A stretch of DNA of 64,000 nucleotides from Ephemerocybe angulata (lineage: Eukaryota > Basidiomycota > Agaricomycetes > Agaricales > Psathyrellaceae): contig JAACJK010000219.1 of assembly GCA_013368325.1 (NCBI GenBank), forward strand, positions 62,001-126,000, written 5' to 3'. The position numbers and the translations under genes were made by a program. The notes below the pieces were generated by a model that was given only the letters and a program-made list of their open reading frames with translations, was not told where the DNA came from and ran no database searches. Shown piece after piece: positions 1-64,000 of the stretch. Every line of letters starts with the position of its first letter. The first letter of the stretch is position 1.

Positions 1-896
1 ACAACCTCTTGAATGCCATCAAAGCCTCTCATGCCGAGGTCTCTCCCTCTACCATCTTCGCCGTCGCCGCGATCCTCGAGGGCGAGCCCTTCATCAACGG
101 TGCCCCCCAGAACACCTTCGTTCCCGGTGCCATCGAGCTCGCCGAGCGCGAGAAGTCCTTCATCGGTGGTGACGACCTCAAGTCCGGCCAGACCAAGCTC
201 AAGTCCGTCCTCGCCGAGTTCCTCGTCAACGCTGGTATCAAGCCCCTCTCCATCGCCTCCTACAACCATCTCGGTAACAACGATGGCCACAACTTGTCGT
301 CCGAGCGCCAGTTCAAGAGCAAGGAGATCAGCAAGAGCAGCGTCGTCGACGACATGGTGAACGCCAACCGTCTCCTCTACAAGGCCCCCGAGGTCGGTGA
401 GAAGGGCGTCGCTATCGGAAAGGGCGAGCACCCCGATCACATCGTCGTCATCAAGTACGTCCCCGCCGTTGGCGATTCCAAGCGCGCCATCGACGAGTAC
501 TACTCTGAGATCTTCTGTGGCGGTCGCTCCACCATCAACATCTTCAATGAGTGTGAGGTACGTGTATCATTCCCTCCTTAGTCTAAACGACCCGAACTAA
601 ATTTGTGCTTCTATTCTTAGGACTCCTTGTTGGCTACCCCCCTCATCCTCGATCTCGCCATCTTGGCCGAGCTCCTTACCCGTGTCCAGTACCGCAAGGC
701 TGGCGAGCCCGAGTTCAACCCCCTCTACTCGGTCCTCTCCCTCCTCTCGTACATGCTCAAGGCTCCTCTCGTGAAGCCCGGCACCGAGGTCATCAACAGC
801 CTTAACAGGCAGCGCAATGCTCTCGAGGCCTTCATGAAGGCTTGCCTCGGCTTGGAGGGCAGCAGCGACCTCCTCCTCTCCACCAGGCTCTGGTAA
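1..896 (+). CDS. INO1: myo-inositol-1-phosphate synthase, C-terminal part
   Basis: This enzyme makes 1D-myo-inositol 3-phosphate from glucose 6-phosphate with NAD, the entry step of inositol and phosphoinositide synthesis in the cytosol. The 5' part lies outside the window. Reading is open from the first bases (Asn-Leu-Leu-Asn-Ala-Ile-Lys) and shows the family landmarks [45 protein letters not shown] and [17 protein letters not shown] in the right order. One intron (558-620, GTACGT...TTAG) interrupts the codons after Phe-Asn-Glu-Cys-Glu, and the second exon continues [18 protein letters not shown] as expected. The stop is TAA at 894-896. No defect is visible in the part present. Identification is very secure; the symbol follows the yeast name. 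Confidence 0.96.
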
Positions 897-1625
897 AGGG
901 TTGGTTCTTCGGGCTTAATACGTCGAGGGTCTTAACACCCCGCTCGTCGGCCTTTTCTTTGTCGTCATTCAACTGGCGCTTCAATTAGATGTCTCGTCTT
1001 CCTTCTCGTCGTGATATGTGCCTCATACTCGTGTTTGTGTGCTCGCTTCTCGTCCTTCGATTCGTATACGGTTGTCTTTTCGCGTCTTCAATACGCTGGA
1101 TTTTGAATATCATTGTTGCTTATACCTTTGACCCCTTACGCGCCCGAACGAACTTCTCAGATATTTGGTTTGACGTCTTTGCCATCGATCCACGAAAAGG
1201 CTAACAGGAACTTTATTCAGTGTGAAACAGATAACTCGATACAGGGGAAATGTAGCAAGGGCACAAGCTTGGGGATATCGCTGAGGGGAGAATGAAGTCC
1301 GGTACGTATCGAACCTTGGGAGAATCTACTTTACATCTTTAAAAGCCGTCGTCGGCTCCTCAGCTCGCGACGAACGTTCCACTTGACGCGCCTATGCAGC
1401 TGAGTGCACATCTCGTACACAACAATAACGGGCGGGAGCGTATCACTGCTACGATCTGGAGTGTTATGGTTTCCTGAAGAGAAGAGAGAAAGGGAGATCG
1501 AAGGGAAGGGAGGATGGAGAGGTGAAAGGTAAGTCAAGTCCGAGTCCTGTTCTATATCGATTGCAATTCATCTTGGTTCCTGTAGTCTAGCCGCCGCGTT
1601 TCAGGCTGTCCCCGAATCACGTCTG
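897..1625. other. intergenic region, convergent 3' ends
   Basis: This stretch lies between the INO1 stop and the stop of the minus-strand gene that follows, so it should hold two 3' untranslated regions. Only short unconserved reading frames are present and I see no repeat or RNA gene in it. Confidence 0.5.
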
Positions 1626-2940
1626 CTACCCCACGTAGGAGCGAGGCATGCCGCCATTCAAGATGGTGAGGAGAGGGTTGGGCTGGATCGGGCTGGGGAG
1701 AGCGAACTCTGGGATGGTAGCGGTGTCAAAGTGGGGGACGCTCCGGATGATGGGGGCGCCTGGGGAGTGGTAGGCCCCGATGGAGGGGCCGTCGACGTAC
1801 CGCGCGTCGAAGTACTCGAAAGGGCTGGTGACCGCGACGGGAGCGATGGACCCCTCCCCACTAGCGCCCATGATCTCCGCCAGGATGTCGGCGGCGTTCT
1901 TCCCGTTGTAGACTTGCTCAATGACCGGAAGGCTGCTGTCGTCTTCCCTGACACGGTCGGCCTTGACGAGGGTCAATGGGCTGGGAGCCTTGAGGCGAAG
2001 ACGCGCGAGGCCTTTCACGCTGGAGTCATAAACCTGCTTGACCCTCAAACTAGGAGCCTTGAGACGAAGCTGCGCGAGGCCTTTCGCAGTGAAGGCGGAG
2101 ACATCATAAACTTGCTCGACGCTCGGAAGCTTCTCGCCATCCTCCGCCTCGTCGTTGCCCAGATAGATCCAAAGGGGACTAGGAGCCCTGAGCCGAAGGC
2201 GCGCGAGGCCTTTGGGGATGGACTCTGCGGCGCCGGAGTCGCACGCCTTGGGGAGGGAGCTATGGGTGGTCGCCGGGCTGGTCTCCGCGGTCACAGTATT
2301 AGACCCGTTCCAGGTCTGCACCCGGGTCTGCGTGACAAAGAGGTCGCTGACCACAGTCCCTACAGAAGACGAGGCATCGGAGTCGAGGTCTGGGGAGGAG
2401 GTGCACCCAGCGGCGAACTTGAGATCGGCGGTCGAAACGCCTTCCTCGAATGCCTCAGAGCCGTGATGCACGACGGAGAGGACGAGCTGGAGTTGGCCGC
2501 TGTTGGGGGAGAGGGCCGGCGGCCAGCCAGGAGGTGCCGTGGGCACAGCCTTGGGTTCACTGGCAGGCACTCTTGAAATGGGGCCGAAGTCGTACTCTTT
2601 GTCGTTGCCGTCGCCGTCGTAGTAAGGCTCGAAGTCGCGAGACTTCTGCCAGTCGGAGGTCTTAATTGGTACAGGAGCGGGGCTGGGCTTAGGAGGAGGA
2701 GGGTCCTTGAAGTCGTTATCGTCGTTGAATGGATCGAACCTCCAGCCACGTTTCAATGTGGCACGGTGGTAGGATCGTGCGTCCACATATTGGCTTTCTG
2801 ATATCTGGTAGATATGAAATGAGTGATCGATCGAGATGGTAGAAGCCTTGCATGCGTACCGATGAATTGTAAGAAAAGCCCCTGTTCAGGCTCTGGTATC
2901 CTAGGTGCATCCTGATGCTGTTATATGTTACCGGCTGCAT
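1626..2940 (-). CDS. protein of unknown function with three internal repeats
   Basis: I do not recognise this protein. The large exon (1626-2804) has no ATG at its 5' end. An upstream exon (2860-2940) starting with ATG at 2940 joins it in phase through a 55-base intron (2805-2859, GTACGC...CCAG), giving about 419 residues; an internal ATG at 2910 is an alternative start. The protein is Pro/Ser/Asp rich and probably disordered. Its centre holds three copies of a unit of the form KGLARLRLRAPSPL followed by a spacer and VEQVYD. The three units begin KGLARLRLRAPSPL, KGLAQLRLKAPSL and KGLARLRLKAPSPL. No signal peptide or membrane segment is seen. The repeat unit looks like a short linear binding motif, which is inference. 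Confidence 0.6.
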
Positions 2941-3457
2941 GCTGCTCGATTCCGTGTCAACCGCCTCGCGTCGCGTATCCGTGTGGGGTAGAGGCCTTTT
3001 AATATGAAGGGAGAGTTAGGCAAGAGACGGGGAGGGATAAATAGGCCTCGAGAGCGAGGTGGTGGTGGTTGGGGGTGAAAGGCAGATAAGCTGAACAGGA
3101 ACGATATGTATATGTTGAGTGGCTCACAAAGAGCTGGGTTTAAACGCCGGGACGACGGGGTTTCCTTTGTTCAAATTGCTCCGCAGGTCGGGTCACTGGA
3201 CCGCGTCACCGTTTGATTGAATAAAACGTGCCTTTCATTATACTGGAGTGCCGACGAGACAAAGGAATTAGCGCCCCAGTTTGGCGCCGGCTCTCCCGCC
3301 ATCACACAGCCTTTAAACTAAGAAACTGTGTCTGGTAACCATACACCATTGTTCTTCGTCGCAAAAAGCGAAAGCTCCATTATTACTACAAGTACAGCAA
3401 TATAGATAAAGATTACAATCGATACAGGGGCTCACGGGACAAGGAAAGTCTAAGGGT
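2941..3457. other. intergenic, promoter side of the repeat protein
   Basis: This is the upstream region of the minus-strand gene ending at 2940, followed by the 3' side of the next minus-strand gene. There is a purine-rich stretch around 3003-3075 and no supported gene. Confidence 0.4.
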
Positions 3458-5648
3458 TCATACGAGGGCACCACCAGCGACAGTCGTTTCTTCCTCTGCG
3501 GGACTTCTCATGTACTGTGGTGGCATCTCAGCATCCCCTGGCCCAATCATTGAGTCACCATCCATCAAGATATCTGCTGCAGACATATGTGCGAGGGGCG
3601 TTCGTCTTGTGTATGTCGGTGCCCTGCCCAGACGGGAAGCCCGAGAACTCCGCGCACTCATCGCAGAGGAATGTGACTGCATGAGAGGGACGGAAGAGTG
3701 GGAGGGTGCATATGCACTCCCGTTGTACGACGTAGAAGCGTATGTAGTGTAGGATCTGAGCGACGGAGTACGACTTGGCGTTGATGTGGGTGCTTGGCTG
3801 ATCTGACTTCTCCTGCTTTTCGTGTCTAATGGGAAGTGAGACGATGTTGGGCTGGTGACTTCTGTAAACGGCTCGATAGAGTCTGCGGAGAGTTCTTGGG
3901 CGCGAGAAGGTGGTGGGGTTGATGCGAAAGGGTCCTGATTCAAGAATGCGCTTCGTTCTGGCGTGGTTGGCATTGAGGCTACTTGCGGGAAGACAGGGGT
4001 TGGGGGGTACTGGATAGGCGCCTGTGGGGGTTCCATGTGCGAAGCCCGATAGCTTCCATCCGGGTAGAGTGTTGGCTTCGAGATGCTGGGCGCAGTGCGG
4101 CTCAAGGTACTTATGGGACGTCTCCGTCTTCTGCAGCGGGAGAAGAACACCATTCCAACAGCACCTAGGATCGCGCCCAGAGCAAGACCCCCGACACTAC
4201 TCCCAGCGGTTGAAATTGCAAATGTAGTGCTGGGACTGTTGATCTAGTTTCAGCTTCTGTCCGAACAAGAAGACGATGGAGTGGATATTCTTACATCGCC
4301 CCGGGTGACAAACAGTCGGTAGAACCTGTTCCATCCACGTAGAATGGACCCTTCGACCAATAGAGCCCATCTGCGCTCGTTAGCGAAGCAAAGAACGGGA
4401 ATCCCTCGGGCTATACGGTATCGTTCAGCGTGTTTCTCTGGAAATGGTCGCAATGAGGAGTATAATGACGTACGAGCGCGACTGTCCATGGAATAGCCTT
4501 TTGCTCCGTCGAGGTGATATTTACAGGTGGATGTCGGCTTGGCGCAATCTGGAGTAAGGTGCATACGTTAGCTAGGGGCAAACGTAACCCTTGCGAACCA
4601 GGCTAACCGTCAGAGTATATGGAGGCGACCCAACAGTAGGTGTGACGGTGAAATCATTACACTGCAGATAATCAAACTCTGATCAGTATCCCTCTAAAGC
4701 ATGGTGAAGACAGGATCCCGGAACGCACCTGGCTGATCACTGGTAGCTGAGTGATAGCTTTGCTCTGATCATCCAGTGAAGTTCTCGCCGCTAGCGGCGG
4801 AAGACTTGTAACGTTCTGACACGATACGGTTGTGCTTGAGCTCGCCACCATTGTTCGCATGCCTTGGCAGCCACCGGAAATCCCGAAGATATCGTACTGT
4901 CGATAGTAAGAAGCGGCTTCGGAGGAGAGGTTCGATTTGGATGCATACCAGACATATCTGGTACTGTATAAAGATCAGCACGGTCTTCGTGATGGAAGCA
5001 CTGAGGAAGAAAAAGAAGTACCTGAGTTTGGGGTGCGAAGGGGACTTCCCAATCCTAATAATAGCCTAGGTCAACCAGTTGTGCAAATCATCGCCAGGTA
5101 TGGACATACGAATGTTGGACCTGCGCCGGCAGGGATGATATAGGGAGATGAGGATGATCTACAAGCTTTTAGTGGCTGAAGCGGTGCTGCCAGGTGGAAT
5201 GGAAGCCGACTGACGAAGAGAAGACTTGAAGAAAGTAAGGGGCAACCGGAGCGGGGCTAGGAAGTTATGCATATCTTCAGCATCTCATATCGACGAAAAG
5301 TCGGTGGACATACCCTGGGTTCTGAGCTTTCGTACGCCGACCCCACTTCAAACTAATCTTTTCACACTGAGCTGTTCCCCCAAGCTAGTCAATCCTTGTC
5401 CCCACGTTCGCAAAACGTATTTCCGACCTGTTATTGGAAGGCCCACAGTCGCCTCGGATCCCACATAGTCGAATGAAAAGCCCTGAAAGATATCGTCAGT
5501 GGTCAGAACGAAATTACAGGGAAAACAGGAGGCCGGAGACCAGACGCACGGGTTGGAGGTAAGGAGTGTCTTTGGCATTAGTAGTGGCAATTAAAAGAGT
5601 GAATAAACATGTCGCAGCGTAAAGGGAGACGGAGGCACTCCTCCTCAT
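3458..5648 (-). CDS. single-pass membrane protein with signal peptide and Ser/Pro-rich cytoplasmic tail
   Basis: The ATG at 5648 opens a clear signal peptide (MRRSASVSLYAATCLFTLLI, then ATTNA). Exon 1 runs 5550-5648 and is followed by an intron ending at 5483. Several short exons follow; I could not place every border. Readable stretches include CNDFTVTPTVGSPPYTLT, HPPVNITSTEQKAIPWTV, FPFFASLTSADGLYWSKGP and GTGSTDCLSPG, the layout of a basidiomycete family of secreted or membrane proteins with a beta-rich ectodomain. Near 4140-4240 a membrane helix (VGGLALGAILGAVGMVFF) is followed by the stop-transfer run SRCRRRRRP and a tail of about 220 residues rich in Ser, Pro and Thr, ending at the stop at 3458. 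Topology is therefore outside N-terminus, inside C-terminus. The function is unknown; a wall-sensing role is only a guess. Confidence 0.65.
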
Positions 5649-7459
5649 GATGACAGAGCGGAAGCAGGGGATGCGAAATCGGAAAGACGACCGCGAAGAG
5701 CCCACAGTTTCTTTATATCTGGGCGCTGTCACAGGCGAATTGCCGCCGAGCGACTGAGCCGAAACCGTGCAGTCTGTGGTGTCCCCAGATGATGTATCAG
5801 AGGCTGGTATCATTCCGACGAGAGCGCCCGCCGAGTTTAAACTTTAGCCATGCGTCTGTTGCATTCGAGACAGCCCGCGTGTTCTTCGACGTCAAAAGTC
5901 TGTGCAGCTACTGATCCTAATCCAGCTGTGTAGTACTTGTGTAGTTCAGCCAGACCTTCGTTCGAGGCACACAGTTTGATAGGTCAGGGATTGACGAGTT
6001 TGCTGCCACATCGCCGGGATGAACGACGTGCCCAATGCAAGTGGCAGCGACAGCGACATGGAAAACGATGAACAAAGGGGGTTCCAACGAGGATCAAAAT
6101 AGCCCGTCCAACTCTGATGGCGGTGATGGGCACCCTCTTCCGAGCTTTCCTCCTGGCCAGAGGGAGCTGTGGGGCTTTGTGTAGGAAGTGTGCGTCCACA
6201 AATATCGTACGGTCCTTATGAGGTGCTCCGGGTTCTAGAGACAGGACTTAATCGAGTCATCCGATTTTTGTACACTTCTATACCTATTGCACATGCACAC
6301 TTTAGTCACGGCCCCTACAGTGAGTGGGTCATACCCTTAGCACACACGAGCCAAGAACGCTGCACCAGCCAGATGTCTCGGCGCTAAAAGCCCGCATCTA
6401 TACTTTCGGGTTTCACCAAGGTTTCACGTAGCTCCAGAACTCAAGTAAATATTACGCCAAGTGTAGGATATCCAAGGAGATGTCGCCCCGCTCCGAATCC
6501 TCTCCTCAGGTCCTTCCTTCCTGGTACAAACGGCTACGCCCCAGCCAGAATTTATTTTGTGTGTCTGCGTGTTTCGACAGCGGCCTTTATCTCTGAGTGG
6601 ACTTCGAATTATATGTATTTCACAAACAAGAACTTGTAAACATTCACTTCTTGTTGAACTTCTGATGGAATGGGCAGGGGGACACCGCCTTCCACGGCCC
6701 CGCCGATTCAGTTTAAAGACATATTTCTTATTTTTGAAGGTACCTTCCCGAGGCAGAGATCACCCAAACTATGTACGGAGCGGGGATACTTGTAACATTG
6801 GCCAATTGTTCCTGATGACTGGAACACCATATGTGTCCGAACGCCAGGACCTTGCGATGGGCTATGGCGAATCGACGGGCACACCTCAACACTTGCCGTT
6901 TGGACGATACGTCGCAGACAGCGCTGCACCGAAATGATACATATCAGATACTGTCAGTAAAGTCACAATAAATCATGGGTAAAAGAAGGATCAAAGAGGT
7001 GCGGTCACACTCCGCTGGACAATGAGCTTCTGTGAATGATTTAGATGACCGTGTGCATATGGTATTGGCAAAGGGGAGCTCAGCGTAAGGACCAAGCTGG
7101 CTTCTACTAAGCCCTATACGCTCCGTATGCTCCGGATTGAACGTCGAGAGCTTCATTGAGCACAAACGACACTTACCATATCCGTCGCCGAGCGCCCCAT
7201 TTCTGGGATTTGTCAGGATATCCCCGCAAGGGTACGTGTGAGCGCTTGGACGGCGAGCTGACGGCGAGCAACGGTGAGGCGCATCGTTCATCCATTCCAT
7301 GCTGTCAATGTTTCCTCTTTGAGTCCATATTCAAGTCAGGAATACTCAAGGGTATGAGAATCGCATTTGAACGCTACTAGAAACCATCGTTGAAAGCTTC
7401 ACAGACATATCGCGCACAGAAGACTCCTACTTTTCCGAGAGGACGGTTCCTTTCCTCTC
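5649..7459. other. gene-poor intergenic stretch
   Basis: About 1.8 kb between the membrane protein start and the end of F-box/MYND gene A1. Both strands hold only short, unconserved open frames, the longest being 126 codons at 6557-6937 with no family pattern. I see no transposon ends, RNA gene or repeat here. Confidence 0.4.
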
Positions 7460-9795
7460 TCAAGTCATGTTTGAATCCGCAATTCCCGCTAGGTAATCAT
7501 AAATCATGAGGACCCCACCGTTGGATCCCAGTACCCCCATGTCGTTCCCTAGAAACACATCCCTGCCAGACGATGTGCACAATCCGATGAAAACCTGCAT
7601 GAATGCCTCCAAGAAGGTAGTCGTCTGGGTGTACCTCACAGGGGATGCAGGCGGTGGGATTTGCTTGAGCAGCTCTAGTGCTTTACACGCTATGTAGGCA
7701 AGGGTAGAAGTACGCCGTTTTAGAACACCAGTTTTGTTGCTAAACGATCATTTATACGCACCGGACTTGTGCCCCTTCCAATCTTTCTTTTGGCAAGCGT
7801 CGCTACAATATAGTGCCTAGAGTTAAGATAGGGAATTTCAGAAGTGTCAGATCCTACTCCACATTATAAAGTTATGTTACGCACTATTTGGCATCCCGAG
7901 CACCGTTTAAACTGCCCTCCGCCTAGAGCTTCCTTCTTTCCGCATGCTTTCCCTTCGCACTTAACAGCCAAGTTCAAGTTGGGTGGACCCCGACTGTCGT
8001 TGGGTTCGTCTGTGCTCTCCGCCGTATAGACGATGATAGAGGAGAACATAGAAAGCATGATTTCCTCATGTAAGTCTTTTCTACCTTCCTTCACCTTCCC
8101 GGCAACAATCGGTGCGGCGACCTGACTGGGAGTGGTTAATGCCGTCCGATTGGATTCTTCTGAAATCGTAACTGCGGACGAGAGGGGAAACTTCGCGAGC
8201 GCCTTGAGCGTGGCATCCATGGTGAGAGCACCTGTGCCCGACCTAATGTGCACCAAGTCAAGGCGGTAACGAGCCACGACGACAGTCTCCCCGTCCTTGG
8301 CCTGCCTCATACTTGAGGCCTAGGAGCGGCGTATCGTATCGGCATTAGCGCTCTCGATGGAATCTATGGAAGATTCAGAACCGATGTGTGCTTACGTTTG
8401 GCTTCCCAACATGAGTCAAAATGTCGAAACTGAATCGCCCTTGTCCCAGGTAGACATTGGAGGGCACAACTTTCAGGACGTGGTTGGATCTGCCGTATTT
8501 TCCGCCTTGGAGGTGAGGGTATGGTATAATCTTGTATTGCATCGCCTCCTGTTGGTCAGAGCGAGGTGAAATGGGGGGACCATCGGGTGTAACCGGCCTC
8601 CCGAACATCTGCACGTACTCGGGGGGTACGAACCAGATAGCGACCGCAGTGAGTGTCAGCTCGACAACCTCATACTCAATCAGGTAAGCCTAGTTGGCCG
8701 TGCAGCATTAGACAATGGGCTAGAACTTCGACCACCGGTACAGACTGCGTACCTCCGCACTCTTAAGATACCCGGGACGTCCGTCAATCACCATGTATAT
8801 GGAGGAGACGAAATCCCAGACAATGAAATCTCGACTTGACGCTAGCCCAACCATAATAAGCACTCGGTCGCCATGAAGCTCCAAGACTCGGCAAAATGGG
8901 TGATCTACTTCACGGGAGGCATCGACAGCGAAGGTACCAAGTGGAAGGAAGAATGCGCCCTCGCCGATTGATTTGAGTTCGAAGACTTTCACTCTACGAG
9001 AGGACGCTCATTGAGAACTCGCGCAACTTCATAGGAGTGAGAAGACGCACATAACTATACCCTTTCCCCAGGCGACTGCGACTCTCAAGCCATCATCCTT
9101 GGTGACTCTGACAGAGATCCTTGGCCCATGTTCAGCTACGTTGATCCCAAACTCCCCAAGACGAAACCTTGTTTGAGCCACAAGGAGTGGATTCTCCAAG
9201 GGCGGGAGCCCCGCAACGCCGAGGTCCCACAGTGTCAGCACGACACTGTCGAAGATGACCAGAAACCTTCCTCCTGGTACGAGGTATAAGCCCGATCCAC
9301 GCTGTTGGTTAGCGTAGTGGAGTGGAACTTGCTTCGGCTCGACCCCGCGGCGCTTCTGGGCAGGTCTGTGTGACAGAGCCTTCTCGCTGTCAGTACTGAT
9401 TATGGTGCTGGACTTCTTGGACACTCGTCGCTTGAAAGCCTCGGGCCCAAGTGCACACCGTTGAATTTGCGCCAGGCTCATCGTGTCTGGGGAGTAAGAT
9501 GGATAAAAGAGCGAATTGCGGAGGCACATCGCTTTGAGAGCGGCGATCCAGACCGATCTCTGGTGAAGCAATTCCTTGAGCGTTCGGCAAGTCTACATCT
9601 TCTGTTAGATTGAGGATCGTAACGAGAACGAAGACAACATACCGACTGCAAGGAGATGATATCGAGAGGAACAAGGAGACCAGCGATAAGAAACCAAAGC
9701 TCATTCGGCGTATCGCGAGTCACAGATATGCGCCTCCACTCAAAATGCACTGCAGTCGTTATCTCTGGGGCAGGATTCGCGACCTCGTCCGACAT
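7460..9795 (-). CDS. F-box-like / MYND zinc-finger protein A1
   Basis: A member of the gene family that dominates this window. From the ATG at 9795 the first exon codes an F-box-like helix set (DTPNELWFLIAGLLVPLDII, then SLQS). An intron follows, then TCRTLKELLHQRSVWIAALK, completing the F-box pattern. The middle has beta-propeller-like strands (YLVPGGRFLVIFDSVVLTLW; later RDFIVWDFVSSIYMVIDG). Near the C-terminus is a MYND zinc finger split by an intron: CEGKACGKKEALGGGQFKRC, then SGC, then YCSDACQKKDWKGHK. The last exon ends near GNDMGVLGSNGGVLMIYDYL. The stop is TGA read at 7462-7460. F-box proteins recruit substrates to SCF ubiquitin ligases and MYND fingers bind Pro-rich peptides, so a substrate adaptor role is plausible but inferred. 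Intron borders are approximate. Confidence 0.7.
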
Positions 9796-10659
9796 TTTGA
9801 AGCCGTTGAAGCAAGGGAGACTGAAGTGGTCGTCGCAGAGGCGAAAAAGCTGTACAGTTGAAGAGGGTGGGGCACGAGGTAGATAACAGCAACTATATCG
9901 GAGCGTCTGGTGACCCCCCATTCAGTATTAAGCTTCAGAAGCAGTGATTGCCTGCTGGCAATGTGAAGAGCGCCCTGCAGAGTTGGATTTGATGACCATC
10001 TCTATAGCCTCTGACTGTACCTGCGTTTCGTTTCGGTGGGTTGCGTTTGTCCGAAAACAGGCAACATTCTTGGCTCAACAACGAATAGGCTGTATACAAT
10101 GGGTAAGCCTGCAAGATATCAGTGGTTCAAGTTGACACGGTCGATAGGATATTCTTGGAATGTTCTGCAAGACCGAGCAAAGCGACGATGTGCCCTTAGT
10201 TGTTCATGCACTGGCTCTGAGCGCTGAGCTCCGAAAGTGTGAGAGAGAAAGAGTTTCAGAGCGTAGATTGAGTGAGAATGGCAGTTTGAATTGGGAATTT
10301 CAAATTTCAAATTTGATTCCCTGAAGACGGTATTTGGTGGTGTTAGGAACAGAGCGTTCTTGGTCCGTGCGCCATCTAAATTAAGCGCCGGCGGCGCCTC
10401 CGGCTTTACCCTCCTCAAAGCAAATATGTGCAGGGGGGACCTTATATCCGGGCTCCAAAATCATATGTGTTTAACATCCAACGGTCGCTAAAAGTACAAG
10501 TCGAACTACTACCCACTGGCTGATACAAATACAAGTTGAACATTGTGAACAAAGTTGAATTCTAAATACAACAGAGGTGCGCCTCCGAGTTTGGGCTATA
10601 GGCCTCAGCCGAGTGAAGATCGAGCCCAAAATGTAGCACAGCTACACCTCGGTTACACT
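9796..10659. other. spacer between A1 and A2
   Basis: Upstream region of A1 followed by the 3' side of A2. It contains one copy of a short dispersed repeat (listed separately at 10339-10421) and no supported gene. Confidence 0.4.
10339..10421. repeat. short dispersed repeat, copy 1
   Basis: This segment shares GTGTTAGGAAC, TTCTTGGTC and the block ATCTAAATTAAGCGCCGGCG plus CCTCCTCAAAGC with a second copy at 13636-13739. The centre GGCGCCGCCGGCGC on the reverse strand is nearly self-complementary. It may be a fragment of a small non-autonomous transposon or of an LTR; I cannot tell which. Confidence 0.5.
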
Positions 10660-12995
10660 TTATTTCTCGGCGAGAAAATCCGTGATTACCAACTTCGCAG
10701 AGGGAACACCTCCACCGACGTTCAAGCCAGGCATCAGCAGACTCATGTCCTTGACCATGGATACGTGGCGGCCGGAAGCGGTGCACAGACCGATGAAGCT
10801 TTCTAATATCGGGTGATGTTTCCAGATCGGAGTGAGCCTCACGGGAACTGGACCTTGGATCCCTTGGACTGACTTCCACCTTTGGCAGGCTAGGTCATGC
10901 GAAGTTGATTAGATTAGCCCGGCGAACTTCGAAGGCGGACCCGTGGGCCGACAGGAAACGTAACTCACCAGGTTTGTGTAGCTTCCAGTCCTTCTTCTGG
11001 CACTGGGCGCCACAGTATATGACCTGTATATCCATTAGCTCTATGTGCACTGTGCTCATCGCCGTGACGCACCATCTGGCATGCTGAGCACCGCTGGAAT
11101 TGACCCCGGGACTCTTCTCGCCTAGAACACCCCTCGCGGTCGCATTTTCTCTGCACCTTACCCAGCCCAACATCGTCTCTCTCGGGGTAGTCAGGCAAGT
11201 AGACATAATCCGTGGCAGACGACGCAAAGTTCATGAGGGACACAGGACCCGGCTCATGACCTTCCATAGTCCTCACAAGACCTGCGAAGAAAGTGTCGGG
11301 AGCGAACAATGCTGTTGGGTTGTCCGTTTTAAGAAGCCTGCTCTGGGGCCCGGGAAAGATGGATTTCGAGACTGTCTCAAAATTGATGGTGGTCGAAGTA
11401 CCAGTCAGGTCATCTGGGGCGTTGTGTGACAGGGATAGTCGGTATCGAATAACGATGTCTCTCTCCTTAAAGGGGTCGGGGGAGATGTAAGCTCCTGTTG
11501 GAGACTTTAGGGATTATGCGTTAGTGACGCTAACTCGGAGGTAAGACAACGGCGTTCGAAATATTGACGTACAATGACAGAGGCACGCTCTGCCTCCTCC
11601 GATACCCAGGTGATGACATCGAAAATGAGCGGCAACTGGCCTTGATGTATGCCCGCTATGGACACCTCCACAGTGCGTAGACCTATAAAAGAGTTAACGT
11701 ATAGATGTGGGTAGGATTTGAGCACTACCGCCAGCGGCGTTCGTAGATGAGAATGGGGTGTGATCGGAGGATCTCCAAATACAACAGGTTGGTCGGTTAT
11801 AGAGAGATGCTGTGGGTGAATGAACCAAACCACGACTCCATTGCTCGCAAGTTCGACGATGTGGTATTGCGTGAGGAGAACCTAAAACAAGGAGAGGTTT
11901 AGTGACATTTGAATGACAGAGCCTTCATATTGATACCTTTTGAGTTGCTATCCGTTGACTAGAACGCGCATCGATGACCGAGAAACGGGATTCTACAAAA
12001 TTCCAAATGATGAACTCCCGACTCTCTCGTCCGACCGTGATCAAGGCTCGGTTGTCATAGACCTCCAGCTCCTTACACCAGAACCTCCTTTCTTCGTGCG
12101 TTGCATTGATCGCCAAGGTCCCAAGGAGGATGAAATCGGGATTATTGTCGACCGAGAACACATCGAATGCCTTTGCACTAGAGAATGCGGTAGCCAATGA
12201 TGAGTTCTAGCACATGAAACATTCAAGGAACACGAACATAACTGTGCCTCGCCCCCACGCAACGGCAATTCTCAGCCCATCCCCTCGATGACGCACTGAC
12301 ATTCGTGGACCTTCAATGAGGGGACCGTGACCACCTTCGCCCTCCTCGACCGCGGGGAACGTACCAGGGGCGAACGTAACCTGGGCCACCCGAGATGCCT
12401 GCTGATTCGGCCGGACTCCCGCAACGCCGAGGTCCCACAGAGCAAGAGAGTTGCCGTCGAAGACCACAACAAATCGCCCTCCAGGTACAAGGTAGATCCC
12501 ACTCGCGGAGCTAGACATGCCATCCCCAATTCCGTGGGGCTTCTGGAAGTCCACCTTCGCTATTGTACGCGCCGCCTTGCTGTCAGGATTTACATTCGCC
12601 AGTAATTGCTCGTCCTTTGATCTCGCAACGACACTGGAGTTCTCTTGAACTAGTTTCTTGAAGATATACGGTCCGAGTGCACAGCGCTGGATATTGGCCA
12701 GACTCATCTTATCCGTTGGGTACGAAGGTAAGAAGAGATGGTTCTGGCGACACATCGCTTTGAGAGCCGCTACCCAGACTGATTTCTGGAAAAGCAACTC
12801 CCGGAGCGCCCGACAGGTCTAGTGGTGTGTTACCAGAGTAAATGTTAGAGTCACTTGAGACGGACGTACTGATTGAAGAGAAGCAATTTCTGGAGGGTAT
12901 GAGAGCCTAGCAATTTCGTACCACAGGTCGCTTGGTGTATCGCCAACGATAGACAAGTGCTGTCCTTGAAGCCTAGCGATTTTGCTGCTCGCCAT
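10660..12995 (-). CDS. F-box-like / MYND zinc-finger protein A2
   Basis: Same architecture as A1. ATG at 12995 starts MASSKIARLQGQHLS and runs into the F-box-like DTPSDLWYEIARLSYPPEIA. After an intron TCRALRELLFQKSVWVAALK follows. The propeller-like centre has IYLVPGGRFVVVFDGNSLAL and EFIIWNFVESRFSVIDA. A later exon contains the MYND first half CDREGCSRREESRGQFQRCS, and the next one the second half YCGAQCQKKDWKLHK. The last exon ends with GLCTASGRHVSMVKDM and ITDFLAEK before the stop at 10660. Its closest relatives here are A4 and A6, with which it shares an upstream palindrome. No frameshift was noticed in the parts I translated. Adaptor function for ubiquitin ligase is inferred from the domains only. 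Confidence 0.7.
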
Positions 12996-13274
12996 CACGA
13001 TACGTGGGTAGTCTGCAGAAAGAGATAGTAGTCGATAGAAATGAGGCTGTGAGACTCGAAAGGTGGGATCAAACGCCCTCGTCTCTTGACCATGGCTTGA
13101 ATAGTCCACGCTCTCCTGGCTCCACGCTGGGTCTGCTATGTTTGGCCTCCTCCAGCGAAGAGAGACCGACGAGTCACCGGAGATAGGTTTCAAAAGGCAT
13201 CTCTCCTTCGAATAACATAGCTTAAGTGGCAAAGACAGGAGTCATGGGTTGCCACTCATCAACTTTTAACTTTC

Positions 13275-13284
13275 CTTCGCGAAG
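13275..13284. promoter_or_regulatory. palindrome CTTCGCGAAG upstream of A2
   Basis: A perfect 10-base palindrome 280 bases upstream of the A2 start. The same palindrome sits upstream of A4 (now displaced by a transposon) and A6. The adjoining sequence reads GAAGGAAAGTTAA on the reverse strand, which matches an unoccupied target of the 7.36-kb mobile element. A role as a promoter element is inferred from conservation among paralogues. Confidence 0.45.
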
Positions 13285-13635
13285 CATCGAATCCACGGAT
13301 TCCTGGTGCGTCAGGCTCACCCAAGCGTAAGAGTACCCTGCTCGACCCCCCTATAGCTTTCATCTATTCTTCCTCGTCCCCTTCTCGGAGATATTGTGCC
13401 ATGCCGCACACGAGGGTATGGACCCCCAATGATTCGACGCAGATATAGTCAGCTTGTGAAGTTACGCCCCCTTTCAGGCATAGCTACGTTAGTCTGCCAA
13501 CGGTATATAGACTGGGGACTCGTACCTTTGGAGTCTGAGGTTGGGCCTTGCAGGCTGCAGCAGGGGTGTGGATGTTCAGCCTTTGGTCGCGCTCAGTGCC
13601 AAGTGCCATTCGCCTCAAACCGGTACTTATTTGGA
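13285..13635. other. spacer with no supported gene
   Basis: Sequence upstream of A2 and downstream of the broken copy A8. A stretch near 13520-13580 resembles 17235-17300 (GGACTCG..., TTGGGCCTTG..., GTTCAG...), so it belongs to the duplicated background of this array. I see no gene in it. Confidence 0.35.
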
Positions 13636-13739
13636 CGTGTTAGGAACGGAGCGTCATCAGCGGCCCGCCGGTGATTCTTGGTCTGTGCGTAATCTAAATT
13701 AAGCGCCGGCGGCGCCTCCGTCCGGACCCTCCTCAAAGC
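13636..13739. repeat. short dispersed repeat, copy 2
   Basis: Second copy of the repeat at 10339-10421, with an extra 20-odd bases inside. It abuts the truncated F-box/MYND fragment A8, whose reading frame runs directly into it. Its insertion, or a deletion at its border, therefore probably broke that gene copy. Confidence 0.5.
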
Positions 13740-13827
13740 TGATTTCGTCGATGACTGACAGGCACTGCCAGCTAGGCATCGGTTTGCGCGATTGGCGCAC
13801 ATGAATTTCGGTCGCATCATGCATCAT
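13740..13827 (-). pseudogene. truncated 5' fragment of an F-box/MYND gene (A8)
   Basis: From ATG 13827/13824 the minus strand reads MHDATEIHVRQSRKPMPSW, then QCLSVIDEI. This is the N-terminus of the A3/A5/A7 subtype, which has the pattern VRQSRKPMPSWQYLSVTDET. The frame then runs into the dispersed repeat and terminates, so the F-box and all later exons are missing. Upstream bases up to about 13900 resemble the upstream region of A3. Confidence 0.65.
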
Positions 13828-14059
13828 GAACCAGGACAAAATCGAGAAGAATCAAACTTGAGATACTGTCTGTGGAGGGAAAAGACTTAGAATGGCGAAG
13901 AAGACCTTGCTGTTCCATGTGTGGCCGTATTTACTGGGTCATTCAGCTCGTACACCGAGGCGTGCTTATAAGTTAATTTGAGCATTCCACCAGGGACGTT
14001 GGAAACATAAAAGTCGTGTTCACGAAAGGACGATTAACAGCATCCACCAAGAGAAGCGA

Positions 14060-14200
14060 ACAGCACTCAGTATCGTTAAATACAGCATGAAAACATACAC
14101 ACTGGTAGTCGTTAAGGTAGTCACCCTCCAACCTGAATGATAAGCCTCGATCCATCCACAATATCACACTCCAGCGCCGTCGTTCAAACTCGTCCTCTTC
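14060..14200 (-). pseudogene. eroded 3' end of a gene D copy
   Basis: The segment matches the last exon and 3' flank of gene D (45930-46120). It shares CAGCATGAAAACATAC, TGAATGATAAGCCT and ACACTCCAGCGCCGTC. On the minus strand the pieces coding GGCGCTGGAGTG...GTGGAT and GAGGGTGACTA are present, but the acidic tail between them is deleted. It shows that a gene D copy once stood between A8 and A3. Confidence 0.6.
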
Positions 14201-14247
14201 CAATCAAGCACCAATCAAGTCCCACTTCTCACTCCCGCCGCCTTCGC

Positions 14248-16365
14248 CTATGGGAGGAAGTCGGAAATGAGCACAACAGCACTGGAGCCCCGCGCACTGG
14301 GATTTGACCTGTCCTGCATCGAATTTACCATCCGACCAGAACCACTGCATATTCCGATAGTCGTTAAAAAGGGAACAGGAATCGGTGGGATAAGCTTTAC
14401 AATCCGCATGGGAGGGGCGACGGCCCCGGAGGCGATACACCGGCTCTGCTCCTTGCACACTAGGGAAGCCTACATTCAGCGGATGTCGGCTCGGTGTGCA
14501 TCGTTACTCACCCTCCTTGTGGGATTTCCAGTGTCCCTTCTGACACTTGGCGCTACAGTAGCACACCTTGGATTCAATCGAATCCTGTCAGGCGGTTACT
14601 TCGACTTGTGGGGGATTGAGACGCACCAAGCGACACCCAGAGCAAAACTTGTAAGTTCCCTTCCCCAGCTCCTTCTTCCGACACTCAGGACGAGAGCACC
14701 GGTTGAACACCTCGCGAGCTCCAGTAGTGGAGTATATGAATTCATAAACACCAACAGCGTTGTACTTCATCTTCCGAGTCCCTGATTCACGGAGCGAATC
14801 GGGGACAGCTCTCATGATCGGCTTGGTAAAGCCACTTGGGACATGCAAGGACCCGAGGTTATCCGACGTGGCAAACTTACGTCCCGCAGGGAACGCTCTC
14901 TTCGCAATGCACATGAGGGGCGAAGGAACGACCTCGCCGAGGGGAGTTCGAGCGAAGGTGAATGCAAGGCGCATAATCCCTGTGTAACCGGACCTGTAAG
15001 GGCGGTACACATCGAAAAGTAGAGGAAGCCGGGCCTGGTGCCGGTTGGCCACACCCTTACCAAGCAGGTGGGTCTCGTCGACTATGTCGTCGGGAGGAGG
15101 ATACTGTATGGTGTGGGAAGTAGGAAGGGCTACCTGCTCGGCGGTACGTAGAGACACGGAGGCGCCAGTAGGCGCAGGCTTTCCGAAAGTCAAAACGAAG
15201 TCCGGCGGCACGTCCGTAATCTTGAGACTGTTCTCCCCGAGCTGGATAAGTGCGTTGTGAATGTATATTTTCTGGTAGGAAATAAACGTTAGTGATCTGG
15301 GATGGTAGCCGGAGCAGGTTGATCGGAGCGCACCTCGAGTTCCAGGGGCAAGGAACTAAAATTAATGTCGTACACCCGCTTGACCACGATATACAATCCG
15401 GAGATGAAATCCCAGACGACCATCTCGGTCGACTCAAAGATGGCGCGATCTCCGTCAATCACAATTTGCCTCACATTGGCGGCGTAGTCGAGAACAAGCT
15501 CCCCAAGGTGTCGGAACGAGGACTTCCCAGTCTCGCTGAAATGGCTAATCTCGAACGCTTTCAGCCTGTATGACTTCTGATCAGATTCATGTTCTCGCAA
15601 AAAAGTCGAGCAAAAACCCACATAACCCTTCCAGACCCGCCAGATACAACCACCCTTAGGCTATCCTGACGCATGGATACATTCATGGAGCTATAACCGG
15701 TCTCAAACTCGACGAAAGTCCCAGGCGGGAAGTCGATATGGGCCATGCCCCGTGGCTGGGGTCCATCGATGTCCTTCGCACTCCCCACTAAACCAAGGTC
15801 CCACAGCGTGAGAGCCTTACAGTTGAACGTCAGCAAGAAGCGACCTCCCGGGACCAGATATGAGGCCCCGCGTTGCGGGAGTACTGACACTTGATGGGAC
15901 GTGAAGGGTCCATGAGCAGGGTTCAAGGCAGGCGCATCGTCGGCGTGTGACGCGAAAGAGCCAGCACTCTCGATCAACGACTTGAAGCGGTATGGCCCCA
16001 TGGCAGCAATGAACAGCTGACGGGTGTCCATCGTGTCGATTGGGAATGTAGGAAGGAAGAGAGAGTGTTCGCAGCACACTTGGCGCAGAGCAACAGCCCA
16101 GACAGACTTGCGGTATAAAGCTTGATTAAGCGCCCGACATGTCTGCGGGAGTCGAAATAGGTTAGTGAAAGTAACCAGCAAGCTAGTATGATGGTCGAGG
16201 TGGAGGACGTACACTTTGGAGAGCAAGGATATCGAGAGGCTCAAGCAGAGCGGCGATCTCCATCCAGAGGTCGTTTGTTGTTTCGTCGGTGTCCGACAGA
16301 TACTGCCAGCTAGGGATCGGCTTGTGCGATTGGCGCACAGGGATGCCAGTCGCATCGAGCATCAT
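14248..16365 (-). CDS. F-box-like / MYND zinc-finger protein A3
   Basis: A member of the second subtype, with A5 and A7. It starts at ATG 16365/16362 (MLDATGIPVRQSHKPIPSW), followed by the F-box-like NDLWMEIAALLEPLDILALQ, an intron, and TCRALNQALYRKSVWAVALR. The centre has SYLVPGGRFLLTFNCKALTL and EMVVWDFISGLYIVVKR. A long exon then codes PDFVLTFGKPAPTGASVSLR and FDVYRPYRSGYTGIMRLAFT. The MYND finger is CSRPECRKKELGKGTYKFCS, then GC, and after an intron VCYCSAKCQKGHWKSHKEG. The tail ends VVLISDFLP at 14248. It is a close duplicate of A5 and intact as far as I can read it. Domain-based role: possible SCF adaptor, inferred. Confidence 0.68.
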
Positions 16366-16859
16366 GAGCCAGGACAATGGGAGTAAACTGAAGATAATCG
16401 AGCTTGGGATACTGTCTGGTGAAGAAGAAGTCGTTAGACCCACTGTCGCAAGAAGGGGTGTCCTGCGGCGGGCCTTGAAGCTTAAATGACGAAGAAGACC
16501 TTGCTGTTCTCTGTGTGGTGCTGTTTGCGGTACCATTATCGTACACCGAGGCGTACTTATAATTAACCTCAGCATTCCACCGGCGACATTGGGAACATGA
16601 AATCCGCGTCCATGGAAGAGAACAGCAGTTAGTATAGCTAGAAACAGCGTAAATACTAACCAGCCGAGTTCGACGAGATGTTCGATAATTAGGATAAGGT
16701 TCTCCTCGCAGAGAATCGCATTGAGGAGGCGCGGATCGCTGGGAGGTATGAGATTGAGGTAAAACTGTCGCTGCGATAACCACTATGAAATGGGTTAGTG
16801 GCTGGGACAGAGGATGTATTGGGAGGTCTGCTTACCAGGTCTGGAGGTGGTTGGAGTGA
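16366..16859. other. upstream region of A3
   Basis: This matches the upstream regions of A5 (45369-45600) and A7 (63100-63320). It includes blocks around ACTTATAATTAACC, GTGTGG and AAGCTTAAATGACGAAGAAG, so it is a conserved promoter segment of this subtype. No gene. Confidence 0.45.
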
Positions 16860-17205
16860 ACACAGATGCTGGGAAGATGTCAGCCAAACCGACCGTATAT
16901 TCGAGACGAAGCGCTACATACCTTTGGCCTTTCTCAACTTGGGAGAGGGCGACGGAGTAGGCGACTCTCCTATTCCTCGTCCTCCGATACTTCCTGCGGT
17001 TCTGCATATACGTCGTAGCGGTCAACTTCCTCGATGTCGACGTCTTCCTACAGCTCCCCCTCGTATCCCTGCCCCTGGCCGCCGACGTAGACCGCGAGTT
17101 CGAGCTCGAATGGTGCTTAGCACGTTCGTATCGTCCCTTGTTCCTCCTCAGGGACATTGTCCTCTCCGACTGTACCATCAGTCGGCGAATGCTAGACATA
17201 ATACA
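16860..17205 (-). pseudogene. internal fragment of a gene D copy
   Basis: Minus-strand translation recovers pieces of gene D (EEVDRYDVYAEPQEV and SSSNSRSTSAARG). Relative to 46590-46910 the frame is broken and the SUMO-like C-terminal exons are absent. It stands upstream of A3 exactly where intact D stands upstream of A5. This supports a former tandem array of A-D units. Confidence 0.6.
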
Positions 17206-17210
17206 TCTTG

Positions 17211-17500
17211 AATACCTCCCGTGGCGCAGTGGGACTCGGAGCTTTGAGATTGGGCCTTGGATAATGGAGTGGTGTTGGTGTTCAACGTTCAGTCCGTGGT
17301 ATCCATAACAAGTTGGTACCGGAGACGGCTAAGCGCTGAAAGCGTGACCTGAGCCGGTCACACCTTTGATGTCACTCCGTGACAGGTTACCGGGCCGTTG
17401 TTTGCACAACCTGATCCCAAAATGGTGCTGATTTTGTACATCGCATTGGTTGTTTGTTTGATGGAGGCCGCCCAACGGAACGGTACTGGTTGCGAGTCTA
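17211..17500. other. host flank of the left mobile element
   Basis: No gene is seen. The last bases before the element are GCGAGTCTA; the element begins with GAAAGT. Part of this stretch (17235-17300) resembles 13500-13575. Confidence 0.4.
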
Positions 17501-17529
17501 GAAAGTACCTATGAAAGCGAAAATGTAAG

Positions 17530-18591
17530 ATGGCCGGTAAAATCGACTTGTTTTTCGGCTATCGGGTCGACGATGGGATCTGGGAGATTGAGGCCGTGCT
17601 TCAAATGGTCCATGGGTTCGACATATGGGAAACGCAGATGCCACATGCCTGCGCACGGTCCAGGTCAGTAATTTCCTTTTCCAGTGCTAGGGTTCGAGGA
17701 CTTTCCAAAAGTCCTCGAACCCTAGCACTGGAAAAGGAAATTCTGAGCCTGGTCTGTGCGCGGTCAGAGTTGGCGCAGCGGCAGGCGCGAATGCTTGAGT
17801 TCAATTCCCGCGTATGCCAATATTCAGCTGGCCGAAAATGCGGGCGCCTAAGATTTGGACGTCCAAATTTCGACACGATGCCTTCGACCTCGCTGAAGTC
17901 CGCAGGGCTTTGAGCCTGCGGCATTTTATAACATCATATTCCTTGCCTCGCCAGCCCATTCTTCTCAGTTTCAAGCATAGAACAAGCATAGAAACACTAA
18001 GTACCTGCATGCCAAACAAAGGTAAAGGGAAATTTGGACAGCCATAAATCCTGACGCCCCACAGGCCACAACGGTTGCTGCTAGTTTTGCAAGCACCTGA
18101 TGTACACTGCCAAAGTGGTGTCTAAGTTGTAGACCTATGGTGGTCAGGTACATAGCACTCAGGAGTCAGAGAACTAGAAAATGGACCTTAGTTAAGATTG
18201 TGAATCTCGATTGCATTGGACACTATCCAAACCGAGCAGCAAGCTCTAAATTCTTGGATGATGGACCTTGACAAGTGTCAAGATCTTGATATCAGCATCA
18301 ATAATTTGTCAATAATTGCGGCTTATATTTTGATTATATTCTGCTGATTTTAAGCTTTCGATGCTTTCGTGCGCCCTTGGGACCCGGAGGTGAATTGAAC
18401 GCGACTGCCCAGCGCCAACACGCGTCTGCACGTGTCGAGTTATGTTTGCCTATGTAAGCAATGTTGGGCCCCTAACTCTGTGGGGCAGGCAGCTATGGTT
18501 TCGACACGACGTCTCACAATGCGCATTGTGAACCCCTAGAGTCAGACATCTATTGCCAGCAACACTTGACCCAGACTACCACAGGACAACC
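17530..18591. other. 5' non-coding part of the element
   Basis: About 1 kb between the element end and the nuclease start. An open frame at 17530-17913 runs through the hairpin and is not convincing as a gene. At 17770-17820 there are bases resembling tRNA promoter boxes (TGGCGCAGCGG and GTTCAATTCC), but they are too close together for a tRNA. The rest is AT-rich (18170-18350) and probably carries the nuclease promoter. Confidence 0.4.
17670..17742. repeat. perfect 35-base hairpin inside the element, left copy
   Basis: Two arms of 35 bases (17670-17704 and 17708-17742) are exact reverse complements around a 3-base loop, CCA. Pairing continues imperfectly outward to about 17651 and 17762 (GCGCAC...CCAGG...CAG on both sides). 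The identical hairpin is in the right copy. It lies about 170 bases from the element end, a place where recombinase or accessory-protein sites would be expected; function is inferred. Confidence 0.85.
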
Positions 18592-20596
18592 ATGGGCATC
18601 AGTAAATTATGGGAGGTAAGCCAAATCTACACTTTTTCATGGTATCCACAGTACTCTGACAAGTTTCGAATGAAGGCACTTCGCCCGGCAGCAGACGTAC
18701 AATCATTCTCAGAGCTCATTACCTCCGATGCTCTCACCCGCCGCATGAACGGCGAGAGTCTACCCATAATCGGAGTTGATGCGAGGTGCGTGCCGGGATT
18801 TATGTGATATTGTGCCCTAGCTGACCCCACGTTCCCAGTCCCCTCATGTACGCTGCAAAGGCAGCCGCTGCCAATAAAGCGCGTGAAATAAACTCTTGTA
18901 CACAGATTGGGAGAGAAACTGAGGTGGCTTGTTTGCGCCTGAGCGCTGAGCAGTGGACTCGGCTTCCGGCGCTTATTGTCGTGGTTTTTGATGGGCCACA
19001 GAGGCCCCCGGTCAAGCGGGGCAAGCAAGTTTGGTCCACACAGGTTCATCAGTTGGAGCCGCAGTTCCGTGAGCTGTTGGAGACGATGGGTTTCTATTGT
19101 GAGACGGTATGTTTGGCTGCGCTCTAAGCATGGTATAAAGCTTATTTAACATTCTGAAGGCTCCTGGCGAGGCAGAAGCACACCTTGCTATGCTCAATAA
19201 GACCGGGAAGATTCATTATGTTCTCACCTGTGATAGTGATGTATTTCTCTTTGGGGCAGAGACTGTGATCCGAACGTGAGCTCAGACGGTCAGACCCCTG
19301 GAATGCCTTACTAACACATTGTAGGCCCCATAATTCTGCTAACCGTGATGAAGTTGAGGTATATACTGCCTCCGCCTTGGAGACACATGATGCAGGGCTA
19401 TCGTTGCATGGACTTATACTTATCGCCATATTGGCTGGTGGAGACTATGCCGAGGTGCGTTGAGCTTGGTAGTGTGCATGTTCCTGGAGGATAACTAACA
19501 TATCTAATTCTCTTAGGGAGTAATGTCGTTTGAACTGGCAAGGAAACTAGCTCGCACATCATTGGCATTCGAGCTATACATCATCATCCAGACCGAAACC
19601 CCTTTAGAACATGACCCGGCTGTCTCGATGTATCACTGGCGTAAGGCTCTTCGAGCCGAACTGGTTCGGGGCACCCGAATTGGGCGCCGCGCACTATCCG
19701 TTGCAGCCAAGCTCCCGGAAGTGTTTCCCAGTTCCGACTTAGTGGGACTCTATGTTAACCCAGTAGTGGGCCCAAGCGACAACTCAGGTGCAGCTGATTG
19801 GGCTGTTCAGCTGCCGAATTCTGCGGCTATCACTCGCCTTGCGTCGGTGGGCTTCCGATGGAGCTGGACAAGGACCGTGGATTTCCTTCGTGAAGTTTGG
19901 GCTGGGTGCATCCTGCACCACTTCTTAACAGTGTGTATTCATTCTCTCTCATGCTATAACTCTCTTATAATTAAATAGGGTCACATTGAGAATGAAGCTG
20001 GTGAGGCATGCCCTCGCTGCCTTGATCCCAATGATCCGTATATCATCCACTTTGGGACATCGGATGGGAATTTGGACTCGGAGCATCCAGCAGCACTCAC
20101 TTGTCGTATCCGTATTGGGATAAGACATGTTGAGTCTGCTGTGGTGTCAGCTTGGCGTGAGCTGAATGGCCACGAGGCTGCGCCTAACCATGTCAAAGCT
20201 ACAGGCACCATTCTCATCACGCTCCCTGCGCTGGTCGTCCTTTTTGGAGCTCCCGAGCTGGTTGATCGCCATTGCGCCCCATCTCCATTAAGCCGTGTCC
20301 TCTTTCATCAGTGCATACGCTACATGAAATTGCTTCGGGAAGAGGAGGAGGTGGCTTTGACTAGCACGGATGAAGAAACACATGAGGTATGTTGGTCTAT
20401 TCATTCTCACTAGCTACTGTTGCTCATCGTCTTCACGTATGATTTAATGCAGGTTATACTTGACTTCTCCAGCCCTGGTTCTCCCGTGCAGTATGCTGTT
20501 ACACGGCATGGCACAGAAGCCGAAGTTATTTCGCTCCTTGGCTTTGGAGTTCCGCCTAGTTCAGGGTCGTGTTATTTTCATTTTTGCAATCTGTAA
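18592..20596 (+). CDS. XPG/Rad2/FEN1-family structure-specific nuclease
   Basis: Eight exons (18592-18615, 18652-18785, 18839-19106, 19160-19275, 19325-19454, 19517-19930, 19979-20386, 20453-20596) join in phase to 545 codons plus stop. The start MGISKLWE is the classic XPG N-terminus, where Gly2 becomes the mature end. All seven metal-binding acidic residues of the family are visible: D51 (IGVDAS), D104 (VVVFDGPQRP), E146 and E148 (APGEAEAHLAMLN), D167 and D169 (LTCDSDVFLFG) and D221 (LAGGDYAEG). Such enzymes cut flaps or Holliday junctions in DNA. The C-terminal 320 residues after the XPG-I core match nothing I know. The gene is carried in the mobile element 7.5 kb upstream of the recombinase, with the retrotransposon between them. 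This copy looks intact. Its role in transposition is inferred. Confidence 0.88.
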
Positions 20597-20645
20597 TGCA
20601 TTTTGTGCTATTGTAACATGTATTTGTAACGCTTTAATTAATTGA

Positions 20646-20650
20646 CATAT
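20646..20650. repeat. target-site duplication CATAT, left side
   Basis: CATAT precedes the left LTR and recurs directly after the right LTR (27861-27865). The unoccupied site with a single CATAT is preserved in the right element copy (39230-39234, reverse strand). Confidence 0.95.
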
Positions 20651-21200
20651 TGTCGTGAACACCGGTCAGCCTACCTATTTTCTCTTCTTTTCCTTTCACT
20701 TCCTCCTTTACTATTCATTCGTGCGCATTCCTGCACACTCTTGCACACCTTTGCACATCCTTGCACACCTTCACACTGCCTTCGCTCTTCTGAGCCTTCC
20801 CCTCACTTCATGCACAGCATGTTCGTGCTTCTTATTCTCGTGCACAGCACGTTCACACCTTGTTCACACCTTTGTTCTCAGGCGCACTGCCCGCGCGCTG
20901 CCTTTTAGTCATATCGACTCATATGGACTCTATTGTTCTTTGGATCATTCTATTGTTCTATTTTCATTCGAGATCATCTGGACACATATATACTCGTAGC
21001 TACTCGTTCATTATTCCCCACTTGATCTCTTTGACTATACAGGTACATAGTCGCTTTGCTCCTATTCCCTGTATCCTATTTACCTTTGACTATACAGCTC
21101 TTGTATCTGCATCGCTGCTCATCGCTCGTCCGACCTCTGCTCCTCTGCTCTCTGCTCTCTGCTCGTCGCTCGTCCGACATCAGCCGGCGTCTTCGCCACA
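20651..21200 (+). repeat. 5' LTR
   Basis: 550 bases beginning TGTCGTGAACACC and ending CTTCGCCACA. Line by line it is identical to the 3' LTR. It contains a run of TTGCACACC-like units (20728-20778) and GCTC-rich repeats near the 3' end. I see no clear tRNA primer-binding match directly after it. Confidence 0.95.
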
Positions 21201-21648
21201 TTAGATCAAGTCCTCCCAACTGCGCCGACGTCCATCGTCCTCGCAGCCCCTGCTAGCCGGCACCATCGCGCCCACCCGTTCCCCCTCACCTGCAACCTCT
21301 GACGGCTCTGAACCGGACAGCTGTGCACCGTACCTTCACGGCCTACAGATCGACTCCGCCTACCTCCGATCCACCACTGATCCAGTCTGGTCCTCAGTCT
21401 ACTGGTACATCGACCGGAACGGCTCGACTGTCTACACCGACTGCGCAGAACAACCCTGCCCCCACGCTAAGGAAACCCAGGATTCCATCCCAGGCTTCTA
21501 CCTCTCTGGCCTTCGTGGAGAACTAGTCCTACCACTAGTCCCACAGTACCTGCACCCTACCAGCCCGCCTAGTCGCGTCCCACCCCCATCGTCACCACCG
21601 CCGCCGTACTCTCCGAAGCTCCCCGACTACCCAAGTCCACCTCCTGCC

Positions 21649-22920
21649 ATGTCAGATGATCGCATCGAAGCCCTCTTCGAGAGGCTCATAGAAGCCCAGA
21701 CAAAGACCAACGACCAGTTGACCGCGCTGGCCGCAGCTCAAAACCAAGCCCGATCTGCACCTGCACCTGTTCCAGCCACCAACACCACCCAGGTTGGGGC
21801 TGTCAATGTGTCCACCGGCTCCAGTATGGCTCGCCCGGAGCCTTTCAAGGGAGGTTCCGCCGACGCCCGGCGATTCCTCCAGTACTACACCATGTGGGCC
21901 CGATCGAAGGAAGCTCCCCTCAACAAGCTCAACACTACCACCGGCTTCCACGAGATCGCTCCCGAGCAGTGGATCATCCATGCCCTCTCGCTCTTGCAGG
22001 GGGAAGCCGCGATATGGGCCGTCCGCTACCTCCAAGACATCGAGGCCCATGCCACCACCCAAGCTGCTGCTGCAGCCGCTACCGCAGCCAACCAGACCGC
22101 TGTCCCCGTCACCCCTTTCCCCTTCAGCGGATCGTGGGACGAGTTCGTCAAGGCCTTCAAGGCCCGCTTCATGGCCTCGGACGACAACGCCGAAGCCCAG
22201 AGGGAGCTCGAGTCCATCACCCAGGGCAACAAGACGGTTGCGCAGTACGCAGCGCGCTTCCAGGAGGTCTCCGGACGCACGGACTACTCCGAGTCGGACC
22301 TTGGCCATCGCTTCAAGCAGGGCCTCTCCAAGGACGCCCGTGCCTGGCTGACCATGGCCTCCTTCGCCAAAGCACCCGCCACCTTCGAGGAGCTTGTCCA
22401 GCTCGCTGTCAAGGTTGACTTCCACATGCGCGATAGCATGGCGGAAGGCCCTCGTACCAAGGGTTCCACTGCCTACTCCCCTCCCACTGCTGCTCGCGAC
22501 CCCTACGCCATGGATGTCGACGCTAGTCGAAGCTCGACGGCTCGCACCCGCGAAGACTTCACCAAGCTCATGCGAGGTCGCTGCTACGGGTGTGGCTCCA
22601 AGGCCCACCTGAAGTCGGCAGGAGGACACGAGGCCACCAAGTGTGGATACTGCGCCCGCATCGGGCACATCGAGGCTGTCTGCCAGGACAAGTACCTAGG
22701 CAACGAGAAAGGCCGAGGAGCCCGACGCTCCCAGAAGGCAGCTGCCACGACCAGCGACACCCCCTTCACCCTCTTCCCAGGCGAGACCTCTGCCCCCAAC
22801 ATCTCGTCCCCTGCCCCTTCGACGACGCCCGAGGACCCTAGGTTCACACGCCTAGAGGCTGCCCTCGCCGAGCAGAACCGTCTCTTTGGGCTCCTCGCCA
22901 ACGACAAGCCGGGTTTTTGA
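21649..22920 (+). CDS. retrotransposon Gag
   Basis: 423 codons from ATG 21649 to TGA 22918-22920. The body resembles gypsy Gag (FKGGSADARRFLQYY, WAVRYLQDI, FKARFMASDDNAEAQRELES). Near the C-terminus there is a zinc knuckle of the form C-X2-C-X4-H-X4-C (CGYCARIGHIEAVC), preceded by a second Cys-rich stretch (CYGCGSKAH). It forms the particle and binds element RNA in the family. The gene appears intact; Pol follows in the -1 frame. Confidence 0.92.
   Translation: MSDDRIEALFERLIEAQTKTNDQLTALAAAQNQARSAPAPVPATNTTQVGAVNVSTGSSMARPEPFKGGSADARRFLQYYTMWARSKEAPLNKLNTTTGFHEIAPEQWIIHALSLLQGEAAIWAVRYLQDIEAHATTQAAAAAATAANQTAVPVTPFPFSGSWDEFVKAFKARFMASDDNAEAQRELESITQGNKTVAQYAARFQEVSGRTDYSESDLGHRFKQGLSKDARAWLTMASFAKAPATFEELVQLAVKVDFHMRDSMAEGPRTKGSTAYSPPTAARDPYAMDVDASRSSTARTREDFTKLMRGRCYGCGSKAHLKSAGGHEATKCGYCARIGHIEAVCQDKYLGNEKGRGARRSQKAAATTSDTPFTLFPGETSAPNISSPAPSTTPEDPRFTRLEAALAEQNRLFGLLANDKPGF
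22911..22917 (+). promoter_or_regulatory. probable -1 ribosomal frameshift site between gag and pol
   Basis: The gag frame ends G GGT TTT TGA. GGGTTTT fits the X XXY YYZ slippery pattern and is directly followed by the gag stop. A -1 slip there continues straight into the pol frame, which has no convincing ATG start. The heptamer is seen; its use is inferred. Confidence 0.6.
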
Positions 22921-25900
22921 AGCGGGTGCCCGTCCGTGCTGCCGCACGCGTACCCATCGCTATGTGTTCCACCTCCTCCTATGACTCCATCTCATCATGT
23001 ACCATTAGTTCTATTCGTGAAATCGATCCCACTTCAGACCATTTCCGAGTACGAACAACATTGAGAGGTCGCAACAGGAGCACTAGCTCAGCAGCCATGA
23101 TAGATTGTGGGGCTACCGCCCTCTTTCTTGACCACCCCTTTGTCCTAAAGCATCACATCACAACCTTCCCGCTCCGTCACCCCATCCTCCTTCGCAACAT
23201 TGATGGCTCCCCAAACACCGCCGGGGACATCACCCACTTTGCACGTCTTCACCTCACGGTCGGACCCCACAACCGCTGGACAGACTTTCTTGTCACCGAC
23301 CTAGGAGGCGAGAACATCATCCTGGGACTCCCCTGGCTTCGCCAGGTTAACCCAGAGATTGACTGGACAAAGGGTATCGTGCGCATCAACCCCCGAGCCA
23401 CCATCGAGGATGTTCCGGAGGACCCGAACCCGAGCCATGCTCTGGGGGAACCGTCCAACGGATCTATCCTGGAAGAGATCTATGCCTCGAGTGCACCCCC
23501 AGACCCCATCACATCTGTTCCAGAGCTCCTACCTTCACGCCGTCATCCCCGTGCCTCAGTAGAGGAGGTGCCGGAGGAAAGACATCCGTGTTTGGACTTA
23601 GGGGAACCCTCTGACGGAGCGATTCTGGAGGAGATCTACGCCTCCTGGCCCTCGCTCCCCAGCTCTCCAACTCCTGAACCTACCCCACCGTCGCCGCCCC
23701 CTCCTGTGGAAGAGAAGCCCGAAACACCCTTCTGCCGAATCCGTGCTAACCGAACGACTCGACGCCGCTGGCTTCGAGCTGGCATCATCGAGCGCACGGA
23801 TGAGGAACTGTGGTGTTCGGCTGGCTTCACCTACTCCCAGAAGATCGCTGAGGACGCGAAGAAAGGTAAACCGGAGAGAACCCTCGATGAGATCATCCCC
23901 GCCCACTACCGAGAACACGCCGCTGTCTTTTCTGAACAAGAGTCTACTCGCCTGCCGAGCCACAAGGACTGGGATCACGCCATCGAGCTCACGCCTGGTG
24001 CCCCAGCCAACATCCGCACCAAGATCTACCCCATGTCCCTAGATGAACAAGCCGTGCTCGACACGTTCCTCCAGGAGAACCTCGCCAAAGGATACATCTA
24101 GCCCTCCAAGTCGCCCATCTCCTCCCCTGTTTTCTTCATCAAGAAGAAGGACGGAACTCTCCGCTTCATCCAGGACTACCGCCGTCTCAACGAGTACACC
24201 ATCAAGAATCGCTACCCGCTCCCTCTTGTCGCCGACATCATCAGCCGTCTTCGAGGTGCCAAATACTTCACCAAGTTTGACGTCCGCTGGGGATACAACA
24301 ACGTCCACATAAAGGAGGGAGATGAATGGAAAGCTGCGTTCGCTACTAGCCGAGGCCTCTTCGAACCCAAAGTCATGTTTTTCGGTCTAACCAACTCACC
24401 TGCCACATTCCAGGGCCTCATGAACTCGATCTTCTCAGATCTGGTCGCCTCCGGCAAGGTGGCGGTCTACCTCGACGACATCCTCATCTTCACCATGGAC
24501 CTGGAAGAACACCGCCGCATCACCCATGAAGTCCTTCGTCGTCTCCGACAGCACGACCTCTACCTGCGTCCTGAGAAGTGTGAGTTTGAGAAGGAGGAGA
24601 TCGAGTATCTGGGTATGGTTATCCGAGAGGGAGAGGTGAGCATGGACCCCGCCAAGGTCCAAGCCGTCCGTGGCTGGCCTGTACCGCGCAACGTCCGCGA
24701 AGTCCGAGGATTCCTGGGCTTCGCCAACTTCTACCGCCGCTTCATCAAGGACTTCTCCAAGGTGGCTCGCCCCCTCCATGACCTCACCAAGAAGAACACC
24801 CTGTTCGAATGGACTGACGAGCGTCAGCAAGCCTTCGAAACCCTCTGTGACGCCTTCATCTCTGCCCCTGTCCTCGCCCTCTGGGATCCTGACCGCCCCA
24901 CTCGCATCGAAGTCGACGCCTCTGGCTTTGCCACCGGAGGTTCCCTTCTTCAGCAAGCTGCCGATGGCGCCTGGCACCCTGTTGCCTTCCGATCAGCGTC
25001 CATGGACCCAGCTCAGCGAAACTACGAGATCTACAACCGGGAGATGCTAGCCATCATCGAAGCCCTCAAGGACTGGCGCCCGTTCCTGGAAGGTCTCCCT
25101 GACACCTTCGGGATCGTAACTGATCATGCTAACCTGAAGTATTGGCGCACTGCCCAAGATCTGGCACGACGACAGGCGAGATGGGCTCTATACCTCTCTC
25201 GCTTCGACTTCCGTCTCGAACACCGCCCGGGTGCTGCTAACACCCAAGCTGACCCCCTCTCGCGCATGCCCCATCATCATGTCTCAGACTCTGACAATAA
25301 CACCCAACGCACGGTTCTCCGCCCTGAACACTTCGCCAAACTCGCTGCTGCTTCCCATTTCACTAATCCCCTGGAAGACCGAATTCGTCGCGCGAGTGCA
25401 CGCGAATCTGTGGTCTTGGGAGGGCTAGAGAAGCTGCGCAAGTTCGGACCCCAGAAACTCGTCAACGGGTTGACAGAGTGGACAGAGGAGAACGGGTTAG
25501 TACGGTTCAGAGGCAAGGTATACGTCCCAGCAGACGATGAGCTCCGGCGAGAGGTGGTGAAGCAGTGCCACGACGACCCCACTTCAGGCCATCCTGGGAA
25601 CCATGCAACCCTCGAACGGGTCGAGCGGTTGTACTGGTGGCCCACGATGCACGCTTTTGTGAAGAAGTACGTCGAAGGCTGCGATCTCTGTGCTCGACGC
25701 AAGCATGCCCAACACCCTCGTGCCCTCACCCAGCCCATGGACGTCCCTGAAGGCCCTTGGGAGGCTGTTGGAGTTGACCTCATCACACAGCTACCACCTG
25801 CCCACGGTTTCGACGCAGTCATCGTCTTCACCGACTTCTTCACCAAGCAGATCCACGCACTCCCCTGTTCCTCCACCATCTCGACTGAAGGAGTCGTCGA

Positions 25901-27276
25901 CATCTACTACCGAGAGATCTTCCGCCTCCATGGTTTGCCCCTTCGTTTCATCAGCGACCGAGGGCCCCAGTTCGCCTCCAACGTCATGCGCACCCTCCTC
26001 CAACGTCTCGGGATTGGATCCAACCTCACAACAGCATACCACCCTCAGGCCAACGGCCAGACTGAGCGCGCAAACCAGGAAGTCGAGAAGCACCTTCGCT
26101 TCTATGTCAGTCGACGACAAGACGATTGGGACCAGCACCTCCCCATGGCTGAGTTCGTCATCAACTCCCGCATTCACTCTGCTCATAATCGCTCCCCCTT
26201 CGAGGTCATCTACGGCTACTCCCCCCACTTCAACATTCCCATTGGCGCTACCACCGGTGTCCGTGGTGTTGATGAACGCATTCGCAAGGGTGGTCTGGTC
26301 TTTATCAAAGAGACCTAGGGTCAGAAAATCTGGTAAGGCCTGGCTGGGCTGGACTAACTAACTACGTAAGCGCCAAGACCACCAAAAAAGGCAATTCTAT
26401 TACATAATTCTGCGATCCGCGTGATCTATCGGCCAATCCCGCTCAGTCCGGGCACTTGCAGATTCAACTGGAGCTCAGCAGAAGTGATATCTGATATATA
26501 ATAACCAATATTTTCGCTGAAAAAGGGGTATAACATATCTGTATTACATCTGTATAACTATATAAATAGTCAAAGGACACTATGGAAGCCCAAAATGGCC
26601 TAAAATACCCCAATTTTAGGGTTTCAAAGGGGGGGTCCAACAAATTTTTTCCAGCCTGGCGGCTGGACTAACTAAGTAACGTCCGGTCAGAAATTTAAAG
26701 ACCAGGCCACCCTTGCGCATTCGGGACCTCCTTGACACCCGAAAGGACGTTGAAGCAGCCTTACGGATGGAGAAAGCCCGCCAGAAGACAACCTTCGAAG
26801 CTGGGAAGCGGACAGCACACGCCTTCGTCGTAGGCGACTACGTCTGGCTCAGCGCCAAGAACATCAACATCAAGGTGCCCACTCGAAAGCTTGGAGACTT
26901 CCAGCTCGGCCCCTACAAGGTCCTCGAGAAGGTCGGCGACCTTGACTACCGTCTCGCACTCCCTCAGTCCCTATCCCGTCTCCATCCTGTCTTCCACGTC
27001 GATAAGCTTAGTCCCTGGAAAGGGAACGACACCAATGGCATCCTACCTCCCCCACCAGAGCCTGTTGAACTCGAGGACGGGACAGAGTTTGAAGTCCAGG
27101 ACGTTCTGGACAGTAGGGAGGTCAAGCGCGGACGAAAGCGCTGGGTCGAATACCTCATCAGCTGGAAGGGCTACAACGACAGCGAGAACTCTTGGGAACC
27201 CCTCGCCAACCTTGGGAACGCAGCTGAAGCCGTTGCGGAGTTCCACCTTCGACACCCCACGGCACCCCGACCATAG
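22917..27276 (+). pseudogene. retrotransposon Pol, broken by a TAG and a MITE
   Basis: Frame 22917-24101 codes the aspartic protease (MIDCGATALFLDHPF). It ends at a TAG (24099-24101), after which the same frame codes reverse transcriptase (DYRRLNEYTIKNRYPLPL; YLDDILIF), RNase H (EVDASGFATGGSLL) and integrase (HDDPTSGHPGNHATLERV; CDLCARRKHA; AYHPQANGQTERANQEVE). At 26285 the MITE interrupts. After it, from 26716, the frame resumes with the integrase C-terminus and a chromodomain ([20 protein letters not shown]). The MITE plus its duplication adds 439 bases, so it also shifts the frame. The protease reads DCGA rather than the usual D-S/T-G. Two independent lesions mean this copy cannot make full Pol. 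Confidence 0.92.
26285..26715. mobile_element. hAT-type MITE inside pol
   Basis: 431 bases with imperfect terminal inverted repeats: CAAGGGTGGTCTGGTCTTTA at the left, and the right end read in reverse starts CAAGGGTGGCCTGGTCTTTA. Inner parts also pair (GGACTAACTAAC versus GTTAGTCC). It is flanked by the 8-base direct repeat CGCATTCG (26277-26284 and 26716-26723). Eight-base duplications and CAAGGG-like ends are hAT hallmarks. It has no coding capacity, so it needed a transposase in trans. Confidence 0.93.
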
Positions 27277-27310
27277 TCATCGAGGACGATGAGTTCTAGG
27301 AGGGGGGTAA

Positions 27311-27860
27311 TGTCGTGAACACCGGTCAGCCTACCTATTTTCTCTTCTTTTCCTTTCACTTCCTCCTTTACTATTCATTCGTGCGCATTCCTGCACACTC
27401 TTGCACACCTTTGCACATCCTTGCACACCTTCACACTGCCTTCGCTCTTCTGAGCCTTCCCCTCACTTCATGCACAGCATGTTCGTGCTTCTTATTCTCG
27501 TGCACAGCACGTTCACACCTTGTTCACACCTTTGTTCTCAGGCGCACTGCCCGCGCGCTGCCTTTTAGTCATATCGACTCATATGGACTCTATTGTTCTT
27601 TGGATCATTCTATTGTTCTATTTTCATTCGAGATCATCTGGACACATATATACTCGTAGCTACTCGTTCATTATTCCCCACTTGATCTCTTTGACTATAC
27701 AGGTACATAGTCGCTTTGCTCCTATTCCCTGTATCCTATTTACCTTTGACTATACAGCTCTTGTATCTGCATCGCTGCTCATCGCTCGTCCGACCTCTGC
27801 TCCTCTGCTCTCTGCTCTCTGCTCGTCGCTCGTCCGACATCAGCCGGCGTCTTCGCCACA
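27311..27860 (+). repeat. 3' LTR
   Basis: Identical over 550 bases to 20651-21200 and followed by the CATAT duplication at 27861-27865. Confidence 0.95.
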
Positions 27861-27865
27861 CATAT

Positions 27866-28092
27866 GCTCTCCTGTTTAGATTGCATGTAGGCTGTCAGTT
27901 CGGGGTTCGGGACTCGGTACGCTCAGGGTCAAAGCGCTAGCATTGAGTGAATCGCAACATGATCGGGACACGTCCTGCAATAGGGGCAAGACTCCACAAT
28001 CGTACTGAGTCTCAGCCAAGCGCGTAGCACCCTCGAGTCACCATCTACCAGCACGGTACAAGCCCTCACACACGCCTACCTTTTCTGTTAGC
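27866..28092 (+). other. 5' flank of the recombinase gene
   Basis: About 230 bases of element sequence continuing from the retrotransposon target site. One run of C differs from the right copy (three here after GTAGCA, five there). It probably holds the promoter of the recombinase; nothing more specific is seen. Confidence 0.4.
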
Positions 28093-30791
28093 ATGGGCGT
28101 TTCCTCTCTTCAGTCTACGGCACGCCAAGGCGGGCGCGGGAAGAAGCGCGTCCAGGAAAAGGTGATCCCATCATACACAGACGCGGAGCGCGGCACCTAC
28201 GACGCAGCCAAGAAAGCTTCCAAAGCGAAGACAACTCTCAACAAGTATAGCCTCTATTGGAGTCAACTATTAACCTGGGTAGACCAGGTATCATCTGCAG
28301 AGAATGCGAAGGCCAAAGCATTCTCTTCTCGCCAGGATGAGGCTGCATCAAATCCCGCCGAAGACCCGGACAACGACATTGATGACGAGTTGGACCCTAG
28401 TGCAGCTGAAATGCCCGAGGACTTTGAGAAGACTGCAATGGATGCCAGGTTTCCTACATGCCTCATTGACGAGCCTACTGAGTGCACCACAACGGCGATG
28501 GCAATGTTTTTATGGGACAAAGTATATCTCGGAAAGCTGAGCGTGAGCACAGCTGATCAGATTGCTGCGTCTTTTATTGCTGAGTATGATGCACGGTGAG
28601 TCCAATGTGCTATCTTATCTTCTCACCTAATTTTTGAGGACATAGATCAACACCCCATGGGTTCATATACAAAGGAACCTGGCGCTTTGATGAATTTGCT
28701 CGGGCGTTCCGAGGGAACCCCGGCTGCAGTGACCGTGTTAAGCAAGTGCTGAATGCTATCAAGAAGAGAGAAGATCAGCCTGTGCGGAAGCACTCTCGTG
28801 CCATGTCCTACGACGACATGGTGGCCATTCATGATACCATCAAATCCACTTGCCCCCCTCCTGATCTCGTCGACAAGCCATCCCTGGCCAAATGAGGGGA
28901 ATATCTTTATTACTCGGCCTTCTCGGCTTTGGGGTTTGTAATTTGGACAAGGTATGTCCCCGACCGTGCTCAGATATGTTGGCTAAAGGATGTGTATTTA
29001 CCAAATATTCATGTACTAGGAATAACGAAGCCCGTAAGCTGCAGCTCAAGCACCTCGACTTCAACCCGCCAGCAAAGCGGTGCTCGAATGGCAGACTGTG
29101 TGAGCGCATCGTTGTCAATTTACGATTCAGGAAGAATTGGCAGAGGAAGTTGGATAGTGAGGAGCTCGGAGTGGAAGGTAAGCGCCCGCCACCAAGACTT
29201 CGTGATGTTATTGTCTGCAATTGTACTAACGACTTTGTATAGGCCATGTTTACAATGTCTATCGGCACCCAAACAAGCCGGCCATAGATCTCTTCCACCA
29301 CCTCACTGAATGGAAGGAGTACTATGCGAAACACCTCCTCCGTCGCCCACTCGAAGATGAAGACTATCTATTCCCTGCCATCAACTTTCACAACCTCACC
29401 ATAAATCCCGACACACCAGTTACCCGCCAAGCTGTTGACAAATTAATCAAAGAAATGGCTGCAGCTGCCGGACTACCAAAGCCTGACGCGTACACAACTC
29501 ACTGTTTTCGCCGGGGAGGCGCTCAATATAGGTTTATGTTTGCACCGATCGGAGAACGGTGGACAATGGCACGCATCCGATGGTGGGGAGGGTGGGCTGA
29601 AAATGAAACAGTACGTGTTCTTAGCCAGGGTTCAATCAGGCGAGTTGGACTAACTCACGAAACTTATCTTAGGGTGATACACTGATACATTACCTCCTCG
29701 ATGAGCTTCACGCCTACGAGGAGGATCATTCCGATGCACTTTGCCCAATTGACGAGTCGGCCAATCGCTCGCATATGGGCGAAGACCGCCTCCTCCGCCC
29801 GTTCACAGCTGCAGATGGGCAGGCTCTCACTAAACAGTGCAGCGAGCACATCTCGAAGGAGTTTTCTCTGCTAAAGGAGTCTATATCTGAGTGCATGGTT
29901 GAGTATCTAAAGGTTGGTGTGAATACCACGCAGCAGTACTACATGCTGGATGGTGCAACACATCGCCCTTGCCACTGCGCACATGGTCAGTAAAGATTTC
30001 CTTCATTCTCTCAATGCATTCAAGTTGCTTACTTATTCAACCTCAGACGCATCCTGCATGAGTGCCGCCGCCATCGCGCCACATGTGCCGTACATGCCCT
30101 ATCACCCCCCTACGCAATCCGCACCCACTCCTCACTACCAGCTCGGTGGTATCGCATTTACTAGCGACCAGCATTCAATTGCGCCCCAACAGCACAGTGT
30201 AAGCCAAACACTTTGGCCACCAGCTTCTACCAATCAGCAGCCGGCTTATTACCATAATCCTGGCTTTCGCCCACCCCGATCCACCCCTCCTGTTCGCTTC
30301 CAGCCTATTATACGGCCACCTTCAACTTCATCGGCACCTCCCAATCCGTTGCCCATGCCGTCGGGTCCCAGGTGCTGCGTTCCGAAGATACCGCGCTCCG
30401 CCGGCCCAAACGCGGTGAAAATCATCTTGAAGGACTGGGAGACGCCTCAGCCCGGTCGGTGTCCTGTGCCAATGAAAGACTGGGATAAATCTTGGTACGA
30501 GGAGAACAATCAGGCATCGGCGTACCACATTCGTCGAGTTATTGCGACAGAGTACATTGACAGGTGCGTTAACCGTTGTTCCTTGGTTACTCAATTTAAA
30601 CCTTGATATTCAGATTCAAACGGAACGAAGAAGAGTTCAGGAAGGCGTACCCAGATCATACGCGTGGTATGACACCTCTCTTCAAGGCAATAGTCGAAGC
30701 GCGTCAATCTAGAGATGAGGCCAAAACAAGGGCGAAGAAACATAAGTTCACGACCGGTGCAGGTTGCGGCAACGCTGACCCCAACTCGTAG
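28093..30791 (+). pseudogene. tyrosine recombinase with GCR1_C-like tail (Crypton type), in-frame TGA, left copy
   Basis: Seven exons (28093-28595, 28646-28951, 29020-29177, 29243-29610, 29673-29985, 30047-30563, 30614-30791) join in phase to 781 codons. Catalytic residues fit the tyrosine recombinase set: R270 (WTRNNEARKLQLKHLDF), H409 and R412 (THCFRRGG), W440 (RWWGGWAEN) and Tyr nucleophile Y452 (TLIHYLLDEL). A Pro-rich linker leads to a C-terminal domain (NAVKIILKDWETPQPG; WYEENNQASAYHIRR) resembling GCR1_C, the DNA-binding domain of fungal Cryptons. Codon 251 is TGA (28893-28895) inside LAK-stop-GEYLYYS, where Trp would fit; no intron of normal size removes it. The same TGA is in the right copy. 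The stop precedes every catalytic residue, so the enzyme needs read-through or a helper copy. Confidence 0.82.
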
Positions 30792-31296
30792 ACTCACCTT
30801 GGGCCACAGCTGGTTGTCCGACCGGTATGCGCTGACGTGCTTTCTTTCTTGTAGTAGTTAGATATTGCAATAGAACTTGCACGCGCAGCATAGAACATGG
30901 CACAGTGGTGGGCCGAGCTGTGGCCTCCTAGACAAGAACGGAAACCATGCTCGAAGCCGATGCACTGGGACCTCTGGGTTAGATCCCTATGTGCATCCGC
31001 TGCGAGCATGACGCCGAGTTCAAGAAAGAGGCCACTATAGCTTATACATTCAAGAAAATACACAACGCACCAAAAGCACATGCAGATGCATGCAGCATTG
31101 AGACCGATATCATGGAAGGGTGTGTATTGCGGGTGGGCATTCAGCGAGCAATGGTGGGTCATATTCCAGGTCCGAGCTCTACATATAAAATGGTCTACAT
31201 GTTCCTGAACGGTTTTTTTAGCATTCAGTGCAGGTGGCATATGCAATCCCTGACTCACCGGTAGATAGGATGAATAATTTTGAGATTTATGAGGCC
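30792..31296. other. convergent 3' region of recombinase and small gene
   Basis: Between the recombinase stop and the probable stop of the minus-strand small gene. Open frames exist on both strands (for example 30794-31339 minus) but show no family pattern or intron logic, so I do not call them genes. Confidence 0.35.
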
Positions 31297-31892
31297 CTAA
31301 GCGAGATGAACCTGCCAAGTTTTCAAAATCCGTTGTCACGGTTGCAACAGACAGAAATGGTTAGCAACGTTCGGCATGTATGATACAAGGAAAGATGTGT
31401 GCGTACCTTTGTATGAGCCCCCCGGTTAGTGTTCAGCTGGTGGGCAAGGCGCAACTTCCAACCTTGCAAATGATAGTGGTACACGGAATCCGGATGCACC
31501 ATCCACCAGTGCGTCTGCTCGCTGATCTCATTGCACGTTCCCTGCAGCCCGGCAGCCCAAATGTCACCCGAAATGGCCAAAGCGCACACAAGGCATCTCT
31601 ATGGCAGGCTTCTGGTGACCCGAGGTTGGGTTTGTGGGTTCCTAATAGAATTGAATAGAATCCTGGGTTCAAGGGAAAACTCACCATGGTCGAGATACCC
31701 CAAGTCCGCCGTCCATGACCCATCATCACCATGGCCCATCCTCCCTCTGAGCACCTTGAGTATCCTGTGTAGAGGAGATTCCGGCGAGTACACGAAAGCG
31801 GGAGGAGAGAACGCGTCGTTAATTGACGCGTTCGCGAAAAGGGAGCGAGATGATTGCCAATTCTCTGCCAGGCTGGCAGAGATCTTATGCAC
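31297..31892 (-). CDS. small protein of unknown function in the mobile element, left copy
   Basis: From ATG 31892 the first exon codes MHKISASLAENWQSSRSLFA and runs to GSWTADLG. A second exon has good protein character (SGDIWAAGLQGTCNEISEQT, HWWMVHPDSVYHYH, QGWKLRLAHQLNTNRGAHTK), followed by an intron (GTACGC...GCAG) and a last short exon ending at the stop at 31297. The join between exons 1 and 2 is uncertain; GTATCT...GAG gives a phase match. The protein would be about 150 residues, with no signal peptide or membrane segment. I do not recognise it. It is convergent with the recombinase and identical in the other element copy. Confidence 0.45.
31863..31881. repeat. subterminal inverted repeat
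   Basis: CTCTGCCAG and CTGGCAGAG pair around one central base, about 200 bases from the element end. The following 31895-31945 has repeated TAGATTA units, including GATAAGTAG, which resembles the element terminus GGATAAGT. These could be recombinase-binding sites; that is inference. Confidence 0.5.
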
Positions 31893-32078
31893 GTGATAGA
31901 TTAGATAAGTAGATTAGATTACATCAGTGATTAGATTGCCACCGAGGCTCCCAAATCGGGATGGCAAACGTCATCGCCCAGGGTCCCGACCAGCGGCGTT
32001 CCAGCCGGACGTGCCGGTGGTAGGCGCGGTGATGGCTGCCAAACCGAGCACCAGCCGCCTAAAATCTCGCGGATAAGT

Positions 32079-32517
32079 GCTGAGGGCTCTTTCGGAGTCG
32101 CCAATGTGTGTCCTTGTTAGGACTGGATAGGTTTCGGGCCGGTGCGAAATTCTGGATGGGTCCGCGCAGCGGGCGCCTAAATAAGAGAAGCAAAAGAAAG
32201 GAAAACGGCAGCGCCCTACGCGCCCTACTGGGGCGAAGGTACTTGCTCAACTGAGGAATTTGAGACCTCTCATCTCCAGCGAGCGCTTCTAGGCCTCGCG
32301 ATCCCGATTTCCCCCGCGCTGTGGCTGCTTAAAGCCATCGTCAAACTCGTTCAGACTGTCACTGATGCGAACAACATATTTCGGGTTGAGTAGGTATTCA
32401 AAGGAGACAGCTCCATCTGACATGCTAGTAAATATATGGTACAAGTATAGCACGTATAGCTTGGGGTTCAGAGAACATTCGCGCAAACTTTCGAAGCAAT
32501 CAAAGCACCATTCGAGG
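32079..32517. other. 3' flank of A4 and host flank of the left element
   Basis: Host sequence between the left element and gene A4. Bases 32350-32517 resemble, in reverse, the 3' flank of A6 (62756-62945), so they belong to the F-box/MYND unit. No gene. Confidence 0.45.
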
Positions 32518-34802
32518 TTACATGTCAGCCAAGAAGTCGTAAGTTGTGAAGTTAGAACTGCCGAGACCGAGCATCCCATAATCGTTCAGAACCACGACGT
32601 AGCGGCCAGATGAGGTGCAAAGGCCAAGGAAGGTTTCTAGCATTACATTGGATTTTTTGAGTGATGTCAACCTTACGGGGGCTGACGCTTGAATATCTCG
32701 GTGTCTGGAGCCTTTTACAAGCTAATCATCTCCTCAGAGTCGTGCCTAACTCATAATGGGGTTAGCGCTCACCAGCTTTATGCCCCTTCCAATCTTCGTT
32801 TTGGCATGGTGCGCCGCAGTACAGGACCTAGATAAATGTTAGCTCCAAGCTCTACGCCTCAGTGAATCAGAGTGATGCAGAAACCCTCGCACCATCTGGC
32901 ATCCCGAGCATCGCTTCAGCTGATCCAAACGGTCCTCCCGACCATAGCATCCCTCTCGGTCGCATGCCCTTCGCGGTTTGGTGAGCCCAAAATTGTCTCC
33001 CATCCCCGGATACTCGGGTGAGTAGATAAAGTACGTAGCGAAACTCGCAGTCGCCAGAAGACTCCCGAGATTCTTCTTTCCAACGTTCGAAGCATTTGCC
33101 AGGCTTGCGAAAAAGGGATCAGGCGCGAAGAAACCTGTCGGGTTATCTGTAGCCATGAACGTGGTTTCAGGCCCGGGGAGCATGGATGTCGAGATTGTTT
33201 CCAGATTCAGCGTGGTCCAATTTCCTTCGGCATCTGGCGGATGAAGCGAAACGTCTAACTGATATCTGACAACGACGTCCTTCTCTTTCCTCTTTTCGGC
33301 CATGAATTTAGCAGGATCTGTCGCCTGTGGAGATGCAGGTGAGCGCCTTCCTCCTCATATACTTAGAATCAAGATAGAAAACGCGAAGTTCGACCTACAT
33401 AATCTGGGCAATCTTCCGATTCCGACATTCTCATGAAGATGTCGAAGGTGAGAGGGAGTTGGCCTCCGTGAATGTTAGCTATCCTTACCCGGGACTTGTG
33501 CATGGTGCTGAGAAAGGTGTCGGGATTGGCAAGGTGTGGATAAGAGATGGCTATACATTCTAGCGGGTGTTGCATGTGAGAGAGTGGTGAAATAGGTGGG
33601 TCCTCTGGTTTGATCGGTGTGCGCGTTCCAAAGATATCTGATGGTTCTGCGAGCCAAGAGACAACTCCCTTCAGTACAAGCTCGACAATGTGGGTTTTGG
33701 TGAGGAAAACCTGAAGCATCGTGAGCAGAGTCATTATCTTCTAGGAATAAAACATCGTGATTGAACATGCTGATACCTTGTGGGTAGAGGGTATCTGTTC
33801 GTGGAATACGTAGATAACTGAGAAGCTGGACTGCACAAAATTCCAGACGATAAATTCCCGGCTGGTGCCGTTTCCGACTGTTATCAAAGCGCGGTCGTCG
33901 AATTGGTCCAGCTCTTTACAGCACGGTATGTGTTCTTCGTGACTGGCGTCAATGGATACTGACCCAAGGAGCGTAAAAGTGGGACAAGTGTCGACCGAGA
34001 CCAAATCGAATGCCTTAGCGCTAAATCAAAGGAGTAAGTTCCACCGAGTTGCACGAAGAAGATGTTCACAAACACGACTGTCCCACGCCCATATGCAATG
34101 ACAACCCTCAAATCATTTCCTCTCATACGCACAGACACGGCGGGTCCGGCAGCCTTGTCACCGTCTGCTCTGTGCATCGGGAATGTGCCAGGCGGGAATG
34201 CGATCTGCGTAACTTGAGATGGTTTAGTTGGTGGGCCTCCCGCAACACCAATATCCCAAAGGGTAAGGGCGTCTCCGTCGAAAGTCACCAAGAATCTCCC
34301 TCCAGGTACTAGAAATACCCCAGTGCCCGAATCGAGTATTGGCCGGTTGCGAAACTTGATCCTGTCCGTCACGCCTACTGGCTTTGTTGCAGGGGTTTTC
34401 ATCAGAGATTGTGCACTCTCCATCCTCGCCACAACACTGGAGTGCCGATGAACCATCCTCTTGAACACATACGGCCCGAGCGCACACCTTTGAATAGCCA
34501 TCACACTCATTCGCTCCATGGGATACGAGGGTAAGAAGAGCCTGTTCTGGCGACACATTGCTTTCAGAGCAGCTCCCCAGACCTGCTTCTGGAAAAGTAA
34601 CTCCTTCAACGCCCGACAAGTCTATCAAGCTGTTAGCCAAGAGGGGAAGGATCGTAGAATTAGGAGCAAAGGATACCGATTGTAGAGAGGCAATCTCGGG
34701 GGGATATGAGAGCATAGCAATCTCGTACCACACGTCGCTTGGTGTATCGTCGATGATGGACAAGCGCTGCCCGGCAGGCCGGGAGACTTGGCAGCTTGCC
34801 AT
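32518..34802 (-). CDS. F-box-like / MYND zinc-finger protein A4, probable C-terminal frameshift
   Basis: This gene lies between the two inverted mobile elements. ATG 34802 starts MASCQVSRPAGQRLSIIDD and the F-box-like TPSDVWYEIAMLSYPPEIAS. Next come FQKQVWGAALKAMCRQNRLF, FLVPGGRFLVTFDGDALTLW and REFIVWNFVQSSFSVI, and then an exon with FGTRTPIKPEDPPISPLSH. The MYND first half is CDREGCYGREDRLDQLKRCS, then GC. The last exon codes MLETFLGLCTSSGRYVVVLN and ends YDFLADM at 32518. Compared with A6 it has lost two bases at about 32700, just after CKRLQ, which shifts the tail out of frame unless splicing differs. The MYND core should survive. The right mobile element is inserted 213 bases upstream of the ATG, so its promoter is truncated. 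Confidence 0.62.
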
Positions 34803-35014
34803 GGTTTCAGAGAGCAGGGACGGGGACAAGCGATCGATGACAGCCCGTGGCGGACGACAGAGCAGGTGTTTCGCGCAGTCCCATGAGTCGTTATCATCTG
34901 TTTGGCCTGCCCGGCCGATGAGTACCGATAGCGATCTTGGGCCGCGTTCACAGGACCTGTATCGTTCGCCTACAATAGGGAAAGGGCTTATCAGGATCAC
35001 ATTCATAGACATTA
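34803..35014 (-). promoter_or_regulatory. remaining promoter of A4
   Basis: 212 bases between the A4 start and the right element. It matches the A6 promoter (60207-60471), including AATGTGATCCTGATAAGCC against AATGTGATTCTGATAAGCC. The upstream continuation, starting with the palindrome CTTCGCGAAG, is found 7.36 kb away at 42376. Confidence 0.7.
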
Positions 35015-35200
35015 ACTTATCCGCGAGATTTTAGGCGGCTGGTGCTCGGTTTGGCAGCCATCACCGCGCCTACCACCGGCACGTCCGGCTGGAACGCCGC
35101 TGGTCGGGACCCTGGGCGATGACATTTGCCATCCCGATTTGGGAGCCTCGGTGGCAATCTAATCACTGATGTAATCTAATCTACTTATCTAATCTATCAC

Positions 35201-35796
35201 GTGCATAAGATCTCTGCCAGCCTGGCAGAGAATTGGCAATCATCTCGCTCCCTTTTCGCGAACGCGTCAATTAACGACGCGTTCTCTCCTCCCGCTTTCG
35301 TGTACTCGCCGGAATCTCCTCTACACAGGATACTCAAGGTGCTCAGAGGGAGGATGGGCCATGGTGATGATGGGTCATGGACGGCGGACTTGGGGTATCT
35401 CGACCATGGTGAGTTTTCCCTTGAACCCAGGATTCTATTCAATTCTATTAGGAACCCACAAACCCAACCTCGGGTCACCAGAAGCCTGCCATAGAGATGC
35501 CTTGTGTGCGCTTTGGCCATTTCGGGTGACATTTGGGCTGCCGGGCTGCAGGGAACGTGCAATGAGATCAGCGAGCAGACGCACTGGTGGATGGTGCATC
35601 CGGATTCCGTGTACCACTATCATTTGCAAGGTTGGAAGTTGCGCCTTGCCCACCAGCTGAACACTAACCGGGGGGCTCATACAAAGGTACGCACACATCT
35701 TTCCTTGTATCATACATGCCGAACGTTGCTAACCATTTCTGTCTGTTGCAACCGTGACAACGGATTTTGAAAACTTGGCAGGTTCATCTCGCTTAG
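35201..35796 (+). CDS. small protein of unknown function in the mobile element, right copy
   Basis: Exact mirror of 31297-31892, identical in the stretches I compared. It begins MHKISASLAENWQSSRSLFA, and its second exon contains ISEQTHWWMVHPDSVYHYH. Preservation in both copies says little about selection because the copies are so young. Confidence 0.42.
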
Positions 35797-36301
35797 GGCC
35801 TCATAAATCTCAAAATTATTCATCCTATCTACCGGTGAGTCAGGGATTGCATATGCCACCTGCACTGAATGCTAAAAAAACCGTTCAGGAACATGTAGAC
35901 CATTTTATATGTAGAGCTCGGACCTGGAATATGACCCACCATTGCTCGCTGAATGCCCACCCGCAATACACACCCTTCCATGATATCGGTCTCAATGCTG
36001 CATGCATCTGCATGTGCTTTTGGTGCGTTGTGTATTTTCTTGAATGTATAAGCTATAGTGGCCTCTTTCTTGAACTCGGCGTCATGCTCGCAGCGGATGC
36101 ACATAGGGATCTAACCCAGAGGTCCCAGTGCATCGGCTTCGAGCATGGTTTCCGTTCTTGTCTAGGAGGCCACAGCTCGGCCCACCACTGTGCCATGTTC
36201 TATGCTGCGCGTGCAAGTTCTATTGCAATATCTAACTACTACAAGAAAGAAAGCACGTCAGCGCATACCGGTCGGACAACCAGCTGTGGCCCAAGGTGAG
36301 T

Positions 36302-39000
36302 CTACGAGTTGGGGTCAGCGTTGCCGCAACCTGCACCGGTCGTGAACTTATGTTTCTTCGCCCTTGTTTTGGCCTCATCTCTAGATTGACGCGCTTCGAC
36401 TATTGCCTTGAAGAGAGGTGTCATACCACGCGTATGATCTGGGTACGCCTTCCTGAACTCTTCTTCGTTCCGTTTGAATCTGAATATCAAGGTTTAAATT
36501 GAGTAACCAAGGAACAACGGTTAACGCACCTGTCAATGTACTCTGTCGCAATAACTCGACGAATGTGGTACGCCGATGCCTGATTGTTCTCCTCGTACCA
36601 AGATTTATCCCAGTCTTTCATTGGCACAGGACACCGACCGGGCTGAGGCGTCTCCCAGTCCTTCAAGATGATTTTCACCGCGTTTGGGCCGGCGGAGCGC
36701 GGTATCTTCGGAACGCAGCACCTGGGACCCGACGGCATGGGCAACGGATTGGGAGGTGCCGATGAAGTTGAAGGTGGCCGTATAATAGGCTGGAAGCGAA
36801 CAGGAGGGGTGGATCGGGGTGGGCGAAAGCCAGGATTATGGTAATAAGCCGGCTGCTGATTGGTAGAAGCTGGTGGCCAAAGTGTTTGGCTTACACTGTG
36901 CTGTTGGGGCGCAATTGAATGCTGGTCGCTAGTAAATGCGATACCACCGAGCTGGTAGTGAGGAGTGGGTGCGGATTGCGTAGGGGGGTGATAGGGCATG
37001 TACGGCACATGTGGCGCGATGGCGGCGGCACTCATGCAGGATGCGTCTGAGGTTGAATAAGTAAGCAACTTGAATGCATTGAGAGAATGAAGGAAATCTT
37101 TACTGACCATGTGCGCAGTGGCAAGGGCGATGTGTTGCACCATCCAGCATGTAGTACTGCTGCGTGGTATTCACACCAACCTTTAGATACTCAACCATGC
37201 ACTCAGATATAGACTCCTTTAGCAGAGAAAACTCCTTCGAGATGTGCTCGCTGCACTGTTTAGTGAGAGCCTGCCCATCTGCAGCTGTGAACGGGCGGAG
37301 GAGGCGGTCTTCGCCCATATGCGAGCGATTGGCCGACTCGTCAATTGGGCAAAGTGCATCGGAATGATCCTCCTCGTAGGCGTGAAGCTCATCGAGGAGG
37401 TAATGTATCAGTGTATCACCCTAAGATAAGTTTCGTGAGTTAGTCCAACTCGCCTGATTGAACCCTGGCTAAGAACACGTACTGTTTCATTTTCAGCCCA
37501 CCCTCCCCACCATCGGATGCGTGCCATTGTCCACCGTTCTCCGATCGGTGCAAACATAAACCTATATTGAGCGCCTCCCCGGCGAAAACAGTGAGTTGTG
37601 TACGCGTCAGGCTTTGGTAGTCCGGCAGCTGCAGCCATTTCTTTGATTAATTTGTCAACAGCTTGGCGGGTAACTGGTGTGTCGGGATTTATGGTGAGGT
37701 TGTGAAAGTTGATGGCAGGGAATAGATAGTCTTCATCTTCGAGTGGGCGACGGAGGAGGTGTTTCGCATAGTACTCCTTCCATTCAGTGAGGTGGTGGAA
37801 GAGATCTATGGCCGGCTTGTTTGGGTGCCGATAGACATTGTAAACATGGCCTATACAAAGTCGTTAGTACAATTGCAGACAATAACATCACGAAGTCTTG
37901 GTGGCGGGCGCTTACCTTCCACTCCGAGCTCCTCACTATCCAACTTCCTCTGCCAATTCTTCCTGAATCGTAAATTGACAACGATGCGCTCACACAGTCT
38001 GCCATTCGAGCACCGCTTTGCTGGCGGGTTGAAGTCGAGGTGCTTGAGCTGCAGCTTACGGGCTTCGTTATTCCTAGTACATGAATATTTGGTAAATACA
38101 CATCCTTTAGCCAACATATCTGAGCACGGTCGGGGACATACCTTGTCCAAATTACAAACCCCAAAGCCGAGAAGGCCGAGTAATAAAGATATTCCCCTCA
38201 TTTGGCCAGGGATGGCTTGTCGACGAGATCAGGAGGGGGGCAAGTGGATTTGATGGTATCATGAATGGCCACCATGTCGTCGTAGGACATGGCACGAGAG
38301 TGCTTCCGCACAGGCTGATCTTCTCTCTTCTTGATAGCATTCAGCACTTGCTTAACACGGTCACTGCAGCCGGGGTTCCCTCGGAACGCCCGAGCAAATT
38401 CATCAAAGCGCCAGGTTCCTTTGTATATGAACCCATGGGGTGTTGATCTATGTCCTCAAAAATTAGGTGAGAAGATAAGATAGCACATTGGACTCACCGT
38501 GCATCATACTCAGCAATAAAAGACGCAGCAATCTGATCAGCTGTGCTCACGCTCAGCTTTCCGAGATATACTTTGTCCCATAAAAACATTGCCATCGCCG
38601 TTGTGGTGCACTCAGTAGGCTCGTCAATGAGGCATGTAGGAAACCTGGCATCCATTGCAGTCTTCTCAAAGTCCTCGGGCATTTCAGCTGCACTAGGGTC
38701 CAACTCGTCATCAATGTCGTTGTCCGGGTCTTCGGCGGGATTTGATGCAGCCTCATCCTGGCGAGAAGAGAATGCTTTGGCCTTCGCATTCTCTGCAGAT
38801 GATACCTGGTCTACCCAGGTTAATAGTTGACTCCAATAGAGGCTATACTTGTTGAGAGTTGTCTTCGCTTTGGAAGCTTTCTTGGCTGCGTCGTAGGTGC
38901 CGCGCTCCGCGTCTGTGTATGATGGGATCACCTTTTCCTGGACGCGCTTCTTCCCGCGCCCGCCTTGGCGTGCCGTAGACTGAAGAGAGGAAACGCCCAT
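36302..39000 (-). pseudogene. tyrosine recombinase with GCR1_C-like tail, in-frame TGA, right copy
   Basis: Mirror of 28093-30791 with the same exon layout and the same catalytic residues (THCFRRGG, RWWGGWAEN, TLIHYLLDEL). The TGA at codon 251 is at 38200-38198. No difference from the left copy was noticed in the coding exons. The shared stop means it arose before the copies diverged. Confidence 0.82.
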
Positions 39001-39283
39001 GCTAACAGAAAAGGTAGGCGTGTGTGAGGGCTTGTACCGTGCTGGTAGATGGTGACTCGAGGGGGTGCTACGCGCTTGGCTGAGACTCAGTACGATTGTG
39101 GAGTCTTGCCCCTATTGCAGGACGTGTCCCGATCATGTTGCGATTCACTCAATGCTAGCGCTTTGACCCTGAGCGTACCGAGTCCCGAACCCCGAACTGA
39201 CAGCCTACATGCAATCTAAACAGGAGAGCATATGTCAATTAATTAAAGCGTTACAAATACATGTTACAATAGCACAAAATGCA

Positions 39284-41287
39284 TTACAGATTGCAAAAAT
39301 GAAAATAACACGACCCTGAACTAGGCGGAACTCAAAAGTCAAGGAGCGAAATAACTTTGGCTTCTGTGCCATGCCGTGTAACAGCATACTGCACGGGAGA
39401 ACCAGGGCTGGAGAAGTCAAGTATAACCTGCATTAAATCATACGTGAAGACGATGAGCAACAGTAGCTAGTGAGAATGAATAGACCAACATACCTCATGT
39501 GTTTCTTCATCCGTGCTAGTCAAAGCCACCTCCTCCTCTTCCCGAAGCAATTTCATGTAGCGTATGCACTGATGAAAGAGGACACGGCTTAATGGAGATG
39601 GGGCGCAATGGCGATCAACCAGCTCGGGAGCTCCAAAAAGGACGACCAGCGCAGGGAGCGTGATGAGAATGGTGCCCGTAGCTTTGACATGGTTAGGCGC
39701 AGCCTCGTGGCCATTCAGCTCACGCCAAGCTGACACCACAGCAGACTCAACATGTCTTATCCCAATACGGATACGACAAGTGAGTGCTGCTGGATGCTCC
39801 GAGTCCAAATTCCCATCCGATGTCCCAAAGTGGATGATATACGGATCATTGGGATCAAGGCAGCGAGGGCATGCCTCACCAGCTTCATTCTCAATGTGAC
39901 CCTATTTAATTATAAGAGAGTTATAGCATGAGAGAGAATGAATACACACTGTTAAGAAGTGGTGCAGGATGTACCCAGCCCAAACTTCACGAAGGAAATC
40001 CACGGTCCTTGTCCAGCTCCATCGGAAGCCCACCGACGCAAGGCGAGTGATAGCCGCAGAATTCGGCAGCTGAACAGCCCAATCAGCTGCACCTGAGTTG
40101 TCGCTTGGGCCCACTACTGGGTTAACATAGAGTCCCACTAAGTCGGAACTGGGAAACACTTCCGGGAGCTTGGCTGCAACGGATAGTGCGCGGCGCCCAA
40201 TTCGGGTGCCCCGAACCAGTTCGGCTCGAAGAGCCTTACGCCAGTGATACATCGAGACAGCCGGGTCATGTTCTAAAGGGGTTTCGGTCTGGATGATGAT
40301 GTATAGCTCGAATGCCAATGATGTGCGAGCTAGTTTCCTTGCCAGTTCAAACGACATTACTCCCTAAGAGAATTAGATATGTTAGTTATCCTCCAGGAAC
40401 ATGCACACTACCAAGCTCAACGCACCTCGGCATAGTCTCCACCAGCCAATATGGCGATAAGTATAAGTCCATGCAACGATAGCCCTGCATCATGTGTCTC
40501 CAAGGCGGAGGCAGTATATACCTCAACTTCATCACGGTTAGCAGAATTATGGGGCCTACAATGTGTTAGTAAGGCATTCCAGGGGTCTGACCATCTGAGC
40601 TCACGTTCGGATCACAGTCTCTGCCCCAAAGAGAAATACATCACTATCACAGGTGAGAACATAATGAATCTTCCCGGTCTTATTGAGCATAGCAAGGTGT
40701 GCTTCTGCCTCGCCAGGAGCCTTCAGAATGTTAAATAAGCTTTATACCATGCTTAGAGCGCAGCCAAACATACCGTCTCACAATAGAAACCCATCGTCTC
40801 CAACAGCTCACGGAACTGCGGCTCCAACTGATGAACCTGTGTGGACCAAACTTGCTTGCCCCGCTTGACCGGGGCCTCTGTGGCCCATCAAAAACCACGA
40901 CAATAAGCGCCGGAAGCCGAGTCCACTGCTCAGCGCTCAGGCGCAAACAAGCCACCTCAGTTTCTCTCCCAATCTGTGTACAAGAGTTTATTTCACGCGC
41001 TTTATTGGCAGCGGCTGCCTTTGCAGCGTACATGAGGGGACTGGGAACGTGGGGTCAGCTAGGGCACAATATCACATAAATCCCGGCACGCACCTCGCAT
41101 CAACTCCGATTATGGGTAGACTCTCGCCGTTCATGCGGCGGGTGAGAGCATCGGAGGTAATGAGCTCTGAGAATGATTGTACGTCTGCTGCCGGGCGAAG
41201 TGCCTTCATTCGAAACTTGTCAGAGTACTGTGGATACCATGAAAAAGTGTAGATTTGGCTTACCTCCCATAATTTACTGATGCCCAT
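39284..41287 (-). pseudogene. XPG/Rad2-type nuclease, broken right copy
   Basis: Mirror of the intact gene at 18592-20596. A C run is one base shorter (four G on the plus strand at 40871-40874, five C in the left copy), shifting the frame directly after the D104 motif FDGPQRP. A second lesion turns GGA into TGA near the C-terminus (39332-39334). A Cys-to-Tyr change (WAGCILHH to WAGYILHH) and a CpG change are also seen. The protein would lose five of its seven catalytic acids. Confidence 0.88.
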
Positions 41288-42133
41288 GGTTGTCCTGTGG
41301 TAGTCTGGGTCAAGTGTTGCTGGCAATAGATGTCTGACTCTAGGGGTTCACAATGCGCATTGTGAGACGTCGTGTCGAAACCATAGCTGCCTGCCCCACA
41401 GAGTTAGGGGCCCAACATTGCTTACATAGGCAAACATAACTCGACACGTGCAGACGCGTGTTGGCGCTGGGCAGTCGCGTTCAATTCACCTCCGGGTCCC
41501 AAGGGCGCACGAAAGCATCGAAAGCTTAAAATCAGCAGAATATAATCAAAATATAAGCCGCAATTATTGACAAATTATTGATGCTGATATCAAGATCTTG
41601 ACACTTGTCAAGGTCCATCATCCAAGAATTTAGAGCTTGCTGCTCGGTTTGGATAGTGTCCAATGCAATCGAGATTCACAATCTTAACTAAGGTCCATTT
41701 TCTAGTTCTCTGACTCCTGAGTGCTATGTACCTGACCACCATAGGTCTACAACTTAGACACCACTTTGGCAGTGTACATCAGGTGCTTGCAAAACTAGCA
41801 GCAACCGTTGTGGCCTGTGGGGCGTCAGGATTTATGGCTGTCCAAATTTCCCTTTACCTTTGTTTGGCATGCAGGTACTTAGTGTTTCTATGCTTGTTCT
41901 ATGCTTGAAACTGAGAAGAATGGGCTGGCGAGGCAAGGAATATGATGTTATAAAATGCCGCAGGCTCAAAGCCCTGCGGACTTCAGCGAGGTCGAAGGCA
42001 TCGTGTCGAAATTTGGACGTCCAAATCTTAGGCGCCCGCATTTTCGGCCAGCTGAATATTGGCATACGCGGGAATTGAACTCAAGCATTCGCTGCCGCTG
42101 CGCCAACTCTGACCGCGCACAGACCAGGCTCAG

Positions 42134-42206
42134 AATTTCCTTTTCCAGTGCTAGGGTTCGAGGACTTTTGGAAAGTCCTCGAACCCTAGCACTGGAAAAG
42201 GAAATT
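42134..42206. repeat. perfect 35-base hairpin inside the element, right copy
   Basis: Same stem and 3-base loop as 17670-17742, read in reverse. Its exact preservation in both copies fits the recent divergence of the copies. Confidence 0.85.
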
Positions 42207-42375
42207 ACTGACCTGGACCGTGCGCAGGCATGTGGCATCTGCGTTTCCCATATGTCGAACCCATGGACCATTTGAAGCACGGCCTCAATCTCCCAGATCC
42301 CATCGTCGACCCGATAGCCGAAAAACAAGTCGATTTTACCGGCCATCTTACATTTTCGCTTTCATAGGTACTTTC

Positions 42376-42385
42376 CTTCGCGAAG
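42376..42385. promoter_or_regulatory. palindrome CTTCGCGAAG, displaced from A4
   Basis: The palindrome directly abuts the outer end of the right mobile element. Without the element it would lie about 215 bases upstream of the A4 start, as in A6 (266 bases) and A2 (280 bases). Confidence 0.5.
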
Positions 42386-43254
42386 CTTTTGAATCGACCG
42401 AACGGCTATTAATACATCATGGAGAAAGGTCCAACGTCACCTGCTCGAGCGCCCTTCGCAGACTGACAACTCTGGATTGCGGCTCATCGATTTGCAAGAG
42501 ACTACTTCAGAAAGTCAAAAATATACAGAACACCGCTGTACTCTGCCTTAGACTTGTGGTTGCCTAAGCACAGAAGCAGCGAACTGCGGAGCCCAGAGTT
42601 TAAATACCAGGAACCCCAGCTCGCCTGGATCGTGTTCTTCACTTTCTACCCCAAACGGAAAACATAAAGTTGCCTACTGCGGATTATTCAGTCAAATATT
42701 ATGGTCCCAGGATTCATTTAAAGATGCACCTTTCTCCATGGAACGTTCGCCCAAGTTGCACCGTCAATTTGGATGGTCAGGTGGGTGTTCGAAAGCAGAG
42801 GCCATTCAGTTTCTTACGCCGTCCCAGCACAGTTCTATCACCCCATGTCGTAGAAGATTTCGACCACTGAGACGCGCAGGTATGTACGTGGCCTTAAGAA
42901 TGAGTTGGGTGATAAGCAGGCGTGAAGGTAGCTTGTGAAAGTCTGAGTCGAAAGACAAATCGAAATGTTACATTTAGCGAACCAGCGGGTGTTTGCTTAT
43001 GTTAGGGCCCGGAGGCTCTGACTAATCGGCCGGCGCTTAGGCTCGTCCCACACGCCCGATTGGACGCCCGACATTGGCGCCCGATTGGAGGTAGATACCA
43101 GCCTGCATTCATCATACTGTACACGGATAGAGATTATATCAGATTCAGGTTCTTTCCTTCAATCCTACCTACCATACCTTGGTCGTTCCCAGTTCGTCGA
43201 TTTCAAATAACCCACAAGAATCGACCTCTAATCGAGTCCTTCCACCGCCTTCAC
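42386..43254. other. displaced upstream region of A4, then 3' side of A5
   Basis: 42386-43040 matches the A6 upstream region (60196 down to about 59960), for example TTTTGAATC, CATCATGGAGAAAGG and GGTGTTTGC...GTTAG..., and CTCTGACTAATCGGC. It therefore belonged to A4. The rest precedes the A5 stop. No gene is supported. Confidence 0.5.
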
Positions 43255-45368
43255 CTACGCGAGAAAATCGGAAATGAGCACAACACCGCTGAAGTGTCCA
43301 TGGTAATCCATCCCTGTCGCCAACGAATTCACCATGCGGCCAGAACCAGCACACATCCCGATGTTTTTTAGACTTGTATGTGGGTACTGTGAGGGGAGCT
43401 TTACAAGTCTCATGGGAGGAGCGATGGGCCCAGATGCAGTGCATCGCCTCTGCTCCTCGCAGACTGAAGACGCTTCAGAGTCAACGGATGGGCGGATACG
43501 TAGATTTGGGATGTCGGGCTTACCCTGCATGTGAGGCCACGAATGCGCCTCCTGACACTGAGCGCTGCAGTAGCAGACCTTCCGTTTAGATTGTATCAGA
43601 CTACGTATACTCCGGGCTGGGAAGGAAATCCGACGCACCAGATGACATCCAGAGCAAAACTGATAAGTCCCCTTTACCGACTCCTTCTTCCGACATTCCG
43701 GGCGAGAGCACATATTGAACTTCTCATCTACTCCAACAGTCGAGTAGATGTACTCGCGCTCATCCCTTGGCAGTCCGTTTTCTAGATACGCGAAGGGAAA
43801 AAACTCCTTCGAGATCGTCCTCACAAGCGGCGCGGTAAAGCCACCTGGGACATGCAAGGACGCGGGATTGTTCGATGCGGCAAAGTTATGACCCGCGGGA
43901 AACGCTCTCTTCGCAATGCACTTGAGGGGCGAAAGGACGATCTCGCCGAGGGGAGTTCTAGCGAAGGTGAATGCGAGGCGCATCATCCCTGTGTAACCGG
44001 ACCTGTAAGGGCGATACACGTCGAAAAGCAGAGGAAGCCGGGCCTGGTGCCGGTTGGCCACACTCTTACGCAGGCGGGTCCTGTCCACTATGTCGTCGGG
44101 AGGAGGATACTGTATGGTGTGGGAAGTAGGAAGGACCAGCTGCTCGGCGGTACGTAGAGACACGGGGGCGCCAGTAGGCACAGGCTTTCCGAACGTCAAA
44201 ACGAAGTCCGGCGGCACGTCCGTAATCTTGAGACTGTTCTCCCCGAGCTGGATAAGTGTGTTGTAAATGTATATTTTCTGGTAGGAAATAAACGTTAGTG
44301 ACCTGGGATGGTAGCCGGAGCAGGTTGATCGGAGCGCACCTCGAGTTCCGTGGGCGAGGAACTGAAATTAATATCGGACGCCCTCTTGACCACGATATAC
44401 AATCCGGAGATGAAATCCCAGACGACCATCTCAGTCGACTCAAAGATGGCGCGATCTCCTTCAATCACAATTTGCTTCACATTGGAGGCGCAGTCGAGAA
44501 CAAGCTCCCCAAGGTGTCGCAGCGCGCAGCCCTGACCAGTCTCGTTGAAATGGCCAATCTCAAACGCTTTGAGCCTATATGACTTCTGATCAGATTCATG
44601 TTCTCGCGAAAAAGTCGAGCCAAAACTCACGTAACCCTTCCAGACCCGCCATTGCCAGATACAACCACCCTTAGGCTATCCTGACGCATGGATACACCCA
44701 TGGAGATACAATCGGTCTCAAACTCGACGAAAACGAAAGTTCCAGGCGGGAAGGTGTGGATCATGCCCCGTGCGGGTCCATTGATGTCCTTCGCACTCCC
44801 CACTAAACCAAGATCCCACAGAATGAAAGCCCTACAGTCGAATGTCAGCAAGAAGCGACCTCCCGGGACCAGATATGAGGCAGGTTGCGGGATTACTGTC
44901 ATTTTATGGGACGCGAAGGGTTCACGTGCAGGGCTCAAGACGGGGGCGTCGTCGGCGTGTGCGGCGAAAGAGCCAGCACTCTCGATCAACGACCTGAAGC
45001 GGTATGGCCCCATGGCAGCAATGAACAGCTGGCGGGTGTCCATCTTGTCGATTGGGAATGTAGGAAGGAAGAGAGAGTGCTCGCGGCACACTTGGCGCAG
45101 AGCAACAGCCCAGACAGACTTCCGGTATAATGCTTGATTAAGCGCCCGACATGTCTGCGGGAGTCGAAATAGGTTAGCGATAACCAGCAAGCTAGTATGA
45201 TGGTGGAGGTAGAGAACGTACACATTGGAGAGCAAGGATATCGGGAGGCTCAAGCAGAGCGGCAATCTCCATCCAGAGGTCGTTTGGTGTTTCCTCGGTG
45301 ACTGACAGGTATTGCCAGCCCATCGGCTTGCGCGATTGGCGCACATGAATGTCGGTCGCATCAGACAT
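43255..45368 (-). CDS. F-box-like / MYND zinc-finger protein A5
   Basis: The closest relative of A3. ATG 45368 starts MSDATDIHVRQSRKPMGWQY, then NDLWMEIAALLEPPDILALQ, an intron and TCRALNQALYRKSVWAVALR. The centre has SYLVPGGRFLLTFDCRAFIL and EMVVWDFISGLYIVVKR. The long 3' exon (from about 44250) codes PDFVLTFGKPVPTGAPVSLR, FDVYRPYRSGYTGMMRLAFT and the MYND residues CSRPECRKKESVKGTYQFCS, then GC. After a probable intron come VCYCSAQCQEAHSWPHMQG, and the tail ends VVLISDFLA. No lesion was noticed. It stands directly downstream of intact gene D on the same strand, the arrangement found eroded at 13.7-17.2 kb. Confidence 0.7.
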
Positions 45369-45993
45369 AATAAACTTGAGCAACGGGAGTAAATTGAGGA
45401 TGATCGGGCTTGGGATACTGGCTGAGGAGGCGAAAGTCGTTAGACCCACTGTAGTGAAAAGGGATGGCCTGCGGGGGGCCCCTGAAGCTTAAATGACGAA
45501 GAAGACCCTGCTGTACTCTGTGTGGCCTTGTTTGCTGGACCATTCAGATCGTACATCGAGGCGTACTTATACTCGAGTACTTAACTTAAGCATCCACTAA
45601 GGACATTGGGAACGTAAGAGTCGTGTTCGCGAAAGGATGATTAGCAGCATTCGCCGAGGAGAATAGAAGTGACCCTAGAAGCCGGGAGGTAAGAGGCTGG
45701 AAGCAAGACTGCCGCTGCACCCTGCTGTCGAGAACTTCTTTGAGATACATTAGCGTATGCTGGATAGTGTACAAGAGGCCATACTGAGGGGATAGCTTAC
45801 AAGGTCTGGAATTGTGTTCAGGGAGGCCGTGGTGACGGTGATCAAAGCTCAAGAATCCCACCGGAACCATGGGAGCCTCATTGACCGTGTCCACCAAAAC
45901 ATGAATTAGTAGCATCCATCAAGAAGACAGCAGTCAGCATCCTTAAGTACAGCATGAAAACATACGCAGCCGGTTAGGTAGTTTTCTCGGTCC
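45369..45993. other. spacer between A5 and D
   Basis: Promoter of A5 (shared blocks with A3 and A7) and 3' flank of D. No gene seen. Confidence 0.4.
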
Positions 45994-47609
45994 TCAGTAG
46001 TCACCCTCCTCTTCCTCCTCGTCCGTGCTAACCAAATCCTCCCCATCATCAATCTGAATGATAAGCCTAGACCCATCCACAATATTACACTCCAGCGCCG
46101 TCTTGTTCTTCTGCAACTCATAGCACTGAGGTTCACCCTCATCATCGACATCGTCCTCATCAACCAAGAGAAGAGTCGCCCTATTTGCGAACCCATTAGT
46201 GTTACCGCTTCACCACGAGACGAAGGAAAGATGCAACGCACCTCTCATGATCCAAACCAAACGTCGCACACCCAGTCTTCAAAATCTTATGAATCTGATG
46301 TTTTCCCCGCATCTTGAACTGCGCGCTCATATCCTCGTTCGGGCCCGAGATCACGATCGTGAAGCGCGGGTTCTCGTCCTTCGCTGGAGCGGAAGTGGAC
46401 GTGGAGGTAGCGGCCTTTGGCGCCTTGCGGGTTGACGCTGCGGGCGGAGGAGGCGAAGGGTCGCGCGATGTGGCAGAGGGAGTAGGCTTCGCGCGGCTCG
46501 TCGGTTCGACTTTCGGTTTGAACTTGGTGTCTTTCTTCGAGGTAGGCTTTTCAGCTTTGACACGGGGGGAAGGGACTGCTGGAGTCAGGACGGATGCTAG
46601 AAAGACGTCAGCCAAATCAGCCTTATAGTTGAGACGAAGGGTTACATTACATACCTTTGACCTTTCTCGACTTGGGAGAGGGCGAGGCAGGAGGGGAAGG
46701 CTCCTGTTCCTCATCCTCCTGTACTTCCTGCGGTTCCGCGTAAACATCGTACCGATCAACCTCCTCGACATCGTTGTCCTTCCACAGCTCATCAATCGAC
46801 GCCCCAGCCTTGCTAGCACTCGTATTCTTGCCCTTCGCCGCCGATGTCGACCGCGAGCTCGAGCTCTCGTGGTGCTTGACATGTTCGTACTGCGCCTCCT
46901 CCTCCGCTCGCTGACGCTCGTACTCCTCTGCCACATCATCTGGGACTTCCTCCTGTTCCTCTTCGGGGACATCGAACTCGCCGACGGAGGTATCGAGCAG
47001 TTCGGCTTCGACGAGGTCCACCTGCGCTTGCTCTGATTCTTGGGTGTCGGTAGGGATAGAGACTTGCTCACGGTTCACAGTCTTACTCCCAAAAGCAGCA
47101 GCAGGCCCGCTAGCTCTCGGCCCCGTGCTTAAGCTTTCGTATACGACAGTGGTGTCCTCAGACTGTGTGACCGTTACCCTCGATTTGGACGTTGAACCAA
47201 CAGGGGCCTCGTCTACCAAGACACAGGTAAGTAAGGCTCAACAGTAAGTACTGAGTGTTAAATACGTGCCTGGTGTCGCGACTGCCACCTCGTCCAGTAC
47301 TTCCCACAAATATGGGTACGCGGCTTCATCAATCTCAACCGCGTTTCCACGACACACGTCCAACGAGCTCGTCGACAGCACAATTCTCGCGTCAGAACCG
47401 ATTCTGAATGCTTTCTTGACAGCGTCCAGTGTACCCTACAGCAGTTACAGCCTCTACGTTAGCATACTGGTTAAATCGGATGATATCCCTCGACAACACA
47501 CCTCATACTTCTTCGACTTTATGACAAACTTGCGCTTCCCCTCATAGCTGAACACGGCCGCAGGGACCTTCATCTTCGCGTCTGGGTGGAGTGTGGGGGC
47601 TATAAGCAT
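45994..47609 (-). CDS. acidic nuclear-type protein with C-terminal SUMO-like (Rad60-SLD) domain (gene D)
   Basis: ATG 47609 starts MLIAPTLHPDAKMKVPAAVF and continues EGKRKFVIKSKKYE. The next exon is GTLDAVKKAFRIGSDARIVL up to AYPYLWEVLDEVAVAT. A long low-complexity middle follows (EEYERQRAEEEAQYEHVKHH; DNDVEEVDRYDVYAEPQEVQ; basic Lys/Ser/Pro stretches). The C-terminal domain begins RFTIVISGPNEDMSAQFKMR and continues HQIHKILKTGCATFGLDHER. After an intron come ATLLLVDEDDVDDEGEPQCY, ALECNIVDGSRLIIQIDDG and a final acidic tail. The beta-grasp pattern resembles the SUMO-like domains of Rad60/Esc2/NIP45 proteins, which mediate SUMO-pathway contacts in genome stability. That match is by pattern only. 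Some intron borders in the middle are uncertain. Confidence 0.6.
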
Positions 47610-48393
47610 CTTGTGTGCTTCTTCAAAGAGAAATAGGCTGTTCAAATTCAAGTTTAGTAGCCCGTCGAAAGGAGAAGCGTGGTGGTTCGAAATGAGCCGT
47701 GCGGCGCGTTTCCGGTCGCGTGGCTGTGGACGCGGTGCACGTGATCTACGGCAGGGTGCCGACTTGCACGGCTGGCGATGCCGCCGGAGCCGCCGGGCGT
47801 ATCCGAGGGCTCAGGTCTGTTTTCAGCACCTTGCCCACTTGGATCGATTCTATCACCTAGTCTAAGCGCCCATACTAGCGCCCTCCAATGTGCAAGCCGC
47901 GTATTCAAACTCTCCTTGCTCTCAGAGAGGCTCCCCTGGCAATCACTGGCACAGCTATCCCCTGCCAGTGGACGCGCTCAAATGCAATTGTTGAATCTGA
48001 ACAGAACCTCCTTCATCCTCTCCTCGAACGTGAACTCTTCCACCTCTGGAGTGTGAGTAGAGGATATACATTACTCGCAAACTAAGGTCTCGCCGCTTGC
48101 TATCTCCTATCTCCACCACAGCACGGGATCAGCGTATGGGCGCCTAATCACTGCAACATACCAGAACCGCATATGTCATCGTCTTTCACGCGTTCATGGC
48201 CACGAATACTAGGAGAGTTGCACTAAATGCTCTACGTCTTTAATATCTTCCCTCAACATGATTCTCAGACTTCTCAACCCCGGACACCCCTCTTTCCGAA
48301 GTCCCGCCGAGAACGACCGTGAAAAAGAAGCGCCATAAGTACACAACGCGCCAACCTTCTGCTGCACTAACCCCCCACTCAATCCAACTCACA
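47610..48393. other. divergent promoter region of D and the esterase
   Basis: About 780 bases between two divergently transcribed genes. Short open frames here have no family character. No repeat or RNA gene is seen. Confidence 0.4.
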
Positions 48394-50746
48394 ATGCACC
48401 TCATAGCATGGACTATACTCTCTCTAGGCCTCGCACCCCTCACTCGCGCCGGTATCCCCCAGCCCAACTGGCGCGACGCAGTCAAACGCCCCACCACATC
48501 CGGGATAGTCGAAGGCGTCGTCGACAACACAACAGTACCCAGCACGCCTCTCATCAAATGGCTCGGGGTGCGCTACGCCCAAGACACCAGTGGGCAGAAC
48601 AGGTGGAAGCCTCCGAAGGCCGTTATACCCCACCCAGGCGAGAAGGCGTTCAACGCCAGCGCCTATGGGCCTGCATGCCTGCAAGGAAGGTTCGTGTCCA
48701 TACAGTCCAAACTGGATTCAAATTGGGTAATGCACGCAGTTAGACTAAGCATCTGCTATTGAAGGGAGAATGGAGGCAACGGCACCGAAATCCAGAGCGA
48801 AGACTGTCTCCGCATCAACATAATCGCTCCCGCAAACGCCTCCAACCTCCCAGTCTACATCTACATCCAGTCCGTCCTCTCCGTCTCCCCTCTCCTCTCC
48901 AAACCACCTTACCCAACTAACCAACACCTCTGAACTTATAGCGGCGGCGGCTTCGACAGCGGCGCCTCCTCCGACCCCAAGATCGACGGCACCTACCTCG
49001 CCGCACAAGGCCTCGTCTTCACAAGCATCAACTACCGCCTCTCCCTCTGGGGGTTCCCCCACTCCTCCGAAATCTCCTCAACGCAGAACCTGGGCCTCTT
49101 AGATACGCGTGCGGCTGTTGAATGGCTGCATAGAAATGTAAAAGCGTTTGGAGGAGACCCCGGGAAGATTACGCTTGGCGGCGAGTCGGTGGGGGCGGGG
49201 ATGACCAACTTTTATATGTCGGCGTATTATAAGGACCCGATTGTGAGGGGTGCGATTATGCAGAGTGGGGATGGTGAGTCGGCGTTTCATGGTCATCCTA
49301 GGTGGAGAGGGTATCTGATAAAGTTTGTTGTGCCAGTCGCCCAACCGATGTGGCCTGTTGACTCCCAGCTCACCCTCCTGTCGACCAAGCTTAACTGCAC
49401 GTCAGGAAAAGGCCAGCTCGACTGTCTCCGCACGAAGACAGGAGACGAGCTGAGGAAGGTCCTCCTACAAACCGGGGCACAATTCCAGCCTGTCACAGAT
49501 GGTATCACAATTTGGCGCGAGTGAGTGAGTTCCTCGCTCCTGGAATGTCGCTTCGAACTGATATGCTTTTGAATGTAGCTATGTTAAGCAGACGAAGGAA
49601 GGAAAGACGGCAAATATACCGTTGCTTATTGGTACGAACAGGGTGTGTTTCATTCATTCAAGAAGCGCCGAACGTCCAACTGAGAGAATTCAAACAGGAT
49701 GAAGGAACCTTGATCGTCGAAGGCGAGCCGACGGCGTACTTGGATGACATTGCTCCCTATATGTGCGTCGAGTGCTTTCCTCGTTCCCCATACAATCACC
49801 GCAGCTTGCCAATACGGCTCTGTGGAGGGTTTTCTCTTGAGTTTCTGCCCAGTAGTACTGGTTACACCCGGTCTCTGACTCCCCTTTCACCCTGTCATAC
49901 ACAGAAAAAGCAACAACCTCAACTTCCCCCGCGCAACCCTCGAGAACCTGCAGTCCCTCTACCCAGTCCCCTCAAGCACCTACCCCACGGCCTACAACGC
50001 CTCCGCCGCAATATGGCGCGATGCCCACATGCTCTGCCACGCAGCCAACCTCGCAAAATACCGCTCCGAGCGCCCCGTACGTCCCTCCCTCTCCTTCCCA
50101 GTTCCCCCTCCCCCTTCCCTCCTTCCCTCCATCTCTCCCTTCCCATCCTCCTCTCTTCCAACACCCAAAGTGAACGCTAAGATGAGCGCGAACTGACTGA
50201 AAACCCAGCAGGCCCGTGACGCCTCCCCAGTCTGGCGCTACCGCTGGGACCACGTCGCGCCCAACCTCAACTCGCGCGGCGAGCGCATCGGCGCCTTCCA
50301 CGGCAGCAGCACGCGCTTCATCATGGGCACCTGGCGCACCATCGTCCTCAGCCCGCCCTTCGTCGCCGCCACGCAGGACCAGATCGCTATTTCTGACTTT
50401 ATGCTTGGGGCTTGGGCGAAGTTCATCAAAGGTATGTCTGCTGCAGCCACGCTTTCTTTCAACCTGTGTTTTTTCGCGGTACCCCGCTTGGTGGTTGGTC
50501 GTGGTGGTCACTGGAGTGGACACTGACGGTTGGTTGGGGTATTTAGATCCGTTAAAAGGCCCCCGCACACCAGGATGGGAGAAATACAACCCCAACCTCT
50601 CCTCGACCCTCGCCATCCTCGGCACGTCCACAACCCGCGCCCTCCCAGGGAACCACACCGAAACCGATGCCGTATGCGCGTACTGGAACGCGCTCTTGCC
50701 CGCCTTTCCCGAGACGTTCCCGGCGTGCGGGACGTGGACGTGCTGA
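48394..50746 (+). CDS. secreted type-B carboxylesterase/lipase
   Basis: ATG 48394 starts a signal peptide (MHLIAWTILSLGLAPLTRAG), predicting secretion; the ATG-like start further up at 48319 would bury it. Family landmarks in order: GVRYAQDTSGQNRWKPPKA, SEDCLRINI, the oxyanion-hole run SGGGFDSGASSDP, and the nucleophile elbow GGESVGAGMTNFYMSAYY with catalytic Ser. The acid is the Glu of GTNRDEGTLIVEG across an intron, and the probable catalytic His is in GAFHGSSTRFIMGTW. At least five short introns interrupt it. It ends CGTWTC at 50746. These enzymes hydrolyse ester bonds in extracellular substrates such as lipids or plant polymers. The exact substrate cannot be told. All three catalytic residues appear present. 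Confidence 0.85.
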
Positions 50747-50938
50747 ATGCATTCGTGGCGGCCTTCTTCTTCCTTCTCCTTAGGGTTCAAGTGAAGGGCG
50801 ATAGGGCAGGGCAGTCGGAGTAGAGACGAAACGATGTTTGTTTGTGATTCCCGATGCTTGGTTTAGCGATACAAATGGTACAAATCAATAAATTACATGG
50901 GTGGATTCAGGAATCTCGATAGCTGAGCGTAAGCTTGG

Positions 50939-51012
50939 TCCGTCCGTCCGTCCGGTCGTCCGTCGTGCGTGCGTGCGTGCGTGCGTGCGTCGATCGATCA
51001 ACCGACCGACCG
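50939..51012. repeat. microsatellite cluster
   Basis: Adjoining tetranucleotide runs: GTCC units, then GTGC units, then CGAT and CGAC units. It lies between the 3' ends of the esterase and the Nup98-like gene. Confidence 0.9.
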
Positions 51013-51158
51013 TCGGACCCGGAGAGTGCAAGAAAAGAGTGTAGGGTAGAGGTAGACTAAGCTTTAAGTGGTAGTAGCGGAGATGTGGGTTGGACAGGCG
51101 AGGAGGCGGCTGTGGGGTCGGTCGGTCGGCCGTAGGCAGCAGTAAATAGACTGGGCGA

Positions 51159-52178
51159 CTAGAACTTAAACGAAAACGACGGCGTTGATTTCGGTTGTAT
51201 CGGCGTGGCGAGGCTTGGCGTGCCCAAGCCTCCAAACAGACTTGGTGCTGCAGGGGGCGTCGGTGCGGTCACACCAATCGTTGGCAGTGGAGAAACCGAA
51301 CCCGGTAGCGTCGGCGGTGCCACCGCAGGTTGCCCCAAGTATTGCCGAATCTCAGCACTGTTGACTTCCCTCCCCGCTAGTAGGTAGTACACCCGGAGCT
51401 CCTGCACTTTGTTAACAACCCCCTCCCACGAGACTAGGAAAGTAGACCGGACGACGCACCTCGAAGTTGTGATCCGCGAAGGCAGGCTGAGAAGCGGTGT
51501 TCTGCAGGTTTTCAGGGGGGTCAAGCGCAGACGGAGTTGCGTTGGAAGTGGTGGAAGGAGTGACGACGGACTTCATGAACGGATCGAGCCTCACGCCCGG
51601 CGGAGGCGCCTTGTGACCCGACCTATACGCGTAGTATCGCAATTCCTACACCCACCGCGTCGCACTCAGTCAGTACTCCCGTCGCGCAGAAGGAAGACGT
51701 GAGACGAATAGGGGCGGCTTACCTCAAAGCTGAAGAACGCGTACTGGGGCATACATGATATGCTTTGATAGGTCTCTCCATCCACTTTGATGGGGTTGAG
51801 TTCTTGCCCTACGGGAAGCTCGGCTGGGTTTGTTATGGCTGGCTTCGCGCCTGAGGCGCCGGTGAGCACCAGCAGCGCTGACGATGTGGACGATGATGAT
51901 GGGCCTGCTACCGCGGACGCTGGGATGGGCTGGAATATCGGTGGAAGACCCAACGCGGCGCGTTCGAGGTCGCCGACGGGGGTTTGGGGTACTGGGGGAG
52001 GAGCTTTGCCCGTCGTCGTATAGGCTTTGAGGTAGTCTTCCACACGGACTTCCTGGATATCATCGCGTTCGGAGAGGTCCTTTGAGACAAATGGGTTTAC
52101 AGTAGGTCATACCTCGAAAGACTTGTTCTTGAACGCCTCGAGGGCACATATGTTCATGAACTTTTCGGCAGTCGTCAT
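51159..52178 (-). CDS. small FG/SFEELR-repeat protein resembling Nup98 N-terminal repeats
   Basis: ATG 52178 starts MTTAEKFMNICALEAFKNKS; intron; DLSERDDIQEVRVEDYLKAY. A later unit reads SISCMPQYAFFSFEELRYYA, and a third has NFE VQELRVYYLLAGREVNS. These are variants of the motif found in Nup98-type nucleoporins, where a Met/Tyr stretch is followed by K-S-F-E-E-L-R-x-x-D-Y and a Gly. Pro/Thr-rich linkers separate them. The C-terminus has an FG dipeptide (PSLFGGLGTPS) and ends SFSFKF at 51159. Nup98 proteins line the nuclear pore and bind transport receptors. This protein is far shorter (about 300 residues) and lacks the autoproteolytic domain. It could be a specialised small nucleoporin or a derived fragment. 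Introns split each motif at the same position (after F-E). Confidence 0.55.
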
Positions 52179-53806
52179 GTTGGCGGAGAGCGTGCGCAAT
52201 ATACGAGGTCAATGTGCGATCAGTCTCCAGAGCGCCGCACACGATGAGCTCGTGTCTGCTGATGATTGATTCAAAGGCTATCGGAGTTTGGATAGGTATT
52301 GGGTCCGAATTAGACGGCGAACTTCAAGTTCAAGTTCACTCTTTGCAACACTCTGCTACAGAGTAGACAGCAAGAGGCGCAAACGTGAGGTCGAATTGGC
52401 GTAGAAGGTAATCTGACCTATCCAATGCCTAGTATTCCAAATGTGCCTTGACAGGTATCGATTGAGTATTGGGGCATCGGATTTAGGAGAAGTTAGGAAG
52501 GGCTCCTTTGGCTTAGCTTTGCCATCGGGCAACCGGGGAGTGGGAGAGTGACAGTTCAATGGATATGATTTACAGTATAATACTGGAGTGCTACTCTATA
52601 AAAGCACGACAGAATCCCACAGGCCAATGCCTTCTGAATCATACACAAGGTATTTGATGCCAGGAAGTGTAGTGGCTTTTATTCCATCGTCAGGGGAAAT
52701 TGAAACAGCAAATTAGTTGTATAACAGGCAAGTAATATACTTATTGAATGCGTCTATAGCATGCTATCCCACAAGGCTGTTATCGTCTTGACTATTATCT
52801 CGCTTTGTCCCAAGTTATTCTTCAGTGATGCTTGGCACCCTCTCTTTCAACAAGTATCGGGCTCTGTCTGACCTGAGGCTAGCCTCAAGAGATACAATGG
52901 GATATAGTGGACAGATTCTCAGGGAGCTCACGCTGCTCTCATGATTCCAGCAGACCCATGCAGAGGGCTTGCTTGGACTCCCGCCGATTTAGTTACGTCA
53001 TGACAACGCGTGGGAAAATGCGCGCTTCTCTAAGCGCCCGATGGAAAGCAAGAGTCGCCATTTCTATCTTCTCGCAAAGTCTCGGAAGTTTCCGGTGGGG
53101 GTATAAGTACCTGGTCCCCCTTCAATTTACCCCATTCCCTTCTTTCTTCTCTTCCCCCACCATCCCTCACTATCCCGCCCAGTCCCAAACTGTCCCCGCC
53201 CTTAAGATCTTCGCAAGATCTTCGTGTCATCGACAACTCTCTCAGTGAGCATATACCGGGTTCAGCTACATAGATAACGCGATATCGGTGGAAATTGCTC
53301 AAGGCGGTTTGGCGAATGGCTCGCCAGAGTCCAAGGTTCTTAGGTTCTCCTCCAAACACTGCTTTCTTATATGCGTCTGACTTTCCAGTAATAGGCTTGC
53401 CCATTTCTGTCAGTTTCGACCTATCCAACCGTCGCAGCAAGCTCGATGGACCATCTGCGTATCTTTTGTGAGTTAGCATGCGCATTCTTTTTTGTTGTCG
53501 CCGAACAATGTGACCATCAGCCTTCGTCGGTCTTTCTTTCTCCTCACTCCCTTTCTTCTTTCCTTCCTCCCGTCACGTCCGTCCGTCTGCCCTCTTAACC
53601 ACCTACCAGTCTGCCGGACGCAGCTGTCTTCTCTTTCATACTTCAATTATCGCTGTTCGTCCCGTCGCCTTCTGCTCTGCTCACTGGCAACTCCCCTTGG
53701 TCCCGCGTATTTGTTCCAGTTTGAGTCCAAGGACATCGGAGTCTGAACCGAACCTGGTTGTTGTAGTGAGCCACGATCAGTGAAACGACGTCGACGGTGT
53801 GCATTA
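52179..53806. other. 1.6-kb gene-free stretch, promoter side of SPT7
   Basis: Upstream of both the Nup98-like gene and SPT7. It contains a short palindrome AAGATCTTCGCAAGATCTT near 53204-53222 and pyrimidine-rich runs (53125-53180, 53515-53590) typical of fungal promoters. No protein family pattern is seen in the short open frames. Confidence 0.4.
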
Positions 53807-56800
53807 ATGAACGTAAGTCTATTGCCAGAATCCATCGAAATACGGACTCACGGATATGCAGAACCTCCTGAGGACCCTGACCGAGCGTCGGGTCAAGCCG
53901 ACGGACAACCTCAAGGAGCTTCTGGCCGCGGTCAAGCGCACTCGTGTAAGTCTCGGTCCCACAGCGCTTAGCGGCGTGCTGACCCCATGTAGCGCGATAC
54001 CCAGGACAGCAAGCTCTCGGATGCCTTTTACGACTCACTGGACAACCTCCTCGCCGACCTGAGGACAATCTCCATTGTAAGTGCCGCCTCCGGACTCGCG
54101 TCACGCGCCGCTTATATATGGGGCAGGACAACCGCGACGCGGAGGCGTTCCTCAAGCCGGTGTCGAGAGCGGAGGTCCCGGATTATTATGACTGTGAGTG
54201 CATCTGTGCGCTGGGGCTGCGTCGGTCTGATTCGCACCAGACATCACGAACCCCATGGACTTTGCGACCATGGCCCGCAAACTCAAGCATAAACAATACA
54301 AGTCGAAGCGGGAGTTCAAAGCCGACCTCGACCTCATCTGGTCCAACTGCTACAAGTACAATGCGGCCGAGGTGTGTATCCCACTACCGGGTATTATGGG
54401 TGACTTATGTCCTTCTAGGACCATCCCCTCCGCCAATGCGCAGATCGCCTACGAGCCAAAGCCGAAAGGCTTCTCAAGTACATCACTGACCGGAAGGACC
54501 GTATAGAGCCTCAGGCATTCGAATCCACACCGACCACGCCTACGACCGTAGGCATCGCCCGACCGAAAGTCAATGGCGTCAACGGCGCCACGCACCACAA
54601 ACGCACCCCTTCCACCGCCATACCCACCCCCACGCCCTCCTCGCAACCCATCGCCAGCAGCTCTAGCCGCAAGCTCGACGTCCCCTTCGCCGAATCCCCC
54701 GCCCTGATACGCACCCCCGAAGGCATGGTTCTGTTCCGTGAACTGGACCGCGGCCTTTCCTCCTCCTCAAGACGTGCAGCTTTGGGGAAGCTCAAATCCC
54801 TTGTTCCCGACTCCGAACACACTTTCCCGAATATCGAACCCGAAGAGCTTGCAGTAGCTCTTGGAGCGGTGACGGGGGACAAGAGAAAGTCGCCGACGCA
54901 GGATGGGAGACCGCGCAAACGGGCACGGTTTGCGGATACGGAGGAGGACCTGGCGATCTCGCAGCTGTGGTGGGACGCGGTGCAGAGCGAGGGGTTGATT
55001 GCGAATGGGCTGCCGGAGATACCGTATGCTTCGTCCTCGTCGTCTGCACACACAGTGAAGCTGAAGAAACGGGTCCGGACGCCCAAGAGGTCGCCGATAG
55101 TGGAGGAACAGCCGAAGAAGTCGATGCTGACCCTCATGAACAACAATATCAAGGCGATGCGGAGGGTGCGGACGACGCATGCGAAGCTGACGGCACTGGT
55201 GGCGAGTACGGGGGGAGGGGAGGAGGGTGGAGAGGGTGCGGCAGGGGAGGGAGGAGCGTTCCCAATGGGTCAGAGTTCGAGTATGATGGGTGGTGTGACG
55301 AGTAGCGCGCCTGTGATAGCGGGGGAGGAGGATGTCAACGACGATAAGATTGACGAGCGGCATTGGCTTGATATTGTGTACGACGCGACGAATACTGGGA
55401 GTCTGAAGAAGAAGGGCAAGACGAGAACAAGGCGGCCGATCGAGATTGGGGAGGAGAGTGCGCAGTCGTGTACACGGTGGGTGGGGGAGAAGATTCTGGA
55501 GCATGCGGGGTTTCAGGGCGCGAGTCGGGGTGCGATGGATGTGTTGAATGGGGTGTTTATGGATTATCTTGGGAATGTGGGGCGGAGTATTCGGTATATG
55601 ACGGATAAGTATGCGGGGACGATGACGCCGGAGGTGAGTATCGAAGGCTTTTATTTGTCGCATTGAAGCTGAGAAGGTGTTTAGGAAATCATTCTACATA
55701 CCCTGTTCGAAAGTGGTGTTTCGAAAGTTCAGGAACTCGACAAGTTCATTACGGATGATATTGAGCGGTATGGAACACGCCTATTGGAGCTCGAGAAGAA
55801 GCTTGTTGGGGCATATCGAGACTCTGTCAGTTTGTTCCTCTACTATAACGCCGACATCGCTAACACTCTGCTTAGACTGCTGGAGAAGCTCTCGAGGACG
55901 AAGGCCTCTTTGAAGAAGAAGACGAAGAAGAGGCTGGTGCACTTGCGATGGGTGACTTTGCCGACTCCCTCGGCGAAGATTACCTTGGACTGCGCGAATC
56001 CGGTATCGCAGCCGAGTTTGGGCTGTCCACCCTCTCCATACCCAAGAAGCTGCTCAGACGGAAGAAGGTGGCAGGGGCGAATGCAGGGGCGGCAGCAAGC
56101 AAGGCTGTGGTGGAGAAACCACTGGACTACCCACTACCGCCGCCGCAGCCCACGTTTACTTATTCCACGGTGGGAGAGCAGATTGGGCTTCTCAGAGCGT
56201 TTTATGAGAGGAGGTTCGAGGAGAAGGCGGCGAAGGCTGTGGCTGAGAGGCAGGCTCAGCCGCCACCGCCGATGGGCGCGTATGGGTCGACGCCGTATTC
56301 GAGTTCGCCGTTTCCTTTTCCAAGGCTTCCTGGGCCGTCTATGCCATCGCTACCTGGTCCTCAGATCGGACTTGGACCTCCACCCCTTCCCGCACCCAGT
56401 CTTGCACCTGCGCCTGCGACTGGGCCGTACCCGACTAATCCTTACCCCACGTCAAATGGGATTGCGAGTTCGAGTACGAGTGGGATGGGGCTACCGCAGA
56501 TGCCTGCTACGAGCGCCAAGCATCTTCCGCCTCCAACACCAGGACCGTCGTCGGTATCATCATTATCGCAACACGTCCCTTCTGTGCTTGGTGCTCCTCC
56601 GTTTTCGCAGTTACATTCTCCGAGTCTGCAGCTGCCTGGCGCTGTGCCCCCGCTCGTGGAGATACCGCCGGACCTCGAGCTTCCGGACGACCCTATCCCG
56701 TCTGTGCAGACCAAGATGGGCCCGTTGGGGCAGATCGCGAAGGCTGGAGGGTCGGTCAGCTCGAGCAAGAAGAAGTCGGAGTTGTCGAAGGACAAGGAGA

Positions 56801-57179
56801 AGGGGGCGTCTGGGGCGAAGAGTGCGAACTTGCCTCCGCTGATTGTCGACGACGGGATGGGGGGCCCGCTGTCTGGTCTTTCGAGTGCGACGGGGGCGTT
56901 TACGTTTTCGCATTCTACGAGTGGGTCTGGAGGGGGTGGGGGTACTACGTTTATTCCTACGATTATTGGGCCGAATGGGGCTGTTACGACGACGGGGAAG
57001 GGGAGTTATAGTGGGGGTCATGGGGGTGGGGGTGGAGGAGGGGGACGGGGATGAAGACGGGGCCGGGGAGGAAGAGGAAGGAGGCGCCGACGGGGTTGGT
57101 GTTGCCTATGCCTGTTAGTGCTGCTACTAGTGTGGGGAGTGTGGGGAGTTATGGGCCTGGGAGTGCGGGGGGGTATTAG
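53807..57179 (+). CDS. SPT7: SAGA complex subunit Spt7 (bromodomain and histone-fold)
   Basis: Spt7 is a core scaffold of the SAGA histone acetyltransferase coactivator in the nucleus. A two-codon first exon (ATG AAC, 53807-53812) spliced to [20 protein letters not shown] gives the usual fungal start. The bromodomain lies in 54.1-54.4 kb: [20 protein letters not shown] and [17 protein letters not shown] nuclear-basic stretch follows (RPRKRARF). The Bromo_TP histone fold is [20 protein letters not shown], then [20 protein letters not shown], then across an intron [18 protein letters not shown]. The C-terminal third is Pro/Gly/Ser rich. The open frame stops at 57054. The +1 frame right after it codes a sensible basic tail ([19 protein letters not shown]) ending at TAG 57177-57179, so an unrecognised intron or a frameshift near 57040 is likely. 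The end is therefore uncertain. Confidence 0.88.
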
Positions 57180-58060
57180 GGTTTGGAGGGGTTGGAGGGG
57201 TGGAAGGTTGGATGTGGTTGGGGATGGCTGGGTGGATGGCTCGGGGTGAATGGCTCGGGATGGATGGTTTGTGGTGAATGGTGGCTCCCTCTACCGCCAC
57301 TAGTTCGAGATTCTTGAGAAGAGAATCGCGCTCTGCTTTTTGTGCACATTGCACACCTACATATTACTACTTTACAGAGGGTTTTCAATATTCGCTTTGC
57401 TTTTCGTGACTTTTTCTGGGTTTGTTTGTTTGCTTTTGGATTGCATATGTAGTTTTTGGCTCTGGCATTGTTTCTTTTCGTCATACTTCGCATCCACACC
57501 ACTGTTTCTCTCAGTTTCTCAATGACTGTGACCAGGGGAGTCTTCTAGGCGTGTCAAGTTCGATCTCAGATCTCGGATTTCCTCAGCCAGTAAAATTTAT
57601 TCCAGGACCCCTGGGTAGACTGAAGCTTGTGAAGGCTTGTACTTTTGGGTACTCGAGTAATGGCTACGGTCCGAGCCCAACTGTCAAATCCTGGACCTAT
57701 GCCGATCTCTCCATATTATATCGGACGGGATATCCTTGTCAAGGTGAGCCCCTTCTCTACATTCCACAGAAAGCTCTGCTCGATTCAGAGTCTGTACATT
57801 TGTCCAACTTTCCGTCGCATCGAGAATTATCTTTAGATGGTCTTCGACTCCGTGCACTGCGATCCTGTGTCAAGGCAATGAACAGAGCCATGCACAGGAG
57901 CACGGTATGAATTCGATAACGGTTCGCCGAAAGCGGTAAGTCCCGAGATTATCTACATCACAGCAGCTGATCGGGGCAGTGGCCCCGCAATTGGCATTTA
58001 AACGCAGCGTTCCTGTTCTGTCATTCCCTTAACCCTAACTTGAACCTACACACAGTCGAA
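57180..58060. other. spacer between SPT7 and the penta-EF-hand gene
   Basis: Starts with a G/T-rich tandem-like stretch (57181-57300, repeats of GGATGG and GGTTGG) and continues with SPT7 3' and promoter sequence. A frame at 57422-57910 has no family character and is not called. Confidence 0.4.
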
Positions 58061-59699
58061 ATGTCGTACGGAGGAGTGAGTATCGTGTTCCCCTCACTGG
58101 TCTCTCTGCTCCTTGAAATGCGCATGGCGGGCGCTTGCTGGATCGCGCGCGATGGGATCTCCTTGGGATCGCGACCCGAGCGTGGAGCGTCGGGCGTCGA
58201 TAGCGCTTGGGCTTTGGGGTATCGGAGGTGCTATGCGGACGGGATGCTGACGGCTTGTTTATTGCGACTATAGTATGGATCGCCCGCTGGAGGGTATGGC
58301 GCGCCGCCGCCCGCAGGACCACCTGGAGGATATGGAGGAGCGCCGCCTGCTGGAGGAGGATATGGAGGAGCACCGCCTGCAGGAGGAGGATACGGAGGAT
58401 ATGCGTCGCCCCCGCCTGGAGGACCGCCTGGAGGGTATGGAGCGCCGCCTCCTGGAGGACCCGGAGGGTACGGTGCGCCGCCACCTGTGAGTAACCTCCA
58501 ATCGCTGTCCTTGTATGAGGGGAGGCCCGGGCTGATTAGGTTCGTTGTGTATTAGGGCGGAGGATATGGAGGAGGGTTTGCGGCTGGTGGAGGGAACCGT
58601 GCGCCGCCCCCTGGTGCTGATCCTCAGTACGTTTTTGTTTCTTGAGACTTGAGGGATGGGTTGAGGGTGTTGTGTCAGTGTGGCTGATGTGACTTTGTTT
58701 CTTTTGTCTTGTGCAGGTTGTGGGGCTGGTTCGTCGCTGTTGATACCGACCGATCTGGAATGATTCATGCGCAGGAGCTTGGTGCGTTCGTTTGTTTGGG
58801 CTGCTCGGTCTCACTTCATCTCTGTCGGTCATTGGCCAGTCTCCCGTTTCCGCGGTCAACGGCTGGAGGGCGTCGCCTTTGCGGTTGTAGAGGCGGCACT
58901 CTTGCGGTTTAGACAGGCTGAGATTGCACTGCGCGGGATCATCCTGTTCTGCTTGCCTTTGGCTACTGTCCAGTGTCTAGCGTCCAGCGGATGCCTGTCA
59001 TCGTCGTCGTCATTGTCACTGTGGAGACGAGATTGACATGGGCGTGCTTTTGCGGGTCAGGCGGAGTGGGATTGGGCGGCTGATAAGACGCAATGAATAC
59101 TGATTCGGTATTTGTAGAGCGGGCGCTCATCAACGGAGATTGGACTCGTGAGTTGATCTGACCTTGTATCCTTCGACGTTGGACTGAGAGCGATGCAGCC
59201 TTCGATCTTGACACCGTCAAGATGCTTATGACTATCTTCGACGTCGACCGCAGCGGCACCATTGGGTTCAACGAGTTCGCGGGCCTGTGGAAGTACATCA
59301 AGGACTGGCAGAACGTGTTCAAGCACTTTGACCGGGACCGCTCTGGATCGATCGACGGAGGCGAGCTGCGCGAGGCGCTCGCGCAGTTCGGATACAACCT
59401 CTCCCCGCAGCTGCTCGAGCTGCTGCAGAAGAAATACGGTAAGCACTACTTCCGTGGCTCGGGGCGCCTGGCTGTCCCGTTGGTCTGTAGAACAGCTCAC
59501 ACTCATTTAAGATGCCAAAGCGAACCAAACTGCGACTGGGCGCGGACCGGCACCGGGGATCTCATTCGACCGCTTTGTGCGCGCGTGCGTTGTGGTGAAG
59601 CAGCTCAGCGAGAGCTTCCAGAAGTTGGACAGCGATAGGGATGGGTGGATCCAGATTAATTATGATCAGTTTATGCAGACTGTGCTTAGCTTGCCTTGA
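58061..59699 (+). CDS. penta-EF-hand calcium-binding protein (peflin/ALG-2 type)
   Basis: Seven exons (58061-58075, 58274-58486, 58556-58626, 58717-58781, 59118-59147, 59199-59438, 59512-59699) join in phase to 273 residues. The N-terminus is a Gly/Tyr/Pro repeat region (units like GGYGAPPPAGPPGGYG), as in peflin and fungal Pef1. Five EF-hands follow. The clearest loops are DTDRSGMIHAQE, DVDRSGTIGFNE, DRDRSGSIDGGE and DSDRDGWIQINY; the last pairs in dimerisation in this family. Penta-EF-hand proteins bind calcium and move to membranes or partner peptides, with ALG-2 family roles in ESCRT-linked traffic and cation response. The function in this organism is inferred. It ends with TGA 59697-59699. 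Confidence 0.9.
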
Positions 59700-60196
59700 G
59701 GGGCGGGTTGGAGTGCTGCTCTGTGAGGCATCGGAGGGGGGAATTGGAATTGGTGAATTATGATATCATATATGTTTCGGCGTGTTCTGTGGCTTCGTTG
59801 CGTGTATGTACTATCTTTATCGGAAACAGATACGAAATCGGAATGTATTACTTGCGTCGAATTTGTAGATAATGTGGGCTCACAGCAAATCCTGTTGGGC
59901 GAACTTAGTTGGCTGCAGATGTGGAGGAGGCATGGGCGCTTACGCACGGACCTGGTGGATGCCAGCCGATTAGTCAGAGCTTCTGGGCGCTAACACCGGC
60001 AAACACCGGGTAGTTCGTTTCGTCACGAACAAAGTTCGATGATCTGTCTTTCGACCGACCATCACACGAGGGTCCAAGGCTTCATGTAAGTACTTGGATC
60101 CAGAGATGCCAGACTGCAAATGGCGCGTGAGCAGGTGATGTTTGGCCTTTTCTCGATGATGTGTTGAGAACCATTCCGAGTCGGTTGATTCAAAAG
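59700..60196. other. upstream region of A6
   Basis: 3' flank of the calcium-binding protein, then upstream sequence of A6 that matches 42386-43040 in reverse. No gene. Confidence 0.45.
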
Positions 60197-60206
60197 CTTC
60201 GCGAAG
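60197..60206. promoter_or_regulatory. palindrome CTTCGCGAAG upstream of A6, with empty element site
   Basis: 266 bases upstream of the A6 ATG. Directly after it the sequence reads GAAAGCTAATG, the uninterrupted equivalent of the target used by the right mobile element (GAAAGT at one end, AAGTTAATG at the other). Confidence 0.55.
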
Positions 60207-60471
60207 GAAAGCTAATGGCTGGAATGTGATTCTGATAAGCCATTCCCCATTATAGGTCAGGTCATTTGAACGATAGAGGTTCTGTGAGTGCGGCCCAAGA
60301 TCTCTGTCGGAGATTCGCCGGCCTGTCGTCGCTGGGGAGGCCAAACAGACGATAACGACTTACGGGACAGAAAGAACCCAGTGGGTTCGGGGAACTTCGC
60401 ACTTGCTTTGCGTGCTCCGTCGTCCTCCACGGACTGCCCTTCACTTCTCCCCCTCCTATCTCTCTGAAAGC

Positions 60472-62755
60472 ATGGCAAGCAGCCGAGTCGCCCGGCCTGC
60501 TGGGCAGCGTTTGTCCATCATCGACGATACACCAAGCGATGTGTGGTATGAGATTGCTACGCTCTCATATCCTCCCGAAATTGCCTCGCTACAATCGGTA
60601 TCTCTCGCCCCTAATCCTATGATCTCTCTCCCCTTGGCTAACAGCCTCATAGACTTGTCGGGCGCTGAAGGAGTTGCTTTTCCAGAGGCAGGTCTGGGGA
60701 GCTGCTCTGAAAGCAATGTGTCGCCAGAACCACCTTTTCGAACCCTCATATCCCATTCAGCAGATGACTGTGGCGACTATTCAACGTTGTGCGCTCGGCC
60801 CCTATATGTTTAAGAGGATGGTTCATCGGCACTCCAGTGTTGTGGCGAGGACGGAGAGTGCGCAGTCTCTGACGAGAAACCCTGGAACGAAGCCAGTAGG
60901 GGTGAAGGCGAGGATCAAGTTTCGCAATCAGCCAAAACACGATGAGTCGGGCACTGGGGTATTTCTAGTACCTGGAGGGAGATTCATGGTGACTTTCGAC
61001 GGAAGCGCCCTTACCCTCTGGGACATTGGGGTTCCGGGTGCCCCACCAACTCAGCCATCTGAAGTTACCCAGATTGCATTCCCGCCTGGGACATTCCCAA
61101 TGCACGGAGCAGACGACCCTCTGGCTAACACTGCTGGACCTGGCATATCCGTGCGTATCAGAGGGGATAGTTTGAGAGTTGTCATTGCGTATGGGCGCGG
61201 AACAGTCGTGTTTGTGAACCCCTTCCTCTCGATATTCAGCGGGACTTACAGCTTTGAACCTAGCGCTAAGGCATTCGATTTGGTCTCAATCAACAGCGAT
61301 CCCGCCTTTACGCTCCTTGGGTCGTTATCCATCGACGCCAGTCGCGAAGAACACATTCCGTGTTGTAAAGAGCTGGATCAGCACGACGACCGCGCCTTAA
61401 TAACAGTCGGAAACGGCACCAGCAGGGATTTTATCGTATGGAACTTTGTGCAATCCACCTTCTCAGTTGTCGACGGAACCAACACCAAGATAACAGCAAG
61501 CTTCAAGGTATCAACCTATTCAATCACGGTATAGTCTCCCCGGACGACGATCTTGCTCACGGCCATATCTGTCTTACACTTCAGGTTCTCCTCACCAAGA
61601 CTCACATCATCGAGCTCCTGGCGCATGGCGTTGCTTCTTGGCTAGCAGAACCACAGGACTTCTCTGGAACGCGCACGCCGATTGGACCCGACGACCCACC
61701 TATTATGCCACACTCCCACAGGCAACGACCGGTGGAATTTATAGGCACCAATTATCCGCACCATGCCAATCGGGACACCTTCATCAGTACCTTGCACAAG
61801 TCCCGGATGAGGATAGCGAACATACACGGAGGCCAATTCCCTCTCATTTTCGATGCCTTTATTCGAGTGACGGATTCGGAAAATCCCCGGGATAATGTTG
61901 GTCGAACTCGTTCTCTCTGTGGCTTGGAAAGCACTCACGTACATATCCGCAGAGAGACACCTCAGCCTCTCAATTCATGGCAGCGATGAGCAAGGAGAAG
62001 GATGTCGTTGTCAGATACCTGTTAGACCTTTCGCTTCATCCGCCTGACATGAGGGGATTGTGGACCACGGTGAAGCTGGAGACAATCTCGACATCCATTC
62101 TCCCCGGGCCTCAGACCATGTTTACGGATGAGCATAACCCGACGGGCTTCTTCGTGCCGGACCCCTTCTTCGCAAGCCTCGCACATGCGTCCGAAGGCGG
62201 AAAGAAGGATATCGCGATGTTTCTGACTACTGCGACCTTCATTACGCAGTTCTTCTACTCACCTGATTACCCGGGGATAGGAGACAGCCTTGGCCTCATC
62301 AAGCCGCGAAGGACGTGCGACCGAGAGGGGTGCCATAGTCGGGAGGACCACTTAGGTCAGCTGAAGCGGTGCTCAGGATGTCAAATGGTGCGGGAGTTTC
62401 TGCCTCTGTGGCGTTGAGCTTGGAGCTAATGGCTGCCTAGGTCTTGTACTGCGGCGCCCAATGCCAAAGCAAAGATTGGAAGGCGCACAAAGCTGGTAAG
62501 TGCTCACTTCGTCATTCGGTTGGCGTAGCTCTGAGGCGATGATTAGCTTGTAAACGGCTGCAGCCGCTCCGAGACATCCAAGAATCAGTCCCCGTAAGGC
62601 TGACAACAATCTGCAAAACCAATGGAATGCTGGAAACGTTCCTTGGCCTGTGCACTTCATCTGGCCGCCGGGTCGTGGTGCTGAACGACTTTGGGATACT
62701 CGGTCCAAACATAGGTTCCAATTTCACGATTACCGATTTCCTGGCTGACATGTAA
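60472..62755 (+). CDS. F-box-like / MYND zinc-finger protein A6
   Basis: The best-preserved reference copy of its subtype. ATG 60472 starts MASSRVARPAGQRLSIIDDT, then PSDVWYEIATLSYPPEIASL. After an intron comes LLFQRQVWGAALKAMCRQNH, then VFLVPGGRFMVTFDGSALTL, RDFIVWNFVQSTFSVVDG, an exon with FSGTRTPIGPDDPPIMPHSH, and one with VVVRYLLDLSLHPPDMRG. The MYND finger is CDREGCHSREDHLGQLKRCS, GCQMV, intron, YCGAQCQSKDWKAHKAAC. The tail reads ETFLGLCTSSGRRVVVLNDF and ends TITDFLADM, stop TAA 62753-62755. Its upstream region is the empty-site witness for the mobile element. Role as an SCF-type adaptor is inferred from the domains. Confidence 0.72.
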
Positions 62756-63320
62756 CCTCGACATGGCGTTCTGATGAATCCGATCTTCGAAAGCTTGCTC
62801 GAATATTCTCTGAACCCCAATATGTAGGTCCTAGGTGCCTGTACCATATATTTATGTCAAATAGGGCTGTTCCTCTGTATATCTACTCAACATGAAATTT
62901 GTTATTCAGGCCAGTCTGTGGAGAATCAAGATTAACGATGGCTTTGGCCTTTGACGACACCTGACAAGATATTCGTGGTTTGTGGCGTATTACCTCCCGG
63001 CTTCTTCGCTGACTCCTATTCTTTGGCGAATGCTTCCAATCGTCCTTTCTTGGACACAAAGATTATGCTCCCAATGTCCCAGGCTCAATGCTACGTCCCT
63101 GGGAGAATGCTCAAGTTAGCTTTACGCACGCCTCGATGTAACTTGAAGAGTCCAGCAAACAAGGCCACACAGGGAACAGCAAGGTCTTCTTCGTCATTTA
63201 AGCTTCAAGGGCCCCCCGCAGGACACCCTTTTTTCAGTAGTGGGTCTAACGACTTTCTTCTCCTCTGACTGTATCCCAAGCCCGATCATCCTCAATTTAG
63301 TCCCGTTTACCCGGCCCATA
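62756..63320. other. spacer between A6 and A7
   Basis: 62756-62945 matches the 3' flank of A4. 63090-63320 matches the upstream regions of A3 and A5 (for example AAGCTTCAAGGG...CCCGCAGG and TAGTGGGTCTAACGAC). No gene. Confidence 0.45.
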
Positions 63321-64000
63321 ATGCCTGATACGACTGGCATCCTTGTGCGCCAATCGCGCAAGCCGATGCCTAGCTGGCAGTATCTGTCTGTCACCGACGA
63401 AACACCAAACGACCTCTGGGTTGAGATAGCCGGTCTTCTAGAGCCTCTCGATATTCGTGCCCTGCAAACTGTACGTCCTTCACCCCATTCATACCAGCGC
63501 GGACGTTACCTGACTCTGTTACTCTCGTAGACATGCCGGGCGCTTAATCAAGTGTTGTACCGAAAGCCCGTCTGGGCTGTTGCTTTGCGCCAAGTGTGCC
63601 GCGAGCACTCTCTCTTCCTTCCCACCTTCCCAATCGACAAGATGGACACCCGTCAGCTCTTCAGTGCCGCCATGGGGCCATACCGATTCAGGTCGTTGAT
63701 CGAAGGTACTGGGTCTTTCGCCGGACACGCCGCCGATGCGCCCACTTTGGGGCCTGCGCATGGACCAATTGGGCATCAAGTAGGAGTCCCGCAGACCGGG
63801 GCCTCATATCTGGTGCCGGGAGGGAGGTTTTTCTTGACGTTCGACTGTAACGTGCTCGCTCTGTGGGATTTCGGTTTAGTGGGGAGTGTGAGGGCTGTCA
63901 CCAATGGTCGCGACCAGCCGCGCCGCATGGCTCATCTCGACTTCCCGCCTGGGACCTTCGTCGGGTTTGAAGCTGGGTATGTCTTCATGGACGTATCCAT
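63321..64000 (+). CDS. F-box-like / MYND protein A7, N-terminal part
   Basis: ATG 63321 starts MPDTTGILVRQSRKPMPSWQ and continues YLSVTDETPNDLWVEIAGLL, an intron, TCRALNQVLYRKPVWAVALR, then SYLVPGGRFFLTFDCNVLAL. It is cut by the window end before the MYND exons. It belongs to the A3/A5 subtype and is open as far as it goes. Confidence 0.7.

Follow-up and report, generated by a model that had tools for sequence, protein, structure and literature searches.

What is a nuclease of the XPG type doing beside the recombinase of a small fungal transposon? This question is raised by a locus of the mushroom Ephemerocybe angulata, where two copies of such a unit lie within the stretch of 64,000 nucleotides analyzed here (the window; contig JAACJK010000219.1). 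A previous sequence-only reading had described them as a 7.36-kb Crypton-type element with AAGT at both ends, carrying a tyrosine recombinase (YR), an XPG nuclease and a small unknown gene. The features of the locus are collected in the table.

Table. Features of the two element copies and their surroundings (positions in the window)
Feature	Position	Strand	Remarks
Element, left copy	17503..32078	+	AAGT to AAGT; Ty3/Gypsy retrotransposon inside
Element, right copy	35015..42373	-	7,359 bp, AAGT to AAGT, no interruption
Ty3/Gypsy LTR retrotransposon	20651..27860	+	separates the nuclease and recombinase genes of the left copy; TSD CATAT; foreign to the element
Paralogous flank, empty target site of right copy	60098..62907	-	sequence comparison
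AAGT core, left end of left copy	17503..17506	+	
AAGT core, right end of left copy	32075..32078	+	
AAGT core, left end of right copy	42370..42373	-	
AAGT core, right end of right copy	35015..35018	-	
Conserved right-end motif GCCGCCTAAAATCTCGCGGATAAGT, left copy	32054..32078	+	genome pattern search
Conserved right-end motif, right copy	35015..35039	-	genome pattern search
XPG/GEN1-like nuclease gene, left copy	18592..20596	+	8 exons, 537 aa, open frame
XPG exons 1-4, left copy	18592-18615, 18676-18785, 18839-19106, 19160-19275	+	
XPG exons 5-8, left copy	19325-19454, 19517-19930, 19979-20386, 20453-20596	+	
XPG/GEN1-like gene, right copy	39284..41287	-	span equivalent to left-copy gene
Tyrosine recombinase gene, left copy	28093..30791	+	7 exons, 780 codons including in-frame TGA 28893-28895
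Tyrosine recombinase gene, right copy	36302..39000	-	exons as in left copy; in-frame TGA 38198-38200
Conserved stem-loop, apical TGGGACCTCTGGGTTAGATCCCTAT, left copy	30939..31018	+	E 1.8e-22 with model R1
Conserved stem-loop, right copy	36075..36154	-	sequence is part of model R1

Pairwise alignment showed that the copies lie in opposite orientation and are about 99.9% identical. Positions 17501-20650 and 27860-32078 align with the inverted stretch 35015-42375. Over about 7,360 columns, the alignment contains 7 substitutions and 3 indels of 3, 1, and 2 bases; another gap, of 5 bases, simply reflects the CATAT target-site duplication made by the retrotransposon. As proposed earlier, the copies share their whole length and nothing outside: similarity ends at the identical base on both sides, and the flanks are unrelated except for a GA that closes both target sites. 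Because the copies share no flank beyond this GA, the element proper starts at AAGT (17503 in the left copy, 42373 on the minus strand in the right copy). The GA at 17501-17502 belongs to the target, common to both sites by chance or preference. The proposed size of 7.36 kb holds for the right copy. The left one extends over 14.6 kb because a Ty3/Gypsy LTR element sits inside it, the LTRs of which show 1 difference in 553 aligned positions. The right-copy flanks (32369-35018 and 42371-42477) are contiguous in a paralog at 62907-60098, i.e., the target site is present there in its empty state. When the two left-copy flanks were joined, no match was found across the junction.

Both window copies indeed carry AAGT at either end. 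A genome search with the right-end pattern gave 8 matches in 58.7 Mb and 0 for the reversed control, far above chance. Among the five elements whose 40-base ends were compared, none has long terminal inverted repeats; the longest inverted match was a perfect 9 bp in C125, and no more than 4 bp in the other four. Inverted recombinase-binding arms were looked for in these elements, and the ends stood out in C125 only.

The nuclease gene of the left copy was modeled manually, guided by GT-AG sites and homologs. In the right copy, a 1-bp deletion near 40875 causes a frameshift in exon 3. Pfam recognizes an XPG_I domain (E 3.6e-17), in keeping with the proposed XPG/Rad2-family nuclease inside the unit. 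The left-copy protein contains seven acidic residues in the stretches GVDA, FDG, GEAEA, DSD, and GGDY, which we take to be the catalytic residues of the Rad2/XPG active site, and their equivalents are kept in the aligned proteins of C117, C120, C179, C218, and C207. GEN1 of C. thermophilum gave the best score in a PDB sequence search, aligned over residues 92-302 only, and this fungal GEN1 was also top in a fold comparison with a model of the homolog P0002. The model fits XPG and FEN1 structures too, with human GEN1 ranking below XPG, and its GEN1 alignment extends to model residue 409, where confidence is low. Pfam does not recognize GEN1_C in the window protein or P0002; the domain was detected in the Mycena homolog P0004. 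Judged by sequence and predicted fold, the element nuclease is closest to GEN1, a Holliday-junction resolvase, among the Rad2-family proteins of known structure. Its dN/dS was 0.115-0.182 in five of six comparisons, those that gave a finite value; by this measure, XPG is under purifying selection.

The recombinase frame is broken in both window copies by a shared in-frame stop. Across its relatives, the alignment columns TRN, HCFRRG, GGW, and YLLDE are conserved, representing the R ... H-x-x-R ... W ... Y motif of tyrosine recombinases. In C120, Q replaces the second Arg, and the Tyr stretch is absent from the matched DNA of C117. Searches of Pfam, including Phage_integrase, and PDB gave nothing above threshold for the window protein and the relatives scanned. 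Of the earlier description as a tyrosine recombinase with a GCR1_C tail, the recombinase motifs could be recovered, but the tail (residues 670-727) stayed below the curated Pfam threshold (E 0.15, 12.8 bits versus a cut-off of 23), and scanned C-terminal ORFs of relatives gave no GCR1_C match. DUF3435 scored 11.9 bits in the window recombinase and 23.7 bits in the best relative scanned, both below the cut-off of 25.8; C117b reached E 2.8e-5.

XPG and recombinase occur together, in the same order and on the same strand, at 8 of 15 recombinase loci examined in the E. angulata genome. Both ends could be resolved at six of these eight, and each of the six copies has an identical 4-bp core at its two ends and different flanks. 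Four are insertions beyond the window (C125, C120, C179, C218), which have ends of this type and unrelated surroundings. Insertions of this recombinase without the nuclease had been named as the observation that would make the cargo accidental; in this genome, all six copies with both AAGT-type ends resolved contain XPG, truncated in C125 and frameshifted in the right window copy. The nuclease thus belongs to the AAGT-bounded unit, as had been supposed, and recurs with it in independent insertions. More distant recombinase lineages of the same genome lack XPG at all seven loci; none of these falls within the XPG-carrying group of the recombinase tree. The XPG tree has the same topology as the recombinase tree. 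From co-occurrence, matching trees and purifying selection it follows that the family has the nuclease as a stable second gene rather than as accidental cargo. Its retention beside the recombinase through the history of the family suggests that it helps the element move.

Transposons with a nuclease gene are not without precedent. Academ elements have a DDD/E transposase and terminal inverted repeats, and the nuclease of AcademX is of the XPG type. The mobility enzyme here, in contrast, is a tyrosine recombinase acting with AAGT cores, and no DDE domain was among the Pfam matches of the two gene models. What our element has in common with AcademX, named among DNA transposons in PMC10045372, is that a transposon encodes a nuclease. 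CryptonF elements are fungal tyrosine-recombinase DNA transposons without terminal inverted or long direct repeats, ending in short 4- or 6-bp direct repeats that were proposed as recombination substrates (Kojima and Jurka 2011, PMC3212892). The present family resembles them in its recombinase, its 4-bp direct repeats and its lack of long terminal inverted repeats. However, the additional gene described there for oomycete CryptonF and CryptonS encodes a C48 peptidase (PMC3212892), whereas here it encodes a GEN1/XPG nuclease; a GCR1_C tail below threshold and a covarying stem-loop are further differences. Starships, which have a DUF3435 captain, are likewise fungal YR elements, and DUF3435 scores in our relatives lie below the cut-off. 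Unlike these giant, cargo-rich elements, described from Pezizomycotina (PMC12134995), the unit here measures 6-10 kb, has two genes and lives in a basidiomycete. With the Holliday-junction resolvases GEN1/Yen1, the nuclease shares the best sequence and fold match and the seven acidic residues, but it is transposon-encoded and diverged, with GEN1_C unrecognized.

In the open-licence literature searched, we found no report of a Crypton with XPG, nor of a Crypton with tyrosine recombinase plus nuclease in Basidiomycota. Among the papers listed from the same literature, there was nothing relevant on Cryptons in Agaricomycetes or with a cargo nuclease, resolvase or helicase, and nothing useful on XPG transposons/Academ, GEN1 with tyrosine recombinase, or PIN-domain-like proteins in Agaricomycetes.

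The unit, its base-precise ends, one empty site, the same-order recurrence, the co-inheritance and the selection on the nuclease can be read directly from the sequences compared. We consider their best explanation, with moderate confidence, to be a Crypton-like family whose GEN1-type nuclease resolves recombination junctions. This small transposon family of E. angulata would be mobilized by its tyrosine recombinase, which would join the circle formed on excision to targets that end in AAGT, and a second, vertically retained gene supplies the GEN1-type XPG nuclease. Tyrosine-recombinase elements go through Holliday junctions and normally resolve these themselves. Here, the element ends might synapse with the target AAGT, and strand exchange across poorly matched DNA would give a Holliday junction. 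The element nuclease could then cut this junction or its branched products, and integration (or excision) would need neither a complete second YR exchange nor a host resolvase to finish. An element that has retained a GEN1-type nuclease next to its recombinase opens a direct test, requiring only two genes and a 4-bp core, of how eukaryotic YR transposons complete integration at poorly matched sites.

The nuclease might instead serve another step, such as flap or gap processing while the excised circle or the broken donor site is repaired or replicated. Rad2/XPG family substrates include flaps, bubbles, and gaps, the P0002 model matches XPG and FEN1 structures, with XPG above human GEN1, and GEN1_C is unrecognized in the window protein. 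We regard this as possible though somewhat unlikely, as C. thermophilum GEN1 is top in both comparisons; yet a GEN1-like protein may cut flaps as well. It seems quite unlikely to us that the nuclease is cargo of a selfish or host-directed kind, harming rival elements or improving inheritance, for example, and has no role in transposition. YR elements without XPG are present in the same genome, and at C60, C128, C152, C22, and C209 XPG genes were found without a recombinase in the sequence examined. However, cargo genes in other elements are usually swapped, and this nuclease is co-inherited, without exchange between lineages, at a fixed position beside the recombinase.

The frameshift in the right copy and the truncation in C125 would fit an XPG gene that was captured by chance and is now decaying. 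We find this hardly credible in view of the low dN/dS, of an XPG tree with the topology of the YR tree, and of the seven separate loci. An origin by inverted segmental duplication or as a gene-converted pair, instead of by transposition, is also very improbable for the unit, even though the copies lie 2.9 kb apart in one paralogous gene cluster and contain the identical recombinase stop codon. Their flanks are unshared, and the empty right-copy site, together with the independent insertions, led us to reject segmental duplication; gene conversion between the copies may have occurred after insertion.

For the small unknown gene, our comparisons gave no support. Past the recombinase stop, where it had been proposed, the stem-loop and the right end alone are conserved among the listed matches to the relative C125. 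This conservation runs in several frames at once in the translated comparison with C125, and a protein-coding third gene was rejected. The stem-loop of about 80 nt covaries and recurs in related elements; a shorter 21-base loop pattern, with up to 3 mismatches, gave 18 matches versus 3 in the control, and the covariation measure "further pair types" was matched by 80 of 500 shuffles. A known RNA family was rejected too, as Rfam gave weak microRNA/snoRNA matches under gathering scores, the best of which was a palindrome elsewhere in the element. The stem-loop stands as a sharply delimited feature in its own right, with no Rfam match at gathering level, and searches of IMG/VR and the GTDB genomes gave no exact match. 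It may act as RNA or as a DNA hairpin. More G-U wobble on one strand would speak for RNA; by eye, with the loop-closing pair left out, 5 cells of the pair counts wobble on the sense strand versus 4 that would do so on the opposite one. The pair that closes the loop reads G-U in the sense direction in 13 of 13 and may not be a real pair.

We may speculate, while holding it unlikely, that the family is a three-part recombinase transposon, in which an element-encoded Holliday-junction resolvase completes the recombination half done by the YR and the stem-loop marks or regulates the element. The stem-loop might then work as RNA or, in the excised or single-stranded form, as a DNA hairpin or cruciform, in analogy to the folded attC of integrons. 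If so, the ultraconserved apical loop on a freely covarying stem would be a recognition site for an element-encoded protein.

The family may also account for some XPG/PIN-like genes in mushroom annotations. In the public gene model P0001 of the right copy, XPG is fused with the start of the recombinase.

Whole-genome searches (58.7 Mb; counts are lower bounds), together with profile scans of loci around the matches, gave at least 17 recombinase loci. In eight of these, the GEN1-like nuclease gene XPG lies directly upstream of the Crypton-like tyrosine recombinase on the same strand: both window copies on C115, and C117, C125, C120, C179, C218 and C207 (C numbers denote contigs or loci of the same genome). 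The window itself corresponds to C115:62001–126000. At C125 the XPG gene is truncated, and at C117 both genes have decayed. No XPG was found in the 4.6–7.8 kb scanned upstream of seven recombinase loci (C42, C215, C121, the second C117 locus C117b, C105, C38 and C220). The remaining two of the 17, C28:478k and C117:3258k, are weak matches. XPG without recombinase in the flanks scanned occurs at C60, C128, C152, C22, C209, C207:290k and C125:2467k, the last two of which look like putative host GEN1 and Rad2 type genes.

For the seven taxa of the paired trees (C115, C117, C125, C120, C218, C179 and C207), XPG and recombinase gave an identical topology, one of 945 possible unrooted ones, with supports of 98–100 and 91–100, respectively. 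Excluding pairs with saturated dS, and with finite XPG dS values above 1.3, dN/dS was 0.135 (C120–C218), 0.182 (C120–C179), 0.115 (C117–C125), 0.172 (C115–C125) and 0.155 (C115–C117) for XPG, and 0.047 (C120–C218) and 0.183 (C117–C125) for the recombinase. The nuclease has therefore stayed functional next to the recombinase for a long time. In a larger recombinase tree, the splits between the XPG-bearing loci and C42/C215 or the C121 group have supports of 98 and 100, respectively, and in a larger XPG tree the element genes group together with a support of only 81. The nuclease was probably either gained once or lost once on the tree. A second recombinase element family of ~5 kb without XPG was seen at C121, C117b and C105 (extracted loci L015, L021 and L023; upstream loci L032–L034). 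Its ends differ, with the right end CATTCAG(C/G)ATAAGC, and by eye the C117b copy is located within a non-LTR retrotransposon frame.

Gene models built by hand from GT-AG sites place XPG (8 exons) before the recombinase (7 exons) in element orientation. The frame of the left-copy XPG is open (537 aa), and exon 3 of the right-copy XPG has lost 1 bp. XPG_I was found in the element nuclease with Pfam E 3.6e-17. The best protein match to the gene was P0001, a public Ephemerocybe angulata model that follows the right copy, even through part of the frameshifted stretch, and then continues into the recombinase as far as the stop codon; E. angulata is therefore very probably the source. Both window recombinases share an in-frame TGA in exon 2, where C125, C120 and C218 have Arg; the C120 recombinase (L012:3453–3881) has HCFQ in place of HCFR. 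Both the TGA and HCFQ would be compatible with decay of CpG sites by C-to-T changes. The R, HxxR, W and Y positions of the recombinase are conserved among its relatives. GCR1_C (E 0.15) and DUF3435 (E 0.1) matched the window recombinase under the Pfam cut-off; relatives reached E 2.8e-5 for DUF3435 and E 0.0018 for Phage_integrase, still under cut-off. In view of the GCR1_C score, CryptonF membership is not fully established.

Among the open-licence papers searched, none combined 'Crypton' and 'XPG'. For some Cryptons, Kojima and Jurka 2011 (PMC3212892) describe a C48 peptidase as the additional gene, and their main text contains no word beginning 'nuclease'. AcademX elements, which carry a nuclease (PMC10045372), are a precedent with a transposase of another type. 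We therefore regard the element as a Crypton-like variation on known elements.

Allowing three mismatches at most, the right-end pattern GCCGCCTAAAATCTCGCGGANAAG had eight genome matches versus none in the reversed control. Six belong to loci that pair XPG with recombinase: the two window copies on C115, and C125, C120, C179 and C218. The remaining two, C117:3051k (L014, 3051596–3052374) and C151:19207 (L031), are right-end fragments with no XPG or recombinase in the DNA examined; in the former the end segment occurs twice in tandem, with the last bases missing from one copy. Left ends AAGTACCTA... were recognised by mutual comparison of C120, C179 and C218. Both ends are resolved in six of the eight XPG-bearing copies (C117 has the left end only, and neither was seen at C207), each with the same terminal 4-mer on both sides, AAGT in five copies and AAGA in C125. 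These ends delimit 6.1–9.9 kb, and the flanks differ from one another. On the left target side, CGCG or CGC, resembling the element's own right end, shortly precedes the core in the C115 right copy, C120, C218 and C125, and is absent there from the C115 left copy and C179. C218 and C179 are 88–98% identical over the ~300 alignment columns that lead up to the right end, despite saturated synonymous sites in the recombinase (pS 0.82). Strong constraint in cis therefore seems to act on the right end. Near the right end, subterminal CACGTGAT and repeated GATTAGATTAGAT were seen in the window, C120, C179, C218, C42 and C215, thus even in otherwise diverged recombinase families; they are candidate recombinase binding sites.

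No third gene was found downstream of the recombinase, where a stem-loop is located. Its 27-nt apical pattern is ultraconserved, with 15 genome matches (12 exact, two with one mismatch, one with three), whereas the reversed control gave none. The matches are the window twice, C105, C121, C117b, C120, C125, C179, C218, C146, C147, C209, C68, C87 and C86. The consensus fold over 13 loci has 20 pairs, seven with compensatory changes on both sides, and 95% of cells pair versus 29–44% for slid partners. None of 500 shuffles reached the covariation score of 0.229 (shuffle mean 0.106); the value for further pair types was reached by 80 of 500. All these controls retain the relatedness of the loci. 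Of the 14 copies whose surrounding DNA was analysed, nine follow the last recombinase match at a distance of ~0.1–1.4 kb on the same strand. Six of them are at XPG-bearing loci (C115 twice, C120, C125, C179 and C218) and three at loci without XPG (C105, C121 and C117b). C146 and C147 share DNA with 3' parts of the recombinase loci C42/C215; at C209 an XPG gene follows the stem-loop, and neither gene was seen in the DNA examined at C68 and C87. No stem-loop was seen in the DNA examined at C117, C207, C42, C215, C38 and C220, and Rfam gave no gathering-level match. From this distribution over XPG-bearing and XPG-less loci, the stem-loop goes with the recombinase, not with the nuclease.

The sequence data show a unit that is mobile, whose ends are fixed and lie at AAGT-type sites, and which combines two co-inherited genes with a conserved right end and stem-loop. 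Tyrosine recombinases form Holliday junctions, which are cut by GEN1. For Cryptons, excision as a circle and recombination between a short terminal repeat and the target have been proposed (PMC3212892). Since the target has little beyond AAGT in common with the element, second strand exchange or branch migration would be hindered, and the element's own GEN1-type nuclease would complete the reaction or remove branched products. We consider this role perhaps an even call, and are much more certain of what the element is.

Features of the two element copies and their surroundings (window positions)
Feature	Position	Strand	Remark
Left copy	17503–32078	+	begins and ends with AAGT
Right copy	35015–42373	-	begins and ends with AAGT; 7.36 kb
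Ty3/Gypsy retrotransposon inside left copy	20651–27860		LTRs differ at 1/553 aligned positions
Stem-loop, ~80 nt	30939–31018	+	downstream of recombinase, left copy
Stem-loop, ~80 nt	36075–36154	-	downstream of recombinase, right copy
CACGTGAT/GATTAGATTAGAT region	~35155–35215	-	near right end
Palindrome, ~111 bp	17651–17761; 42115–42225		near element left end; 90% self-complementary
Paralogous gene cluster	14232–16596; 32369–35018; 43239–45613; 60209–62907		diverged; surrounds insertions

The window copies lie in opposite orientation, and their pairwise alignment shows 7 substitutions and three indels, which measure 3, 1 and 2 bases; an extra 5-base gap is the CATAT duplication of the retrotransposon. 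The right-copy flanks continue without insertion in a paralog at 60.1–62.9 kb (77–79% identity), where the empty site has a single GCTT at the junction and the filled site ACTT. For the left copy, no match spanning its joined flanks was found. Three single-exon ORFs of the paralogous cluster had no Pfam match, and by eye its ORFs show a MYND-finger-like cysteine pattern. The left-end palindrome probably represents a small, nested fold-back repeat; a genome search found similar sequences (84–87%) at C202 (two places), C110, C162, C112, C18 and C113.
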